Source of the DNA: Citrobacter amalonaticus
GTDB taxonomy: Bacteria; Pseudomonadota; Gammaproteobacteria; Enterobacterales; Enterobacteriaceae
NCBI GenBank assembly: GCA_028994555.1
Contig: JARDVN010000001.1
Location: 2,170,001 to 2,234,000, forward strand
Direction of reading: 5' to 3'
Length of the DNA: 64,000 nt
Position 1 is the first letter of the stretch. Each line of letters starts with the position of its first letter. Of the stretch, positions 1-64,000 are shown piece by piece. The notes below the pieces were generated by a model. It worked only from the letters and a program-made list of their open reading frames with translations. It made no database searches and was not told the DNA's origin. The position numbers were made by a program, and so were the translations under genes.

Positions 1-3000
1 GCTCCAGATGTCCAGCCCAGCGCATCTGAAGAGGAGATCCCTGATGACATGCGCTGGTCAGATGGTTGCACTGGGTGCGCATGCTTTTCAGTTCGCTGAA
101 AAGCGCCTGCGGAGAGAGCGACACCGCGTTCAGGCAATGCTTGCGCAGCAGTCTCAGGCTGTCAGGTGGGTTCTTACCCCACTGTTTTTCCAGAATATCC
201 AGCGTATCGTTCAGTCCTGCCAGTATCTGTTGGTTGCTTAAAACAGGCTGATGACGCATGGCGGACAGGCCTGCACGCAGGGTCAATAAATGCCCGGCCA
301 TATTGCCGCTGTCGACGCTGGAGATATAGCGTGGACTTAGGGGGGGCCAGCGTACGGGTGTCATACCAGTTGTAGAGATGGCCCCGGTAGTGCTCCATTT
401 TATCCATCGTGTCGAGCGTGAGCGACACGCGCCGGAGCACCTCTCCGCCAGGCAGGTAGCCAAAGTCCCATGCCGTCAGGTTAGCCATAAGTGAAAGACC
501 AATATTGGTAGGAGAAGTTCGGTGTGCCACCGTCGGTTGTGGTATTTCCTGATAATTATCAGGCGGAAGCCAGTTCTCTTTTGCTGTGGCAAATGTTTCA
601 AAAAAAGCCCAGATTTCACGGCTTGTCTGGCGTAACAGCTGTTTTTGTTCCTGATTAGGCGAAAAAACCTTACGCACGGGCTGGCGACTCAGCCAGCTCA
701 TCAGCAGCGGTGCCACACACCATACCAAACCGATCGGTAACGCAATCCCCAGCAGCTGTGGGGCAAATTGTCCGGTCAGTATTGTCAGCGCCACGCCACC
801 GGCAACGTTCAGCCACATCGCCTGATAAAAACGTGCAACAGTGGGTCTGGCCTGACTGCTGTCCTGGCTGTGGCTGACCCACTGGCTGAGGTGACGCCTG
901 CTTATCCCCAGTCGCCATAGCGTCACGGCGATCGCTTTCAGCGAATATCCGGCTTCGTGCGGCAGTATCGCAAAATTAAGGCTGATACCTGACAGACGCT
1001 TTAGCGCGCCCGCCCCCCACCATTAACAGATGCGGCTTCACGCGGCGACGCAGAGGTTTATGCAGAAGGTCGTGGCTGATGCAGAGGATGGCTGGCAACA
1101 GCCATATCAGCAACAGTATGCCCAGCCAGTAAACCGGGTTGGGTACCCAAAGCAGAGCGAAGAACAGCAATATCAGTAAGGAGGGGGGCGACCAGACTGC
1201 GACGTAGATTATCGAGTAATTTCCAGTAAGAAAGCGCGGTCAGCGGATTCCTGACCCGGGTTCCATCGGCTTTTCTGACGCGTGGTTTTAGCCAGTTAAG
1301 CAGTTGCCAGTCACCCCGGATCCAGCGTGAACGTCGTGCAACATCCGACAGATAATTATTAGGGTACTGTTCGTACAGTAACACCTCGCTCAGCAGACCC
1401 GAACGTGCATAGCATCCTTCAAGCAGATCGTGGCTGAGTACCAGATTTTCCGGGCAGATGTTGGTAGTGGCCTGCATAAAAATATCAACATCGTAAATCC
1501 CTTTGCCCACAAACGAGCCTTCCCCAAAGAGATCCTGATAAATATCCGAAGACATCATCGAATAAGGGTTATTGCCCGGTACGCTGCTGCGCAGGGCTGC
1601 GTAACGCCCCTGACCGTTGCGTGGTATCTCCTCCGCAAGACCGGGCTGTAAAATACCGAATCCTTTGACAACCCTCTGGCGTACCGGATCATACTCAGGC
1701 GTATTCAGCGGATGCGCCATCGTCGCGACGAGTTTGTGTGCCGTATCGCGCGGGAGCACCGTATCGCTGTCCAGGGTAATGACGTATTTTATGTGACCCG
1801 GTAAAAGGTGGGCAGGCATCTCTGCAACGCTGACGAATTGCGTTCCGGGATGGCGCAACCAGCTGTTCAGTAACGCCAGTTTTCCCCGCTTGCGTTCATA
1901 GCCCATCCACGCTCCTTCCGAGGGGTTCCATTCAGGCTGGCGATGTAACAGATAAAAACGTGGTCGGCCGGAGGGGTAGCGGCGATTAAGCGCCTGCGTA
2001 TCGGCGATAGCCTGTCTGAGCAGCGCGTGACTTTCCGGCGAGGGTTCATTTTCAGAATCAGCAAAATCAGTGAGCAGCGCGAACCTGAGATTTTCGTTTT
2101 CATTCCCCAACCAGCAGACTTCAAGACTGGTGAGGAGCTGGCTGAAACTTTCGTGGCTGGTCAACATGCAGGGAATGACTAACATGGTGGCACTGTCAGC
2201 GGGAATACCGGCTGAAAAATCCATCCCCGGTAAGGGTCGAGGAACGCGAAAACGGGTGGTTGCATCACTGAGCAAATCGCTCATTAACTGAGTTAATGCG
2301 ATAATCAGAGGTAATATCACCGCGATCAATAGCCAGTCTGCGCCCTGCATGGCGGTTTCGTGCAATATTGCTGCGGTCGCTGCGGTTGTCAGCAACGCCA
2401 GGCTTCCAAGCCATGACAGCAGGGTTATTCTGTTGAAACTGTGCCGCAAGCGTATGAGCCTTGAGGCGTCTGCCAGGAGATGAATATCCAGCGCCTGTCG
2501 ACCTTCGCCCGCAAGATAATAACCAACATGATGTTCCGGTGTATCGGGCGCTTTTTCCTCTGAAAGCGCCAGCACCTTCTCAGCAACCTCAGGCTCGCTG
2601 AGACCGCTGTCCCTGGCCAGAACCTCAACTACGTGCCGGTAATGATCCCGGGTATTGAAGTGCATCCGGGGATAGATGCCGGCAGGATCATTGCGTAATG
2701 CCTGTTCGACAACGCTTATCGTTTCGGCGAAATCAGCCCAGTCCGTTTCACTCAATAAACGCAGGCCCGCGATGCTGTTACTGACGGACAGCTGGCTGGC
2801 GGCAAGCTGCTGATTGAAACTATGTATGAGAACGTCAGTGGTGATCCCCTGTTCCCGAAGGCACTGATCAACCCAGGTCAGAGGTAACGACAGCGCGTTG
2901 CCATGCCCCTGCAGGCGCCGCACCAGCTCTGCGACAAACGCACTGGTTAACGGAGGTCGGGAGCGCGCCATATCGGCAACCACCATGATTAAATCACCAG

Positions 3001-3668
3001 GCGCACTCTCTGCGCATTCGACAATCCTTGTTATCCACGTATCAGCAAGGTTTCTGTCCTGCTGCGCTTTTATCACTTCCATACTGATACGACGAAGATT
3101 TTCAATCAGCGCAAGGCGCAGCATTCCCGGTAACGCCCAGACTTCACCCAGCGTCAGCGGCGTCACCTGTTGATAGGCAGTGAGATAGCTGGTCAGGCTG
3201 GCGGCATCCCAGCGGCCATCGCCGTGAGCAATGGCCTCTGATGCAATATGATAAATTCGTGGGCAATTCAACGGCGATACAAGCGACGGAAGACCTTTGC
3301 CAAAGCTTTTCGGCAGATGCTGGCGGACAGTGCGGATTTGTTCCTCAATCAGATAATAATTGTCCAGCAGCCATTCACCGGCGGGCATGATACTGGTCTT
3401 TTTTACCCGCGTTAAGCTCATAGCAGTTTTGGGTAATGACGGCCTCATTGTCGCCAAGCCGTTTCAGAAGATAATAAGGATGCCTATCCGGTGATACTTT
3501 ATGAGTCCGCGCCAGCTTCTGGCCGTAGCGTTCCATCTGGACGGTCGAAAAGAGTTCTGACCGCGGCGAGCTTTCACCGGCAGGATCGTTCGCCGAAAAC
3601 GTTATGTTTTCGGCAGCATTCATCAGAATACGGGAGCGGTTAAACCACGCTCTGGGGATCATTTTCAT
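1..3668 (-). pseudogene. cyclic beta-1,2-glucan synthase family protein (NdvB/ChvB-like), 5' part, frameshifted and cut by the window edge
   Basis: Large inner-membrane glycosyltransferase of the NdvB/ChvB type, a family that makes periplasmic cyclic beta-1,2-glucan. Reading leftward from the ATG at 3668, the product has an N-terminal helical region, a GT84-like transferase core with acidic motifs (ITLDSDTVLPRD; SRWIRGDWQLLNW near 1330), hydrophobic segments (near 2300-2400 and 1000-1200), and then the start of the glucan-processing region (YRGHLYNWYDTRTLAP near 370). The C-terminal phosphorylase-like domain lies beyond position 1. The frame breaks four times, each in a homopolymer with one base too many: T6 at 3399-3404, G6 at 1183-1188, C6 at 1013-1018 and G7 at 340-346. 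Removing one base at each gives one continuous family-typical protein. Family assignment is by recognition of motifs; the exact product is inferred. Confidence 0.8.
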
Positions 3669-3823
3669 AGCATTGCTCTGATGCGACGTTAGCGCGCAGG
3701 AGCAGTTGCGAAATCAGTTCAGAAACGTTCTCTCAGGATGGGCGTCAGGCATCAGGGATTTAACAGCTGCCGGAATCTAACATAAGTATAGGACATGAGC
3801 TCTGTTCTGCGGTTTTGGTCGAG

Positions 3824-3988
3824 CTAGCGTCGGGAGATAAACAGAGCCTTACATCCGGGGCAAAGCATGGTCTGGTTGAGCCGGATTTTTGACAACGGTT
3901 GTACTGATTTTAAGCCACAAACAGGACAGGCAGCAGTGGCAGTAGACGCACTGCTGAAGAATTTCATTGCGTAATTGATAACAGACAT
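3824..3988 (-). CDS. small zinc-ribbon protein of the cold-shock-associated YmcF/YnfQ type
   Basis: 54-residue protein with two CxxC knuckles, CPVCG at residues 21-25 and CPGC at 43-46, flanking a basic stretch (SKIRLNQTML), so it should fold as a zinc beta-ribbon. A GAAAGG ribosome site precedes the ATG at 3988. It lies 81 bases downstream of the cspH-like gene on the same strand. In E. coli, similar miniproteins (YmcF, YnfQ) also sit just downstream of cold-shock genes, which suggests co-transcription and cold-regulated expression. The molecular role is not established. The match to YmcF/YnfQ is from memory of gene order and motif, not from alignment. Confidence 0.6.
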   Translation of the reverse strand: MSVINYAMKFFSSASTATAACPVCGLKSVQPLSKIRLNQTMLCPGCKALFISRR

Positions 3989-4049
3989 AACCATTAACCT
4001 TTCAATGAATGAGCTTCACCGTACCACATGTGGTTAAGTTTTAATCTAT

Positions 4050-4283
4050 CTATTTTGACACACTGAAAATCAGGAAAGATAAATGTTCGCAGCCACAGGC
4101 CCCCCTGAGACCGTTTATCCGGCAAAACTCTATGCGGCTTCCAGGGATGAGTAATTCTGATTCGCGAGAGTTAACGGCTGAAATGTGAAGCAGAACGTCT
4201 TTTCGTCCATCAGATGGGATGATGAGGCCTTTACCACTAAGAATATCAAAGCTTTTGACAATTCCTGTCATTTTATGGGACAA
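4050..4283 (-). CDS. cspH: CspH-like cold-shock domain protein with frameshifted C-terminus
   Basis: OB-fold cold-shock protein, probably nucleic-acid binding. The start [13 protein letters not shown] and the segment [19 protein letters not shown] follow CspH/CspF. The usual aromatic RNP residues are partly replaced (GLI in place of GFGFI), as is typical of the CspF/CspH branch. The open frame is 77 residues and ends in an atypical cysteine-containing tail. Removing one base from the C6 run at 4100-4105 gives [14 protein letters not shown] and a stop at 4070, the normal 70-residue length. The present tail is therefore a frameshift product. The gene is divergent from the CspB-type gene at 4562. 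Confidence 0.75.
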
Positions 4284-4561
4284 GTCAATTCCTTATTGAA
4301 AACACGTAAAGACTATACATTGAAAATGGCATTCAGCCACTTTTATTTTCCCTACAGGACCTCTGGACGGCTAAAAGATAATTTGCTTATATCGATTCCC
4401 TGTGCCTTAATGAATCCCATCAGTTCGATGTACTAATGAAAGTTAGAAATTTTCCGGGCAGTTCTCATTACCAGGCGCTATCGTTGATATCCCCTCTTTT
4501 GAGTCCATATATTTAATCCTATACGTTTACTATCAATACAATCATGTATAACGGAGTCAGT

Positions 4562-4780
4562 ATGACCTCTAGAATTATGGGCCTGGTTAAATGGTTTAAC
4601 GAAGACAAAGGTTTTGGCTTCATCTCTCCTCTTGATGGCAGCAAAGATATCTTTGTCCATTTGTCTGCACTTGATGGCGACAACTTTAAAACTTTATTTG
4701 AAGGTCAGAAAGTTGAATTCGCCATTCACCGCGGAGACAAGGGTCCTGCTGCTGCAAACGTAACACTTTGCGATAAATAA
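4562..4780 (+). CDS. CspA/CspB-family cold-shock protein
   Basis: 72-residue cold-shock domain protein that should bind single-stranded RNA or DNA as a chaperone. It has the intact RNP1 motif KGFGFI and RNP2 motif DIFVHLSAL and ends [13 protein letters not shown]. The ATG at 4562 follows a GGAG ribosome site; an upstream in-frame ATG at 4544 lacks one. It resembles CspB/CspG/CspI rather than CspA itself, so no exact symbol is given. No canonical cold box was recognised in the upstream region. Confidence 0.85.
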
Positions 4781-5048
4781 ATCATTGTGGGTCTGCGATA
4801 ACTATAAAGGATTATTCCTGAGTAGACAGATCCATAACTTAAATCAGATGAAAGTCGTTTATTCATAATATCTGATCAGCATATTTTTCAAAATTATGAG
4901 TATGCTAACCGATGTGATGAAGTGCAGTACTACTGCATAAAAAGTCTAAAAGCACAAACTAACCACATGTTAAATAAGAAGTGCGTAATGGCTTTGACCT
5001 TAATGGCATCTGCCAGTTAATATCCACGAGAGAACAGGGTAATAGAAT

Positions 5049-5276
5049 ATGATTAAAGTCCTTGTTTTCTTTAATGCTGAATCCTGTAAAGTCATGACCG
5101 TTCTGGAAGGTATATCCTCTATCAGGCAGGAATATCCAAACGGTGAAGAAACACATCTTCGGATTATGTCTGCAGGTTTTCCTTCCTTAACTGGCGATCA
5201 TGGTATTGTTTACGTGGCTACTGACAGGGAGTTAACGTCACAGGAGATACTTGATGCGGCCAGGAAATATTTATAG
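5049..5276 (+). CDS. uncharacterised 75-residue protein
   Basis: Small soluble protein without signal peptide or membrane segment; I do not recognise the family. The sequence is evenly mixed and shaped like a small alpha/beta domain (MIKVLVFFNAES at the start, ELTSQEILDAARKYL helix at the end). A CAGGGT ribosome-site-like sequence lies upstream. It stands alone between the cold-shock gene and a strong intrinsic terminator at 5365-5390, which supports expression as a single gene. No function is proposed. Confidence 0.55.
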   Translation: MIKVLVFFNAESCKVMTVLEGISSIRQEYPNGEETHLRIMSAGFPSLTGDHGIVYVATDRELTSQEILDAARKYL

Positions 5277-5364
5277 CATTTTTGTCATGCTCTCTGCTCC
5301 ACGTTTAATTGCATGCTTACCCTATTTATCAGAATCGAACAAAAATGAGTTGAAAACATTTATG

Positions 5365-5390
5365 GCCTGCTAACAGCAGGCTTTTTTTTT
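5365..5390 (+). terminator. intrinsic terminator
   Basis: Perfect 6-bp stem (gcctgc, 5-base loop, gcaggc) followed by nine T residues. It lies 88 bases after the 75-residue gene and probably ends its transcript. Confidence 0.85.
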
Positions 5391-5547
5391 ACATTACACT
5401 TTTTTTAGAAACACCTCTATAAAGAGAGAGTAATTCGCTACCTTCTGACAAAATGCAGGTGTCTCTCCCCTGCGTGCTATCTTGCCATTTGTGAAAAACC
5501 TTGCTAAGTGGCGGCGCTGTCTCTCCTCATTTTAAATCTCATCAGGT

Positions 5548-5989
5548 GTGACTGAAGCAATAAGTTATGAGGATATAAAAAAGGCTCTCCGGATGACTCC
5601 TGGCATCATAGTTTTAAGTACCTTACGTTCTCAGACTCGTGAAATGTCATTAGATGTACTGGAAGATGTTCTGGAAAAGTTTAAAATTATTCTTATAGAA
5701 CGACGAGAAGAAGAGACATTACGTCTTGCAAATGAAAGTCAGCGCCGCGATAAACTGGAAACACTTCGTCAGATGATGCTTGATGAGGGTATCGACCCCT
5801 CCGAACTTTTAGCTGCTATTGGCTCTCCGGGTAAGGCTAAAAGGACGCGCTCCCCCCCGCCCCGCGAAGTATCGATATACTAACGAAACTGGAGAGTCAA
5901 AAACATGGTCAGGTCAGGGGCGAATGCCGAAGCGGATCTCAAATCTGATTGCTGAAGGTGGGGAATTAAAAGATTTTGAAATCAGCTAA
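5548..5989 (+). pseudogene. H-NS/StpA-family nucleoid protein (H-NS paralogue), frameshifted
   Basis: Xenogeneic-silencer family. The N-terminal coiled-coil oligomerisation region (RSQTREMSLDVLEDVLEKF) and the linker motif DEGIDPSELL match H-NS. The C-terminal DNA-binding domain, with the core TWSGQGRMPK (the QGR AT-hook-like motif), is only reached if one base is removed from the C7 run at 5852-5858. The corrected product is 146 residues from the GTG at 5548, or 131 from the ATG at 5593; H-NS is 137, so the start is uncertain. As read, the 111-residue frame keeps dimerisation but loses DNA binding, and such a product could act as a dominant-negative. It differs clearly from housekeeping H-NS and lies in an accessory patch. 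Confidence 0.8.
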
Positions 5990-5990
5990 A

Positions 5991-6021
5991 AAAGAGCCGG
6001 GTAAAACCCGGCTCTTTTTTT
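5991..6021 (+). terminator. intrinsic terminator of the H-NS paralogue
   Basis: AGAGCCGGGT stem, AAAA loop, then ACCCGGCTCT complement running into T6, two bases after the corrected stop codon at 5989. Its position supports the restored H-NS reading frame. Confidence 0.9.
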
Positions 6022-6040
6022 GTAAATGCCGCAAGTTGCC

Positions 6041-6166
6041 TTAGAGAATAGTCGAGAAACATTTAGTTCCGTCGATGTAGCCGAGGCGCTGTTTAAAATC
6101 ACAGTGCTGCTTAAGGGAGAAACCGGTTATCTTGCAGATCGCTACAGCGAGTGAAAAGAGAGCCAT
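6041..6166 (-). CDS. possible 41-residue small protein
   Basis: Short open frame MALFSLAVAICKIT... ending CFSTIL, with a hydrophobic N-terminal third and two further cysteines in the distal part. No good ribosome site is visible, and I do not recognise a family. It is listed because the 6022-6413 interval has no other gene and the composition looks protein-like. Confidence 0.25.
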   Translation of the reverse strand: MALFSLAVAICKITGFSLKQHCDFKQRLGYIDGTKCFSTIL

Positions 6167-6355
6167 CAGGAGCTTTCATTCCGAGTCAATCAGGACAAAA
6201 AATAACGTATGTTCTTCGTGAATCCATACTGCATGAGCTTAACAACGTCTGCCATTGGCACTAAGCGGACATCTTTTAGTTCTGCCCTGCAGAAGTCCGT
6301 TTACGTGTTAATCTAAAATCCCAAGTAATTTCAGATAGATATCATCTCTGTGAAT

Positions 6356-6389
6356 CCCCCCGCCTTCCTGACTGGAACGCGGGGTTTTT
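6356..6389 (+). terminator. terminator-like hairpin
   Basis: CCCCGC (6358-6363) pairs with GCGGGG (6379-6384), followed by T5. It lies 24 bases before the GTPase start, so it probably ends an upstream transcript or attenuates the downstream gene. The rest of 6022-6413 shows nothing recognisable apart from the small open frame at 6041-6166. Confidence 0.6.
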
Positions 6390-6413
6390 AATTTTTCACG
6401 CTGAGACTACTGT

Positions 6414-7289
6414 ATGAATAAACCTGATGGCCTTCAGGCCTTTGAACAACCGCTTGCGTCGCTTCCGTACACGCTTCGCCAGCTTATTCTTGAACGTATC
6501 CAGAACCTGACTCACTACGAGCCGGTGATTGGCATCATGGGCAAAAGTGGTGCTGGTAAATCCTCTCTCTGCAACGAACTTTTCCGGGGCGAGGTGTCCC
6601 CGGTGAGTGACGTGAACGCCTGTACTCGCGACGTACTGCGCTTCCGGCTGCGCAGCGGTTGTCACAGTCTGGTGATTGTCGATTTACCGGGTGTAGGTGA
6701 AAGCGGGCGACGGGATCATGAATACCGGGCCCTGTACCGTCGAATCCTGCCGGAGCTGGATCTGGTGCTGTGGCTCATTAAGGCCGATGATAGGGCACTG
6801 ACCGTGGACGAGCAGTTCTGGCACGGCGTAATGCAACCTTACAGGCAAAAGGTACAGTTTGTGATTAACCAGTCCGACAAAATCGAACCCTGTCATGAAT
6901 GGGATACCCTCACCAGCAAACCTTCACCGCACCAACTGGGAAATCTTAAAGCAAAGCAGGCTGCGATTATGGCGATGTTTAAACCGTATCATCCGGTCTG
7001 TGTGGTGTCAGCCAGCACTGGCTGGGGTATTGAGGAGATGGTGGCAACCATGATGCGCTGTCTGCCTGACCGCGCCACCAGCCCGGTAGCGACACAACTG
7101 CACGGGAGACTCTGCACAGAGCCGGTAAAGTCGCAGGCCCGTAACAATTTCGGTGAAGCTGTGGGCCGGGTTTTCGATACCGCAGAATCATCTTCGTTCA
7201 TGCCTGCATCGCTGAAAACGGTGATTCGTAGCGTGCGTGATGCGGTGGTGTCGGTCGCACGGGCCGTCTGGGACTGGATATTCTTCTGA
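6414..7289 (+). CDS. YfjP/YeeP-type GTPase of CP4-like islands
   Basis: 291-residue Era-like GTPase. G1 is GKSGAGKSS (residues about 43-51), G3 is DLPG within VIVDLPGVGES, and G4 is NQSD. There is an N-terminal helical segment and a C-terminal hydrophobic tail (VARAVWDWIFF) that may touch the membrane. Homologues such as YfjP and YeeP belong to CP4-type cryptic-prophage islands, where a YfjR-like regulator often follows, as it does here. The molecular function is not known. The gene reads through intact. Confidence 0.75.
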   Translation: MNKPDGLQAFEQPLASLPYTLRQLILERIQNLTHYEPVIGIMGKSGAGKSSLCNELFRGEVSPVSDVNACTRDVLRFRLRSGCHSLVIVDLPGVGESGRRDHEYRALYRRILPELDLVLWLIKADDRALTVDEQFWHGVMQPYRQKVQFVINQSDKIEPCHEWDTLTSKPSPHQLGNLKAKQAAIMAMFKPYHPVCVVSASTGWGIEEMVATMMRCLPDRATSPVATQLHGRLCTEPVKSQARNNFGEAVGRVFDTAESSSFMPASLKTVIRSVRDAVVSVARAVWDWIFF

Positions 7290-7461
7290 TATTGCAATTT
7301 TCTCTGCGAATGATGAACTGGTTGTTAATGATTTGTTGATTGTGGACATGTCCTTTCCACTGCGTTTTATCATCAATTAAATCAGACGAAGCATCATTAT
7401 CTGTCAGACGAGCGCCCACAAGCCCGTGCTGCTCATAAAAAATAGTTCCGATGTTGTCCAT
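7198..7461 (-). CDS. doubtful short ORF antisense to the GTPase 3' end
   Basis: 87-residue frame starting MDNIGTIFYEQHGLVG with a plausible AAGGAAGGGG ribosome site upstream. Only the first ~55 codons lie outside the GTPase gene, and the rest is antisense shadow. It may be a remnant of an island gene. Otherwise the 7290-7532 interval holds no recognised gene. Confidence 0.2.
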   Translation of the reverse strand: MDNIGTIFYEQHGLVGARLTDNDASSDLIDDKTQWKGHVHNQQIINNQFIIRRENCNIRRISSPRRPVRPTPPHHARYESPFSAMQA

Positions 7462-7532
7462 ACCCTGTCCACCCCTTCCTTTAAAGTAATCATTATTAAT
7501 TCAGAGAGTTAACATCTCAGGAGAAATCTTTC

Positions 7533-8250
7533 ATGACGCTTCAGGAACGGCGACATGACCGGCTTGCCGTCAGGTTGTCGTTGATTATCAGCCGCCTGGT
7601 GTCCGGTGAAACTCTGTTTATTCGCAAACTGGCAACTGAATTCGGGGTGTCAGAGCGCACGCTGCGTCGTGACTTTCGGGAACGTCTGATGTATCTCGAC
7701 CTGGATTACTACCAGGGGCAGTGCAGTCTGCGCTCGGATATTCACAGTACGCGGCAGGAAATAGATATTCTGACCTTTGCTCACCGCACAGGGCTGGCCG
7801 GGGTTTTCCCGGGCTTTGACCGGCGACTGGTCAGCAGCCTGCTGGACTGTGATGAGCGACCTTGTCTGGTATGGCATCAGGACAGACCTCATCCCCCCGG
7901 CAGGAAAGCTCTGCTTCTACAGGCTGGTCAGAGCTATTTCGGGATGTCAGCGCATCACCATTCTGACTGAAGGGGAGCGTCATGAGGCCGTTGCACCTTA
8001 CCGGCTAATCGCCCTGGATGGTTACTGGTATCTGGTCGCTGAACATAACAGGCAACTACGTGTCTTCCGGCTGGATGAGATTCATCTGGTAAGGCCATCC
8101 CGGGAAACATTTATTCGCAGTGAGCTTCTCCATCAGCTGTCGGAGGACAAACATTTTATCTTAGCCTTACCTCATTTCCGTTTTATTCAACAGTCGCTGA
8201 ATTCATTTTCTCCATCAGAAAGTCGAGGGCAATCCGGACAAACTGATTAG
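7533..8250 (+). pseudogene. YfjR-like transcriptional regulator (HTH + WYL domain), frameshifted
   Basis: DeoR-like winged HTH at residues ~20-50 ([19 protein letters not shown]) followed by a WYL ligand-sensing domain (PYRLIALDGYWYLVAE, then RLDEIHLV). The two halves are in different frames; removing one base from the C6 run at 7893-7898 fuses them into a 238-residue protein. WYL regulators of this kind sit beside the YfjP-type GTPase in CP4-like islands. The start at 7533 follows AGGAGAAATC. Function as a regulator of the island is inferred from family and context. Confidence 0.75.
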
Positions 8251-8285
8251 AGATGGTCTCCATAATTAAATGTAAGGTTAATGCA

Positions 8286-8558
8286 ATGAAAAAATTGAAC
8301 TTATTGTCTTTACTACCAGTCATGTTGTTCCCCTTACTTATCGCAGGTAATGCTCATGCAGCACGTCCTTATAGCGGGTTCCTGCCTGCGGCAGTGAATA
8401 ATAAGAGTGGGAATATATTCTGGTGTGATGCCCACCGACAGGTCAGAAAACTGTGTACAGCGACGGAAGTGGATTCAATGGGATGGTTTATTGTTGTTCG
8501 CTCGAAACCTTCCAGAGATTGTCCGGGTGGCATATGGGGGGTGGATCACTCCCAGTAA
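8286..8558 (+). CDS. small exported protein, 3' end abutting IS1
   Basis: 90-residue protein with a clear Sec signal peptide (KK, hydrophobic core LLSLLPVMLFPLLIAG, cleavage at NAHA|A) and three cysteines (CDA, LCT, DCPG) in the mature part, compatible with periplasmic disulphides. I do not recognise the family. The ATG at 8286 is preferred over 8253 because the signal peptide begins there and AAGG precedes it. A G6 run at 8536-8541 may be one base too long: removing one G changes the end to GGIWGWITPSKDGG, running into IS1 at 8567. The true C-terminus may thus be truncated by the insertion. Confidence 0.6.
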   Translation: MKKLNLLSLLPVMLFPLLIAGNAHAARPYSGFLPAAVNNKSGNIFWCDAHRQVRKLCTATEVDSMGWFIVVRSKPSRDCPGGIWGVDHSQ

Positions 8559-8581
8559 AGACGGTGGGTAATGACTCCAAC

Positions 8582-9085
8582 TTATTGATAGTGTTTTATG
8601 TTCAGATAATGCCCGATGACTTTGTCATGCAGCTCCACCGATTTTGAGAACGACAGCGACTTCCGTCCCAGCCGTGCCAGGTGCTGCCTCAGATTCAGGT
8701 TATGCCGCTCAATTCGCTGCGTATATCGCTTGCTGATTACGTGCAGCTTTCCCTTCAGGCGGGATTCATACAGCGGCCAGCCATCCGTCATCCATATCAC
8801 CACGTCAAAGGGTGACAGCAGGCTCATAAGACGCCCCAGCGTCGCCATAGTGCGTTCACCGAATACGTGCGCAACAACCGTCTTCCGGAGCCTGTCATAC
8901 GCGTAAAACAGCCAGCGCTGGCGCGATTTAGCCCCGACATAGCCCCACTGTTCGTCCATTTCCGCGCAGACGATGACGTCACTGCCCGGCTGTATGCGCG
9001 AGGTTACCGACTGCGGCCTGAGTTTTTTAAGTGACGTAAAATCGTGTTGAGGCCAACGCCCATAATGCGGGCAGTTGCCCGGCAT
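8582..9085 (-). CDS. insB: IS1 InsB (transposase catalytic part)
   Basis: 167-residue InsB frame. The catalytic portion of the IS1 transposase ([12 protein letters not shown], then [13 protein letters not shown], ending [12 protein letters not shown]) is normally made as an InsAB' fusion by -1 frameshifting on the A6C motif at the end of insA. Here that motif is standard (A6), so InsA and InsB are in separate frames as in canonical IS1. Confidence 0.9.
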
Positions 9086-9279
9086 CCAACGCCATTCATG
9101 GCCATATCAATGATTTTCTGGTGCGTACCGGGTTGAGAAGCGGTGTAAGTGAACTGCAGTTGCCATGTTTTACGGCAGTGAGAGCAGAGATAGCGCTGAT
9201 GTCCGGCGGTGCTTTTGCCGTTACGCACCACCCCGTCAGTAGCTGAACAGGAGGGACAGCTGATAGAAACAGAAGCCAC
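9004..9279 (-). CDS. insA: IS1 InsA (DNA-binding regulator)
   Basis: 91-residue InsA with the N-terminal zinc finger (CPSC at residues 8-11, CSHC at 32-35) and a helix-turn-helix ([17 protein letters not shown]). It binds the IS1 ends and represses transposition. It ends HLKNSGRSR after the A6 slippery sequence, the canonical form. Confidence 0.9.
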
Positions 9280-9334
9280 TGGAGCACCTCAAAAACACCA
9301 TCATACACTAAATCAGTAAGTTGGCAGCATCACC

Positions 9335-9518
9335 TCCAACGCCTTATGTGATCAATATTGGCGCTATGCGTGTTAATGGAAAATCCGTTGATTCGCCGGG
9401 TTATATCGCGCCTTTTTCAAGCCATACCATTCGCCATACTCAGTCTCAAGGACACATTGAGCTTCAGGCCATTAACGATTATGGCGGGCTAACCGCAGTT
9501 GCCACGCTTGATCTTTAA
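9335..9518 (+). pseudogene. fimbrial periplasmic chaperone, C-terminal fragment
   Basis: Only the last ~60 codons of a PapD-like chaperone remain (TPYVINIGAMRVNGK..., IAPFSSHTIR, ATLDL end), corresponding to the second immunoglobulin-like domain. IS1 copy 1 cuts it at 9334. The subunit-binding first domain, signal peptide and start are absent, so no working chaperone can come from this locus. The usher follows 23 bases downstream. Confidence 0.85.
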
Positions 9519-9541
9519 GCAACAGAATAATATGGACATGG

Positions 9542-12035
9542 ATGATGAAAGTAAGAAAGCTGGCACTGTTGCTGACCTGGGGCTGTTCGCCGTTTACAGT
9601 TTATGCCGATCTCTATTTTGATACTAACGCGTTAGACCTCTCCAGCGAGCAGAGACAGCAGCTCAATCTTGAGTCATTTATTGACGTTAAGACCGCATCA
9701 CCCGGGACCTGGGACGTAGACCTTGTCGTGAACGGGACGTCAATGGGGCAGCAGAGTGTTACCTTTGAAGCCTGCGGTGAATCACTGTGCGCAAGCTATT
9801 CGCCTGCTTTCCTGGCGCGTCTTGGCGTACGGACGGATCAATTCCCGGCGCTTTCCGCATTAGCCTCAGACCAGACCCTGACCGATATCGCAAAATATAT
9901 TCCGCAGGCCACGAGCATTTTTGATAGCGGAAAGCAGCAACTGCAATTGTCCGTACCGCAGGCGGCGTTAAAACCTATGATCCGTGGCGATGTTTTGCCA
10001 GAGCAATGGGATGACGGCCTGCCGATGTTATTTGCGAACTATAACATCAATGGTATGGAGGCGCGTTACAACGAAGGTAAAGACAGTTCCCAGTATATGA
10101 ACCTGCGCAGCGGGGCGAACCTTGGAGCCTGGCGAGTGCGTAACTATAGCTATTACAGCCACGATAATCATGGTACCAGCCAATGGAAAAGCATGCAGTC
10201 CTGGCTGGAGCGCGATATTCGAGCGCTGCGCTCGCGTCTGACCATTGGTGAAAGCGCGACGACGGCGCTGGTTTTTGACAGCGTTAACTTTAGCGGGCTG
10301 ATGCTGGCTTCCGACGATGGCATGTTACCGCAGAGCCAGCAGGGATTTGCGCCCATTATTCGTGGTATCGCCATGAGTCATGCGCAGGTCGAGATCCGCC
10401 AGAAGGGTAATATTATCTACCAAACCTGGGTACCGCCGGGGGCATTTGAAATTACCGACCTTTATCCAACCTCTTCGAGTGGCGATCTCGATGTCATCGT
10501 GCGTGAAGAAGATGGTAGCGTCAGAACATTTGTGCAACCGTTTTCCTCCGCTCCGGCCATGGTGCGGGAAGGGCAACTGAAGTATGCGCTCAGCGGCGGA
10601 CAATATCGCAGTGATACCGCTGAAGCGATCGAACAAAATTTTGCGCAAAGTGAAGTGGTTTACGGTCTGATGAATTCGACCACGCTGTATGGCGGTGTAG
10701 TCGGGGCGGAACATTATGCTGCGCTGGCGATGGGGGTGGGCCAGGGGCTGGGAGAATGGGGTGCCGTTTCTCTTGATGTGACCCATGCCCGCAGCCGTTT
10801 TTTAAACCGCGAGGCGGAGAAAGGGAATTCAGTACAGTTCCGCTATAGCAAAAATATAACCGCGACAGACACGACGATGACACTCGCAGGTTACCGCTAT
10901 TCAACCGCCGGATATTACACCTTTGAAGAAGCGAGTGAATCCTGGCGCAATAGCGCTTCTCGTCAATACGGGCAACCCAAACAGCGAATGCAGCTACTGC
11001 TTAATCAGAGCCTCGGCGGGTGGGGCGGGCTTTCTTTGTCCGCCTATCAGCAAAACTACTGGCAGGGAAATGGCGGGAAAACGCGCTCTATGACGCTGGG
11101 CTATAACGTTAACGTCGCCGGTGTCGGTATGTCGTTCAGCTATAGCGATAATCAAACTCAGGGCCGCGATGGCAAAGACAAAATTTATTCATTGAACCTG
11201 TCCGTTCCGCTGAATCTCTGGATGAGCCCAGGCAATACGACGTTGCTAAGCTACAGCCAGACCGGTTCCCGGCGCGGGCGAAGCCAGAATCAGGCCACCC
11301 TGTCGGGTACCGCGCTTAGCGATAACAATCTGAACTATGCCCTGTCGCAAACCTATGCGCATGATGATCAATCGGGTTCGCGTAACGGCAGCGCTGCCAG
11401 CCTGCGTTACACCGGCAGTAAAGGCGTCGCCTCGGTGGGGTACTCCACTGAATACGGCCAGAATCGCCGCTTCAATTATGGGTTACAAGGCTCGGTGGTG
11501 GCGCATCCTTACGGCGTGACGCTTGGCCAGGAACTGCCGGAAGGCGGCGCGAGCGCTCTGGTTCGCGCTCCCGGCGGCGGCGAGCTAAAAGTCAACAATA
11601 CCACCGGCGTATCCACCGACAGTATGGGAAATGCGATTGTGCCGTGGCTGACGGTATATCAGGAAAATATCATCCCTATTGATGCCCAGAGCGCGGCGGA
11701 TGATGTCGAAATCGGCAACACCATGCAGCGGGTGATCCCGAGCCGTGGTGCGCTGGTGCTGGCGGAATTCGAGCCTCAGCGAGGGAATCGGCTCTATGCC
11801 CACCTGCTGTGGCAGGGAAAAAATGTGCCTTATGGCGCGCTGGTGAGCGCAGGAGAAGATCAGTCCAGCATTGTGAATGAACATGGTGAGGTCTACCTCA
11901 GCGGGCTCAAAGAGAGTGCAACCTTACATGTCTCGTGGGGGGAGCAATGAACGCTGCGTGGCTCGCGTCAATTTTGATGGGGTGAAGAAGGTCAATGGTA
12001 TTGCCATTTTGAAACTGGAATGCAGGGCGAATTAA
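9542..12035 (+). pseudogene. fimbrial outer-membrane usher protein, frameshifted near the C-terminus
   Basis: PapC/FimD-type usher. It has a signal peptide ending VYA|DLYFD, an N-terminal chaperone-subunit binding domain, a translocation beta-barrel with plug region, and a C-terminal PapC_C domain (GALVLAEFEP...GKNVPYGALV). The open frame stops at 11950 after HVSWGEQ. Removing one base from the G6 run at 11937-11942 continues into NERCVARVNFDG... with the two cysteines expected at an usher C-terminus, ending at 12035 (830 residues). The adhesin ribosome site AAGGAG overlaps that stop. With the chaperone truncated and no pilin gene left upstream, the pathway is unlikely to assemble fimbriae. 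Confidence 0.9.
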
Positions 12036-12044
12036 GGAGCCATA

Positions 12045-13053
12045 ATGAAATTATCTGTCTATTCGACTGTGCTGGTTACGATGTTAGCGGGGGGGCGGCA
12101 ATGCAATGGCAACCTGTACACTCGCAAATGGTGGCCGAGCCGGCACCGTGACGGCGACGTTCCCGACGGAAAATCTTAACCCCGCTGCTAATGTTGGGGA
12201 TGTACGTAACTTCGCCATGAGCTCAAATCAGATGGCGTCTGCAATGGGGCTTGCCAGTAACTCATTGCAGATTGTTAAGTGTGACGCCAATGAAGATTTT
12301 ATGCTCACTGACAGTACCTACAGTCTCCTGCCAGGCAACTCTCCGGGTGGGACAGGCTTCATTGACATCGGCATCCCCAATCTTTATCTGTACATGGTTT
12401 TTACCCAGGGAACCGTAACGGGGATTCGTTTTCCTTCTACCGCGGGAGGCGATTATATCCGACCTTCAGCCGGAATAAACTTCGGTTCGGGGCGCTGGCT
12501 CGATATCGGTAATGGAAAGCTCTATTTATATAAGGCGGGACCTGTATCGCAGGGCGGTGTCGTACCTGGTGGATTAGTCGCTCGTTGGCGCACATCCGAT
12601 GGCGTTAATCTGGTTGACATTATGCTCAATAGTTTTGTCGTAAATGTTAAAGGTTGCGAGGTATTGAATAAAACGCCGACAGTTTATTTAAATGAGGTGC
12701 ATGTCTCTCATTTTAATGGCGTTGGCAGTAATGCCGGAAGCACCAATTTTTCGCTAGGGATGCAATGCGACACCAATATTAAACCCACCATTACATTTAC
12801 TGGTACAACAGTTTCTACCGGAACAGTTTTACTGTTAAACGATCCCGATGCGACGACCACGGCAAAAGGGGTGGGTGTGGAAATGTTATACGGACAAAAA
12901 ATAGTCAACCTGGGAGAGGCTGTTTCTTTGGGGACGACAAGCACGAGCGGAACTAATAATTACGGGTTTACAGCCCGTTATGTCCAAACAGAAAGTAAAA
13001 TAAAGGCCGGAGAAGCCAATGCGACGGCCAATTTTACGATTAACTACGAGTGA
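12045..13053 (+). pseudogene. fimbrial tip adhesin/minor subunit, frameshifted in the signal peptide
   Basis: Starts MKLSVYSTVLVTMLAG 4 bases after an AAGGAGC site. Removing one base from the G7 run at 12089-12095 joins this signal peptide (cleavage about NAMA|TC) to the 315-codon frame, giving 335 residues. The mature protein has paired cysteines (near TCTLANG and VKCDA; then VKGCEV and MQCD) and a C-terminal pilin-like beta domain ending ANATANFTINYE, as in two-domain tip adhesins. Receptor unknown. It is the last gene of the chaperone-usher cluster. Confidence 0.8.
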
Positions 13054-13057
13054 ATCA

Positions 13058-13552
13058 TTACAGTAAAAGCGTAGTTATCAACGTTAACATACTGATTAAA
13101 TTTAATATTAGCAGCGTGTAAAGAATACGGTTAGAATTCGATGATGGCAGTAAGTATCGTTTTTTAAACGCTGTGTCCGCCATACCAGGATGGCTCCTGG
13201 TATGGCGGGTGGGCACCGGGAATACGCGCAGATTTGGACTCAGTTGAAAACCCATACGTGGAATCGTAATGATCGCTTCTTTATCGATACCCGCTGTTTT
13301 AAGACGGGTACGTAGCTGATATATATGCTGGTGAATCGTATTATGACTCATCCATTTTCCCCGTTCTCCCCATACATGACTACTAATAAAAGGGTAGTTG
13401 CATACTTGTCCTTGTTTAGAAATAAGTAATTTCAAACATTGTGATGCAGGCTTGCTCAGTGAAATCTTGCGTGAAAAACACAGTGACGAAGAGAGCATTC
13501 CTGTAGTTGGATCAAAATAAACAAGATTATTTAGCAAGTATAGGCCTTCCAT
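13058..13552 (-). CDS. membrane-anchored winged-helix transcriptional regulator (ToxR/CadC-like)
   Basis: 164 residues: an OmpR/PhoB-type winged-helix domain at ~20-110 (LSKPASQCLKLLISKQGQV, MSHNTIHQHIYQLRTRLKTAG, ITIPRMGFQLS), a linker, and one C-terminal membrane helix (YTLLILNLISMLTLITTLLL) with no periplasmic sensor beyond it. Such one-component regulators often sit beside fimbrial operons. It is convergent with the adhesin gene, 4 bases apart. A role in controlling the adjacent fimbria is inferred only. Confidence 0.75.
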   Translation of the reverse strand: MEGLYLLNNLVYFDPTTGMLSSSLCFSRKISLSKPASQCLKLLISKQGQVCNYPFISSHVWGERGKWMSHNTIHQHIYQLRTRLKTAGIDKEAIITIPRMGFQLSPNLRVFPVPTRHTRSHPGMADTAFKKRYLLPSSNSNRILYTLLILNLISMLTLITTLLL

Positions 13553-13899
13553 CTAATACCTTAGAGTTAAATTAAGCAATAAGATGTCAAATTATATAGA
13601 AGCTTAAGAAAAATCTCAGGAACCTTTAAAAAAAATTTACGTTACTTCTATTGTTATAACTAAAAACTACGTTGTTACAATGAAGTGATAAAATAACGCG
13701 TCCACTTCCGCGAGCCATTAACATTTAGAGATCATCAGGCAGAATCAATTTGCCAGCGAAGGAGATCACTCCGCGTAAAACCCATTTTACTGAGCCATCC
13801 TGCTGGCCTTCAGTTAATCCTTTGGGCTGACACGCCGGGCTGTACAAATATCCAGCAATGGAATAGCCCCGCTCAGCTGGCCAGCAGACCGTCTTTACT

Positions 13900-14052
13900 T
13901 AAATTCAGGGACAGAAGTGGTGTGCCCTGGACTCCTCCGGTGCTCCGGTGACAGAGCTGATATATCTACGGCATGGAGACATTCCATTTTTTGCTTGGAT
14001 TATCACTTTTATTTCTTATGTATTATTGCTGCAGTTGAATAGTGAAGAATAA
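13900..14052 (+). pseudogene. possible C-terminal remnant of a membrane protein
   Basis: An open frame without a start codon reads GAPVTELIYLRHGDIPFF, then a hydrophobic helix AWIITFISYVLLLQL, then NSEE and stop. It looks like the tail of a small membrane protein whose 5' part has gone. The rest of the 13553-14246 interval is AT-rich and shows no gene; there is another short protein-like remnant near 13740-13800. Confidence 0.3.
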
Positions 14053-14246
14053 AAAAAAGAAGAAGATCAATAAAACACTGAACTACAATATTAACGATTG
14101 ATAAAATTAAAATGACATTCCGTAACATTGGGGTATTTTTCTTTATCATAGACGAGGATCTATTCATTATGATATAATATGACAGAAAAAAACGCAGATT
14201 ATTAATCTGCCAGTAATGTAAATAAATTCTTCAGGAGACCATTCCA

Positions 14247-14964
14247 GTGGGACGTAAATGGGCCAATATTGTTGCTAAAAAAACGGCTAAAGACGGTGCA
14301 ACATCTAAAGTATATGCAAAATTCGGTGTGGAAATCTATGCTGCTGCAAAACAAGGTGAACCCGATCCTGAGTCAAACTCATCATTAAAATTCGTCATTG
14401 AACGTGCGAAACAAGCGCAGGTTCCAAAACATGTTATTGATAAAGCAATTGATAAAGCCAAAGGTGGCGGAGATGAAACCTTCGTGCAAGGGCGTTATGA
14501 AGGCTTCGGTCCCAATGGCTCAATGGTTATCGCTGAAACGTTGACTTCAAATGTTAACCGTACGATTGCTAATGTCCGCACAATTTTTAATAAAAAAAGG
14601 CGGGAATATCGGAGCGGCAGGTGCTGTCAGCTATATGTTTGACAATACTGGCGTGATTGTATTTGAAGGATCAGACCCTGATCATATTTTTGAAATTTTG
14701 CTTGATGCTGAAGTTGATGTTCGCGATGTAACCGAAGAAGAAGGAAACATCGTTATTTATACTGAACCTACAGATCTTCATAAAGGAATTGCAGCGCTAA
14801 AAGCAGCTGGGATTACTAAGTTTTCAACAACAGAATTAGAGATGATTGCTCAATCAGAAGTTGAACTTTCATCAGAGGATTTAGAAATCTTTGAAGGACT
14901 TATTGATGCCCTTGAAGATGATGATGATGTGCAAAAAGTATATCATAACGTTGCAAATCTCTAA
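14247..14964 (+). pseudogene. yeeN: YeeN, YebC/PmpR-family DNA-binding regulatory protein, frameshifted
   Basis: YebC-family protein, 238 residues when repaired. It begins [17 protein letters not shown] at a GTG with AGGAG upstream and ends [15 protein letters not shown], nearly as in E. coli YeeN. The frame breaks in the A7 run at 14592-14598; removing one A restores [18 protein letters not shown]. Members of the family have been described as transcriptional regulators or translation-related factors; the role of YeeN itself is not settled. Confidence 0.9.
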
Positions 14965-14973
14965 TGATTAATT

Positions 14974-15004
14974 AAAGAAATCTGTCATTGTGGCAGATTT
15001 CTTT
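14974..15004 (+). terminator. hairpin terminator after yeeN
   Basis: AAAGAAATCTG pairs with CAGATTTCTTT around a 9-base loop, ten bases after the yeeN stop. The T tract is short, so termination may be modest; the AT-flanked stem would work from either side. Confidence 0.65.
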
Positions 15005-15240
15005 AAAGTTACTTGTTCCGTGTGAAGAGAAAACATAGCCAGATAATTATTAATAATGCTGACTATGTGAAATGACTGTTGAGCAACGATTGAATCAGGT
15101 GGAGATCTGCGGCGTAAAATAAAAATCCGATGTACTCCGTTTTGCCCATGTGCTATCACATCCTGAATACTTCTCGGTTCTTTGAAGAACATATGCCGAC
15201 ACCCATTAATGCTGATTATTTTTTTGAAAATTAGAGACGA

Positions 15241-16024
15241 AAACCGGTCTCGATTACATCCTGCGGGCCCGAGAAACGGCGATTCAACAGGTTTACTGGA
15301 ATGACGAAGGCTGGCTGCGACTGGTAAATAACACCGTCGAGCCGGATCTGAGGGTACAAACGTCTCTGAGAGAATACCCGTGGCCAGCGCTGCCTGAAAA
15401 AGATGATTTTGATACGCCCATACTGCCGCTGCACTATCAGTCGTTGCGCATCCCCTTAAGTGAAGAGATGTATTCGCTGAAAGGCTGAAAGAGAGAAAAG
15501 GCTGGTTACGTTTGCGCGGTCGTGAATCGCTGAGTTCCCGTCACTATCAAAGTTTACTGGCAAGAAGACAAACCGGTTTTGTCTTCACTGCGCAAACCTG
15601 CGTCGATTTTCAACCCCGTTCATTCCAGCATATGGCTGGACTGGTCTGTTATTACGACACGTCTAATTATATTTATTTGCATATTTCCTGTAGTGAAAAA
15701 GGCGAGAGAACGGTGAATTTGATGATTAACGATCTTAACCAATTCTCACTGCCGATGGGGGAAGGAATTACGATTGCCAGTGATGGGCAGGTGTATCTGA
15801 AAGTCTGCGTGAAAGACGATTCCGCGAGGTTCTATTATTCGTTGGATGAACGCACCTGGTTCCCGGTAGGTGACCATGTGGAATACAGTAAACTTTCCGA
15901 TGAGTATTTTAAAGAAAGAGGCATTGAACGCTTCACCGGGGCGTTTGTCGGGATGTGCTGTCAGGATTTCACCGGCGAGCGCATTCATGCCGATTTTGAT
16001 TATTTCCTTTATTCGGAAAATTAA
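15241..16024 (+). pseudogene. glycoside hydrolase family 43 beta-xylosidase, C-terminal remnant
   Basis: Two frames together give the distal part of a GH43 xylan 1,4-beta-xylosidase: RETAIQQVYWNDEGWLRLV and FQ-like RIPLSEEMYSLK in the first, then LRGRESLSSRHYQSLLARR, HMAGLVCYYDTSNYIY and GAFVGMCCQDFTGERIHADF in the second. This is the C-terminal beta-sandwich domain; the catalytic five-bladed propeller and the start are missing. The frame change near 15480-15500 is not at a long homopolymer and would need one base added (or two removed). Unlike most breaks here, this looks like genuine decay. The 14965-15230 stretch before it has no recognised gene beyond the terminator. Confidence 0.75.
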
Positions 16025-16207
16025 TCATTATTACAATGAGGGGACGAACGTGATGATCCCCTCGGTTCTCCTCATGAGAAAAGAATTAGCCTGCGCCGAT
16101 ATTTCTACTGATTTTCAAACTCAGAATTTTCGCGCGCGCTGCGCTGTATTAATCCCATGCCTGGTCATATAGTGCCTGCAGTACCTGAATATCAGCTTAA
16201 GGAGAAG

Positions 16208-17104
16208 ATGATGAAGCGTATCGATTTGCACATGCATTCGGTATACAGCGACGATGCGGATTTCCCTGTCAGCGATTTGCTGATCATGGCGAAAGCGGCG
16301 AACCTGGCGGCGCTGGCAATAACCGATCACAACTCGGCGCGGTCCGTTGAGGAGGCTATTCGCTATGGCAATGAAAATGGCGTGAGCGTGATGACGGGAA
16401 TTGAAATTGACTGCTCGTTTGCAGGCAATAACTTTCATTTGCTGGGCTACGGTTTTCGTCGTGATTGCCGGGATTTTGACGTCGTCGAGCAGAATTTCCA
16501 CCATCTGGAAAGTGTTGCAACACCGCTGAAACTGGCGAAACTTCGGGCGCTCGGGTTTCAGCTTGACGTCGATCGCCTGTATACCCTGGTGGGCGATCGC
16601 GTTCCGCAGGAAGAGCAGATGGCGGAATTAATTTTAGAGGATGCGCGCAATGCGAATCATGAACTGTTGTTGCCGTACCGGGCCGGGAACCCTCGCAGCG
16701 ACATGCCGCTGATCAATTTCTTCTGGGATTTTTTTGGCCGCGATAAACCCTGCCATGTGAAGGTTGATCTGCCACCCATGGCTGAAATGGCGTCGATGAT
16801 TATTGATAACGGCGGTATTCCGGTCATTGCGCATATCGGCGCCAACGTAAAGGAAAAACCGTTGTCGGTGATTGAGCAAATGTTGCCGCTCGGCGTACAG
16901 GGTGTGGAGGTCTTTTCCAGCTATCATGATGAAGCATTTCGTCGCGAACTTTATCAGTTCACGCTGGATAAAGCGTTGTTGGCGACCAGCGGCAGCGATT
17001 TTCACGGTAAAAACAAGCCCAACATCAAAATGGGCAGCAGCCAACCCTGGGCGGGCGCACTGCCGAAGACACTTGAAATTCTTGACAAAGTGACGCTTTA
17101 TTAA
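16208..17104 (+). CDS. PHP-domain metal-dependent phosphoesterase
   Basis: 298 residues. PHP signature motifs: DLHMHSVYSDD at residues 5-15 (metal-binding HxH), AITDHNS near 37, a middle histidine (VIAHIG) and the distal GSDFHGKN. Related to YciV/TrpH-type phosphoesterases that hydrolyse phosphodiesters or phosphorylated metabolites; the substrate is unknown. The start at 16208 (or 16211) follows AAGGAGAAG directly. It stands between a xylosidase remnant and an orphan EIIB, consistent with a fragmented carbohydrate-utilisation cluster. Confidence 0.75.
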   Translation: MMKRIDLHMHSVYSDDADFPVSDLLIMAKAANLAALAITDHNSARSVEEAIRYGNENGVSVMTGIEIDCSFAGNNFHLLGYGFRRDCRDFDVVEQNFHHLESVATPLKLAKLRALGFQLDVDRLYTLVGDRVPQEEQMAELILEDARNANHELLLPYRAGNPRSDMPLINFFWDFFGRDKPCHVKVDLPPMAEMASMIIDNGGIPVIAHIGANVKEKPLSVIEQMLPLGVQGVEVFSSYHDEAFRRELYQFTLDKALLATSGSDFHGKNKPNIKMGSSQPWAGALPKTLEILDKVTLY

Positions 17105-17107
17105 CCT

Positions 17108-17145
17108 AAGAAAAACCCGGCGTAACGCACCGGGTTTTATTTTTA
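17108..17145. terminator. bidirectional intrinsic terminator
   Basis: AAAACCCGG pairs with CCGGGTTTT around a 9-base loop, with A-rich and T-rich flanks. It lies between the convergent PHP and EIIB genes and can serve both. Confidence 0.85.
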
Positions 17146-17207
17146 GAGGTTGCCCCTGTTATTATCATTCATCAGCGGAAGCCGCAAATACGTTGCGACT
17201 CCAGGGG

Positions 17208-17523
17208 TCAGGCTGCCAGCTCAGGCATTTTCTCCTTCACAAAGTTTAAAACTTTCTCCGCATCCAGCGACGCGAAGGGCAGACTTTCGATAATGGCGAC
17301 TGGTCGTGCATTTCCGACAATGTCATAGATTTCATTGAGCTTGTACTGAATATGCGGCGCAATGAGAAAACCGTCAAAAGCGGGAGCCACGCTGGCGAAA
17401 TTATCCAGCCCCACCGCACTTATCATGAGAGGATAGCCGCGGCTTTCTGCCAGTACCTGCATCTTTTTTGGCAAGAGAATTTGCCGTATTCCCGAACAAA
17501 CAACATATCAGAAGCTTTTTCAT
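17208..17523 (-). pseudogene. PTS lactose/cellobiose-type EIIB component, frameshifted
   Basis: 104-residue EIIB when repaired. It starts MKKLLICCLFGNTANSLA after a strong AGGAGG ribosome site. The phosphocysteine is C7 or C8 in the loop before GNT, and the core is FDGFLIAPHIQYKLNEIYD. The frame breaks in T6 at 17464-17469 (A6 on the coding strand); removing one base restores AKKMQVLAESRGYP. No EIIA or EIIC gene is nearby, so it is an orphan. It could only work with components encoded elsewhere. The sugar is unknown. Confidence 0.75.
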
Positions 17524-17766
17524 GTTTTTGACCTCCTGAAAACGGTTCACAGAATAGGGCTGGCTATGTTCAAAAAATGAGCGCTACATCTTATTTGCAT
17601 AACAAATATATTCCAGCGTCGTAGCGCAGACCTCTGGTGCCTCCTGCCGTGAAGACAGGTTGATGACACTTAAGCGGAACTGAGTTCCTGAACACGTCAT
17701 GAAGAGGTGTGGTACGCACAGCCGTCAGTTCGCATCAATGTGACAACACTGGGAGTTGGCGATAAT

Positions 17767-17788
17767 AAAAGGGACAGATGTCCTTTTT
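17767..17788. promoter_or_regulatory. inverted repeat upstream of the YeiL-like regulator
   Basis: AAAAGGGACA, two bases, TGTCCTTTTT: two 10-base arms with one mismatch, 66 bases before the regulator ribosome site. It could be an operator for the Crp/Fnr-family protein encoded downstream or a small terminator of an upstream transcript. The rest of 17524-17854 shows no gene. Confidence 0.4.
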
Positions 17789-17854
17789 TGTGATCGCCGC
17801 GCTCACTTTATTGTGCTATCCCATAAAGGGAGAAGGGGATAGCGCGGAGGGAAG

Positions 17855-18544
17855 ATGAAAAATATTAACGACAGTGCCTTAAAAGAGCGGTTTATTTTAA
17901 CGCACGGGCTATCTGCGATAATTAACCCCTCCCTGTTAGCGGCACTGCGTCTGGTCAAAATTGATGCCGGGGAGTATCTGATGACGCAAAACACCTATTT
18001 GACGCATATCTATTTCCTGGTAGACGGTAAACTGCAGGTCGAGCGCCATAATCCAAACGGGACGCACGCGGTCTATTCTTTTGAGACGCCTTTTTCGGTG
18101 GTTGGCGAAATGGAACTTTTCTCCATTAAGAAAAGTAAGGCTGTCGGTTCCGTTCAGGCATTATCGGACTCATGGTTACTGACCCTACCGGTCGAGGCCG
18201 TAAAAGAACATGCGATGAGCGATCCTGCTTTTCTTCTTTTTATGTGTCAGAATTTAAGTCATAAACTGCTGCATAATTCACTGATCCATTCCAGTGGCGC
18301 GATTTCGGTGGAATCTAAATTGCGTAAATTCTTACTTTTTAAAATGCAAAACGAAGGCGCAACAATTCAACTGGAGAAAAGAGAGTCGCTCGCGGCCATG
18401 TTGGGCGTTTCTGTCAGGCAACTCAATCGTGCGCTGATAAAACTTGCGCAGCAAGGGATTATTCAACACAAAAATAAAACCCTGAAGGTGATTAATCCTG
18501 TTCGCTTATCAGATTTTCCTGCTGATAAATCTGAATCGGTGTGA
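17855..18544 (+). CDS. Crp/Fnr-family transcriptional regulator, YeiL-like
   Basis: 229 residues: a cyclic-nucleotide-binding-fold sensor domain (residues ~20-130, with YFLVDGKLQV and SVVGEMELF) and a C-terminal winged helix (RESLAAMLGVSVRQLNRALIKLAQQGII). It is close in layout to E. coli YeiL. Cysteines are few (MCQNL), so a YeiL-like iron-sulphur cluster is not obvious. A strong GGAGGG site precedes the ATG. Targets are unknown; the inverted repeat upstream suggests autoregulation. Confidence 0.7.
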   Translation: MKNINDSALKERFILTHGLSAIINPSLLAALRLVKIDAGEYLMTQNTYLTHIYFLVDGKLQVERHNPNGTHAVYSFETPFSVVGEMELFSIKKSKAVGSVQALSDSWLLTLPVEAVKEHAMSDPAFLLFMCQNLSHKLLHNSLIHSSGAISVESKLRKFLLFKMQNEGATIQLEKRESLAAMLGVSVRQLNRALIKLAQQGIIQHKNKTLKVINPVRLSDFPADKSESV

Positions 18545-18649
18545 GTTGGGAGGGGTAAATAATCACGGAAGCATGAGATAATGCGCCTGCAGTGAAGGCA
18601 GGCTGGAGTGATATTTCAGCCACCAGATACCTTATGATGAGATCAACGG

Positions 18650-19496
18650 ATGAACCTTCTTGAACTGACTCTCCTGAATGGACAATACGATGGTGACGAA
18701 ACGGGCGGAAAGATCCCATGGAATGAGCCAGACTTCAGCCGCAGAATGCTGGAAAACCATTTGTCGCAGGATCACGACTGGGCCAGTCGTAGACTCCCGG
18801 TTATTGAGCAACAGGTTAGCTGGATAGCCCGTCAGCTTCCCGCGGGTGCCCGGATACTTGATCTGGGATGCGGCCCCGGTTTTTACACCCAACGTCTCGC
18901 ACAGCGTGGGTTTGATTGCACCGGCGTCGACTTTTCTCCCGCCTCCGTTCAGTGGGCGCGGGAACAGGCGCAGAGTGCAGGGTTAGAGATCAATTATGTG
19001 GAACAGGATGTTCGCGAGTACCAGCCTGACGACCCCTTTGATTTCATCATGATGACCTTCGGTGAAATCAATGTCTTCAGTTTTGAGGATGCGCAACGGC
19101 TGGTGATGCGCAGCGCAGCCTGGCTGAAACCGGGAGGCTCGTTGCTGATTGAAGTGCATACGTTTGACGAAGTTAAAAGACAGGGGATGGCCCCCCGCGT
19201 CCTGGCAGCGCTGCCCGCAGGGGCTGTTTCTCGCCGAACCGCATCTGTTATTGAGCGAAAATCGCTGGGATGAAGAAACACAAACCAGCACCACGACGTT
19301 CTGGGCGCTCAAAGCCGATGCCAGCATTGCGCATTTTAGCAGTCAGACGCGTGCCTGGCGGGACGACGAGTATTTGCAACTGCTGGCGCAGTGCGGTTTT
19401 CACACGACGGCCCGTATTGCCGCTGATGACTGGCCGGTCAGTGAAACCTTTGCCGGGAAGCTCTTTGCCCTGATGGCACGTCGAGAGACGGTATAA
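18650..19496 (+). pseudogene. class I SAM-dependent methyltransferase, frameshifted
   Basis: 281 residues when repaired. Motif I ILDLGCGPGFYTQRLA (about residue 68), motif II acidic TGVDFS, and post-motif FDFIMMTFGEIN place it in the Methyltransf_25/11 group of small-molecule methyltransferases. Removing one base from C6 at 19191-19196 joins GMAPASWQRCPQ to the distal half ending LFALMARRETV. Substrate unknown. No operon partner; a terminator follows at 19535. Confidence 0.8.
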
Positions 19497-19534
19497 ACGG
19501 CAATTTTTCTTCGCTGCGACCAGATAAACCCGAT

Positions 19535-19563
19535 GCCCGATGGCTTACGCTGTCGGGCTTTTT
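19535..19563 (+). terminator. intrinsic terminator
   Basis: GCCCGA pairs with TCGGGC around a 12-base loop, followed by T5, 38 bases after the methyltransferase stop. The remaining 19564-20014 is AT-rich with a C9 run near 19650 and no gene I can support. Confidence 0.7.
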
Positions 19564-20014
19564 CGCTATAACGGAGAACCTTACCCAGCGAGGATGTGAT
19601 TCATCCTCAGGCTGAGGACTCAGCCGTGTCATTCTGGCGACGGCGAAGCGATTCACCCCCCCCGTGCAAGTATCTCAGTAAAAAATGCCCTGGACGATAC
19701 AGCTCAATCATTTCGCGCTTCCGGGAATAATATATGAAGATAACACCTTGTTTATTAATGAATTGTCTGGGGATATTTTCCGGACTTTTAAAGTCAATCA
19801 TTATCCTTGTTTATCAAACAGAAAATCTACAAAACTAGACATCTATCGAGTTTTCATCTTAAAGTCCTGATGTTGGCACTAGACAAAACTGTCTTACGGT
19901 TATCAAATGGTTAAATAATATTTCGCTGAATGTGAATGATCGGCCAGATAGATAAATGGTCGGCGGGTAATTCAGTGGCTACAAGCAAGACAACACACCA
20001 TTTCGGGAGAAATT

Positions 20015-21568
20015 ATGCATTCCTCTGTTAATAAAAACGAAAGCCGAACGTTCTTCGGCCATCCTTATCCGCTGGGGTCACTGTTCTTCACGGAGATGTG
20101 GGAACGGTTTTCGTTTTACGGCATTCGTCCGTTACTGATTTTGTTCATGGCCGCGACCGTCTACGACGGTGGCATGGGACTGGCGCGTGAAAATGCGTCC
20201 GCGATTGTCGGTATTTTTGCCGGCAGCATGTATCTGGCGGCGCTGCCGGGCGGCTGGCTGGCGGATAACTGGCTCGGACAACAACGCGCGGTGTGGTACG
20301 GTTCGATCCTGATCGCGCTCGGCCATCTGTCGATTGCCCTGTCGGCCTGGATGGGCGACAACCTGTTCTTCATCGGTCTGATGTTTATCGTGCTGGGGTC
20401 GGGTCTGTTCAAAACCTGTATCTCAGTCATGGTGGGAACCCTCTATAAGAAAGGCGATGCCCGCCGTGACGGTGGTTTCTCGCTGTTCTACATGGGGATT
20501 AATATGGGGTCATTCATTGCCCCGTTGATCTCTGGCTGGTTGATCAAATCTCACGGCTGGCACTGGGGCTTTGGTATCGGTGGCATCGGGATGCTGGTCG
20601 CGCTGATCATCTTCCGCGTGTTTGCCGTTCCTTCTATGAAACGTTATGACCGCGAAGTGGGGCTCGATTCGACCTGGAACAGCCCGGTCGTCAAGAGAAA
20701 CGGCGTGGGGCGCTGGTTGCTGGCGCTGGCGGTCGGCGTTGCCATTATTGTGACGCTGATTGCCCAGGAAGTGATTGTTATTAACCCGGTTGCCGTTGCC
20801 AGCATGCTGGTTTACGTCATTGCCGCGTCTGTGGCGCTTTATTTTATCTACCTGTTCGCGTTTGCCGGACTGACCCGCAAGGAGCGCGCCAGACTGCTGG
20901 TCTGCTTTATTTTGCTGGTTTCAGCGGCCTTTTTCTGGTCTGCGTTTGAGCAGAAACCAACCTCGTTTAACCTGTTCGCGAACGACTATACCAACCGGAT
21001 GATCGGTGATTTTGAAATTCCTGCTGTCTGGTTCCAGTCAATCAATGCCCTGTTTATTATCCTGCTGGCACCGGTCTTTAGCTGGGCATGGCCGGCACTG
21101 GCGCGCCGAAATGTGCGTCCAGGCAGTATTACTAAATTCGTTATCGGTATCCTGTGCGCGGCGGCGGGCTTTGGCCTGATGATGATGGCGGCGCAGAATG
21201 TCCTGAACAACGGTGGAGCTGGCGTGTCGCCGTTCTGGCTGGTGGGCAGCATCCTGATGCTGACGCTGGGCGAGCTGTGTCTGAGCCCGATTGGTCTGGC
21301 TACCATGACGCTGTTAGCGCCAGAAAGAATGCGTGGCCAGATGATGGGCCTGTGGTTCTGCGCCAGCGCTTTGGGTAACCTGGCTGCGGGTCTGATTGGC
21401 GGGCACGTTAAGGCTGACCAACTCGATATGCTGCCTGACCTCTTCGCCCGTTGCTCCATTGCGCTGCTAATTTGTGCGGCAGTTCTGATTGTGCTTATTG
21501 TGCCGGTGCGTCGGATGCTGGAAAACGCGCAGGTTAAAACAGAACCAAAACCGGCGGAAAATAGCTGA
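20015..21568 (+). CDS. POT/PTR-family proton-dependent oligopeptide transporter
   Basis: 517-residue inner-membrane protein with about 14 hydrophobic segments. The POT proton-coupling motif ExxER appears as FTEMWERFSFYG (residues 26-37). The PTR signature region FKTCISVMVGTLYKKGDARRDGGFSLFYMGINMGS and the conserved SAFFWSAFEQ are present. It imports di- or tripeptides with protons. It resembles DtpA/DtpB but I cannot assign an orthologue. GGGAG precedes the ATG. Single-gene unit with terminator at 21591. Confidence 0.9.
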   Translation: MHSSVNKNESRTFFGHPYPLGSLFFTEMWERFSFYGIRPLLILFMAATVYDGGMGLARENASAIVGIFAGSMYLAALPGGWLADNWLGQQRAVWYGSILIALGHLSIALSAWMGDNLFFIGLMFIVLGSGLFKTCISVMVGTLYKKGDARRDGGFSLFYMGINMGSFIAPLISGWLIKSHGWHWGFGIGGIGMLVALIIFRVFAVPSMKRYDREVGLDSTWNSPVVKRNGVGRWLLALAVGVAIIVTLIAQEVIVINPVAVASMLVYVIAASVALYFIYLFAFAGLTRKERARLLVCFILLVSAAFFWSAFEQKPTSFNLFANDYTNRMIGDFEIPAVWFQSINALFIILLAPVFSWAWPALARRNVRPGSITKFVIGILCAAAGFGLMMMAAQNVLNNGGAGVSPFWLVGSILMLTLGELCLSPIGLATMTLLAPERMRGQMMGLWFCASALGNLAAGLIGGHVKADQLDMLPDLFARCSIALLICAAVLIVLIVPVRRMLENAQVKTEPKPAENS

Positions 21569-21590
21569 TCGATAATAAATATTCACTGAT

Positions 21591-21623
21591 AAAACCGGTG
21601 CCTGATACACCGGTTTTATTTTT
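21591..21623 (+). terminator. intrinsic terminator after the POT transporter
   Basis: AAAACCGGTG pairs with CACCGGTTTT around a 7-base loop, then T-rich. The following 21625-22156 is AT-rich leader DNA with no recognised gene; it presumably holds the promoter of the autotransporter. Confidence 0.85.
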
Positions 21624-22156
21624 TCTCGCCCGGTAAAATCTTTATTCTGACGAACAGGCGCCCGCCTTATAATCGTTAATGCTATTCCCACCAGAACATC
21701 TATTCAGGCTCAAAACGTCGGCCTGTTATCACTGTGTTACAGGAAATGACCGACGAAATACCGTCTCACTCCCTCACAAAATGATGTTTCACAAGATCCC
21801 TTATATCTGGCAAATGAGGAAAGATCTTAAGTAGAGATAAATTATTCTTAAACACCTCATTTCTGAATGGCACTTAATGAAATAATGTGCTGTATATAAT
21901 GTTATTTAAGGAGTTATATCCTTTGATGAGGTGGTTTTTAAGACGGTTGAATTGTCCTCATTGCTAAGATCATTTCATTTGTTCTCACGCCTGATATCTG
22001 GAGAATATTGCCTAAATACCGCAATGAGACTCAGGGCGTTTGGGGCGGAAGGACATACGTTACATTGCCGCGACTTTTACATAAAACATACACAAATACA
22101 CTGCATTTAAACATGCGATGTATAGCGTGCTATTATTTCGATACCGTGGAATTGAT

Positions 22157-25109
22157 ATGAAGAGAAAAGAATTTAAATTAACAACTATGGCGTTGTTAAT
22201 CAGTAGTCTGTTAATGGCAAATAATGCCGGTGCAGACATTCATGATGTAGATGGTATTATTAGCGGAAGCGGAATTATCGCTGAAAATCAGGAATATAAA
22301 ATCATCAGCACCGCAGGGGAAAACAATACGATCTCTGTGGCGAATAATGGCGGAGTGACCATTACCAACCCGGGTGGCACGCCGACTGTCTCGGGTGGGG
22401 GCGAATTTGAAAACGGCGACTTTTTAATTTCCAACGGGACAGTGATTGTCGCCAATAGCGGAACCATTGATTTAGGTTCAGGGACTACTGTGAATCATAT
22501 CATCGGCGATGTCATTCCTGGCACCGTCGAGGGGCGACCAGACATTCCGTTGGATGCCGATTATCAGTTTATGTACGCGGTGGGTATCGTGCAGGTTGGT
22601 GGCGACAGTGCTGCCTATCTCGCGCAAAAAGGCGCGATCGTTGCCGATAATTTGACGGTAAATATGAGTCAAACGCGTGATGGCAAAGATATTGCCGGCA
22701 TTCTGGGCAATAAATACAATGGCGTCTTTACCTTAACCGGCACCACTACGGTTAATTCGGCAGTGACCGGGGCGGATGGTAAGAATTTCGCAATCTATGC
22801 GAAGGCGGGATCGAAAATCAACGCTGAAAATTTGATCGTCAATAGTAAGGGGACGTTCTACGCCGTTGGCCTCGATTCGGAATCTGCGGTGGATGCCAAC
22901 CGTTCACTGATTCGTTATAAAAATGCCACGATTACATCCGTCGCCGATCAGTATGCGGACGGTATCAGTTCCAACGGGGCTGACGTTGAAGCGTTGGGTG
23001 ACACCTCTATTGATGTCACCGTAAACGATGCGAATGGTGTGATTTCCGGGATCTGGGTTTCAGATGGTCTCACCGGCGTTGATCTGGATGCGCATGTGAC
23101 CATGGCAGGGACGACGAGCCTGCTGCTGAAGTCGGGCGCGGAGAGTACCATTCTCAGTGGTGTCGAGTCTGTGGGAGCTTCGCAGTTTACCAGTAACGAC
23201 CTGAATATCACGCTGGATACTCAGGGACATCAGCAAACAATCGGTACCGGCATTCGGGCCAGTAAAGAAGATGCACTCATTGCGGGTAAAATCGACATTA
23301 ATGGTCGTCTGAACATTGATGTTGTCGATACTTCCCGCAGCGGGAGCTGGAACTACGTCCGTGCGGACAAGGGCGGTGAAATCACGCTGAACGGTGGGGT
23401 ACAGATGGGGGTTAACTACAATGACCCGGACGCCACCGCCATTCTGGCTGAAAACGCCGACTCTCGCGTGACGATTAACCCGCAGCAAATCCAGGTTGTC
23501 GGGACGATTGAAGCTCTGGATTCCGCGGTGGTTGATGTTAGTGCAATAAACCAGTCGCGTTTCGTCGGCGGGATGGTCACCAGCGGCAATGCGGTGAATA
23601 ACCTGTCGCTGGCCGATGGCTCAGCCTGGAACATGACTAAAAGTTCTCAGCTCACCAACCTGACGCTGAATGACTCCACGCTGACCTTTATGCCAGCCAG
23701 TACGAAGATCCTGAAACTGGCACGTGATGCCACGAGTTTCAAAACCCTGACGGTGGATGGTGATTACGCCGGTGCTAACGGTAACCTCGTGATGAACACC
23801 CAACTGGGTGACGACGCGTCGCCAACTGACCGGATGATCGTTGCGGGCAACACTTCCGGCACCACGAACGTTAAAGTACTGAACGCCGGTGGCGCAGGTG
23901 GACTGACGACGGCTGGTATCGAACTGATTAGCGTCGCTGGCAATTCTGACGGTGAGTTTAAACAGAATGGCCGTGTCGTGGCGGGTGCGTATGACTACAC
24001 TCTGCATCGCGGTGAAGGCGAGAACAACAAAAACTGGTATTTGAGCAGCGCTCTGTCTCCGGTTACCCCAGTGGATCCTGTGAATCCCGCCGATCCCACC
24101 GATCCGCAGCAGCCAACCCCGACGCCGCGCGAACATGCGGTACGTCCGGAAGCCGGTCTGTACGGCATGAACCTGCAGGCGGCGAACACGATGTTTAACA
24201 CCCGCTTGCAGGATCGTCTGGGGGGAAACGCATTACGTCAATGCGCTGACCGGCGAAGAGGCGGTTACCAGCCTGTGGTTGCGTAACGTTGGCGGGCATA
24301 CCCGTCAGAAAGACAGCAGCGGCCAACTGGATATGCAGGCAAATCGTTATGTAATGCAACTGGGCGGCGATATCGCGCAGTGGTCTTCGGACAATACCGA
24401 TCGCTATCATCTGGGGCTGATGGCAGGCTATGCTAACCAGAAGAGCCGTGCCGAGAACCAGCGTAATGGCAACCGTGCTGACAGCCGCGTTAACGGTTAC
24501 AGCGTCGGTGTGTATGGCACCTGGCTGCAAAACAACGCCACGTACGAAGGGGCTTACGTTGATACCTGGGCGCAGTACAGCTGGTTTGATAACACCGTTT
24601 CTGGTCGTGGTGTCGAATCAGAAGAGTATGATTCCAAAGGCTTCACCGCGTCTGTTGAATCCGGTTATACCTGGAAACTGGCGGAGCTGAGTGAGCGTAA
24701 CACGCTGTATATTCAGCCCAAGGCCCAGGTGACCTGGATGGGCGTGAAGGCGGATGAGCACAAAGAAGTTAATGGTACTCGCGTCGAAGGTAACGGCGAT
24801 GGCAACATCCAGACTCGCGTCGGCGTGCGTCTGTTCGGCAAGGGCCACAACAAACTGGACGACGGCAAAGGCCGCACCTTCCAGCCGTTTGTGGAAGCCA
24901 ACTGGATCCACAACAGCAAAGACTTTGGCGTCTCAATGAATGGTGAAAACGTGAATCTGAAGGGCGCCCGCAATATTGGCGAACTGAAAGCCGGTGTTGA
25001 AGGACAGTTGACGAAAAACGTCGCCCTCTGGGGTAACGTCGCCCAGCAGGTTGGCAACAACGGCTACAGCGACACTTCAGCGATGATCGGTATTAAAGCG
25101 TCGTTCTGA
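22157..25109 (+). pseudogene. autotransporter (type Va) adhesin-like protein 1, frameshifted
   Basis: 983 residues when repaired. Signal peptide MKRKEFKLTTMALLISSLLM with cleavage after NAGA; a passenger of beta-helix repeats rich in T, N, G and V with few cysteines; a proline-rich linker (PVDPVNPADPTDPQQPTPTP); and a 12-strand barrel domain of ~275 residues ending AMIGIKASF with the C-terminal phenylalanine needed for outer-membrane insertion. Removing one base from G6 at 24220-24225 joins RLGETHYVNALTGEE and the barrel. As read, the passenger would have no barrel and could not reach the surface. It is paralogous to the autotransporter at 26619, which points the other way. Confidence 0.9.
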
Positions 25110-25113
25110 TGAC

Positions 25114-25146
25114 AACCCCCCCGGTGGCGCAATGCGACCGGGGGGA
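25114..25146. terminator. GC-rich hairpin after autotransporter 1
   Basis: CCCCCCCGGT pairs with ACCGGGGGG around a ~11-base loop five bases after the autotransporter stop. There is no T tract, so it is either a weak terminator or an mRNA 3'-end stabiliser. Confidence 0.5.
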
Positions 25147-25174
25147 ATTCCCGCTGATGCCGGGGCTTCGGGGA

Positions 25175-25685
25175 TTATCGTGCAAAACCATTATTGATAC
25201 AGATTTGCCCGCTGGTACGCAGGGTAAAGGCGATCTTCCCGGGATAGTTACTGTAATAATTATGCTCTTCTTCCAGTCCTTTTTCCTGCGCCAGTTTTAC
25301 CGTCTCCAGTGAACAGGTACGGTATATCAAATCTTTTTCCATTAGCTTCTGTTTTTCGAGTTGTTGTGCGGGGGGGAAGCGCTAACCATTTCTTTGAAAG
25401 TGAATAATCAAAGACCACGCGCTGCCCCCTGGCCTGAATGTTTTGCGCTGTAATGTAATCATCAATTTTCACACTGGACTGGCCGCGCATTTTTTTCTGT
25501 TCTTCTGCTGCCGCATATTTTGCCAGCGCGGCACTGTCCATTCCGGCGATTTTTTCCTTATAGACTGCCACATAGTCTGCTGACTGCTGGTAGTGGTTGC
25601 TGTAGGCCTTGCGCATATCGTTGTCGCTCATCGTACAGCCGGCGAGAATAAATGGTAATAAAAGGAGTGGTTTATTTTTTAACAT
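25175..25685 (-). pseudogene. uncharacterised lipoprotein, frameshifted
   Basis: 169 residues when repaired. Lipoprotein signal with lipobox LAGC at residues 14-17 (FILAGCTMSDND). The mature part is mostly helical and charged (VYKEKIAGMDSAALAKYAAAEEQKK). Removing one base from G7 at 25370-25376 continues ALPPAQQLEKQKLMEK... to a stop at 25175, ending CINNGFAR. I do not recognise the family. It lies between the convergent autotransporter 1 and the yahN gene. Confidence 0.65.
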
Positions 25686-25819
25686 CAGATTGTTCCCATT
25701 CTGCCATTATTATGAATAATTAAACTGTCTCTCTCTGTGTTGAATTTATTTAAAAGAGAGTGCTTAATTTTTCGGGTAATAATGTTTTACAGCAAAGAGA
25801 ATGGCTGGGGCAAATACTG

Positions 25820-25850
25820 CCCCCCTGAAACTACTTTATTTCAGGGGGGA
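25820..25850 (-). terminator. hairpin terminator after yahN
   Basis: CCCCCCTGAAA pairs with TTTCAGGGGGG around an 8-base loop just beyond the yahN stop. There is no clear T run. Confidence 0.6.
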
Positions 25851-25855
25851 GGAAT

Positions 25856-26497
25856 TTAGCGATGGGTAATGCCTTCGTAGATTAACCGTAACGCCAGCAG
25901 GCCAATTATCGCGCCGATGATGCGACTGGCGACGCGCTGTATTCTGCCGTAGGCCCGACGCACCGCGGGCAACGAAAAAGCCTGACTCAGAAAGACGCGC
26001 CAGATAACCGAAGAGAGTACAATCCCGGCCCAGGCCATCATCCTTGCCCATGTCGGCGTATCCACGCTCAGCGTGACGGAGAAAATACTGATAAAAAACA
26101 GGACGGTTTGCGGATTCGACAGATCGGTCAGTAAGCCGCGACGAAAGAACACCGTCCACGGCGCGCTAACGGGCTGCTGAAGCGCCGGCATCTGTGGGGT
26201 GGCCTGGTGACGAATGCTGTTCCACGCAAACCACAGCAGATACGCGCCACCACCAATTTTTATCAGCGAAAATACCGCCTCACACTGGGTGATAAGCGTC
26301 GCCATGCCGAACAATCCCAGACCGGAATAGATAGCGTCACCCAGTGCGACACCCAGGCCCGTTAATACTCCAGCGCGTCGTCCGGAGGCCAGACTGGTTT
26401 GCACCACCACAAACAGGTTGGCGCCGGGGTTGAAGAAGGTTAAGACGAACAGGCTGACGGTGAGGAATACCGCGTGAAGAGGGTCCATAAACCACAT
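25856..26497 (-). CDS. yahN: YahN, LysE/RhtB-family amino-acid exporter
   Basis: 213 residues with ~6 membrane helices. The family core GANLFVVVQTSLASGRRAG, GLGVALGDAIYSGLGLFG and SNPQTVLFFISIF matches E. coli YahN closely. Members export amino acids such as threonine or homoserine lactone; YahN substrate is not firmly known. In E. coli yahN is next to yahO; here autotransporter 2 (26619-29187) separates the two, so that gene is an insertion relative to E. coli. The start could be M1 or the second methionine MDPLH. Confidence 0.9.
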   Translation of the reverse strand: MWFMDPLHAVFLTVSLFVLTFFNPGANLFVVVQTSLASGRRAGVLTGLGVALGDAIYSGLGLFGMATLITQCEAVFSLIKIGGGAYLLWFAWNSIRHQATPQMPALQQPVSAPWTVFFRRGLLTDLSNPQTVLFFISIFSVTLSVDTPTWARMMAWAGIVLSSVIWRVFLSQAFSLPAVRRAYGRIQRVASRIIGAIIGLLALRLIYEGITHR

Positions 26498-26589
26498 TTC
26501 CCTGAGCTGGATAACGTCACTCCATCTTATTTCTCATAAAATCGGAGGGATGCGAATGGGATCACAAAGGGAGTGCAGGGAGAAGAATA

Positions 26590-26611
26590 CCACCCGTGTT
26601 GCCACGGGTGG
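26590..26611 (-). terminator. terminator after autotransporter 2
   Basis: CCACCCGTG, 4-base loop, CACGGGTGG: a perfect 9-bp stem just after the autotransporter stop on the minus strand. Confidence 0.75.
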
Positions 26612-26618
26612 TGGAAGG

Positions 26619-29187
26619 TCAGAAGCTGTATTTCAGCCCTAACATACCTTGCGTATCGCTGTAGCCGTTATCACCAACCTGTTGCGCGACGTTACCCCAT
26701 AGGGTGACGTTTTTCGTCAACGGGCCTTCAACACCGGCTTTCAGTTCGCCAATATTGCGGCTGCCTTTCACGTCGTTGTTAATGTCATCCATCTGCACGC
26801 TGTAATTCTGCGTGTTGTGGATCCAGTTGACTTCCACAAACGGCTGGAAGGTGCGGCCTTTCCCGTCATCCATGGCGTTATGCCCCTGCAGGTAGGCCTT
26901 CACGCCAAGACGCGTTTGCAGGTTACCGTCGGTTTTATCGACCACCCGGGTGCCGTTTTTCTCAACGTGCGTATCGGCCTGCACGTCCATCCAGGTCACC
27001 TGCGCTTTAGGCTGAATATACAGCGCGTTGCGCTCGCTGAATTCGGCCAGTTTCCAGGTGTAGCCCGTTTCAACAGAAGCGGTGATGCCGTCTGAGTCAT
27101 ATTTCTCAGATGCCAGTCCCTGGCCTGACACGGTGTTGTCAAACCAGTTGTAGAGTACCCAGCCATCGACGTAAGCTCCGGTTTTATCGGCGTCGTTGGC
27201 ATACCAGGTACCGTACAGACCAGCGCTGTAGCCGCTGATTTCCCCGCGTGAGCTGTATCCGGTCAGGCTGGAGTGGCTGCGGCTCTTGCTGTTGGCGTAA
27301 CCGGCCATCAGACCCAGATGCCAGCGATCCAGACCGTCAGTGCTCCACTGGGCGAGGTCGCCGCCCAGTTGCATCACGTAGCGGTTGCTCTGGGTACTGA
27401 TCTGCCCGGAACCATCCTTGAAGCGGTTATGTCCGCCGATATGGCGCATCCACAGGCTGGTAACTTTCTGTTCGCCGGTTAACGCATCGGTGTACTGGGT
27501 TTCGCCCAGACGATCGTGCAGACGGGTAGTGAACAGCGTGTTGGCCGCAAGGGTGTTCGCCAGATAACTGCCGGTTTCCGGGCGATACTGATGTTCACCT
27601 TCCGGTGTCGGAGGGACAGGAATCACGGGCTCTTTCGGCTCAACCGGTGGGGTCGGCTGAACCGGCCCAGGCAGGGCCACGCTGGTCAGCGACCAGTTCT
27701 GGTTATCTCGTTTCACAATGTTGTAGTCATAGGCACCCGCGACGATACGACCTTCTTTGACAAAGGTCCCGCCAGAGACGCCTTCAACGTCAACTATGCG
27801 GATGCCTTCAATCGTCGCGGCTCCGTTACCGCCCGCGTTACTGACGCTGACGCGCGTGGTGCCGTGAGTATCCCCTTTCACTATCAGCTTATCTGTCGCC
27901 GAAAGGTCATCACCCAGTACGGTACGCAAGGCCAACAGACCGTTGTTGCCGGTATAATCGCCATTGATGGTTAACGTGGTTGGGGTAAAGGCGGCTTTCA
28001 CCCGCGACGGAGAAGAGAGTATCGCCGCGCCTGCCAGTTCCAGCGAGTTCAGGGTTTGTGAATAGCCGTTAAGATCCAGTTGTGCACCGCTGTCCACATG
28101 ATAATCCGATCTTGCACTTAGGGTATTTTCTGCTCCAGCGCGCAGCGTGCCGTTCGCAACGTGGGTGGGGCCAAGGTAGGTGTTGGCCCCGGTTAGCGTG
28201 GTTGTCCCCGAGCCGACATGGTTCACTTCACCCGCGCCGGTGATTTTGGCCGAGAGCACGAAGTCGTCGCTGTTGTGGTTAAAATTGAGTTCAGCGGTGT
28301 TCAGACCGCTGGCGTTGCCAAGATAAATCCACGGTAGATCCAGCGTCCCCGCGGCCTGTTGTGCTTCTCCCTTTGCGCCGCCAATATTCAGGATGCCGGT
28401 ACTGCCTTCTCCCACTGCCAGCCAGATTAAGTTACCCGAGCGGACCGTTGCACCGTTGCTGACGGTGAGGATCCCGGTGGCGTCATTGGGCGTTGTTGCG
28501 AACCCCCCCGAGGTAAATACCTTCCGTCACATCCAGCAGTGAGTTTTCACCGTCCACGAGTGTGACACCGTAGCCATTACGACTGGTGTTACTTGTGTTG
28601 CCGACGTAGCCGATGTTCATATGCTCGCTTAAGGAGAGAGTGCCTCCGCGGGTAATGTTCAGGTTGCCGCGCCCCTGATCGCCGACCACGCTCCAGACGG
28701 ATGAGATGGACGAATTAGCCCCATCGATGGTGACTGTCCCTTGGGCATTGGCGGCATATTCGCCAATGCGTAGTTCATCAATACCGCTAATTTTACTGCC
28801 GTTACTGACCCGCAGTGTTCCTGAGCCATCATGAGTTCCGAGCACCAGATTCAGATTACCCAGTGTCCAGGTTGCGCCATTTGTCATCGTCACGCTGCCG
28901 TTCGCGCCGTTCCCTATCATACCGGCGGCGGTGGCGATATCCCGGCCATCGATCAGCAGTGAGCCGTCGGAGTTCTCACCCACCCAGAGACTGCGGAAGT
29001 TATCCCATGCCGGGTCGGTATTTTCCGTTGTGGAAAGCGTAATACTTTGGCCATTATTAATGATAATAGTATCGTCCACTGTCGCTGGTGGTGAAATTGT
29101 ATTATTGGCGGTTGCCGTGGACGTTAAGGCAATCGAAATTGCCATGGCTAATAGGGATTCAGGGAAATGCAGCGCATTTATTTTCAT
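26619..29187 (-). pseudogene. autotransporter (type Va) adhesin-like protein 2, frameshifted
   Basis: 855 residues when repaired. Starts MKINALHFPESLLAMAISIALT with cleavage near STATA|N; an AIDA-like passenger of beta-helix repeats (INNGQSITLS, TVDGANSS-type units); an autochaperone-like region (TLTINGDYTGNNGLLAL); a proline linker (GPVQPTPPVEPKEPVIPVPP); and a barrel ending GLKYSF. Removing one base from C7 at 28503-28509 joins the first 230 residues to the rest. The barrel is very similar to that of autotransporter 1 and clearly related to the one at 48324. Confidence 0.9.
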
Positions 29188-29823
29188 ATATTGACTCTTC
29201 CTTAAGATTTAACTATTGCTCCTGTGCATGGACAAGAAACCTCCATGCTGAATAGTCGGTTATTAATATATTTGCTTAGGGTAAGCAGGTACGGATTAAT
29301 TCTAATGGTATTTGTTGTGCGGGAAATAGCGTAATCGTTTTACGGCCGATTTGTATCAGGTATCGATAGGTTGAATCTATTAATGTTCATTAATGAGTGA
29401 AAATTGCTCGCACTGTTGCTAATCATTTGATTATTAATCTTTATTGGTTTTCTTTTTTTATCCAGGAATAATGCAAATTTAAAATCAAAAACAACAAGAT
29501 AGACTAAGTCTTCGATAAGCGAGGCTGAATGAATGTTACGGCTAAACGTTAATCTGGTAAGCTTGCTCATGTTTTTAATTAGGTGCGGATGTGCTTTTTT
29601 TTGAGATTTTTCAGGCTGAGAAAATATCTTTTTCTTGATGAACGTCAAATTTTAAAAGGGAAGTAATTTGCGGGTTTTCCTGACATTATTAAGATTATTA
29701 CCAATAATGTCTGGAGGGTTTTAATAATAATCTTAAGTGGTCTTATGCCAAACGGAGAATTTCATATTCTCACAGCGTTCATGCGTTATTAAAAAAAGAG
29801 GCGTTTACCGTCTGGATAGTGAT
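29188..29823. other. AT-rich leader without a supported gene
   Basis: Between autotransporter 2 and a small ORF. A 102-codon minus-strand frame (29340-29648) has no recognised features, no clear ribosome site and AT-driven composition, so it is not called. The segment probably contains the autotransporter promoter. Confidence 0.4.
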
Positions 29824-29958
29824 ATGAAAAAAATAACGCAATTTTACTGTAGAACGCATAAAGAAGTACTGAGCAGGCTGAAACCACAAAAGCAACATAT
29901 CCTTGAAGGGGCTCTGGATTTTTTTATGGAAGCTGAACTAGTTATTAATCATCCCTGA
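29824..29958 (+). CDS. possible 44-residue protein upstream of yahO
   Basis: Frame MKKITQFYCRTHKEVLSRLK... ending MEAELVINHP. Protein-like composition with basic N-terminus and acidic C-terminus, but only a weak GGA-type ribosome site. No family recognised. It ends 57 bases before yahO on the same strand. Confidence 0.3.
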   Translation: MKKITQFYCRTHKEVLSRLKPQKQHILEGALDFFMEAELVINHP

Positions 29959-30015
29959 ACAGCGGCCTGCATTCAGGAGTGATGATAGCGTCATAACATA
30001 ACCTGGAGCTTTACT

Positions 30016-30291
30016 ATGAAAACTGGATATAAAGTGTTGATTGGTGCATTGGCTTTTGTGGCGACAAACGCGTTTGCAGCGGAACTGTTAACAAAAGCTG
30101 AGTTTGAGAAGGTGGAGTCGCAGTACACCCTGATTGGTAATATCAATACCAGCAATGAAACGTCCACTCAGGATGCGAAGGAAGATCTGCTCAAAAAAGC
30201 GGAAGAAAAAGGGGCTGATGTGGTCGTGCTGACTTCTGGTCAAACCGACAACAAAATTCATGGTACAGCCAATATTTACAAGAAAAAATAA
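30016..30291 (+). CDS. yahO: YahO, DUF1471/YhcN-family periplasmic protein
   Basis: 91 residues: signal peptide with cleavage at [16 protein letters not shown], then a BhsA/YhcN-like domain ([26 protein letters not shown] end). Nearly the E. coli YahO sequence. Members are small periplasmic stress- or biofilm-related proteins; exact role unknown. Ribosome site GGAG upstream. As in E. coli it precedes prpR, which reads towards it. Confidence 0.9.
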
Positions 30292-30302
30292 TTCGTAAGC
30301 GT

Positions 30303-30365
30303 GCCGGATGGTACTGGTCTGTAAGGGTTGTCAGCCCGATAAAACGCCACGCGTCACCATCCGGC
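30303..30365. repeat. REP/BIME element between yahO and prpR
   Basis: Inverted GCCGGATGG and CCATCCGGC arms enclosing a GC-rich spacer; typical enterobacterial repetitive extragenic palindrome between convergent genes. Confidence 0.8.
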
Positions 30366-30368
30366 AAT

Positions 30369-31936
30369 TCACTCCTTCAGCCGTCGCCAGAATGTGGTTC
30401 GGCTGATCCCCAGATAGCGGGCAGCGGCGCGCTTATCACCGTTAAACTGCGCCAGCACCTGCTGCGGCGTAGCGGAAGTTAAAGGGGATGACGGCGATTC
30501 GTTCAGCGCCAGTTCCGGCAGTATCTGCTGTAATAAATGTTCATTCAGTTGTGGCATCGGTTCAACGCTTAAAAACAGCGCCAGGCGTTCCATCATATTG
30601 CGCAATTCGCGAATATTCCCCGGCCAGTGATAGTGCAACCACAGGCAGGCGCTCTGCGCCAGTCCGGCGCGCACCGACCCGGTAAACGGTACAGAAAGTG
30701 CGGCCAGCGACTGTTTTAAAAAAACTTCCGCCAGCGGCAGGATGTCGGCGGGTCGTTCACGCAGGGCCGGCAGCGACAAACGTAAAATACTCAGGCGATA
30801 AAACAGGTCACGACGAAACTGCCCCCGCTTCACTTCATCTTCCAGATTACAGTGGGTGGCGCTTATCACCCGCACATTCACCGGAATAGGGTGATGTCCG
30901 CCTACCCGGGTGACCTCCTTTTCTTCCAGCACGCGCAGCAACCGGGTTTGCAGCGGCAGTGGCATTTCACCGATTTCATCAAGAAACAGCGTTCCGCCGT
31001 GGGCGATTTCAAACAGCCCGGCACGGCCGCCGCGGCGCGACCCGGTGAAAGCCCCTTCCTCGTAGCCGAACAATTCCGCTTCAAGCAGCGATTCGGTAAT
31101 CGCCCCACAGTTTATCGCGACAAAGGGATGCGAGGATTTGTCATGACGATGGCCTGCGCCGCCAGTTCTTTTCCGGTGCCGGTTTCCCCCTGAATCAGAA
31201 CCGAGGCCGGCGAGCGGGCATACAGCGTAATTGTCTGGCGCACCTGTTCCATCTGCGCAGAGTCGCCACGTATATCCCCCCAGCGCATAGCGGGTGCGCA
31301 ACGTCCGATCTGACGCGTAGCGCCCATGCTGACGCAGGGTGATACGCGTCATATCCAGCGCATCGCTGAACGCCTGGCGCACCGTGGCGGCGGAATAGAT
31401 AAAGATACCGGTCATGCCGGCCTCTTCCGCCAGATCGGTGATAAGCCCAGCGCCGACCACCGCTTCAATGCCGCCCGCTTTTAGTTCGTTGATTTGCCCG
31501 CGCGCATCTTCTTCGGTGACATAACTGCGCTGTTCCAGTTGCAGGTTAAAGGTTTTTTGAAAGGCCATCAGCGCGGGGAGTGTCTCCTGGTAAGTCACCA
31601 CGCCAATAGAAGTGGTCAGTTTTCCGGCCTTTGCCAGCGCCTGTAACACGTCAAACCCGCTGGGTTTGATCAGAATAACCGGTATCGACAGGCGACTTTT
31701 CAGATACGCGCCGTTTGACCCGGCAGCGATGATGGCATCACAGCGTTCAGTCGCCAGCTTTTTTGCGAATATAGGTGACCGCTTTTTCGAAACCGAGCTG
31801 GATCGGGGTGATAGTCGCCAGGTGATCAAACTCCAGACTGATGTCGCGAAACAGATCGAACAGTCGCGTTACCGAGACCGTCCAGATTACCGGTTTATCA
31901 TCATTCACCCGTGGGGGGAAGATTTGTCGTCGCCAT
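30369..31936 (-). pseudogene. prpR: PrpR, sigma-54-dependent activator of the prp operon, multiply broken
   Basis: Propionate/2-methylcitrate-responsive activator. Order: N-terminal PrpR_N sensor ([20 protein letters not shown]), AAA+ domain with Walker A GETGTGKE, the sigma-54 contact loop [12 protein letters not shown] and [11 protein letters not shown], then a Fis-type HTH ([18 protein letters not shown]). Three breaks are one extra base: G6 31913-31918, T6 31759-31764 and C6 31276-31281. A fourth, at ~31147, is different: after LAAQAI about 19 bases are missing (residues like HREYFA in E. coli), shifting the frame within the AAA+ core. That lesion is not a homopolymer and probably inactivates the protein. 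The start at 31936 is divergent from prpB. Confidence 0.9.
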
Positions 31937-31986
31937 AGCCAACCCAAATTAAAGACAGAGTATTGGGTGTAGTCGCGTTTCATCAT

Positions 31987-32023
31987 TGTTTCAATGAAAC
32001 AGAACAGGGCGTTTCATGAAACG
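31987..32023. promoter_or_regulatory. PrpR operator palindromes
   Basis: Two near-identical palindromes, TGTTTCAATGAAACA (31987-32001) and CGTTTCATGAAACG (32010-32023), about 100-140 bases upstream of the sigma-54 promoter. This is where an enhancer-binding activator should bind; assignment to PrpR rests on the divergent arrangement and known prp control. Confidence 0.75.
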
Positions 32024-32122
32024 TTAGCTGACACGCTTTTTTTATGTTCAATATGGCATGTGTTATTTTATCTTATTGTTATAGATGCAGTTATTTTTAA
32101 ATAACCGATCTTGAATAGCCTT

Positions 32123-32138
32123 TGGCATAGCCCTTGCT
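32123..32138 (+). promoter_or_regulatory. sigma-54 promoter of prpBCDE
   Basis: TGGCATAGCCCTTGCT matches the -24/-12 sigma-54 consensus (TGGCAC-N5-TTGCA), with GG and GC at the right spacing. It sits 48 bases before prpB and below the two PrpR palindromes. Confidence 0.85.
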
Positions 32139-32185
32139 TTATGTGAATCAACGTAAGTAACAAGTTGATAACACGAGGATGGACT

Positions 32186-33067
32186 ATGTCTCTGGATTCT
32201 CCGGGTCAGGCATTTCGCGCTGCACTCACCAAAGAAAACCCCTTACAAATCGTCGGCACCATCAACGCCAACCATGCGTTGTTGGCTCAGCGTGCCGGAT
32301 ATCAGGCGATTTATCTTTCTGGCGGCGGCGTTGCAGCCGGTTCGCTGGGACTGCCTGATCTGGGGATCTCCACCCTGGATGATGTGTTGACTGACATTCG
32401 CCGCATCACCGATGTGTGTCCGCTGCCGCTGCTGGTGGACGCTGATATCGGTTTTGGCTCATCGGCGTTTAACGTGGCGCGTACCGTGAAGTCGATGATC
32501 AAAGCCGGAGCGGCGGCGCTACACATCGAGGATCAGATCGGCGCAAAGCGCTGCGGTCATCGGCCTAATAAAGCGATCGTCTCAAAAGAAGAGATGGTCG
32601 ATCGCATTCGGGCGGCGGTGGATGCCCGTACCGATCCCAACTTTGTGATCATGGCGCGTACCGATGCCCTGGCAGTGGAAGGGTTAGACGCGGCGATCGA
32701 TCGCGCCCGGGCCTATGTCGAAGCCGGGGCCGACATGCTGTTCCCGGAGGCGATCACCGAGCTTTCGATGTATCGCCAGTTTGCTGATGCAGTCCAGGTG
32801 CCCATTCTTGCCAATATCACCGAATTTGGCGCTACGCCGTTGTTCACCACCGATGAACTGCGCAGCGCGAATGTGGCGATGGCGCTCTATCCGCTCTCGG
32901 CATTCCGCGCCATGAACCGGGCCGCCGAAAAGGTCTACAACGTATTGCGCCAGGAAGGGACGCAAAAAAGCGTCATCGACACCATGCAGACCCGCAACGA
33001 GCTGTACGAAAGTATCAACTACTACCAGTACGAGGAGAAGCTCGACGCGTTGTACACCAAAAAGTAG
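32186..33067 (+). CDS. prpB: 2-methylisocitrate lyase
   Basis: Splits 2-methylisocitrate into pyruvate and succinate, the last step of the 2-methylcitrate cycle. 293 residues, intact. TIM-barrel of the isocitrate-lyase superfamily with the catalytic loop GAKRCGH, the metal site DADIGFG and LHIEDQ. The ATG at 32186 follows CGAGGATGGACT; the longer frame from 32165 has no support. First gene of the prp operon. Confidence 0.97.
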
Positions 33068-33124
33068 GCCTGATAAGGCGTAGCCGCCATCAGGCAATGC
33101 CGGATAGCACTGCGTTTATCAGGC
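33065..33124. repeat. REP element between prpB and prpC
   Basis: GTAGGCCTGATAAGGCGTAG, GCCATCAGGC and a second GCCGGATAGC / TTTATCAGGC arm: a REP pair inside the operon, likely affecting message stability. Confidence 0.75.
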
Positions 33125-33174
33125 TGGACGAAAACCCTCAGTACCCTACACATGATAATAATGACGAGGACAAC

Positions 33175-34344
33175 ATGAGCGACACAACGATCCTGCAAAA
33201 TAATACCCATGTCATTAAGCCAAAAAAATCCGTCGCGTTGTCCGGCGTACCGGCGGGCAATACCGCGCTGTGCACCGTCGGCAAAAGCGGCAACGATCTC
33301 CACTATCGCGGCTACGATATTCTCGATCTCGCCCGGCAGTGCGAATTCGAAGAGGTCGCGCATCTGCTGATTCACGGCAAACTCCCGACCCGTGACGAAC
33401 TTCAGGCCTACAAAAGTAAACTCAAAGCGCTGCGCGGACTGCCTGCCAACGTGCGTACCGTGCTGGAAGCGCTACCGGCGGCGTCGCATCCGATGGATGT
33501 CATGCGCACCGGCGTATCGGCGTTGGGCTGCACGCTGCCGGAAAAAGAGGGGCATACCGTTTCCGGTGCGCGCGATATCGCCGATAAGCTGCTGGCCTCG
33601 CTCAGTTCCATTCTTCTCTACTGGTATCACTACAGCCACAACGGTGAACGTATTCAGCCGGAAACCGATGACGACTCTATCGGCGGCCATTTCCTTCACC
33701 TGCTGCACGGCGAAAAGCCGTCCCGGAGCTGGGAAAAAGCGATGCACGTTTCACTGGTGCTGTATGCCGAGCATGAGTTCAATGCTTCCACCTTTACCAG
33801 CCGCGTGATTGCGGGAACCGGTTCTGACGTCTATTCGGCGATTATCGGCGCGATTGGCGCACTGCGCGGCCCGAAACACGGCGGGGCGAATGAGGTCTCG
33901 CTGGAGATCCAGCAGCGCTACGAAACGCCGGACGAAGCTGAAGCCGATATCCGCAAGCGCGTGGAAAACAAAGAGGTAGTGATTGGTTTTGGCCATCCGG
34001 TTTATACCCTTGCCGATCCGCGTCATCAGGTGATCAAACGTGTCGCGAAGCAGTTTTCCGAAGAGGGCGGCTCGCTGAAGATGTACAACATTGCCGATCG
34101 GCTGGAAGCGGTGATGTGGGAGACGAAGAAGATGTTTCCTAACCTCGACTGGTTCTCGGCGGTCTCCTACAACATGATGGGCGTCCCCACCGAAATGTTT
34201 ACTCCGCTGTTTGTCATCGCTCGCGTCACCGGCTGGGCGGCACACATTATTGAACAGCGGCAGGACAACAAAATCATCCGGCCTTCCGCTAACTATACCG
34301 GCCCGGAAGATCGTGAGTTTGTCCCGATCGATCAGCGTCAGTAA
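33175..34344 (+). CDS. prpC: 2-methylcitrate synthase
   Basis: Condenses propionyl-CoA with oxaloacetate. 389 residues, intact, citrate-synthase fold. Catalytic histidines are in [10 protein letters not shown] and GFGHPVYT, with the distal aspartate region [16 protein letters not shown]. The start at 33175 follows ACGAGGACAAC. Lies in the prp operon between prpB and prpD. Confidence 0.97.
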
Positions 34345-34384
34345 TTCATTACCTCTAAAGATAAAAAAACAGGAAACGTACCCT

Positions 34385-35837
34385 ATGTCCGCTCAAATTT
34401 TAAATGTTCGCCCGGAATTCGATCGTGAAATCGTTGATATCGTCGATTACGTCATGAGTTACGAGATAGCGTCAACGGTGGCGTATGACACCGCCCACTA
34501 CTGCCTGCTCGATACGCTTGGCTGTGGCCTGGAAGCGCTGGAGTATCCGGCCTGTAAAAAACTACTTGGCCCGATTGTGCCGGGAACCGTGGTGCCCAAC
34601 GGTGTGCGCGTGCCGGGTACTCAGTTTCAGCTCGACCCGGTACAGGCCGCGTTTAACATCGGCACAATGATTCGCTGGCTCGACTTCAATGACACCTGGC
34701 TGGCGGCAGAGTGGGGCCATCCTTCTGATAACCTCGGCGGAATTCTGGCGACGGCGGACTGGCTATCGCGCAACGCGGTCGCGGCGGGTAAAGCGCCGCT
34801 GACCATGAAGCAGGTGCTGACCGGGATGATCAAGGCTCATGAAATTCAGGGCTGCATTGCGCTGGAGAACGCCTTTAACCGCGTCGGCCTTGATCACGTT
34901 CTGCTGGTGAAAGTGGCCTCTACGGCCGTGGTGGCAGAAATGCTGGGATTAACACGTGATGAGATCCTCAACGCGGTTTCGCTGGCGTGGGTGGACGGAC
35001 AGTCGCTGCGCACCTATCGTCATGCGCCGAACACCGGCACGCGTAAATCCTGGGCCGCGGGTGATGCGACCTCGCGCGCGGTGCGTCTGGCGCTGATGGC
35101 GAAAACCGGGGGAGATGGGTTATCCGTCAGCGCTGACGGCGAAAACCTGGGGCTTTTATGATGTCTCGTTCAAAGGGGAGTCGTTCCGTTTTCAGCGTCC
35201 ATACGGCTCCTATGTGATGGAAAACGTGCTGTTCAAAATCTCGTTCCCGGCGGAGTTTCACTCACAGACGGCGGTCGAAGCGGCGATGACCCTGTATGCA
35301 CAGATGCAGGCGGCAGGCAAAACCGCAGCGGATATCGAGAAAGTCACCATTCGTACCCACGAAGCCTGCATTCGCATTATTGATAAGAAAGGGCCGCTAA
35401 ATAATCCGGCTGACCGCGATCACTGTATTCAGTATATGGTGGCGATCCCGCTGCTGTTCGGACGCTTAACGGCGGCAGACTATGAGGACGATGTGGCGCA
35501 GGACAAACGCATCGATTCCCTGCGCGAGAAAATGAGCTGTTTTGAAGATCCGGCGTTTACCGCGGACTATCACGACCCGGAAAAACGTGCCATCGCCAAC
35601 GCCATTACTCTCGAATTTACCGACGGTTCTCGGTTCGACGAGGTGGTGGTGGAATACCCGATTGGTCACGCCCGTCGGCGCAATGACGGGATCCCGAAAC
35701 TTATCGAGAAATTCAAAATTAACCTGGCGCGCCAGTTTCCAACCCGTCAGCAGCAGTGCATCCTGGAGGTCTCCCTGGACAGAACTCGCCTGGAGCAGAT
35801 GCCGGTCAATGAGTACATGGACCTTTATGTCATCTAG
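34385..35837 (+). pseudogene. prpD: 2-methylcitrate dehydratase, frameshifted
   Basis: Dehydrates 2-methylcitrate to 2-methyl-cis-aconitate. 483 residues when repaired, MmgE/PrpD family ([60 protein letters not shown]). The frame breaks in G5 at 35108-35112; with four G it reads [14 protein letters not shown] and continues to LDLYVI-like end at 35837. One of many one-base homopolymer breaks in the window. Confidence 0.93.
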
Positions 35838-35872
35838 CACCCGCCTCATCAGGCGTAAGTTCAACAGGAGAA

Positions 35873-35881
35873 CGTTATGTC
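35873..35881. repeat. IS1 copy 2 target-site duplication, left copy
   Basis: CGTTATGTC, repeated exactly at 36651-36659. It contains the original prpE start codon, with the ribosome site CAGGAG just upstream. Confidence 0.95.
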
Positions 35882-36650
35882 GGTAATGACTCCAACTTAT
35901 TGATAGTGTTTTATGTTCAGATAATGCCCGATGACTTTGTCATGCAGCTCCACCGATTTTGAGAACGACAGCGACTTCCGTCCCAGCCGTGCCAGGTGCT
36001 GCCTCAGATTCAGGTTATGCCGCTCAATTCGCTGCGTATATCGCTTGCTGATTACGTGCAGCTTTCCCTTCAGGCGGGATTCATACAGCGGCCAGCCATC
36101 CGTCATCCATATCACCACGTCAAAGGGTGACAGCAGGCTCATAAGACGCCCCAGCGTCGCCATAGTGCGTTCACCGAATACGTGCGCAACAACCGTCTTC
36201 CGGAGCCTGTCATACGCGTAAAACAGCCAGCGCTGGCGCGATTTAGCCCCGACATAGCCCCACTGTTCGTCCATTTCCGCGCAGACGATGACGTCACTGC
36301 CCGGCTGTATGCGCGAGGTTACCGACTGCGGCCTGAGTTTTTTTAAGTGACGTAAAATCGTGTTGAGGCCAACGCCCATAATGCGGGCAGTTGCCCGGCA
36401 TCCAACGCCATTCATGGCCATATCAATGATTTTCTGGTGCGTACCGGGTTGAGAAGCGGTGTAAGTGAACTGCAGTTGCCATGTTTTACGGCAGTGAGAG
36501 CAGAGATAGCGCTGATGTCCGGCGGTGCTTTTGCCGTTACGCACCACCCCGTCAGTAGCTGAACAGGAGGGACAGCTGATAGAAACAGAAGCCACTGGAG
36601 CACCTCAAAAACACCATCATACACTAAATCAGTAAGTTGGCAGCATCACC
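35882..36650 (-). mobile_element. IS1 copy 2 (769 bp) inserted at the prpE start codon
   Basis: Same sequence and orientation as copy 1 with one extra base in the insA/insB slippery run. Flanked by 9-bp repeats CGTTATGTC, so this is a simple transposition event. It separates prpE from its ribosome site and from the rest of the prp operon. Confidence 0.97.
35897..36595 (-). CDS. insAB: IS1 InsAB' transposase, in-frame fusion
   Basis: 232 residues. InsA (zinc finger CPSC/CSHC, HTH) continues directly into InsB ([23 protein letters not shown]) because the slippery run is T7 at 36338-36344 (A7 on the coding strand) rather than A6. In canonical IS1 the fusion requires a -1 ribosomal frameshift and is rare; here it would be the main product. 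If real, transposase output would be much raised. If the extra base is the same sequence error seen elsewhere, the element is ordinary IS1. Confidence 0.85.
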
Positions 36651-36659
36651 CGTTATGTC
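36651..36659. repeat. IS1 copy 2 target-site duplication, right copy
   Basis: CGTTATGTC, matching 35873-35881. The ATG in this copy keeps the prpE frame but lacks the original Shine-Dalgarno. Confidence 0.95.
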
Positions 36660-38542
36660 TTATAGCGAATTTTATCAGCGTTCCATTACGCAACCGGCGT
36701 CGTTCTGGGCCGAACAAGCCCGGCGCATTGACTGGCAGCAGCCGTTTACCCACACGCTGGATCACAGCAATCCGCCGTTTGCCCGCTGGTTTTGCGGCGG
36801 AACCACCAATCTGTGTCATAACGCCATTGATCGCTGGCTGGATAAACAGCCGGATGCGCTGGCTCTCATTGCCGTCTCATCCGAGACCGAAGAGGAGCGC
36901 ACCTTTAGCTTCCGTCAGTTATATGACGAAGTGAACGTAGCGGCGTCGATGCTGCAATCGCTCGGCGTGCAGCGCGGCGATCGGGTACTGGTGTACATGC
37001 CGATGATCGCCGAAGCGCATATCACGCTGCTGGCCTGCGCGCGGATTGGGGCGATCCACTCGGTGGTGTTCGGCGGTTTTGCCTCGCACAGCGTGGCGGC
37101 GCGGATCGATGACGCGAAGCCGGTGCTGATCGTCTCCGCCGATGCCGGGGTGCGCGGCGGCAAAGTGTTGCCCTACAAAAAACTGCTCGATGATGCGATC
37201 GATCAGGCCCAGCATCAGCCGAAACAGGTGCTGCTGGTGGATCGTGGGTTAGCGAAAATGGTGCGTGTGGCTGGTCGCGATCTCGACTTCGCGACTTTGC
37301 GCCAGCAGCACCTCGGGGCGAGAGTACCGGTGACGTGGCTGGAGTCCAACGAAACCTCCTGCATTCTTTACACCTCCGGCACCACCGGTAAACCCAAAGG
37401 CGTGCAGCGCGATGTCGGCGGTTATGCGGTAGCGCTGGCGACCTCAATGGAGACCATTTTTGGCGGCAAAGCGGGCGGGGTGTTTTTCTGCGCTTCAGAT
37501 ATCGGCTGGGTTGTTGGCCACTCTTACATCGTTTATGCGCCGCTGTTAGCGGGGGATGGCAACGATTGTGTATGAAGGGCTTCCGACCTATCCGGACTGC
37601 GGCGTGTGGTGGAAAATTGTCGAAAAATATCAGGTTAGCCGGATGTTCTCGGCACCGACAGCTATTCGCGTGCTGAAGAAGTTCCCGACCGCGCAAATCC
37701 GCAATCACGATCTCTCCTCGCTGGAGGTTCTTTATCTGGCAGGTGAACCGCTGGACGAACCGACCGCAAGTTGGGTGACAGAAACGCTGGGCGTACCGGT
37801 TATCGACAACTACTGGCAGACGGAATCCGGTTGGCCGATTATGGCGCTGGCGCGTGGTCTGGATGAGCGGCCCTCGCGCCTCGGCAGCCCCGGCGTGCCC
37901 ATGTATGGCTATAACGTGCAGTTGCTCAATGAGCTAACCGGTGAACCCTGCGGCGCCAACGAGAAGGGGATGGTGGTGATCGAAGGGCCGCTGCCGCCCG
38001 GCTGTATTCAGACTATCTGGGGCGATGATAAACGGTTTGTGAATACCTACTGGTCGCTGTTTAATCGTCAGGTATACGCCACGTTTGACTGGGGTATTCG
38101 TGACGCCGACGGCTACTACTTCATTCTGGGGCGGACGGATGATGTGATTAACGTCGCCGGACATCGCCTGGGCACGCGGGAAATTGAGGAGAGTATCTCC
38201 AGCTATCCGAACGTCGCGGAAGTCGCGGTGGTCGGGGTGAAAGATGCGCTGAAAGGGCAGGTGGCGGTGGCGTTTGTGATCCCCAAACAGAGCGACAGTC
38301 TGGAAGACCGCGATGTGGCGCATTCGGAAGAGAAGGCGATCATGGCGCTGGTGGACAGCCAGATTGGCAACTTTGGCCGTCCCGCCCACGTCTGGTTTGT
38401 TTCACAACTGCCGAAAACCCGATCCGGCAAAATGCTCCGGCGCACGATCCAGGCCATTTGCGAAGGCCGCGATCCGGGCGATCTCACCACGCTTGACGAT
38501 CCGGCGGCGCTACAGCAAATCCGCCAGGTCATTGAGGAGTAA
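36655..38542 (+). pseudogene. prpE: propionyl-CoA synthetase, IS1-disconnected and frameshifted
   Basis: Activates propionate to propionyl-CoA through a propionyl-AMP intermediate. 628 residues when repaired; ANL superfamily with the P-loop ILYTSGTTGKPKGVQRD, NYWQTESGWP, and the C-terminal acylation lysine region TRSGKMLRR. IS1 copy 2 lies immediately before the ATG at 36655, so the native ribosome site (35865-35872) is 770 bases away. A TTG at 36637 in the IS end could give a short N-terminal extension but has only a weak GTAAG site. A G5 run at 37551-37555 should be four for LLAGMATIVYEG. Confidence 0.93.
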
Positions 38543-38547
38543 ACTGG

Positions 38548-38678
38548 GCGCCGGATGGCGGCGTACCGCCTTATCCGGTCTACAAAACCAGCCGTAGGCC
38601 TGATAAGCGTAGCGCCATCAGGCACTTAACGACAATGACCCAAAATGTAGGCCTGATAAGCGTAGCGCCATCAGGCAC
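38548..38678. repeat. three REP units between prpE and lacZ
   Basis: One GCCGGATGGCGGCGTACCGC unit (38548-38583), then two identical 32-base units at 38594-38625 and 38647-38678 (GTAGGCCTGATAAGCGTAGC and on), between convergent genes. No lacY or lacA is present here. Confidence 0.85.
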
Positions 38679-38690
38679 TGAATCTGCTCT

Positions 38691-41868
<3,178 letters not shown>

Positions 41869-41875
<7 letters not shown>

Positions 41876-42839
41876 GAATCTGCTTGCGTCACGCCCTGAA
41901 AGGTTTTTCGCCATTCCATCGGACTGACGCCAAAGCGCGATTTAAAATGCTGACGCCAGGTGACTGGCGAGAGAAAGCCGACCTCTGTGGCGATACGCTC
42001 GACCGGAAGCCGGGAGGATTCCAGCAGTTCCTGGCTGCGGCGCAGGCGTTCAGCGATCAGCCATTCTGCCACGCTTGAGCCGGTTGCTTTCATAAAGTGA
42101 CGGGTCAGGGTACGGCGACTCATCATCACCTTTTGCGCCAGCGAATCCAGGTCATGTTGTTCATGGCTGTGCTGGCGAAGGTACTCCAGCAGGCCGTTAA
42201 TCCGCTGATCCTGGGTATTTTTCGCCACTGGTTGGGCAATAAACTGTGCCTGACCCCCTTCGCGATGCGGGGGGCACGATCATCCGGCGAGCAATCTGGT
42301 TCGCCACCGTACTGCCAAACCGCTGGCGGATAAGATACAGACAACAGTCAAGCGCGGCAGCGGTACCAGCCGAAGTAATAATGCCGTCATCGTCGACATA
42401 CAGGGCGTTGATATCCAGGCGTGCACCGGGAAAGCGTGACTGGAAATCCTCTTCAAACTCCCAGTGAGTGGCGGCGCGTCTGCCGTCCAGCAGCCCTGCA
42501 TAACCCAGCACAAAGGCGCCGAGACACAGCCCAACCACCTGCGCGCCGTTTTGCCGGGCCTGAACCAGCGCATCAAGCAGCGACTGCGGTGGACGATTCG
42601 CGGTCGTCCCCCCACCAGGGGACAATCACGATATCGGCCCCGGACATCGCTTCAGGCCCATGCGTGGCGGTGACGGAAAATCCCTCCGCAGAGGTGACGA
42701 CACCAGGGACTTCAGCGCAAATCAGCACCTCAAAGCGTTTCTTTGTTGCTGCTTTTTCACTGAACATGATGCACGGCACCGAGAAGTGAAACGGACTGAA
42801 ATCTTCAACGGCGACGATCGCGACGGAGACAGGGCGCAT
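41869..42839 (-). pseudogene. GlxA/FtrA-type AraC-family regulator (DJ-1/PfpI + HTH), twice frameshifted
   Basis: 322 residues when repaired. N-terminal DJ-1/PfpI-like domain (VAIVAVEDFSPFHFSVP, VVGLCLGAFVLGYAGLLDGRRAATHW with the nucleophile-elbow cysteine C) and a C-terminal AraC double HTH (MSRRTLTRHFMKATG, PVERIATEVGFLSPVTWRQHF). Two breaks, both one base too many: C6 at 42608-42613 and G6 at 42269-42274. It lies 19 bases after the MBL hydrolase gene on the same strand, suggesting a two-gene unit. Regulon unknown. Confidence 0.85.
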
Positions 42840-42858
42840 ACCACTCCTCGGCTGGGGA

Positions 42859-43635
42859 TTAAAACGTCAGGGTTTCTCCATCTTCCGGTACCCGGACAGA
42901 TTCTGCAATCTGGTTGTCGTGCACATATTCCCTGAGCGCGGCGCGCGTCAGCAGGCAGTGGTTTAACGCCTCCATGTGAACAGCCACAATCTGCGCGTCG
43001 GGCAGGGTGAGATGGGTTTTCAACACATCTTCTGCGCCCATGATAATCGCGCCAAACCCGATCACGTGCGCAAATCCGGCATTCAGGACCACTACATCCG
43101 GCTGGAAAGCGATGAGGTTAGCTTCAACCTCATCGCGCCAGATCGTATCGCCAACCAGATAGAGCGTTTTTTCTTGCGGATGCTGGAAGATGACCCCGCA
43201 GGCCTCGCCCATCCGCTCGGCCATGGCGGGAATGGCGTACAGCCGGTCGGAGCCGTGCTGGCCGCCCGTTTTGCGCAGGGTGATATCGCCCAATCGGGTC
43301 TCGTTCGTCAGTACGGTGAGTTGGCTGAAACCCTGTTCCCGCAGAATTTGTGCATCCTGGTCGTTTTGTACATAAATCGGCTTCTCTTTTGGCACGACCT
43401 TTGCGGCGACCTCGTCCCAATGGTCCGCATGAAGATGGGTGACAATCACTGCATCCGCCTGCAACAGGGTGTCGATGTCGCACGGAAGTTCCACGCCAGG
43501 ATTGCGGATTTCAGCCCGCGCCGTGCCGGGAAAACCGGGATACGCGCCTTGCGGGGCGAGCATTGGGTCAACCAGAAAGGTTTTGCCGCCAAAGGTAATG
43601 AACTGGGTGGCATTGCGAATAAGGGTAATGTTCAT
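42859..43635 (-). CDS. MBL-fold metallo-hydrolase (UlaG/YcbL-like)
   Basis: 258 residues, intact. Metallo-beta-lactamase motif THLHADHWDE at residues ~68-77 with further metal ligands (YLVGDTIW, VHMEALNHC). Substrate unknown. Starts MNITLIRNATQF at 43635 after GGAGTCTCGCC; longer frames upstream are not supported. Likely co-transcribed with the downstream AraC-type regulator. Confidence 0.85.
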   Translation of the reverse strand: MNITLIRNATQFITFGGKTFLVDPMLAPQGAYPGFPGTARAEIRNPGVELPCDIDTLLQADAVIVTHLHADHWDEVAAKVVPKEKPIYVQNDQDAQILREQGFSQLTVLTNETRLGDITLRKTGGQHGSDRLYAIPAMAERMGEACGVIFQHPQEKTLYLVGDTIWRDEVEANLIAFQPDVVVLNAGFAHVIGFGAIIMGAEDVLKTHLTLPDAQIVAVHMEALNHCLLTRAALREYVHDNQIAESVRVPEDGETLTF

Positions 43636-44343
43636 GGCGAGACTCCACGTGAGACGGTCAGTGGTTCCATCGTAGAGTGTTAACCAGAGGCTGAATGTGG
43701 GCAAATGGGCGAATACCGATGAGATTGGGCCAACAGAGGGTTTCTGTGCCGTGAAGTATTTGTGTGCAATGTTGCATTTCGATACCGGAGATATTATCCG
43801 CGCGATAGCCACGAAAAGTAATATCTTTAGCCAGGAAGGTCATCGGCAGATCTCCGCGATGCGGTGAATGATAAGAATCCGAATGCCGCTTCTACATTTC
43901 CCATCTTATTTGTCGGTTGCAGATGAAATAAAAAGATATAAGGATTTATAAACGCGCCGCTTTATATTGTGGGTCACAAGGCGTAACAGCTTGTTTTTAT
44001 CAAAGATTAAATTAATGTTTTTGCTTAAATGATTCTCTGTGCATTAATGGTGTGGTTATTTATTTTTTGTCTATCTAATTGATTTTAAAATGTTAATATT
44101 GTTGTTGCGTGAAATATAAACTTATTTAAGAATTTTGGTTTGTTTTTTTTACTGCTATTTACTCTATGACAGTGTTTAGGTAGTTTTCAAATACTATCTT
44201 TTCTATCCATTACGCGTTAAGCAAATTCCGTAATTTAAATATTCACTGTTTCTCTTACTCGTTAGTTTTTTCAGGCTTATTTATTATCTAAATAATGCAT
44301 TGAAATGAATTAAATGTTGTAGAAACTAACAAAGGAGTTATTT
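43636..44343. other. AT-rich intergenic region
   Basis: About 700 bases upstream of both the hydrolase and autotransporter 3. Strongly AT-rich with many T and A runs, as expected for H-NS-bound promoter DNA of an acquired gene. No gene or RNA recognised. Confidence 0.5.
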
Positions 44344-47300
44344 ATGCAACATTTTAATAAAAATAAAATAGCGTTATTGCTTGCCTCAATCTTCATTTCA
44401 TCCGGACCGGTAATCGGCGCCACGATCCATGTTGATGGCTCATTTCCTTATGCGGCGCAATCCAACACAGGGACTCACGGGAGTAGCGGGGGCAGTGAAG
44501 GCGCCGGAGCCGGGTATGTACTCTCGCCGAACCCGGACACGACCGCGGCGGATAACAGCGTAAGCGTCGGGGGTGGCATTACGATAAAAGGTGGTAATGG
44601 CTACGCTGGCGGCGAGGGTGCCGACGGAATGTCCGGTACCAGTGCAACCATTACGAACGGCGGTGCGATTACGGGCGGTGAAGGGAGCTATGGCGCTAGC
44701 GGCATTGGCACAGGTGGTAAGGGAATCTCGGGTACTGACCTGTCGATAACCAATTCTCGTACTGGCTCCATCACCGGTGGCGAAGGGGACAGATATTCCG
44801 CTAGCGGTGCGGGGATCGCTGGTAACAGCCTCATGATAACCAACGATGGCGCGATTACCGGAGGTGATGGCAGTTACGGCTATGATGACAACGGGGGGGA
44901 CGGGCGGCATTGGCGGCGCCGGAATATCCGGCACTGACCTGACGATTATCAATACTTACCGTATTACCGGTGGCGAAGGCAATTCCAGTGGCACAGGAGG
45001 CGATGCCATATCGGGTTCTGCGCTGTCCATAACCAACAGCGGCGCTATTCTTGGTGGCGGTGGGGGGGTTTGGCTATAACGGTGCGGAAGGTGGCAATGC
45101 CGGCGCCGGAATATCCGGCAGTAATATGGTGATTGATAATATTGCCCGTGGGTCAATTACGGGTGGTCGAGGCAATTCCAGCAGCATAGGTGGCGATGCG
45201 ATATCGGGTACCGACCTGAGAATCACCAACGGCGGATCTATTGTCGGGGGGCGAAGGAGGGTTTGGCTATGATGGGGTGGAAGGTGGCAATGCCGGCGCC
45301 GGAATATCCGGCAGCAATATAGTGATTGATAATATTGCCCGTGGGTCAATTACGGGTGGGGCAGGCGAATCCGGCAGCGTAGGTGGCGATGCGATATCGG
45401 GTACCGACCTGAGGATCAGCAACGGCGGATCCATTGTCGGTGGCGAAGGAGGGTATGGCTACGGCTACGGAGAGAATGCCAGCAATGCGGGTGCTGGCAT
45501 ATCTGGCAGCGAGATCATCATTGACAACTTAGCTGGAGGTTCAATTACCGGTGGTGAGGGTGGCAGTGGAGGCCTGGACGGCCTCGGCGGTGCCGGGAGA
45601 CCTTCCGCTGGCGGCACGGGAATACTTGGTGATAATTTGGCCATCAACAATGGAGGTTCCATCACCGGTGGCGAAGGCGCCTTTGCTGGCGGCGATACGA
45701 CAAGCCCTGACGGTGCAAACGGTGGCACGGCTATATCCGGTCACAACCTGACCATCAGCAATTTGGCTGGCGGCATCATCACTGGTGGAAAAGGCAGTTA
45801 CAGCGGCAGCACAAATAGTACTAACATCAGCAACGGCGGTAACGGCGGCGTCGGAATATTCGGTGACAGCCTGGGGATTAGCAACAGCGGTTCTATCGTT
45901 GGAGGCAAAGGCAGTTACAGTAGTAACGGTGGCGCTAACGGTGTCGGTGGCGCAGCGATATCCGGCAGTAATCTGACGATAATCAATAACCGCGTGATTA
46001 CCGGCGGCGCTCCGTACTCGAGCGGTGGCGAAGCTGGCGCGGCTATCAGTCTTACCGGCGGCAGCAACATGCTGACACTGAATACCGACTCGACGATCAC
46101 CGGCGATATCAGGCTGGCCGATGGCGCGACAACGTTGCAGATCGTCAGTAATGATGAAGCAAACAGAGCCATCAACGGTAATCTGACGGTGGGTCAGTCG
46201 GCCAGCGTAACGCTGTCTGAACAACCGATTGAATTTACCGGTAATGCGTCGTTTGCCGAAGGCGCAGCGCTCACTCTTGGCAGTGACGTCAGCCTCAAGG
46301 CGGCGTCGCTTTCGGTTGGCAATAACGCCTCGCTTAATGCCAACATTACCCACTGGGATATGCAGGACATTCTTCTGGTTGAAACCACAAACGGGATTAC
46401 GGGCGCGTTTTCTTACAGTAATGCCCTCGTGGCAGGTATGAACCAACCGGATTTTGCCTATATCAATGCCGGCTCACGGATCATCAAATACTCCCTGTAC
46501 TGGAACGGGCTGGATTCCGATGCGCACGGAACGTTCACGCTTGATGAGGGCAGAGCTTTCGATCTCGGTGTCGCCCTGGCTGACAATACGGCGCACGTCA
46601 ACCCGGCCTGGGACGGTAAAAGCCTGACCAAAGCGGGAGAAGGCACGCTGATACTGTCAGCGGAAAATACCTACACGGGGTCGACTTCTGTCAGTGAAGG
46701 CATGCTGAAGACGACGACGTCGAATGCATTTGCCAGTACCTCCGGCGTCACTATTGGCGAGGAAGGGACGCTTAACCTTAACGGCAACAGCCAGACCGTC
46801 AATGCGCTGGATAACCGTGGCACCCTGCTGATTGATGATTATGGTGTTCCGCCTTCCTCTCCTCTCAACGTTATGCTGACGGGCGATGTGACGAATAGCG
46901 GCAATATCATTCTTAACAACAGCGTGACCAGCGCCGGGAATACATTGACCATCAATGGTGACTATGCGGGTCACGGCGGCACCCTTTCATTGGGCACCGT
47001 TCTCGGCGGCGACAGCAGCCTGACGGATAAGCTGGTGATTACCGGCAACGCGACTGGCACGACCTATGTGCATGTCAACAATGAGAATGGCTCAGGGGCC
47101 TTGCTGCATGAAGGGATTAAAATTATTGAGACCGGCAGTTCAACGCCAGAGGCTTTTGTGCAACAAGGTCGTATCGTGGCGGGAAGCTATGAATATCACG
47201 TGAAGCAGGGAACGGCTTCCGGCAGCGACAGGAATAACTGGTATTTGACCCACCAGGCGGACACGCCTGACCCTGACGATGCCCCTGATGTCATTGATAA

Positions 47301-48324
47301 CGATCGTCCTGCGCCAGGCGAACCTTCGGATGCTGTCAACGTCTATCGCCCTGAGGGAGGAAGCTATGCCAGCAACCTCGCGGCAGCAAATACGCTGTTT
47401 AACACCCGACTGCAGGACCGTCAGGGAGGTTCCTGGTATACCGACCCTGCTACCGGGGAACGGCATATGACCAGTCTGTGGCTGCGTACGTCAGGCGGGC
47501 ACAGCAAGGGGCGGATGTCGGACGGTCAGAACACATCGTCGTCCAACCGCGTGGTAGTGCAGCTCGGCGGCGCGTTGCTCCAGGGGAGTGTGAACGGCAC
47601 GGATAGCTATCAGTTGGGTGTAATGGCAGGCTATGGTAAGCAGGATAACGACATCCATAACAGCCTGTCAGGCTACGGTTCTCGTGGCGAGGTGAGCGGC
47701 TACAGCGCGGGTCTGTACGGAACCTGGTATCAGAACGCCGTGGATAAAACCGGTCTGTACGTCGATTCATGGGTACTCTATAACTGGTTTGACAACACGG
47801 TTAAAGGTGATGAGCTTGCTCAGGAAAGCTATAAAAGCAAGGGGCTGACGGCGTCGCTGGAATCGGGTTACGCTTTCCATATGGGGTCTTTCACGGCGCC
47901 AGGCGACTGGGAAAGTAATGTCTATATTCGCCCACAGGCACAGGTCACCTGGATGGGGGTGAAGGCAAACGACCATACGGAGAAAAACGGCACGCGGGTT
48001 CAGGGGCAGGGCGATAACAATATTCAGACCCGTCTGGGCATGCGCCTTTACGCCAATGGTAAAAGCAGTGCGGAAAAACGAACCGTACGCGAGTTTGAAC
48101 CCTTTATCGAGGCGAACTGGATACACAACTCGAAGCAGTACGGCGTCAGGATGAATGACACGAGCACCTCCCTGCAGGGAAGTCGAAACGTTGGCGAGGT
48201 GAAAGTGGGCGTCGAGGGGCGTTTGACCCGGGACCTGAGCGTCTGGGGCAATGTTGCGCAACAAATGGGTAATAACGGATTTCGCGATACAAGCGGCGTA
48301 CTGGGAATCAAATACCAGTTCTAG
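44344..48324 (+). pseudogene. glycine-rich repeat autotransporter 3, three frameshifts
   Basis: 1325 residues when repaired. Signal peptide MQHFNKNKIALLLASIFISS with cleavage near VIGA|T. A ~550-residue passenger of imperfect repeats built on SITGGxGG ... GxGISGxxLxIxN; then a beta-helix and autochaperone (TLTINGDYAGHGGTLSL), a linker (DTPDPDDAPDVIDNDRPAPG), and a 12-strand barrel ending GVLGIKYQF. AAAGGAG precedes the ATG. Breaks at G7 44893-44899, G7 45062-45068 and G6 45246-45251; one base less at each gives a continuous product. The G runs fall in the repeat codons GGxG, the natural place for long G tracts. Probably a surface adhesin. Confidence 0.9.
45069..45453 (+). repeat. two tandem 192-bp coding repeats in autotransporter 3
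   Basis: Segments starting at ~45069 and ~45261 are nearly identical (GTGGCAATGCCGGCGCCGGA at 45091 and 45284; TGGCGATGCGATATCGGGTA at 45191 and 45384), offset 193 as read and 192 (64 codons) after correcting the extra G. A recent in-frame duplication of a passenger unit. Confidence 0.85.
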
Positions 48325-48341
48325 CCTTATGATGTTTCTCC

Positions 48342-48371
48342 AGCCATCCCGGTTTTTTTGCCGGGATGGCT
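48342..48371 (+). terminator. terminator after autotransporter 3
   Basis: AGCCATCCCGG, loop TTTTTTTG, CCGGGATGGCT: perfect 11-bp stem 17 bases after the stop. Confidence 0.85.
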
Positions 48372-48601
48372 GTTTATCTCTTACTTGCCCCGCACGTTGT
48401 AGTATGAACAAGTGCGCAGCATTCCTGCTTTCGTCTTAGTGCCAGCCTGCTTTGCACCTGCCAGAGTATAGATAACCCCCCTGAAGCGGAGGCGTTATGA
48501 GCTGGCGACCCATTCTGTTCCTTATTGTTACGCCTTTCCCGGTGTTAAGCGCGCCACGCGGACGGCTGCGGCTGGTGCAAGGGGGAAGGGGATTAGCCCA
48601 G

Positions 48602-48636
48602 GCCGGATGCGCGTGGCGTCATCCGGCTTACAAAAC
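48602..48636. repeat. REP element
   Basis: GCCGGATGCGCGTGGCGTCA followed by the TCCGGC arm, just beyond the afuC stop. The 48372-48601 stretch holds only a doubtful 62-codon frame (48497) overlapping this REP; I do not call it. Confidence 0.7.
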
Positions 48637-48645
48637 AACGAAAAC

Positions 48646-49692
48646 CTACTCCGCGTCCGTCAGCGCAAACATTCCATACGGATGAATTTCAAGGTAATAC
48701 TGCTCGCCGATATCGGGTTGCAGACGAGTGGCGTTGACCTGTAGCAGGATCTCCTGCCCGTGCCAGTCCACCGTGACTTCGTACTGCGGCCCCATATAGG
48801 CGACATGGCGAATCACACAGCGCTGACTCTCTTCTCCCCGGTCGCTTAAGGTGATCGCTTCCGGGCGTACGCCAACGGTGCCTTTCCCCTGGGATGCAAA
48901 ATGTGTCGGGCGAGGCAGACGATAACCAAAGATATCAACAGATGCTTCGCTGAAGGTCGCCGGGAAAAGGTTGGCGTCACCCATGAAACTCGCCATAAAA
49001 CGGGATGCCGGTTGACGATAGAGATCCTGTGGCGAGCCGATCTGCATGATATGCCCCTTGTTCATCACCAGCACGGTGTCAGAAACCGCGAAGGCTTCAC
49101 TCTGATCGTGGGTCACATACAGCGAGGTGATATCAAACTGCTTTTGCAGTTCGCGGATCTTGTCACGCATGCTGCGGCGCAGGTTGGCGTCGAGGTTGCT
49201 TAACGGCTCATCAAACAACAGCACCTTCGGTTTGAGGATCAGCGCGCGCGCCAGCGCCACGCGCTGCTGCTGCCCGCCGGAGATCTGATCGACGTAGCGA
49301 TCCTCAAATCCTTCCAGATCGACCATCGCCAGCGCTTCTTTCACCCGCGTTTTCACATCGGCGCGCGACACGCCCAGCATCTTCAGACCGTAGCCGACGT
49401 TTTCACCCAGCGACATATGCGGGAACAGGGCGTACGACTGGAACACCATACAAATATCGCGCTGCTGAATAGAACGATGGGTGACGTCTTCGCCATCAAT
49501 AAAAATTTGACCTTCGCTCGGTTTTTCCAGACCGGCGACCAGGCGCAGAATGGTGGTCTTGCCGCAACCGGACGGGCCAAGCAGCGTCACCATCTGCCCT
49601 TGCGGGATGGTGAGATTAATATTGTCGATAACTGTGTTACTGCCGAATCGTTTGGTGACGTTGCGCAGTTCAACGAAATTTTTCTGACTCAT
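48646..49692 (-). CDS. afuC: AfuC, ATP-binding protein of a sugar-phosphate/ferric-type ABC importer
   Basis: 348 residues, intact. Walker [11 protein letters not shown]-loop [10 protein letters not shown], signature [16 protein letters not shown], Walker [11 protein letters not shown]-loop VTHDQSEA, and a C-terminal TOBE domain ([10 protein letters not shown]). Almost identical in the core to E. coli AfuC. The start at 49692 (MSQKNFVEL) has GGAG upstream; the stop of afuB overlaps this region. Although named after ferric uptake, AfuABC has been described as an importer of hexose phosphates, which fits the uhp-like genes upstream. Confidence 0.93.
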
Positions 49693-49703
49693 AGTGCGCT
49701 CCA

Positions 49704-51783
49704 TTACGCCTGGTTTTTGGCTTTGGACCGGGAAATACGCGCTTCCCCAATCAGCCAGTCAAAGATGAAAATAATCGCCAGCATGACCACGATCAGAATC
49801 GACCCGTAGGCAATCGCCACGCCGTATTCGCCGTCTTCCACGCGGTTCAGAATGTAGGCCGTTGCCACACGGGTGTCCGGCGTAACGAGGAAGACAATCG
49901 CGCTGACGGTGGTGATGGCGCGCACAAAGCTGTAGATCAGCGCTGAAAGAATGGCCGGACGCAGCAGCGGCAGCAGGATGTGCGTGATGGTGCGCAGGCT
50001 CCCGGCACGCAGACTCAGCGAGGCTTCATCCAGCGATTTATCGATCTGTCCGAGTCCTGCGATCCCGGCGCGAATACCAACCGGCACGTTACGCATCACC
50101 ATCGAGATAATGACAATGGCGGCGGTACCGGTGAGGTATACCGGGGCGCTGTTAAAGGCGAGGATGTAGGAGACGCCTGCCACGGTGCCCGGTACGGCGA
50201 AGCACAGCATAGTGGTGAACTCGATGGTCTTTTTTGCCCTTAAACTGCTGGCGGACCACAATCCAGGCGATCAGCAGGCCGAACGCGGCGGTGATCGGCG
50301 CGGCAATTCCGGCATAGAGCAGGGTGTCGAGCAGGGAAGGCCATGCGCCGTCGCTCATGCCCTGGCCGAACAGCTTGATGAAGTTGTCCAGCGTCAGGGT
50401 GTAGTCCACGCCCCAGTTCACGGTGAAGCTGCCGTAGAAAATGCTGCCATAAAGCAGGGCGTTGAAAGCGATCCAGACCGCCAGAATGACAATCACGCTC
50501 CAGACCAGCGTCACCGGCAGTGGCTGGACGTCGCCACGGTATGATTTACCCGAAACGGTAACGTACGAACGTTTGCCAATCCACATGTACTGCACGCAGA
50601 ACACCAGCAGCGAGAACAGCAGCAGGAACGCGCCGAGCGTGCTGGCAGCCTGGTAATCGAGCTGCGAGCCGGTGATGTAGAAGTAAATTTGCGTCGCCAG
50701 CACGTCGAAGTTACCGCCGAGGACCAGCGGGTTACTGAAGTCAGCCAGCGACTGCACGATAACGATCAGGAACGCGTTTGCCAGCGCCGGTTTCAGCAGT
50801 GGGACAAACACGCCGTTAAACGTCTGCCAGCGACTGGCGCGCAGGGTATATGACGCCTCTTCCAGCGACGGATGAATGGTTTTTATTGCCCCGTCGAGGA
50901 TCATAAACGCCATAGGGGTAAACGCCAGCACCTGTGCCAGCCAGATACCGGTGAATCCGTACAGCCAGTTAGTGTTGGTCAGTCCAAACCATTCCACCAT
51001 AAATTCGGTGACGTAACCGGAACGCCCCATCATCAGCGTGACGCCCAGTCCCACCACAAACGGTGGGGTGACGATAGGCAGAATTGAGAAGATGCGTCCG
51101 ATAATGGCGCTTCGCTGAGCGATACGGGTGGTATAAATCGCCAGCACCAGACCGAAGAAGGTACAGCCGACACCCACCGCAATCGACAGGACGATGGAGT
51201 TAATAATGACCTGAATGATATGCGCCTGCGACAGCACATTCATAAATGCCAGCGGTGCGAACTCCCCGGCGTCGTTGGTGAACATCGGGATGAAAATGGC
51301 GATGCTCGGCCAGACGATAAAGATGCCGATGAGCGCCACGATAGTGACCAGCGAACCGATCACAAACCGGTCGCCGCCCAGCCATTCGAGGCGGGTCAGC
51401 GCCAGAGTCATGATCGCCCCCAGCGCTACAAACAGCACGATAGTGGCGTAGCCTAAACCCCGCCCTTCAACGGTGGCGCTGACAACAATAAACGCCATAC
51501 ACAACAGCGCCCAGCCAGCATCGAGGGTGTGGCGGCTGCGCTGCTCGCGTCTGGCTTCGTGGAGCGGGCGAATCAACAGCAGGCTCGGCAGCAGATACCA
51601 CAGCCAACTGATATTGAACCGTGACCAGCCGTAGGCCTCGAGGATTTCATCGCTCGTGGACTCCAGCAGACCGTAATCCAGGCTCCAGCTCGGCAGCAGG
51701 ACGAATGCCAGCCAGCCGAGTAAAACCCAAAGGAATATCGCATCCCGTTTTTTCACGGGATGGAGTGCAAGTGTGTGTGACAT
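49704..51783 (-). pseudogene. afuB: AfuB, ABC permease with two fused membrane domains, frameshifted
   Basis: 692 residues when repaired, ~12+ membrane helices and two permease EAA loops (HPSLEEASYTLRASRWQTF and DKSLDEASLSLRAGSLRTI), as in FbpB-type double permeases. Removing one base from T6 at 50230-50235 (A6 on the coding strand) joins GKKTIEFTTMLCFAVPGTV. The start at 51783 (MSHTLALHPVKKRDA) is preferred over the upstream extension to 51840, which runs into REP DNA. It forms the transmembrane channel for AfuA-delivered substrate. Confidence 0.9.
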
Positions 51784-51806
51784 ACGTTTTCCGGTGTTCA
51801 ATCCCG

Positions 51807-51892
51807 AGTAGGCCGGATAAGCGTAAGCGCCATCCGGCATTCAGGGTGACGATGATTGCCGGGTGGTGGCATTGCCTTACCCGGCCTACGTA
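51807..51892. repeat. REP pair between afuA and afuB
   Basis: GTAGGCCGGATAAGCGTAAG...CATCCGGC and an inverted GCCGGGTGG...ACCCGGCCTAC unit. It lies within the operon between the binding-protein and permease genes, a position where REPs often keep binding-protein mRNA levels high. Confidence 0.8.
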
Positions 51893-51922
51893 ACCTTAAC
51901 GTCAGGAAGTCATCGTGTGGGC

Positions 51923-52954
51923 TTATTTACCCATCTTCACTTCGCTGACCCATTTATTGATCAACGCTTTGCGGACGTCTGTGGAGCCGTATTTGTCCAT
52001 GTCGTAGTTGATGAGCTTCAGGTCGTCGAGCTTCAGCGAGTTCGGCGAGGTTTCTGCGGTGGTGTTGGTCAGGATCTGATAGGACTTACCTTTCTTCCAC
52101 GCCAGTTCCTGGGCCTCTTTCGACAGCACCCAGTCGACGAACAGTTTGGCGTTGTCAAGGTTACGCGCCCCTTTCAGGATGCTGACGCCGCCGATTTCAT
52201 AACCGGTACCTTCACACGGAGAAATCAGCTCCAGCGGCGCGCCCTGTTCTTTTTCCAGCGAGTAGTCATGCAGGAAGCCAATGCCGATGGCGGTTTCGCC
52301 ACGAGCCGCGTTACGCGCCGGGGCAATACCGGATTTTGTGTACTGCGAGACGTTGGCGTTTAGTTGTTTCAGATAATCAAAGGCCTGATCGTCGCCCCAG
52401 AGTTGGGCGAAAGTCGCCAGCGCGGTGTAGGCAGTGCCAGAGCTTTGCGGATCGGCAATCTGAATTTCGCCTTTGTATTCCGGTTTGGTCAGATCTTTCC
52501 AGCATTTCGGCACCGGCAGGTTTTTCTCTTTCAGGCGCTGGGTGTTGACGCCGAAACCGAGGATGCCTACGTAGACTGCGGAAGAGAGGTTGCCTTTCAC
52601 TTTCGCCGGATCGCGGAATTTCTCCATCACCTGTTCCAGGTTCGGGGATTTGTACGGCTGCAGCAGGCCCATTTCACCGGCCTGCGACTGCGGATCCAGC
52701 GTGCCGCCGTACCAGACGTCGGCCTGCGGGTTTTTCTTCTCGGCATCGACCTTCGCCAGCGTACTGCCTGAGCCGTTGCGGATAAACGATGTTTTCACAT
52801 CATATTTTTCGCCAAAGGCTTTGGTTTCCGCTTCGCACATTTCGTTGGTGGCACTGCAATACACCACCAGACGACCTTTCGCCTGTGCAGCGCCCGATAA
52901 GGTCGCCAGCGCAACGGCGGAGGCAATCAGAGTAGAGGTAAGGGTCATTTTCAT
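51923..52954 (-). CDS. afuA: AfuA, periplasmic substrate-binding protein
   Basis: 343 residues, intact. Signal peptide ending GAAQA|KGRLVVYCS. Family-1 (FbpA-like) binding protein fold with ATNEMCEAETKAFGEKY, WYGGTLDPQSQAGEMGLL and NGSGSTLAK. AfuA homologues bind hexose phosphates such as glucose-6-phosphate rather than iron. The start overlaps the uhpC-like stop by 4 bases (ATGA), so the two are translationally coupled. Confidence 0.92.
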   Translation of the reverse strand: MKMTLTSTLIASAVALATLSGAAQAKGRLVVYCSATNEMCEAETKAFGEKYDVKTSFIRNGSGSTLAKVDAEKKNPQADVWYGGTLDPQSQAGEMGLLQPYKSPNLEQVMEKFRDPAKVKGNLSSAVYVGILGFGVNTQRLKEKNLPVPKCWKDLTKPEYKGEIQIADPQSSGTAYTALATFAQLWGDDQAFDYLKQLNANVSQYTKSGIAPARNAARGETAIGIGFLHDYSLEKEQGAPLELISPCEGTGYEIGGVSILKGARNLDNAKLFVDWVLSKEAQELAWKKGKSYQILTNTTAETSPNSLKLDDLKLINYDMDKYGSTDVRKALINKWVSEVKMGK

Positions 52955-54237
52955 TGTTTTATCCTTTGACTGAGAGTGGTGGTGATGCCCGCCATCAGCA
53001 GTAAACCCATTAGTACCGCGGCGACCGAGAGCAAACTGAACATCCCCGACCAGCCGTAGCGTTCAATGACCAGCGACAGAGGCCAGCCCGCCAGCGCTGC
53101 CCCCAGATAAGCGAACAGGCCGAGAAAACCGGTGATGGAACCTGCCGCCGCTTTGTGTCCGCATTCCACCGCCGCCAGGCCAATCAACATTTGCGGGCCA
53201 AAGACAAAAAAGCCCACAGTAAAGAAACAGACTGCGAGCAGGGCGTAATGATGAACCGGTGCCAGCCACAGCGCGGCGACGGAAACCATCAGTCCCAGCG
53301 TAAACAGCAAAATCATCGGCGCCCGCTGGCCGCTAAACAACAGGTCCGAACCCCAGCCGGCAAACAGCGCGCCGAGGAGCCCACCCACTTCAAACAGCAT
53401 CACCGTGGCGTTGGCGCTGAGCAGGTTGACGCCGTGGCTTTCCGTCAGCCAGATATTGCCCCAGTCGTTGAGCGCGATGCGAATCAAATAGACCAGGACA
53501 TACGAGACGCCCAACAGCCATATCATCGGGTTTTTCAGCATCGTGGTGCGCAGCATTTGCCACAACCCCATCGGCGGACTTTGCTGTTCCTGGCGCAGTT
53601 CCAGCGGATCGTTACGCCAGTGGCCAACCGACGGTAATCCCTCTTCCTGGGGCGTGCCTTTCAGCTGTAGCGTTAACCCGATCCCCAGAGCCATGCTGAT
53701 GATCCCCGGCGCCAGCATTGCAGCTTGCCAGCCCCACCAGTGGGCGGCGAAGGCGCTGATCAGCGGGATAATCGCCCCGCCAATGTTGATAGACATATTC
53801 CAGCATCCCCACCAGAAACCGCGTTCGTTGCGCGAGTACCAGTGGGTCAGCAGGCGGGCGCAGGGGGGCCACCCCCAGCCCTGAAAAAATCCGTTCAGTG
53901 TCCAGACCGCCAGCAGCAGCGTCAGCGACTCGCCAAAAGCAAACACCACGTTCAGCAGGCCGGTAGCGAACAGGCCAACGCCCATAAACCAACGCTGCCC
54001 GTGGCTGTCATGCCACAGTCCGGCGGTAAATTTCGACAAGCCATAGGTCAGATAAAACAGGGAACCCAGCAGACCGATGTCGCTTTTATCCAGCCCGAGA
54101 TCGGTTTGCAGCGCTGGAAGTACGTAGTTCACGCTTTTACGCGTCAGGTAAAACGCGGCGTAACCGATGACCATGTACATCAGCAGCCTGGGACGCAGCG
54201 TCCGGTAACGTTGAGTGATGTCAGTTGCTGCGTGCAT
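52951..54237 (-). CDS. UhpC-like sugar-phosphate receptor/transporter (OPA family)
   Basis: 428 residues, ~12 membrane helices, intact. OPA motifs AAFYLTRKSVNYVLPAL and NGFFQGWGWPPCARLLTHWY retain the conserved arginines that bind the phosphate. UhpC senses external glucose-6-phosphate and activates UhpB. Here the neighbouring transport genes are afuABC, and no uhpT is present in the window. It contains a C6 run (53864-53869) that does not break the frame. Confidence 0.88.
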   Translation of the reverse strand: MHAATDITQRYRTLRPRLLMYMVIGYAAFYLTRKSVNYVLPALQTDLGLDKSDIGLLGSLFYLTYGLSKFTAGLWHDSHGQRWFMGVGLFATGLLNVVFAFGESLTLLLAVWTLNGFFQGWGWPPCARLLTHWYSRNERGFWWGCWNMSINIGGAIIPLISAFAAHWWGWQAAMLAPGIISMALGIGLTLQLKGTPQEEGLPSVGHWRNDPLELRQEQQSPPMGLWQMLRTTMLKNPMIWLLGVSYVLVYLIRIALNDWGNIWLTESHGVNLLSANATVMLFEVGGLLGALFAGWGSDLLFSGQRAPMILLFTLGLMVSVAALWLAPVHHYALLAVCFFTVGFFVFGPQMLIGLAAVECGHKAAAGSITGFLGLFAYLGAALAGWPLSLVIERYGWSGMFSLLSVAAVLMGLLLMAGITTTLSQRIKQ

Positions 54238-54321
54238 AGCCGTCTCCGTTTTGCTGACTATAAGAAAGAGAGATCAAAAGGGGATGAGAGAAAGTCCGGA
54301 CTGACTAAGACTTTTTCCTGG

Positions 54322-55865
54322 TCAGAAGGCGATTTGTTGCAAATTTGTGGGCAAGTTAACACTAACCCGCGTACCGTGCCGCGACTCCAGCGCCAGTTCG
54401 CCGCCGAGGGCGCTGACCCGCTCACGCATCCCCTGAATGCCGAAACCGGCCATTTTGTCTGCGCTGATCCCCACGCCGTTGTCGGTCACTTCCAGATGCA
54501 ATATGTCTCCCTGCTGACACAGGATAATCTGCACTTCACTTGCCCCGGCGTGTTTACAGACGTTGTTGAGTAACTCCTGTAACAGCCGATAGAGAGTGAA
54601 GCGTACCGTTTCATTCTCTGGCGTGGCGGTGAGTTGATAATCAAACTGGCAGCGAATACCGCGCTCCGTGAAGGCGAACTCGTTGAGCAGATGGAGTAGC
54701 GCCTCTTTGAACGACAGCTCGTCGAGCGCGGGGGGGGGCGAAGCTGGCGTAACAACAGGCGGGTCGAGTGGTGGATGCGCCGGGCAAGATCGTTGATCTG
54801 GCTGGCGGCGGCCTGGGCTTGTGCCGGATCGTGCGCCCGTTTCACCAGTTGTGACTGGATCTGAATGGCAGTGATATTCTGCCCGATTTCGTCGTGCAGC
54901 TCGCGGGCCAGGCTTTTACGCGTATCCTCTTCGGTGTGCACCAGTTTTTCCGCCAGTGCCCGCCGCGCCGCCAGTTCGGCTTCCAGCCGCTGGCGGTAAT
55001 GGTGCAGGTTTTGCGCCAGATGTTGCTGACGACTGATGGCGATCCCCAGCCCCATTCCCAGCAGTGACTGCGTTGCGAGAAAGATCTCCAGTTCAACCAG
55101 ATTGCTAAACCCCACGCCTATCTGGCGGGCGATGGTGATCATCATGCTGCCGAGTAGCCCCGAGAGCACGCCGCCCTGCCAGCCGAATTTCCACGCCATC
55201 ACTACGTTAGGCAGGAACACCACAATCAGCAGCAGGCGTTCAATTTCCGGCGACAGCACCATCTGGGTGCCAATCCCGATGATAAAAAACAGGCTGCACC
55301 AGATGATGAGCGAGGTACGTAGCGGCGGGTTATTGGTGTCCAGCCCCAGCAGGTGGTAGCGATGCTGCTGGCGCAAAAATTCGAAGATCAGGTAGACGAA
55401 CGGCGTCAGCAACACGCCGCCGGTAAACGACGCCAGCCCAAGCAACATCGCCGGACTTTTGACAAACGGCGACAGCAGGGCGGCGTTGAGCAGTGACGCC
55501 GCCGTGACCGTGGCCAGCAATAACGTCAGCCGCTGCCAGTAAAGAGGAAAACGGTACCAGAAGGTCTGCGCGAGGCTGGCGGGAATCACGCTGATGAGCG
55601 GCGTGGCCAGCAGAATATAGCCATTAAGCAGCTGTTCGCTGTGCAGCCAGAGCATCATCAGCATCGGTGGCAGCACCAGCGCGGGCCAGTAGCGGCGTGA
55701 CAGCAGGATCAGCAGCGCCAGGTAGACGCCGTGCGGCAAAAACAGCGCCGCCTGCTGACCGTTGTGTGTCAGATAAAAGCCGAGCGTCCACAACATCAGC
55801 CAGCCGGTACCCCAGGCCAATACAATGAATAATGAGAGAACGGCGTGGCGGAGGCTGCGCGACAT
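54322..55865 (-). pseudogene. UhpB-like histidine kinase, frameshifted
   Basis: 513 residues when repaired. An N-terminal MASE1-type domain with ~8 membrane helices, then dimerisation/phosphoacceptor LARELHDEIGQNITAI (His in ELHDEIGQN) and an HATPase domain (VTDNGVGISADKMAGFGIQG). The frame breaks in G9 at 54730-54738; the conserved LRPPALDEL needs seven bases (or ten with one more Pro), so this is a two-base excess, unlike the single-base excesses elsewhere. The start overlaps the uhpA-like stop by one base (TAATG). Confidence 0.87.
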
Positions 55866-56494
55866 TAATACCCCGCCAGCAACTGGTGGTCGAGGGCGAA
55901 ATGCACCAGATCGATGGTGCTGTGACAGTTCAGTTTGCCCAGCACATTGGCGCGGTGCACGTGCACCGTTTTATGGCTGAGATCGAGTTTGAAGGCGATC
56001 TCCTTCACGCTGTCGCCTTTGACGAGTAAATCAAAGACTTCTCGTTCGCGTGGGGTCAGTACATCCAGCACCGGTGACGAAGGCTTACCACCGCGCAGCG
56101 CCCGTAGCGCATCGGCGCAAAGATAATGCCCACCGAGGCCCACCGAGCGGACGGCCTGCACTAACTCTTCCGGCCCGCAGCGTTTAGTCAGATAGCCGCT
56201 GGCTCCCGCATCCAGTGCGCTCTGCACGAAGGCGGGCGTGTCATAGATGCTAAGAATAATGGCGCGAAACTGTGGCTTTTGCGCCCGTAGCCGTTTCAAC
56301 AGGCTCAGTCCGTTTTCGTCCGGCATGGCGATATCCATCACGGCCACGTTGACATCGTCACGCAGCAACGCAGGCCAGGCTTCGGCCGCGTTACTGTACT
56401 GGCCCACGACGTCGAGGTCTTCTTCGAGACTGAGTAATTGCGCAAAGCCGGAACGCACCACCACATGGTCGTCCACCAGCACTACACGGATCAT
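55865..56494 (-). CDS. UhpA-like NarL/FixJ-family response regulator
   Basis: 209 residues, intact. Receiver domain with phospho-aspartate in VAVMDIAMPDENG (about residue 54), acidic pair VDDH near the start and conserved K105 (YLTKRCGP), then a LuxR-type HTH (LTPREREVFDLLVKGDSVKEIAFKLDLSHKTVHVHRANVLGKL). First gene of the six-gene uhpABC-like/afuABC run on the minus strand. It should activate this operon when the UhpC-like protein senses a sugar phosphate. Confidence 0.92.
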   Translation of the reverse strand: MIRVVLVDDHVVVRSGFAQLLSLEEDLDVVGQYSNAAEAWPALLRDDVNVAVMDIAMPDENGLSLLKRLRAQKPQFRAIILSIYDTPAFVQSALDAGASGYLTKRCGPEELVQAVRSVGLGGHYLCADALRALRGGKPSSPVLDVLTPREREVFDLLVKGDSVKEIAFKLDLSHKTVHVHRANVLGKLNCHSTIDLVHFALDHQLLAGY

Positions 56495-56656
56495 GATTTT
56501 GCTCTCTTGCCGGATAATATCTCTATGATGCCTGGCGCCGCTGTGCTGGCAATCAATCAGGTACAGTTATGGAATGTATGTAACAAAATGGTGATATTCA
56601 CAAGGGGTATGTTTTATTGCATACGGTTCCGTTCTCGTTATGCTCCGTACGGGTTG

Positions 56657-57192
56657 TCAGGTGTTTTCATGTCACTTCATCAAAGGGTTCCGTTCGCTTT
56701 ATGACTGTTGCTTCTTTGGAACTCACTTACCCGCGAACGTGTTAAGGGCGTTCTCCGCCACGCCCTTAACAATCCCGGCTCCCGGCCGGGAAAATCGCCA
56801 CTTCGTGGTCCATTCGCCTTATGTCGTCTGCCTGTCGGGTCGGGGCCGAGCCTGCATCCCTGCAGGCCGTCCCCTCCGCCCGCTTCCCTGCGGGCGGACC
56901 CGGTCAGCCGTCAACGGCTCATCGATTTTCACGCCGGACCAACGGCATCGCTTCGATTCTCTGCCTTTCAGGTAAATTCATTTCGCTGTAAAAAAAGCAA
57001 ACCGCAGAGATGGTCAGGTGTGGATGGGGCGAATAATTCGCGAAGCGACAATTATCCTGCCGGGAGCCAGGATTGTTAAGGAGGCGGCGACGAGCCTCCT
57101 TAACACGTCCGAGGGAAATTTACGTCCAGAGAATCACGGTTCGTAGGGTGAACGGAACCCTTTAAAGGAGTGACATGAAAGTCATATCCTGA
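56657..57192. repeat. non-coding element with long imperfect inverted repeats
   Basis: Left arm from TCAGG at 56657 and right arm ending CCTGA at 57192 mirror each other for ~130 bases with gaps: TTTCATGTCACT and AAAGGGTTCCGTTC (56682-56695) match the reverse of 57150-57163 and the adjacent bases. Then two 52-base blocks (56734-56785 and the reverse of 57060-57111) align end to end. Each block holds its own hairpin, GTTAAGGGCG/CGCCCTTAAC on the left and GTTAAGGAGGC/GCCTCCTTAAC on the right, so the stem differs but pairing is kept. The ~275-base centre is GC-rich with smaller hairpins and no open frame. No transposase. It may be a MITE-like repeat or a structured RNA/DNA element. The rest of 56495-57310 holds only promoter DNA. 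Confidence 0.65.
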
Positions 57193-57310
57193 CTAACCAT
57201 TCCCGTTTTTTTCTAAAAACGCTTTGTTCTTAACAAGAACGTTTAATTCCTTTATCAAATTCAGCCGCAACGAAATACTGCCTCCATAACAAGACAGGGG
57301 AGCAGACACT

Positions 57311-58274
57311 ATGGCCGTTTCATCGCGTAACACAATTCTTGCCGCACTGGCATTCATCACCTTTCAGGTGCAGGCGGTAAACGTCACCGTCGCGTACCAA
57401 ACCTCCGCTGAGCCGGCGAAAGTGGCGCAGGCGGATAACACCTTTGCCAAAGAGAGCGGGGCCACCGTCGACTGGCGTAAGTTCGACAGCGGCGCGAGCA
57501 TTGTGCGCGCCCTGGCGTCTGGCGACGTGCAAATCGGTAATCTCGGCTCCAGCCCGCTGGCGGTTGCTGCCAGCCAACAGGTGCCTATCGAGGTTTTCCT
57601 GCTGGCGTCAAAACTCGGCAACTCCGAAGCACTGGTGGTGAAGAAAACGATCAGCAAACCCGAGGACCTGATCGGCAAACGTATCGCGGTGCCCTTTATC
57701 TCTACCACTCACTACAGCCTGTTGGCGGCACTGAAACACTGGGGGGATCAAACCCGGCCTGGTGGAGATTGTGAACCTGCAGCCACCGGCGATTATCGCC
57801 GCCTGGCAACGTGGAGATATTGATGGAGCTTACGTCTGGGCGCCTGCCGTTAACGCGCTGGAAAAAGATGGCAAGGTGCTGACCGACTCGGAAAAAGTTG
57901 GTGAGTGGGGCGCACCGACGCTGGACGTTTGGGTGGTGCGCAAAGACTTTGCCGAGAAGCATCCGGAGGTGGTGAAAGCCTTCGCCAAAAGCGCCATTGA
58001 CGCGCAGCAGCCCTATATTGCCAATCCCGACGAATGGCTGAAAAAACCGGAGAACATCAGCAAGCTGTCGCGTCTGAGCGGCGTGCCGGAAGCCGATGTG
58101 CCGGGGCTGGTGAAAGGCAACACTTATCTTACCCCTCAACAGCAGACGGCTGAGCTGACCGGACCGGTGAACAAAGCGATTATCGACACCGCGCAGTTTC
58201 TGAAAGAGCAGGGTAAGGTGCCTGCGGTGGCAAGCGATTACAGTCAGTACGTCACCGATCGCTTCGTGCAATAA
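57311..58274 (+). pseudogene. tauA: taurine-binding periplasmic protein, frameshifted
   Basis: 320 residues when repaired. Signal peptide ending FQVQA|VNVTVAYQT; SsuA/TauA fold with DWRKFDSGASIVRALASGDVQ and IGNLGSSPLAVAAS. Removing one base from G6 at 57741-57746 gives LKHWGIKPG and joins the two parts. Nearly identical to E. coli TauA. A GGGGAGC site precedes the ATG. First gene of tauABCD, used for sulphur from taurine under sulphate limitation. Confidence 0.95.
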
Positions 58275-58285
58275 AGGAGGCGCTG

Positions 58286-59054
58286 ATGCTGCAACTTTCT
58301 CATCTGTACGCCGATTACGGCGGTAAACCGGCGCTGGAAGATATTAATCTGACGCTCGACAGCGGTGAGCTGCTGGTGGTACTGGGGCCTTCGGGATGTG
58401 GCAAAACGACGCTACTGAACCTGATTGCCGGATTTGTGCCGTATCAGCACGGCAGTATTCAACTGGCGGGAAAACGTGTCGACGGGCCGGGGGGCAGAGC
58501 GCGGCGTGGTGTTTCAGCATGAAGGGCTGCTGCCGTGGCGCAACGTGCAGGATAACGTCGCGTTAGGTTTGCAACTGGCAGGTGTCGGGAAAGTGCAGCG
58601 TATCAGCATCGCTCAGGAAATGTTGAAAAAAGTGGGGCTGGAAGGCGCAGGAAAACGCTTTATCTGGCAGCTTTCCGGTGGTCAGCGCCAGCGCGTTGGC
58701 ATTGCCCGCGCACTGGCGGCGAATCCACAGCTTTTGCTGCTGGATGAACCCTTTGGCGCACTGGACGCCTTTACCCGCGAACAGATGCAAACCCTGTTGC
58801 TGAAGCTCTGGCATGAGACCGGTAAACAGGTGTTGTTGATTACGCATGATATTGAAGAAGCGGTATTTATGGCGACCGAACTGGTGCTGTTGTCTCCCGG
58901 ACCAGGCCGCGTGCTGGAGCGTCTGCCGTTGACCTTTGCCCGCCGTTTTGTGGCAGGCGAAGCGAGTCGCAGTATTAAGTCCGATCCGCAGTTTATTGCG
59001 ACCCGCGAATATGTCTTAAGCCGCGTCTTTGAACAACGGGAGGCCTTCTCATGA
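58286..59054 (+). pseudogene. tauB: taurine ABC transporter ATP-binding protein, frameshifted
   Basis: 255 residues when repaired. Walker [10 protein letters not shown], signature [16 protein letters not shown], Walker [14 protein letters not shown]-loop THDIEEA. Removing one base from G6 at 58489-58494 gives [19 protein letters not shown]. The ribosome site AAAGGAGG follows the tauA stop directly. The stop overlaps tauC by 4 bases. Confidence 0.95.
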
Positions 59055-59878
59055 GTGTGGTGATCAACGACAAGCCGCGCCAACGGGCACTGAAATGGCG
59101 CTGGCCGTTTTCCCGGCAGATTACGCTGAGCCTGGCGACGCTGACGGTGATTCTGGCGGTGTGGTGGATAGTTGCTGCACTGCAACTGATAAGCCCGCTT
59201 TTTTTGCCGCCGCCGGATCAGGTACTGCAAAAACTTATCACCATCGCCGGTCCGCAAGGGTTTATGGATGCCACGCTGTGGCAGCATCTGGCCGCCAGCC
59301 TGACCCGCATCGTGCTGGCGCTGCTGGCCGCGGTGGCGTTCGGTATTCCGGTCGGGATTGCGATGGGGCTCAGCCCGACGCTACGCGGCATTCTCGATCC
59401 GATCATTGAACTTTACCGTCCGGTGCCGCCGCTGGCTTATCTGCCATTAATGGTTATCTGGTTCGGTATTGGTGAAACCTCCAAGATCCTGCTGATCTAC
59501 CTGGCGATTTTTGCTCCGGTCGCGATGTCCGCGCTGGCGGGCGTGAAAAGTGCGCAACAGGTGCGGATCCGTGCCGCCCGATCGCTGGGCGCAAGTCGGG
59601 CGCAGGTGTTGTGGCTGGTGATCCTGCCGGGCGCGTTACCCGAGATCCTCACCGGATTACGTATTGGGCTCGGCGTGGGCTGGTCAACGCTGGTGGCGGC
59701 GGAGCTGATTGCGGCGACGCGGGGATTAGGCTTTATGGTGCAGTCGGCCGGTGAGTTTCTGGCGACCGACGTGGTGCTGGCGGGGATCGCGGTGATTGCG
59801 ATTATCGCCTTTATTTTAGAACTGGGTCTGCGTGCGCTTCAGCGCCGCCTGACGCCCTGGCATGGAGAAGTCCAATGA
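59051..59878 (+). CDS. tauC: taurine ABC transporter permease
   Basis: 275 residues, intact, ~6 membrane helices. Binding-protein-dependent transport family with EAA loop [26 protein letters not shown]. Start and stop overlap tauB and tauD by ATGA, showing translational coupling across the operon. Confidence 0.95.
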
Positions 59879-60727
59879 GTGAACGTCTGAGCATTACCCC
59901 GCTGGGACCGTACATCGGCGCACAGATTAGCGGTGCGGACTTAACCCGCCCGCTCAGCGACAATCAGTTTGAGCAGCTTTACCATGCGGTGCTGCGACAT
60001 CAGGTGGTGTTCCTGCGCGAGCAGGCTATTACGCCGCAGCAGCAACGGGCGCTGGCCCAGCGCTTTGGCGATCTGCATATTCATCCGGTCTATCCGCATG
60101 CGGAGGGCGTGGAGGAGATTATCGTGCTGGATACGCACAATGATAATCCACCGGATAACGACAACTGGCATACCGACGTGACGTTTATTGAGACGCCGCC
60201 TGCCGGAGCGATTCTGGCAGCAAAAGAGTTACCGTCAACCGGCGGCGATACGCTTTGGGCCAGCGGCATTGCGGCGTTTGAAGCGCTGTCGGAGCCGTTT
60301 CGTCAGTTGCTGAGCGGCCTGCGGGCGGAGCACGATTTCCGAAAATCCTTTCAGGAATATAAATACCGTAAGACGGAAGAGGAACATCAGCGCTGGCGTG
60401 AAGCGGTAGCGAAACATCCCCCCGCTTACGCATCCGGTGGTACGAACCCATCCGGTGAGCGGTAAGCAGGCGCTGTTTGTTAACGAAGGTTTCACGACGC
60501 GCATTGTTGATGTGACAGAAAAGGAGAGTGAGACGCTGCTCAGTTTCCTGTTTGCCCACATCACTAAACCGGAATTTCAGGTGCGCTGGCGCTGGCAACC
60601 CAATGACGTGGCGATCTGGGATAATCGCGTGACGCAGCATTACGCGAACGCAGATTACCTGCCGCAGCGGCGCATTATGCACCGGGCGACGATTTTGGGT
60701 GACAAACCGTTTTATCGCGCGCCTTGA
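59875..60727 (+). pseudogene. tauD: taurine dioxygenase, frameshifted
   Basis: Fe(II)/2-oxoglutarate dioxygenase that releases sulphite from taurine. 283 residues when repaired. Iron ligands in NWHTDVTF (H, D) and the distal histidine in [12 protein letters not shown]; the 2-oxoglutarate arginine is in RIMHRATI. Removing one base from C6 at 60418-60423 gives [14 protein letters not shown]. Last gene of the tau operon, convergent with the acyltransferase gene. Confidence 0.95.
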
Positions 60728-60743
60728 GCGTCGGGCAACGGCG

Positions 60744-62445
60744 TTATAAATGTGCCTCAATATAGCGCTGATAACGACTGGTTTTCAGACGGGTTAAATC
60801 CACCAGGACCAGCCCATCTACGCAGTGGTTAAAATCCGGGTCGCTGCCAAAATCGATGAACTGAACGCCGCCCGGTTCGCACAGTTCCGAGTATTGCTTA
60901 TAGAGCGGGGGGAATACCGCAGCCCAGATTTCCCAGTAAGGATTTCAGGCGGATCAGATCTTCTGTGTAATCACGGCCTGAAAACTGCGCCAGAACGTCC
61001 GGCAGCGAAGCAGGATACGGCTGGCGCGAGATGGCCAATGGATGAGTGGGTGGGAACCACAGTCGATAGAAGGCAACCAGCAGATCGCGTGCATCTGGCG
61101 GCAATCCTCCGGAAATAGACACGGGGCCAAACAGGTAACGATACTGCGGGTAACGCGCCAGGTATGCGCCGATTCCTGACCAGAGATAATCCAGCCCGCG
61201 ACGTCCCCAGTAGCGAGGCTGAATGAAGCTGCGTCCCAGCTCAATACCGTGCTGCATGATGTTTGCCATTCGCTCGTCGTAGTCAAACAGACTGTGACTG
61301 TAGAGTCCTTCCAGCCCCTGTTTTTCCAGTTGCTGTGCGCAGGAGATAAACCGGTAAGCGCCGATGATTTCCAGCTCCTCCTCATCCCATAAGATCAGAT
61401 GCTGATAGTCATCATCGTAGCGATCGATATCTCTGCGCTTGCCGCTCCCTTCGCCGACGGCGCGAAAGGCAATTTCGCGCAACCGTCCCAGCTCGCGCAG
61501 AATTGTCGCCTCTTCCTGGCCGTTGTGCTGCCACAGATAAATGCGTTTGCCATCGGCGGTGCGCCCGAGGCACTCCGCCTGCGCCAGCTCGCGCTTTAGA
61601 CGCACCCTGTTTTCTGGCGGCGCGATGGTCGCTTCAGTCCGAAAGAGAGCAGGACGGCCTTTTCCCAATGCATTCACGTGCTCCCGGCATTTTTCCGCCT
61701 GCTCGCGAACGTGGCTTTTGCTGACGGACCACTGCGCCCAGGCAATCTGTTGACCGATGCGTACAGGCAGCGTGCTGCCGCGACGGCGAAACATTTGCTG
61801 CATTAACAGCAGCAGCGTGGCACGGGAAGAAATCAGCCCGCAGGCATAGAAGAGCGGGCTGTTATACGCCTGAATATGTACCGGCAGCAGCGGCGTTCGG
61901 TATTTTTCCGCCATGCGAATAAACCCGGAATGCCAGCGGCGTTCGGCTATCCCTTTCAGCGTCAGACGCGAGACTTCACCCGCAGGAAAGAAAACCAGCG
62001 CGCCGCCCGCCTGCAAGTGCGCATCCATTTGCTGTAACGATGATTTTGGCGTCCGCCCCTGAATATTGTCTACCGGGATGAACAGCGCGCGCAGAGGTTC
62101 CAGATGAGAGAGCAGTCGGTTGGTCACCACTTTGATATCGCGACGCACGCGGGAGAGGGCATAGATAAGCGCCAGTCCGTCCAGTGCACCGGTAGGGTGG
62201 TTAGCGATAATCACCAGCGGGCCATTTTCGGGGATGTTTTCGATGTGGTGCTCGGGGATTTCACAACGTATTTGCAGGTGCTCCAGGATTTGCTCCACCA
62301 TATCCACGCCTTTCAGATGGCGATGGCAGGCAGCAAACTGCTGGAACTCTTTTTCATATAACAGGTGTTGTAACACCTTTTTTTGCCAGGGCGCGGTCCT
62401 CGCCTCGGGCCAAAGGTCGCTGAGTACGTTATCGAGACTGAACAT
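60744..62445 (-). pseudogene. OlsF-type bifunctional acyltransferase (PlsC + GNAT/OlsB-like), frameshifted near the C-terminus
   Basis: 566 residues when repaired. N-terminal lysophospholipid acyltransferase domain (NHPTGALDG at ~95 as the NHx4D motif; FFPAGEVSR as the second block) followed by a hemolysin-type acetyltransferase domain (GAYRFISCAQQLEKQGLEGLYSHSLF). This order is that of OlsF proteins, which make ornithine lipids in one polypeptide. The frame breaks in G6 at 60907-60912; removing one base extends LGCGIPPLYKQYSELCEPGG to a stop at 60744. Starts MFSLDNVLSDLW at 62445 after GGAGGTGG. The lipid product is inferred from domain order. Confidence 0.8.
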
Positions 62446-62528
62446 AACACCACCTCCTTCTGTCCTGTGCTGACAGTAGAAGCGGTAAGTGTCGCGGGTA
62501 TGACGTTTGAATGACGTTTTGAGGAAGG

Positions 62529-62551
62529 GCCGGATGGCGAAACCACCCGGC
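62529..62551. repeat. REP-like palindrome between hemB and the acyltransferase gene
   Basis: GCCGGATGGCGAAACCACCCGGC-type inverted arms (GCCGG...CCGGC) in the short gap after hemB. Confidence 0.55.
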
Positions 62552-62565
62552 AAAATAACGAAAAC

Positions 62566-63540
62566 TTAACGCAGGATTTTTTTCTCTGCCAGATCAAGCG
62601 CGAAGTAGCTAAAGATCAGATCCGCGCCGGCACGTTTGATGGCACCTAAGCTTTCCAGCACCACTTTTTCTTCATCAATGGCGCCCGCCATGGCGGCAAA
62701 TTTGATCATCGCATATTCGCCGCTGACCTGATACGCGCCGAGCGGCAGCTCTGTGCGCTCACGGATGTCACGCAGCACATCCAGATAGGCACCTGCCGGT
62801 TTCACCATCAGGCAGTCCGCGCCCTGCGCTTCATCAAGCAGCGATTCACGAATCGCTTCACGGCGGTTCATTGGGTTCATCTGGTAGGTTTTGCGATCGC
62901 CTTTCAGCGCGGTGCCTGCGGCTTCGCGGAACGGACCATAGAACGACGAGGCAAATTTGGTGGAGTAGGACATGATGGCGGTGTCAGTAAAGCCTGCGGC
63001 ATCCAGCGCCTGGCGAATCGCCTGGACTTGTCCATCCATCGCCGCGGAAGGGGCGATGAAGTCTGCGCCTGCGGCGGCCGCGACAACGGCTTGTTTACCC
63101 AGGTTTGCCAGCGTTGCATCGTTATCCACGCCGTGCTCGCAGAGCACGCCGCAGTGACCGTGGGAAGTATATTCACAGAAGCAGGTATCTGACATCACGA
63201 TCATTTCCGGAACGGTCTGTTTGCAGATACGCGACATCCGCGCCACCAGGCCGTCTTCCTTCCAGGCATCACTGCCGGTGTCATCGGTATGGTGGGAGAT
63301 GCCAAAGGTCATTATGGAGCGGATACCGGCATTGGCAATGCGTTCTATCTCGCGCGCCAGCTGTTTTTCCGGGATGCGCATGACGCCGGGCATAGCCTCA
63401 ATCGCTTTGTAGTCGTTGAGTTCTTCTTCAACAAAGATCGGCAACACCAGATCGTTCAAGCTGAGTGTTGTCTCTTCAAACATGGCGCGTAGCGCTGCGG
63501 ATTTGCGCAGACGGCGAGGGCGATGGATTAAGTCTGTCAT
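62566..63540 (-). CDS. hemB: porphobilinogen synthase (5-aminolevulinate dehydratase)
   Basis: Condenses two 5-aminolevulinate molecules to porphobilinogen in haem synthesis. 324 residues, intact, nearly identical to E. coli HemB. Catalytic-zinc cysteines in [13 protein letters not shown], Schiff-base lysines in YSTKFASS and LMVKPAGAY. The start [10 protein letters not shown] at 63540 is chosen over an in-frame upstream ATG because it matches the family. Confidence 0.97.
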
Positions 63541-64000
63541 GGGATGCCTGATGTTTGTGAAAGTGTGAGCCATAGTATACCTGAAGCCGCGGGCGAGTGT
63601 TTTACGAAAATTGGCCTTATGGTTCTGTTTTATTAATAAATAAAAGCCATGGCATGACAATTTTTTAATGTGAATAGCTAAAAATTCATATTTGGAAGTG
63701 TGATTGTTATTTGTCAGATTATTTAAAATATCTATTTGTTTGAATTTAACTACATATAAATTAATTAATTCTTTATTTATTCATCGTTATCACTGTCCGC
63801 TATGTTAAGTATCACTTTACTATATGCTTCCCTGTCTTTTGCTTTTTTTATTGCATTGATTTATAAGTCATTTTTTATTTTTCAATTGAATTTTTTCCTG
63901 GTTTTTGTTATTGTCTGTATTCGGACTACAGGGAAAGAATAATTGAACCTTTCATTGTGGAGACCGCATAATCCTCCTCGCAAAACAAAATGTTTTCTAT
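63541..64000. other. AT-rich region upstream of hemB to the window end
   Basis: Very AT-rich from 63660 on, with no gene before the window ends. In E. coli the gene beyond hemB is an autotransporter-like one; the last ~60 bases here could be its leader, but nothing coding is visible. Confidence 0.4.

Follow-up and report, generated by a model that had tools for sequence, protein, structure and literature searches.

Homopolymer runs in the window, a stretch of 64,000 nucleotides from a Citrobacter amalonaticus contig, frequently carry a surplus base, and we conclude, with a probability of about 0.95, that these bases are a sequence or consensus error and not a property of the bacterium. The preliminary description of this DNA had preferred systematic error of this kind, with a mismatch-repair mutant as its alternative. 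The same reading is favored here by a length threshold near five, a single direction of change, a preference for G/C, the absence of the surplus from relatives, a disagreement between two IS1 copies, normal constraint on the affected genes, and too few substitutions. Under the error reading, a base caller, assembler, or polisher would have over-called homopolymer length in the contig. Runs of four or fewer would nearly always have been read correctly; from length five up, one base would have been gained by about 60% of G/C runs (two by the longest G/C run) and by about 10% of A/T runs. An over-called run inside a gene would make an intact gene look frameshifted, and the shorter runs would be expected in the reads. 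Features of the window are listed in Table 1.

Table 1. Positions of the features discussed, with the observation made at each
Feature	Position in window	Strand	Observation
Island, near-identical to one G001 stretch	1..8566	.	13 one-base surpluses; cleanest test of direction
IS1 copy A	8567..9334	-	Runs the same as in five outside IS1 copies
prpR-type regulator gene	30372..31942	-	Two frame switches, three surplus runs
prpD	34385..35834	+	One frame switch; constraint still strong
IS1 copy B	35881..36651	-	Against copy A, no substitutions and one surplus base in one run
prpE	36655..38539	+	One frame switch; constraint still strong
ABC transporter permease gene	49707..51840	-	One frame switch
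MASE1 sensor kinase gene (uhpB of the preliminary description)	54325..55868	-	Frame switch, net +2
tau genes	57299..60721	+	One frame switch apiece in tauA, tauB, and tauD
OlsF-type ornithine lipid synthase gene	60747..62553	-	One frame switch
hemB (ALAD domain)	62566..63660	-	Frame open; G/C runs all shorter than five

Direction and length dependence of the surplus

Over the 8,553 bases that the island shares with the congeneric genome G001, no base is missing from the window and only five substitutions are seen. All 13 surpluses fall in runs of five or six, and E. coli records agree with G001 on most of the shared runs. The G/C surplus is denser here (7/7) than elsewhere in the window (11/22; P = 0.026), an unevenness that counts against the error reading. 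A stretch of E. coli is 82%–85% identical both to the window and to the eight genomes of the strict comparison described below.

The preliminary description had suggested comparing run lengths with close relatives, and this comparison places the surplus, with two exceptions, at lengths from five up. Of the 12,308 runs in the window that are at least two bases long, 9,261 had a consensus in a strict comparison with eight congeneric genomes. Surplus was found in 0/7,056 runs of length two, 0/1,586 of length three, and 1/466 of length four, rising to 20/104 at five, 7/34 at six, and 1/8 at seven, the last with two surplus bases. Runs one base short comprise one at length three, two at length four, and two at length 7–8, both of these last being A/T. 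When the relatives are set against one another, only two of 327 comparisons deviate. Window positions 9335–14000 (PapC usher, fimbrial protein, and regulator) had no match in the eight congeneric genomes at an E limit of 1e-100.

The window has 244 runs that are at least five bases long; in a relaxed comparison with 13 relatives, 165 of these had a consensus and 79 had none. There are 32 surplus runs (11 of which depend on a single relative) against three shortened ones, all A/T; three further shortened runs have length four. The earlier statement that no homopolymer was found to lack a base was thus nearly right, these three A/T runs being the exceptions at length five or more. The surplus affects 18/29 G/C runs of five or more and, with the three shortened runs set aside, 14/133 A/T runs (Fisher P = 1.6e-8). 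By length, the G/C fractions are 14/23 at five, 3/5 at six, and 1/1 at seven, compared with 1/191 at four; for A/T they are 7/92 at five, 7/33 at six (two shortened runs left out), and 0/7 at seven. The threshold is somewhat leaky, given the one G/C run of four with a surplus and perhaps prpD and prpE as well. Surplus runs occur in both noncoding DNA and metabolic genes. Among A/T runs, the surplus is commoner outside mapped ORFs (7/27) than inside them (7/106; P = 0.008), which suggests that part of the A/T surplus may reflect true indels; this, too, counts against the error reading.

The two IS1 copies differ by a single run, so that an identical sequence appears to have been read differently at two places, although this concerns one pair only. 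Scaled to 4.9 Mb, the window frequencies would correspond to about 2,900 G/C and 1,500 A/T surpluses, a density that a living haploid cell would hardly be expected to tolerate.

Broken genes and their constraint

Against 57 ORF models taken from relatives, we find 26 frame switches distributed over 23 of the models. Twenty-three of the switches have the +1 (or −2) sense; the remaining three are net +2, +8, and +2. The earlier observation that surplus bases in homopolymers break reading frames is confirmed. The count of more than 30 broken frames has to be lowered, since the breaks lie in about 20 genes, several with more than one; two further ORFs are doubtful. One of the two net +2 switches lies in the MASE1 sensor kinase gene, the uhpB for which two surplus bases had been described.

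The broken genes show the same degree of constraint as the intact ones. The dN/dS ratio is 0.076 for 16 broken genes and 0.087 for 12 intact ones, a set that includes one spurious overlapping frame (59029–59751) and one model that itself holds a surplus run with a stop nearby (17756–18541). These values were obtained after leaving out ORF models of <150 codons, models lying before position 9400, and alignments whose pieces differed in length. In-frame stops number three in each class. Claims of pseudogenes or gene loss made from this assembly would be wrong if the surplus bases are errors. When part of prpD was searched against proteins, the best 120 of 8,000 matches were cluster representatives of 82%–96% identity, which say nothing about intact copies within the same species.

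Biological explanations

Were the surplus bases real, which we regard as very improbable, they would imply that the strain is in a mutator state, or has recently gone through mutagenesis, of a kind in which G/C runs of at least five gain one base but almost never lose one, with few substitutions. That about 20 genes look broken might be taken for real decay in a lineage losing genes under relaxed selection. Decay is expected to bring losses, stops, and larger deletions too, however, and the dN/dS ratios and equal numbers of stops given above show no relaxation of selection; we rate this explanation slightly below even the mutator. The presence of autotransporters, which are surface proteins, among the affected genes recalls phase variation, in which run lengths would change in many run-bearing genes. 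The surplus is not restricted to such a set, however, but extends to metabolic genes and noncoding DNA, and the runs are short in the relatives (five to seven) and constant there (2/327 deviating); the probability of this explanation is negligible. Equally improbable is that the strain was exposed to an acridine-type frameshift mutagen. Such mutagens insert bases in G/C runs, and the bias toward gain and toward G/C would fit, but A/T runs are affected too (14/133), and the extrapolated density would be expected to disrupt essential genes many times over.

The mutator deserves closer comparison, remote as we consider it. Loss of mutS, mutL, mutH, or uvrD would have to produce one-base homopolymer slippages with a strong bias to gain. 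One-base homopolymer indels are reported to rise on loss of mismatch repair (PMC5854121, PMC8510543), and the lesions in the window match these in size and place, as they do the indels of mismatch repair-defective accumulation lines (PMC8510543, PMC5854121). In those lines, however, substitutions outnumber indels several-fold, and both gains and losses occur: the figures given for defective E. coli lines are 30,061 substitutions and 5,324 indels (PMC5854121/PMC8510543). Thirteen or more indels in 18 events would then have P = 8e-8 under the reported E. coli ratio and P = 5e-6 under the reported V. cholerae mutS numbers. Gains and losses are described as about equal in two Vibrio mutants (PMC5854121), compared with 13 to 0 in the island and 32 to 3 at lengths of at least five. 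The jump among G/C runs between lengths four and five would also seem very abrupt for slippage. The difference between the IS1 copies decides less, since a mutator would permit it as well.

Precedents among sequencing platforms

For the preferred reading, sequence error, two sources are candidates: a nanopore draft that was left unpolished, or Ion Torrent data in which other data bridged the repeats. The literature on platform errors, as far as the available parts of the sources go, holds precedents of both signs and none that fixes the platform (including PMC9262707 and PMC11232133). Systematic errors of nanopore drafts are described as mainly frame-shifting homopolymer indels, and a Flye draft of P. 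aeruginosa in the Homopolish study had 14,394 insertions, 439 deletions, and 738 mismatches (PMC8011154). The predominance of insertions resembles the window, and most of them are reported to disappear after polishing (PMC8011154); the threshold at five and the G/C preference are features of the window, not shown for Flye-draft insertions in the available part of that source (PMC8011154).

In Ion Torrent assemblies, one-base indels in homopolymers are likewise numerous (56 per 100 kb for Ion PGM; PMC4159541, PMC12046094), at a reported mean run length of 5.5 (PMC12046094) and with an excess of frameshifted proteins (PMC4159541, PMC12046094). Unlike in the window, deletions there are stated to exceed insertions and adenine to be most affected (PMC12046094); moreover, short reads alone would hardly span two IS1 copies. 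G/C runs are also reported to carry frameshifts in a PacBio consensus that is accurate in other respects (PMC4487206), but there a base is missing and runs of three or more are affected, whereas the window has a base too many. That PacBio, nanopore-read, and Ion Torrent errors are reported to be mostly losses (PMC4487206, PMC8486125, PMC12007338, PMC12046094) counts against the error reading.

The surplus is also visible in a simple alignment-free count: G/C runs of length five, six, and seven stand at 18:23:8 in the window, compared with 55:10:1 in G001. Set against a relative, this spectrum can flag such sequences with neither reads nor alignment.

Run lengths in the window and its relatives

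Among the eight congeneric genomes searched, the one-contig genome G001 carries one stretch nearly identical to positions 1-8566. In a base-by-base alignment (8,553 shared bases) the two differ by five substitutions and 13 single-base indels, every one of the latter an extra base in the window and none a loss. All 13 surpluses lie inside runs (eight G/C and five A/T), which lengthen from five bases in G001 to six in nine cases and from six to seven in four. At these runs Escherichia coli records mostly agree with G001 and not with the window: The surpluses present in the window and absent from G001 number six against the JNE132847 plasmid, eight against the G3/10 chromosome (plus one run with two extra bases in the window and one in G001), and four against the GF131 plasmid (first 4,078 bases). 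A few other differences from the E. coli records, shortened runs included, are common to the window and G001 and are normal between strains.

Under a strict rule (clear flanks and at least two thirds of relatives in agreement), 9,261 of the 12,308 window runs of at least two bases could be compared with the eight genomes. Surplus is seen in 0 of 7,056 runs of length two, 0 of 1,586 of three, one of 466 of four, 20 of 104 of five, seven of 34 of six, and one of eight of seven (by two bases). One-base shortening affects one run of length three, two of four, and one each of seven and eight. The preliminary description had proposed comparing run lengths with close relatives: where at least two relatives agree, 12 of 90 runs of at least five are longer in the window and none shorter, and the relatives, each tested against the remaining ones, deviate twice in 327 comparisons.

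A relaxed rule that adds five E. coli records yields a consensus for 165 of 244 window runs of at least five: 32 surplus runs, 11 of them supported by a single relative, versus three shortened, all A/T. With these three excluded, surplus affects 18 of 29 G/C runs versus 14 of 133 A/T runs (P = 1.6e-8, Fisher). Only one of 191 G/C runs of four is affected, an exception to the length-five threshold; prpD and prpE are perhaps further exceptions, the longest window run near their switches being five. The one-base homopolymer surpluses described earlier are thus confirmed (13 to 0 against G001, 32 to 3 here). Their one-directional bias holds as a dominance of surplus, with the shortened A/T runs as exceptions.

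Counted without alignment, G/C runs of length five, six, and seven number 18, 23, and 8 in the window (64 kb), compared with 55, 10, and 1 in G001 (69 kb) and, in two further congeneric relatives, 48, 10, and 1 (G004, 60 kb) and 52, 10, and 1 (G008, 65 kb). The window spectrum is inverted at five to six; its runs of three and four per kilobase are inside the relatives' range.

The two IS1 copies show no substitutions and differ by one base in a single run, at which all five outside IS1 copies agree with copy A and none with copy B. The surplus of copy B lies in an adenine run preceding a C, so that copy B reads as a single 235-codon frame, copy A being two frames. We take this run to be the programmed-frameshift site of IS1; database records with IS1 carry the label "programmed frameshift."

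Affected genes

Of 57 models from relatives' ORFs mapped onto the window, 23 contain a frame switch, with 26 switches in total: 23 are +1 (or -2) and the others net +2, +8, and +2. Fifteen fall at runs already scored as surplus. Nine of the remaining 11 have the surplus sense, each with a nearby G/C run five to seven bases long; the last two are one net -8 and one net +8 without a run above four. The preliminary description counted more than 30 broken frames; breakage by surplus bases stands, the number falling to about 20 genes among the mapped models, with two additional ORFs doubtful. Affected are a glucan synthase (GH94 in E. coli annotation), an H-NS paralogue, regulators of the WYL, YebC, and AraC types, an EIIB-like gene, a methyltransferase, two or three autotransporter genes, prpR, prpD, prpE, an ABC permease, a MASE1 kinase, tauA, tauB, tauD, OlsF, and a 169-aa gene without family.

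The aligned pieces give no indication that constraint is weaker in broken than in intact genes (dN/dS 0.076 in 16 broken genes and 0.087 in 12 intact ones; three in-frame stops in each class), in a comparison that excluded models of <150 codons, models before 9400, and pieces of unequal length, and whose "intact" class includes two questionable models (see table).

Origin of the surplus bases

The broken frames and surplus bases are real as observations. Homopolymer over-calling in the sequence is the best reading (probability about 0.95), and a biological cause is very probably absent. Direction, length threshold, absence in relatives, and the differing IS1 copies bear out the initial suspicion of systematic error. 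The biological alternative, a mismatch-repair-defective mutator, is hard to reconcile with published spectra. Counts given for defective E. coli lines are 30,061 substitutions and 5,324 small indels (PMC8510543), and for Vibrio cholerae mutS 1,022 and 273 (PMC5854121); at least 13 indels in 18 events then has P = 8e-8 and P = 5e-6, respectively, and P = 4e-11 at the Vibrio fischeri ratio (PMC5854121). The Vibrio mutants, as described there, show no strong dominance of gains or of losses (PMC5854121). Extrapolated to a 4.9-Mb genome, and provided that the window is representative, the surplus would amount to about 2,900 G/C and 1,500 A/T bases, a load at which essential genes should be hit many times. 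The only gene of the window that we take to be essential, hemB, has an open frame and no G/C run of five. A/T runs outside mapped ORFs carry a surplus more often (7/27) than those inside (7/106; P = 0.008), so some A/T cases may be real indels.

Technical precedents point both ways. Bases are mostly lost in the data reported for PacBio consensus (PMC4487206), for nanopore sequencing, both in reads and in assemblies, and for Ion Torrent alleles (PMC8486125, PMC12007338, PMC12046094), whereas the window gains them. A Flye nanopore draft resembles the window in direction, its reported 14,394 insertions dominating over 439 deletions (PMC8011154), and Ion PGM assemblies can contain 56 indels per 100 kb (PMC4159541). 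G/C surplus is denser in 1-8566 (7/7) than elsewhere (11/22; P = 0.026), a result that counts against over-calling unless read depth varied.

Neighboring features

Features of the window
Position	Strand	Feature	Remark
8567-9334	-	IS1 copy A	flanks without repeat
9542-11950		PapC usher	open frame
9542-13552		PapC-type usher, fimbrial protein, winged-helix regulator	no match in the eight congeneric genomes (E limit 1e-100)
17756-18541		"intact" model	holds surplus run, stop nearby
26622-29187		autotransporter	
35881-36651	-	IS1 copy B	between prpD and prpE; short repeated flank
38691-41801		LacZ-type beta-galactosidase	open; immediately after prpE
59029-59751		"intact" model	spurious overlapping frame

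At the place corresponding to the beta-galactosidase gene, an E. coli record has cod and cyn genes, then lacAY ahead of lacZ. The G001 counterpart of 1-8566 occupies a different place relative to the remainder of the window. The near-identity, this displacement, and the end of the island in the window at IS1 copy A, which lacks a flanking repeat, suggest that the island 1-8566 may reflect recent transfer and an IS1-linked rearrangement.
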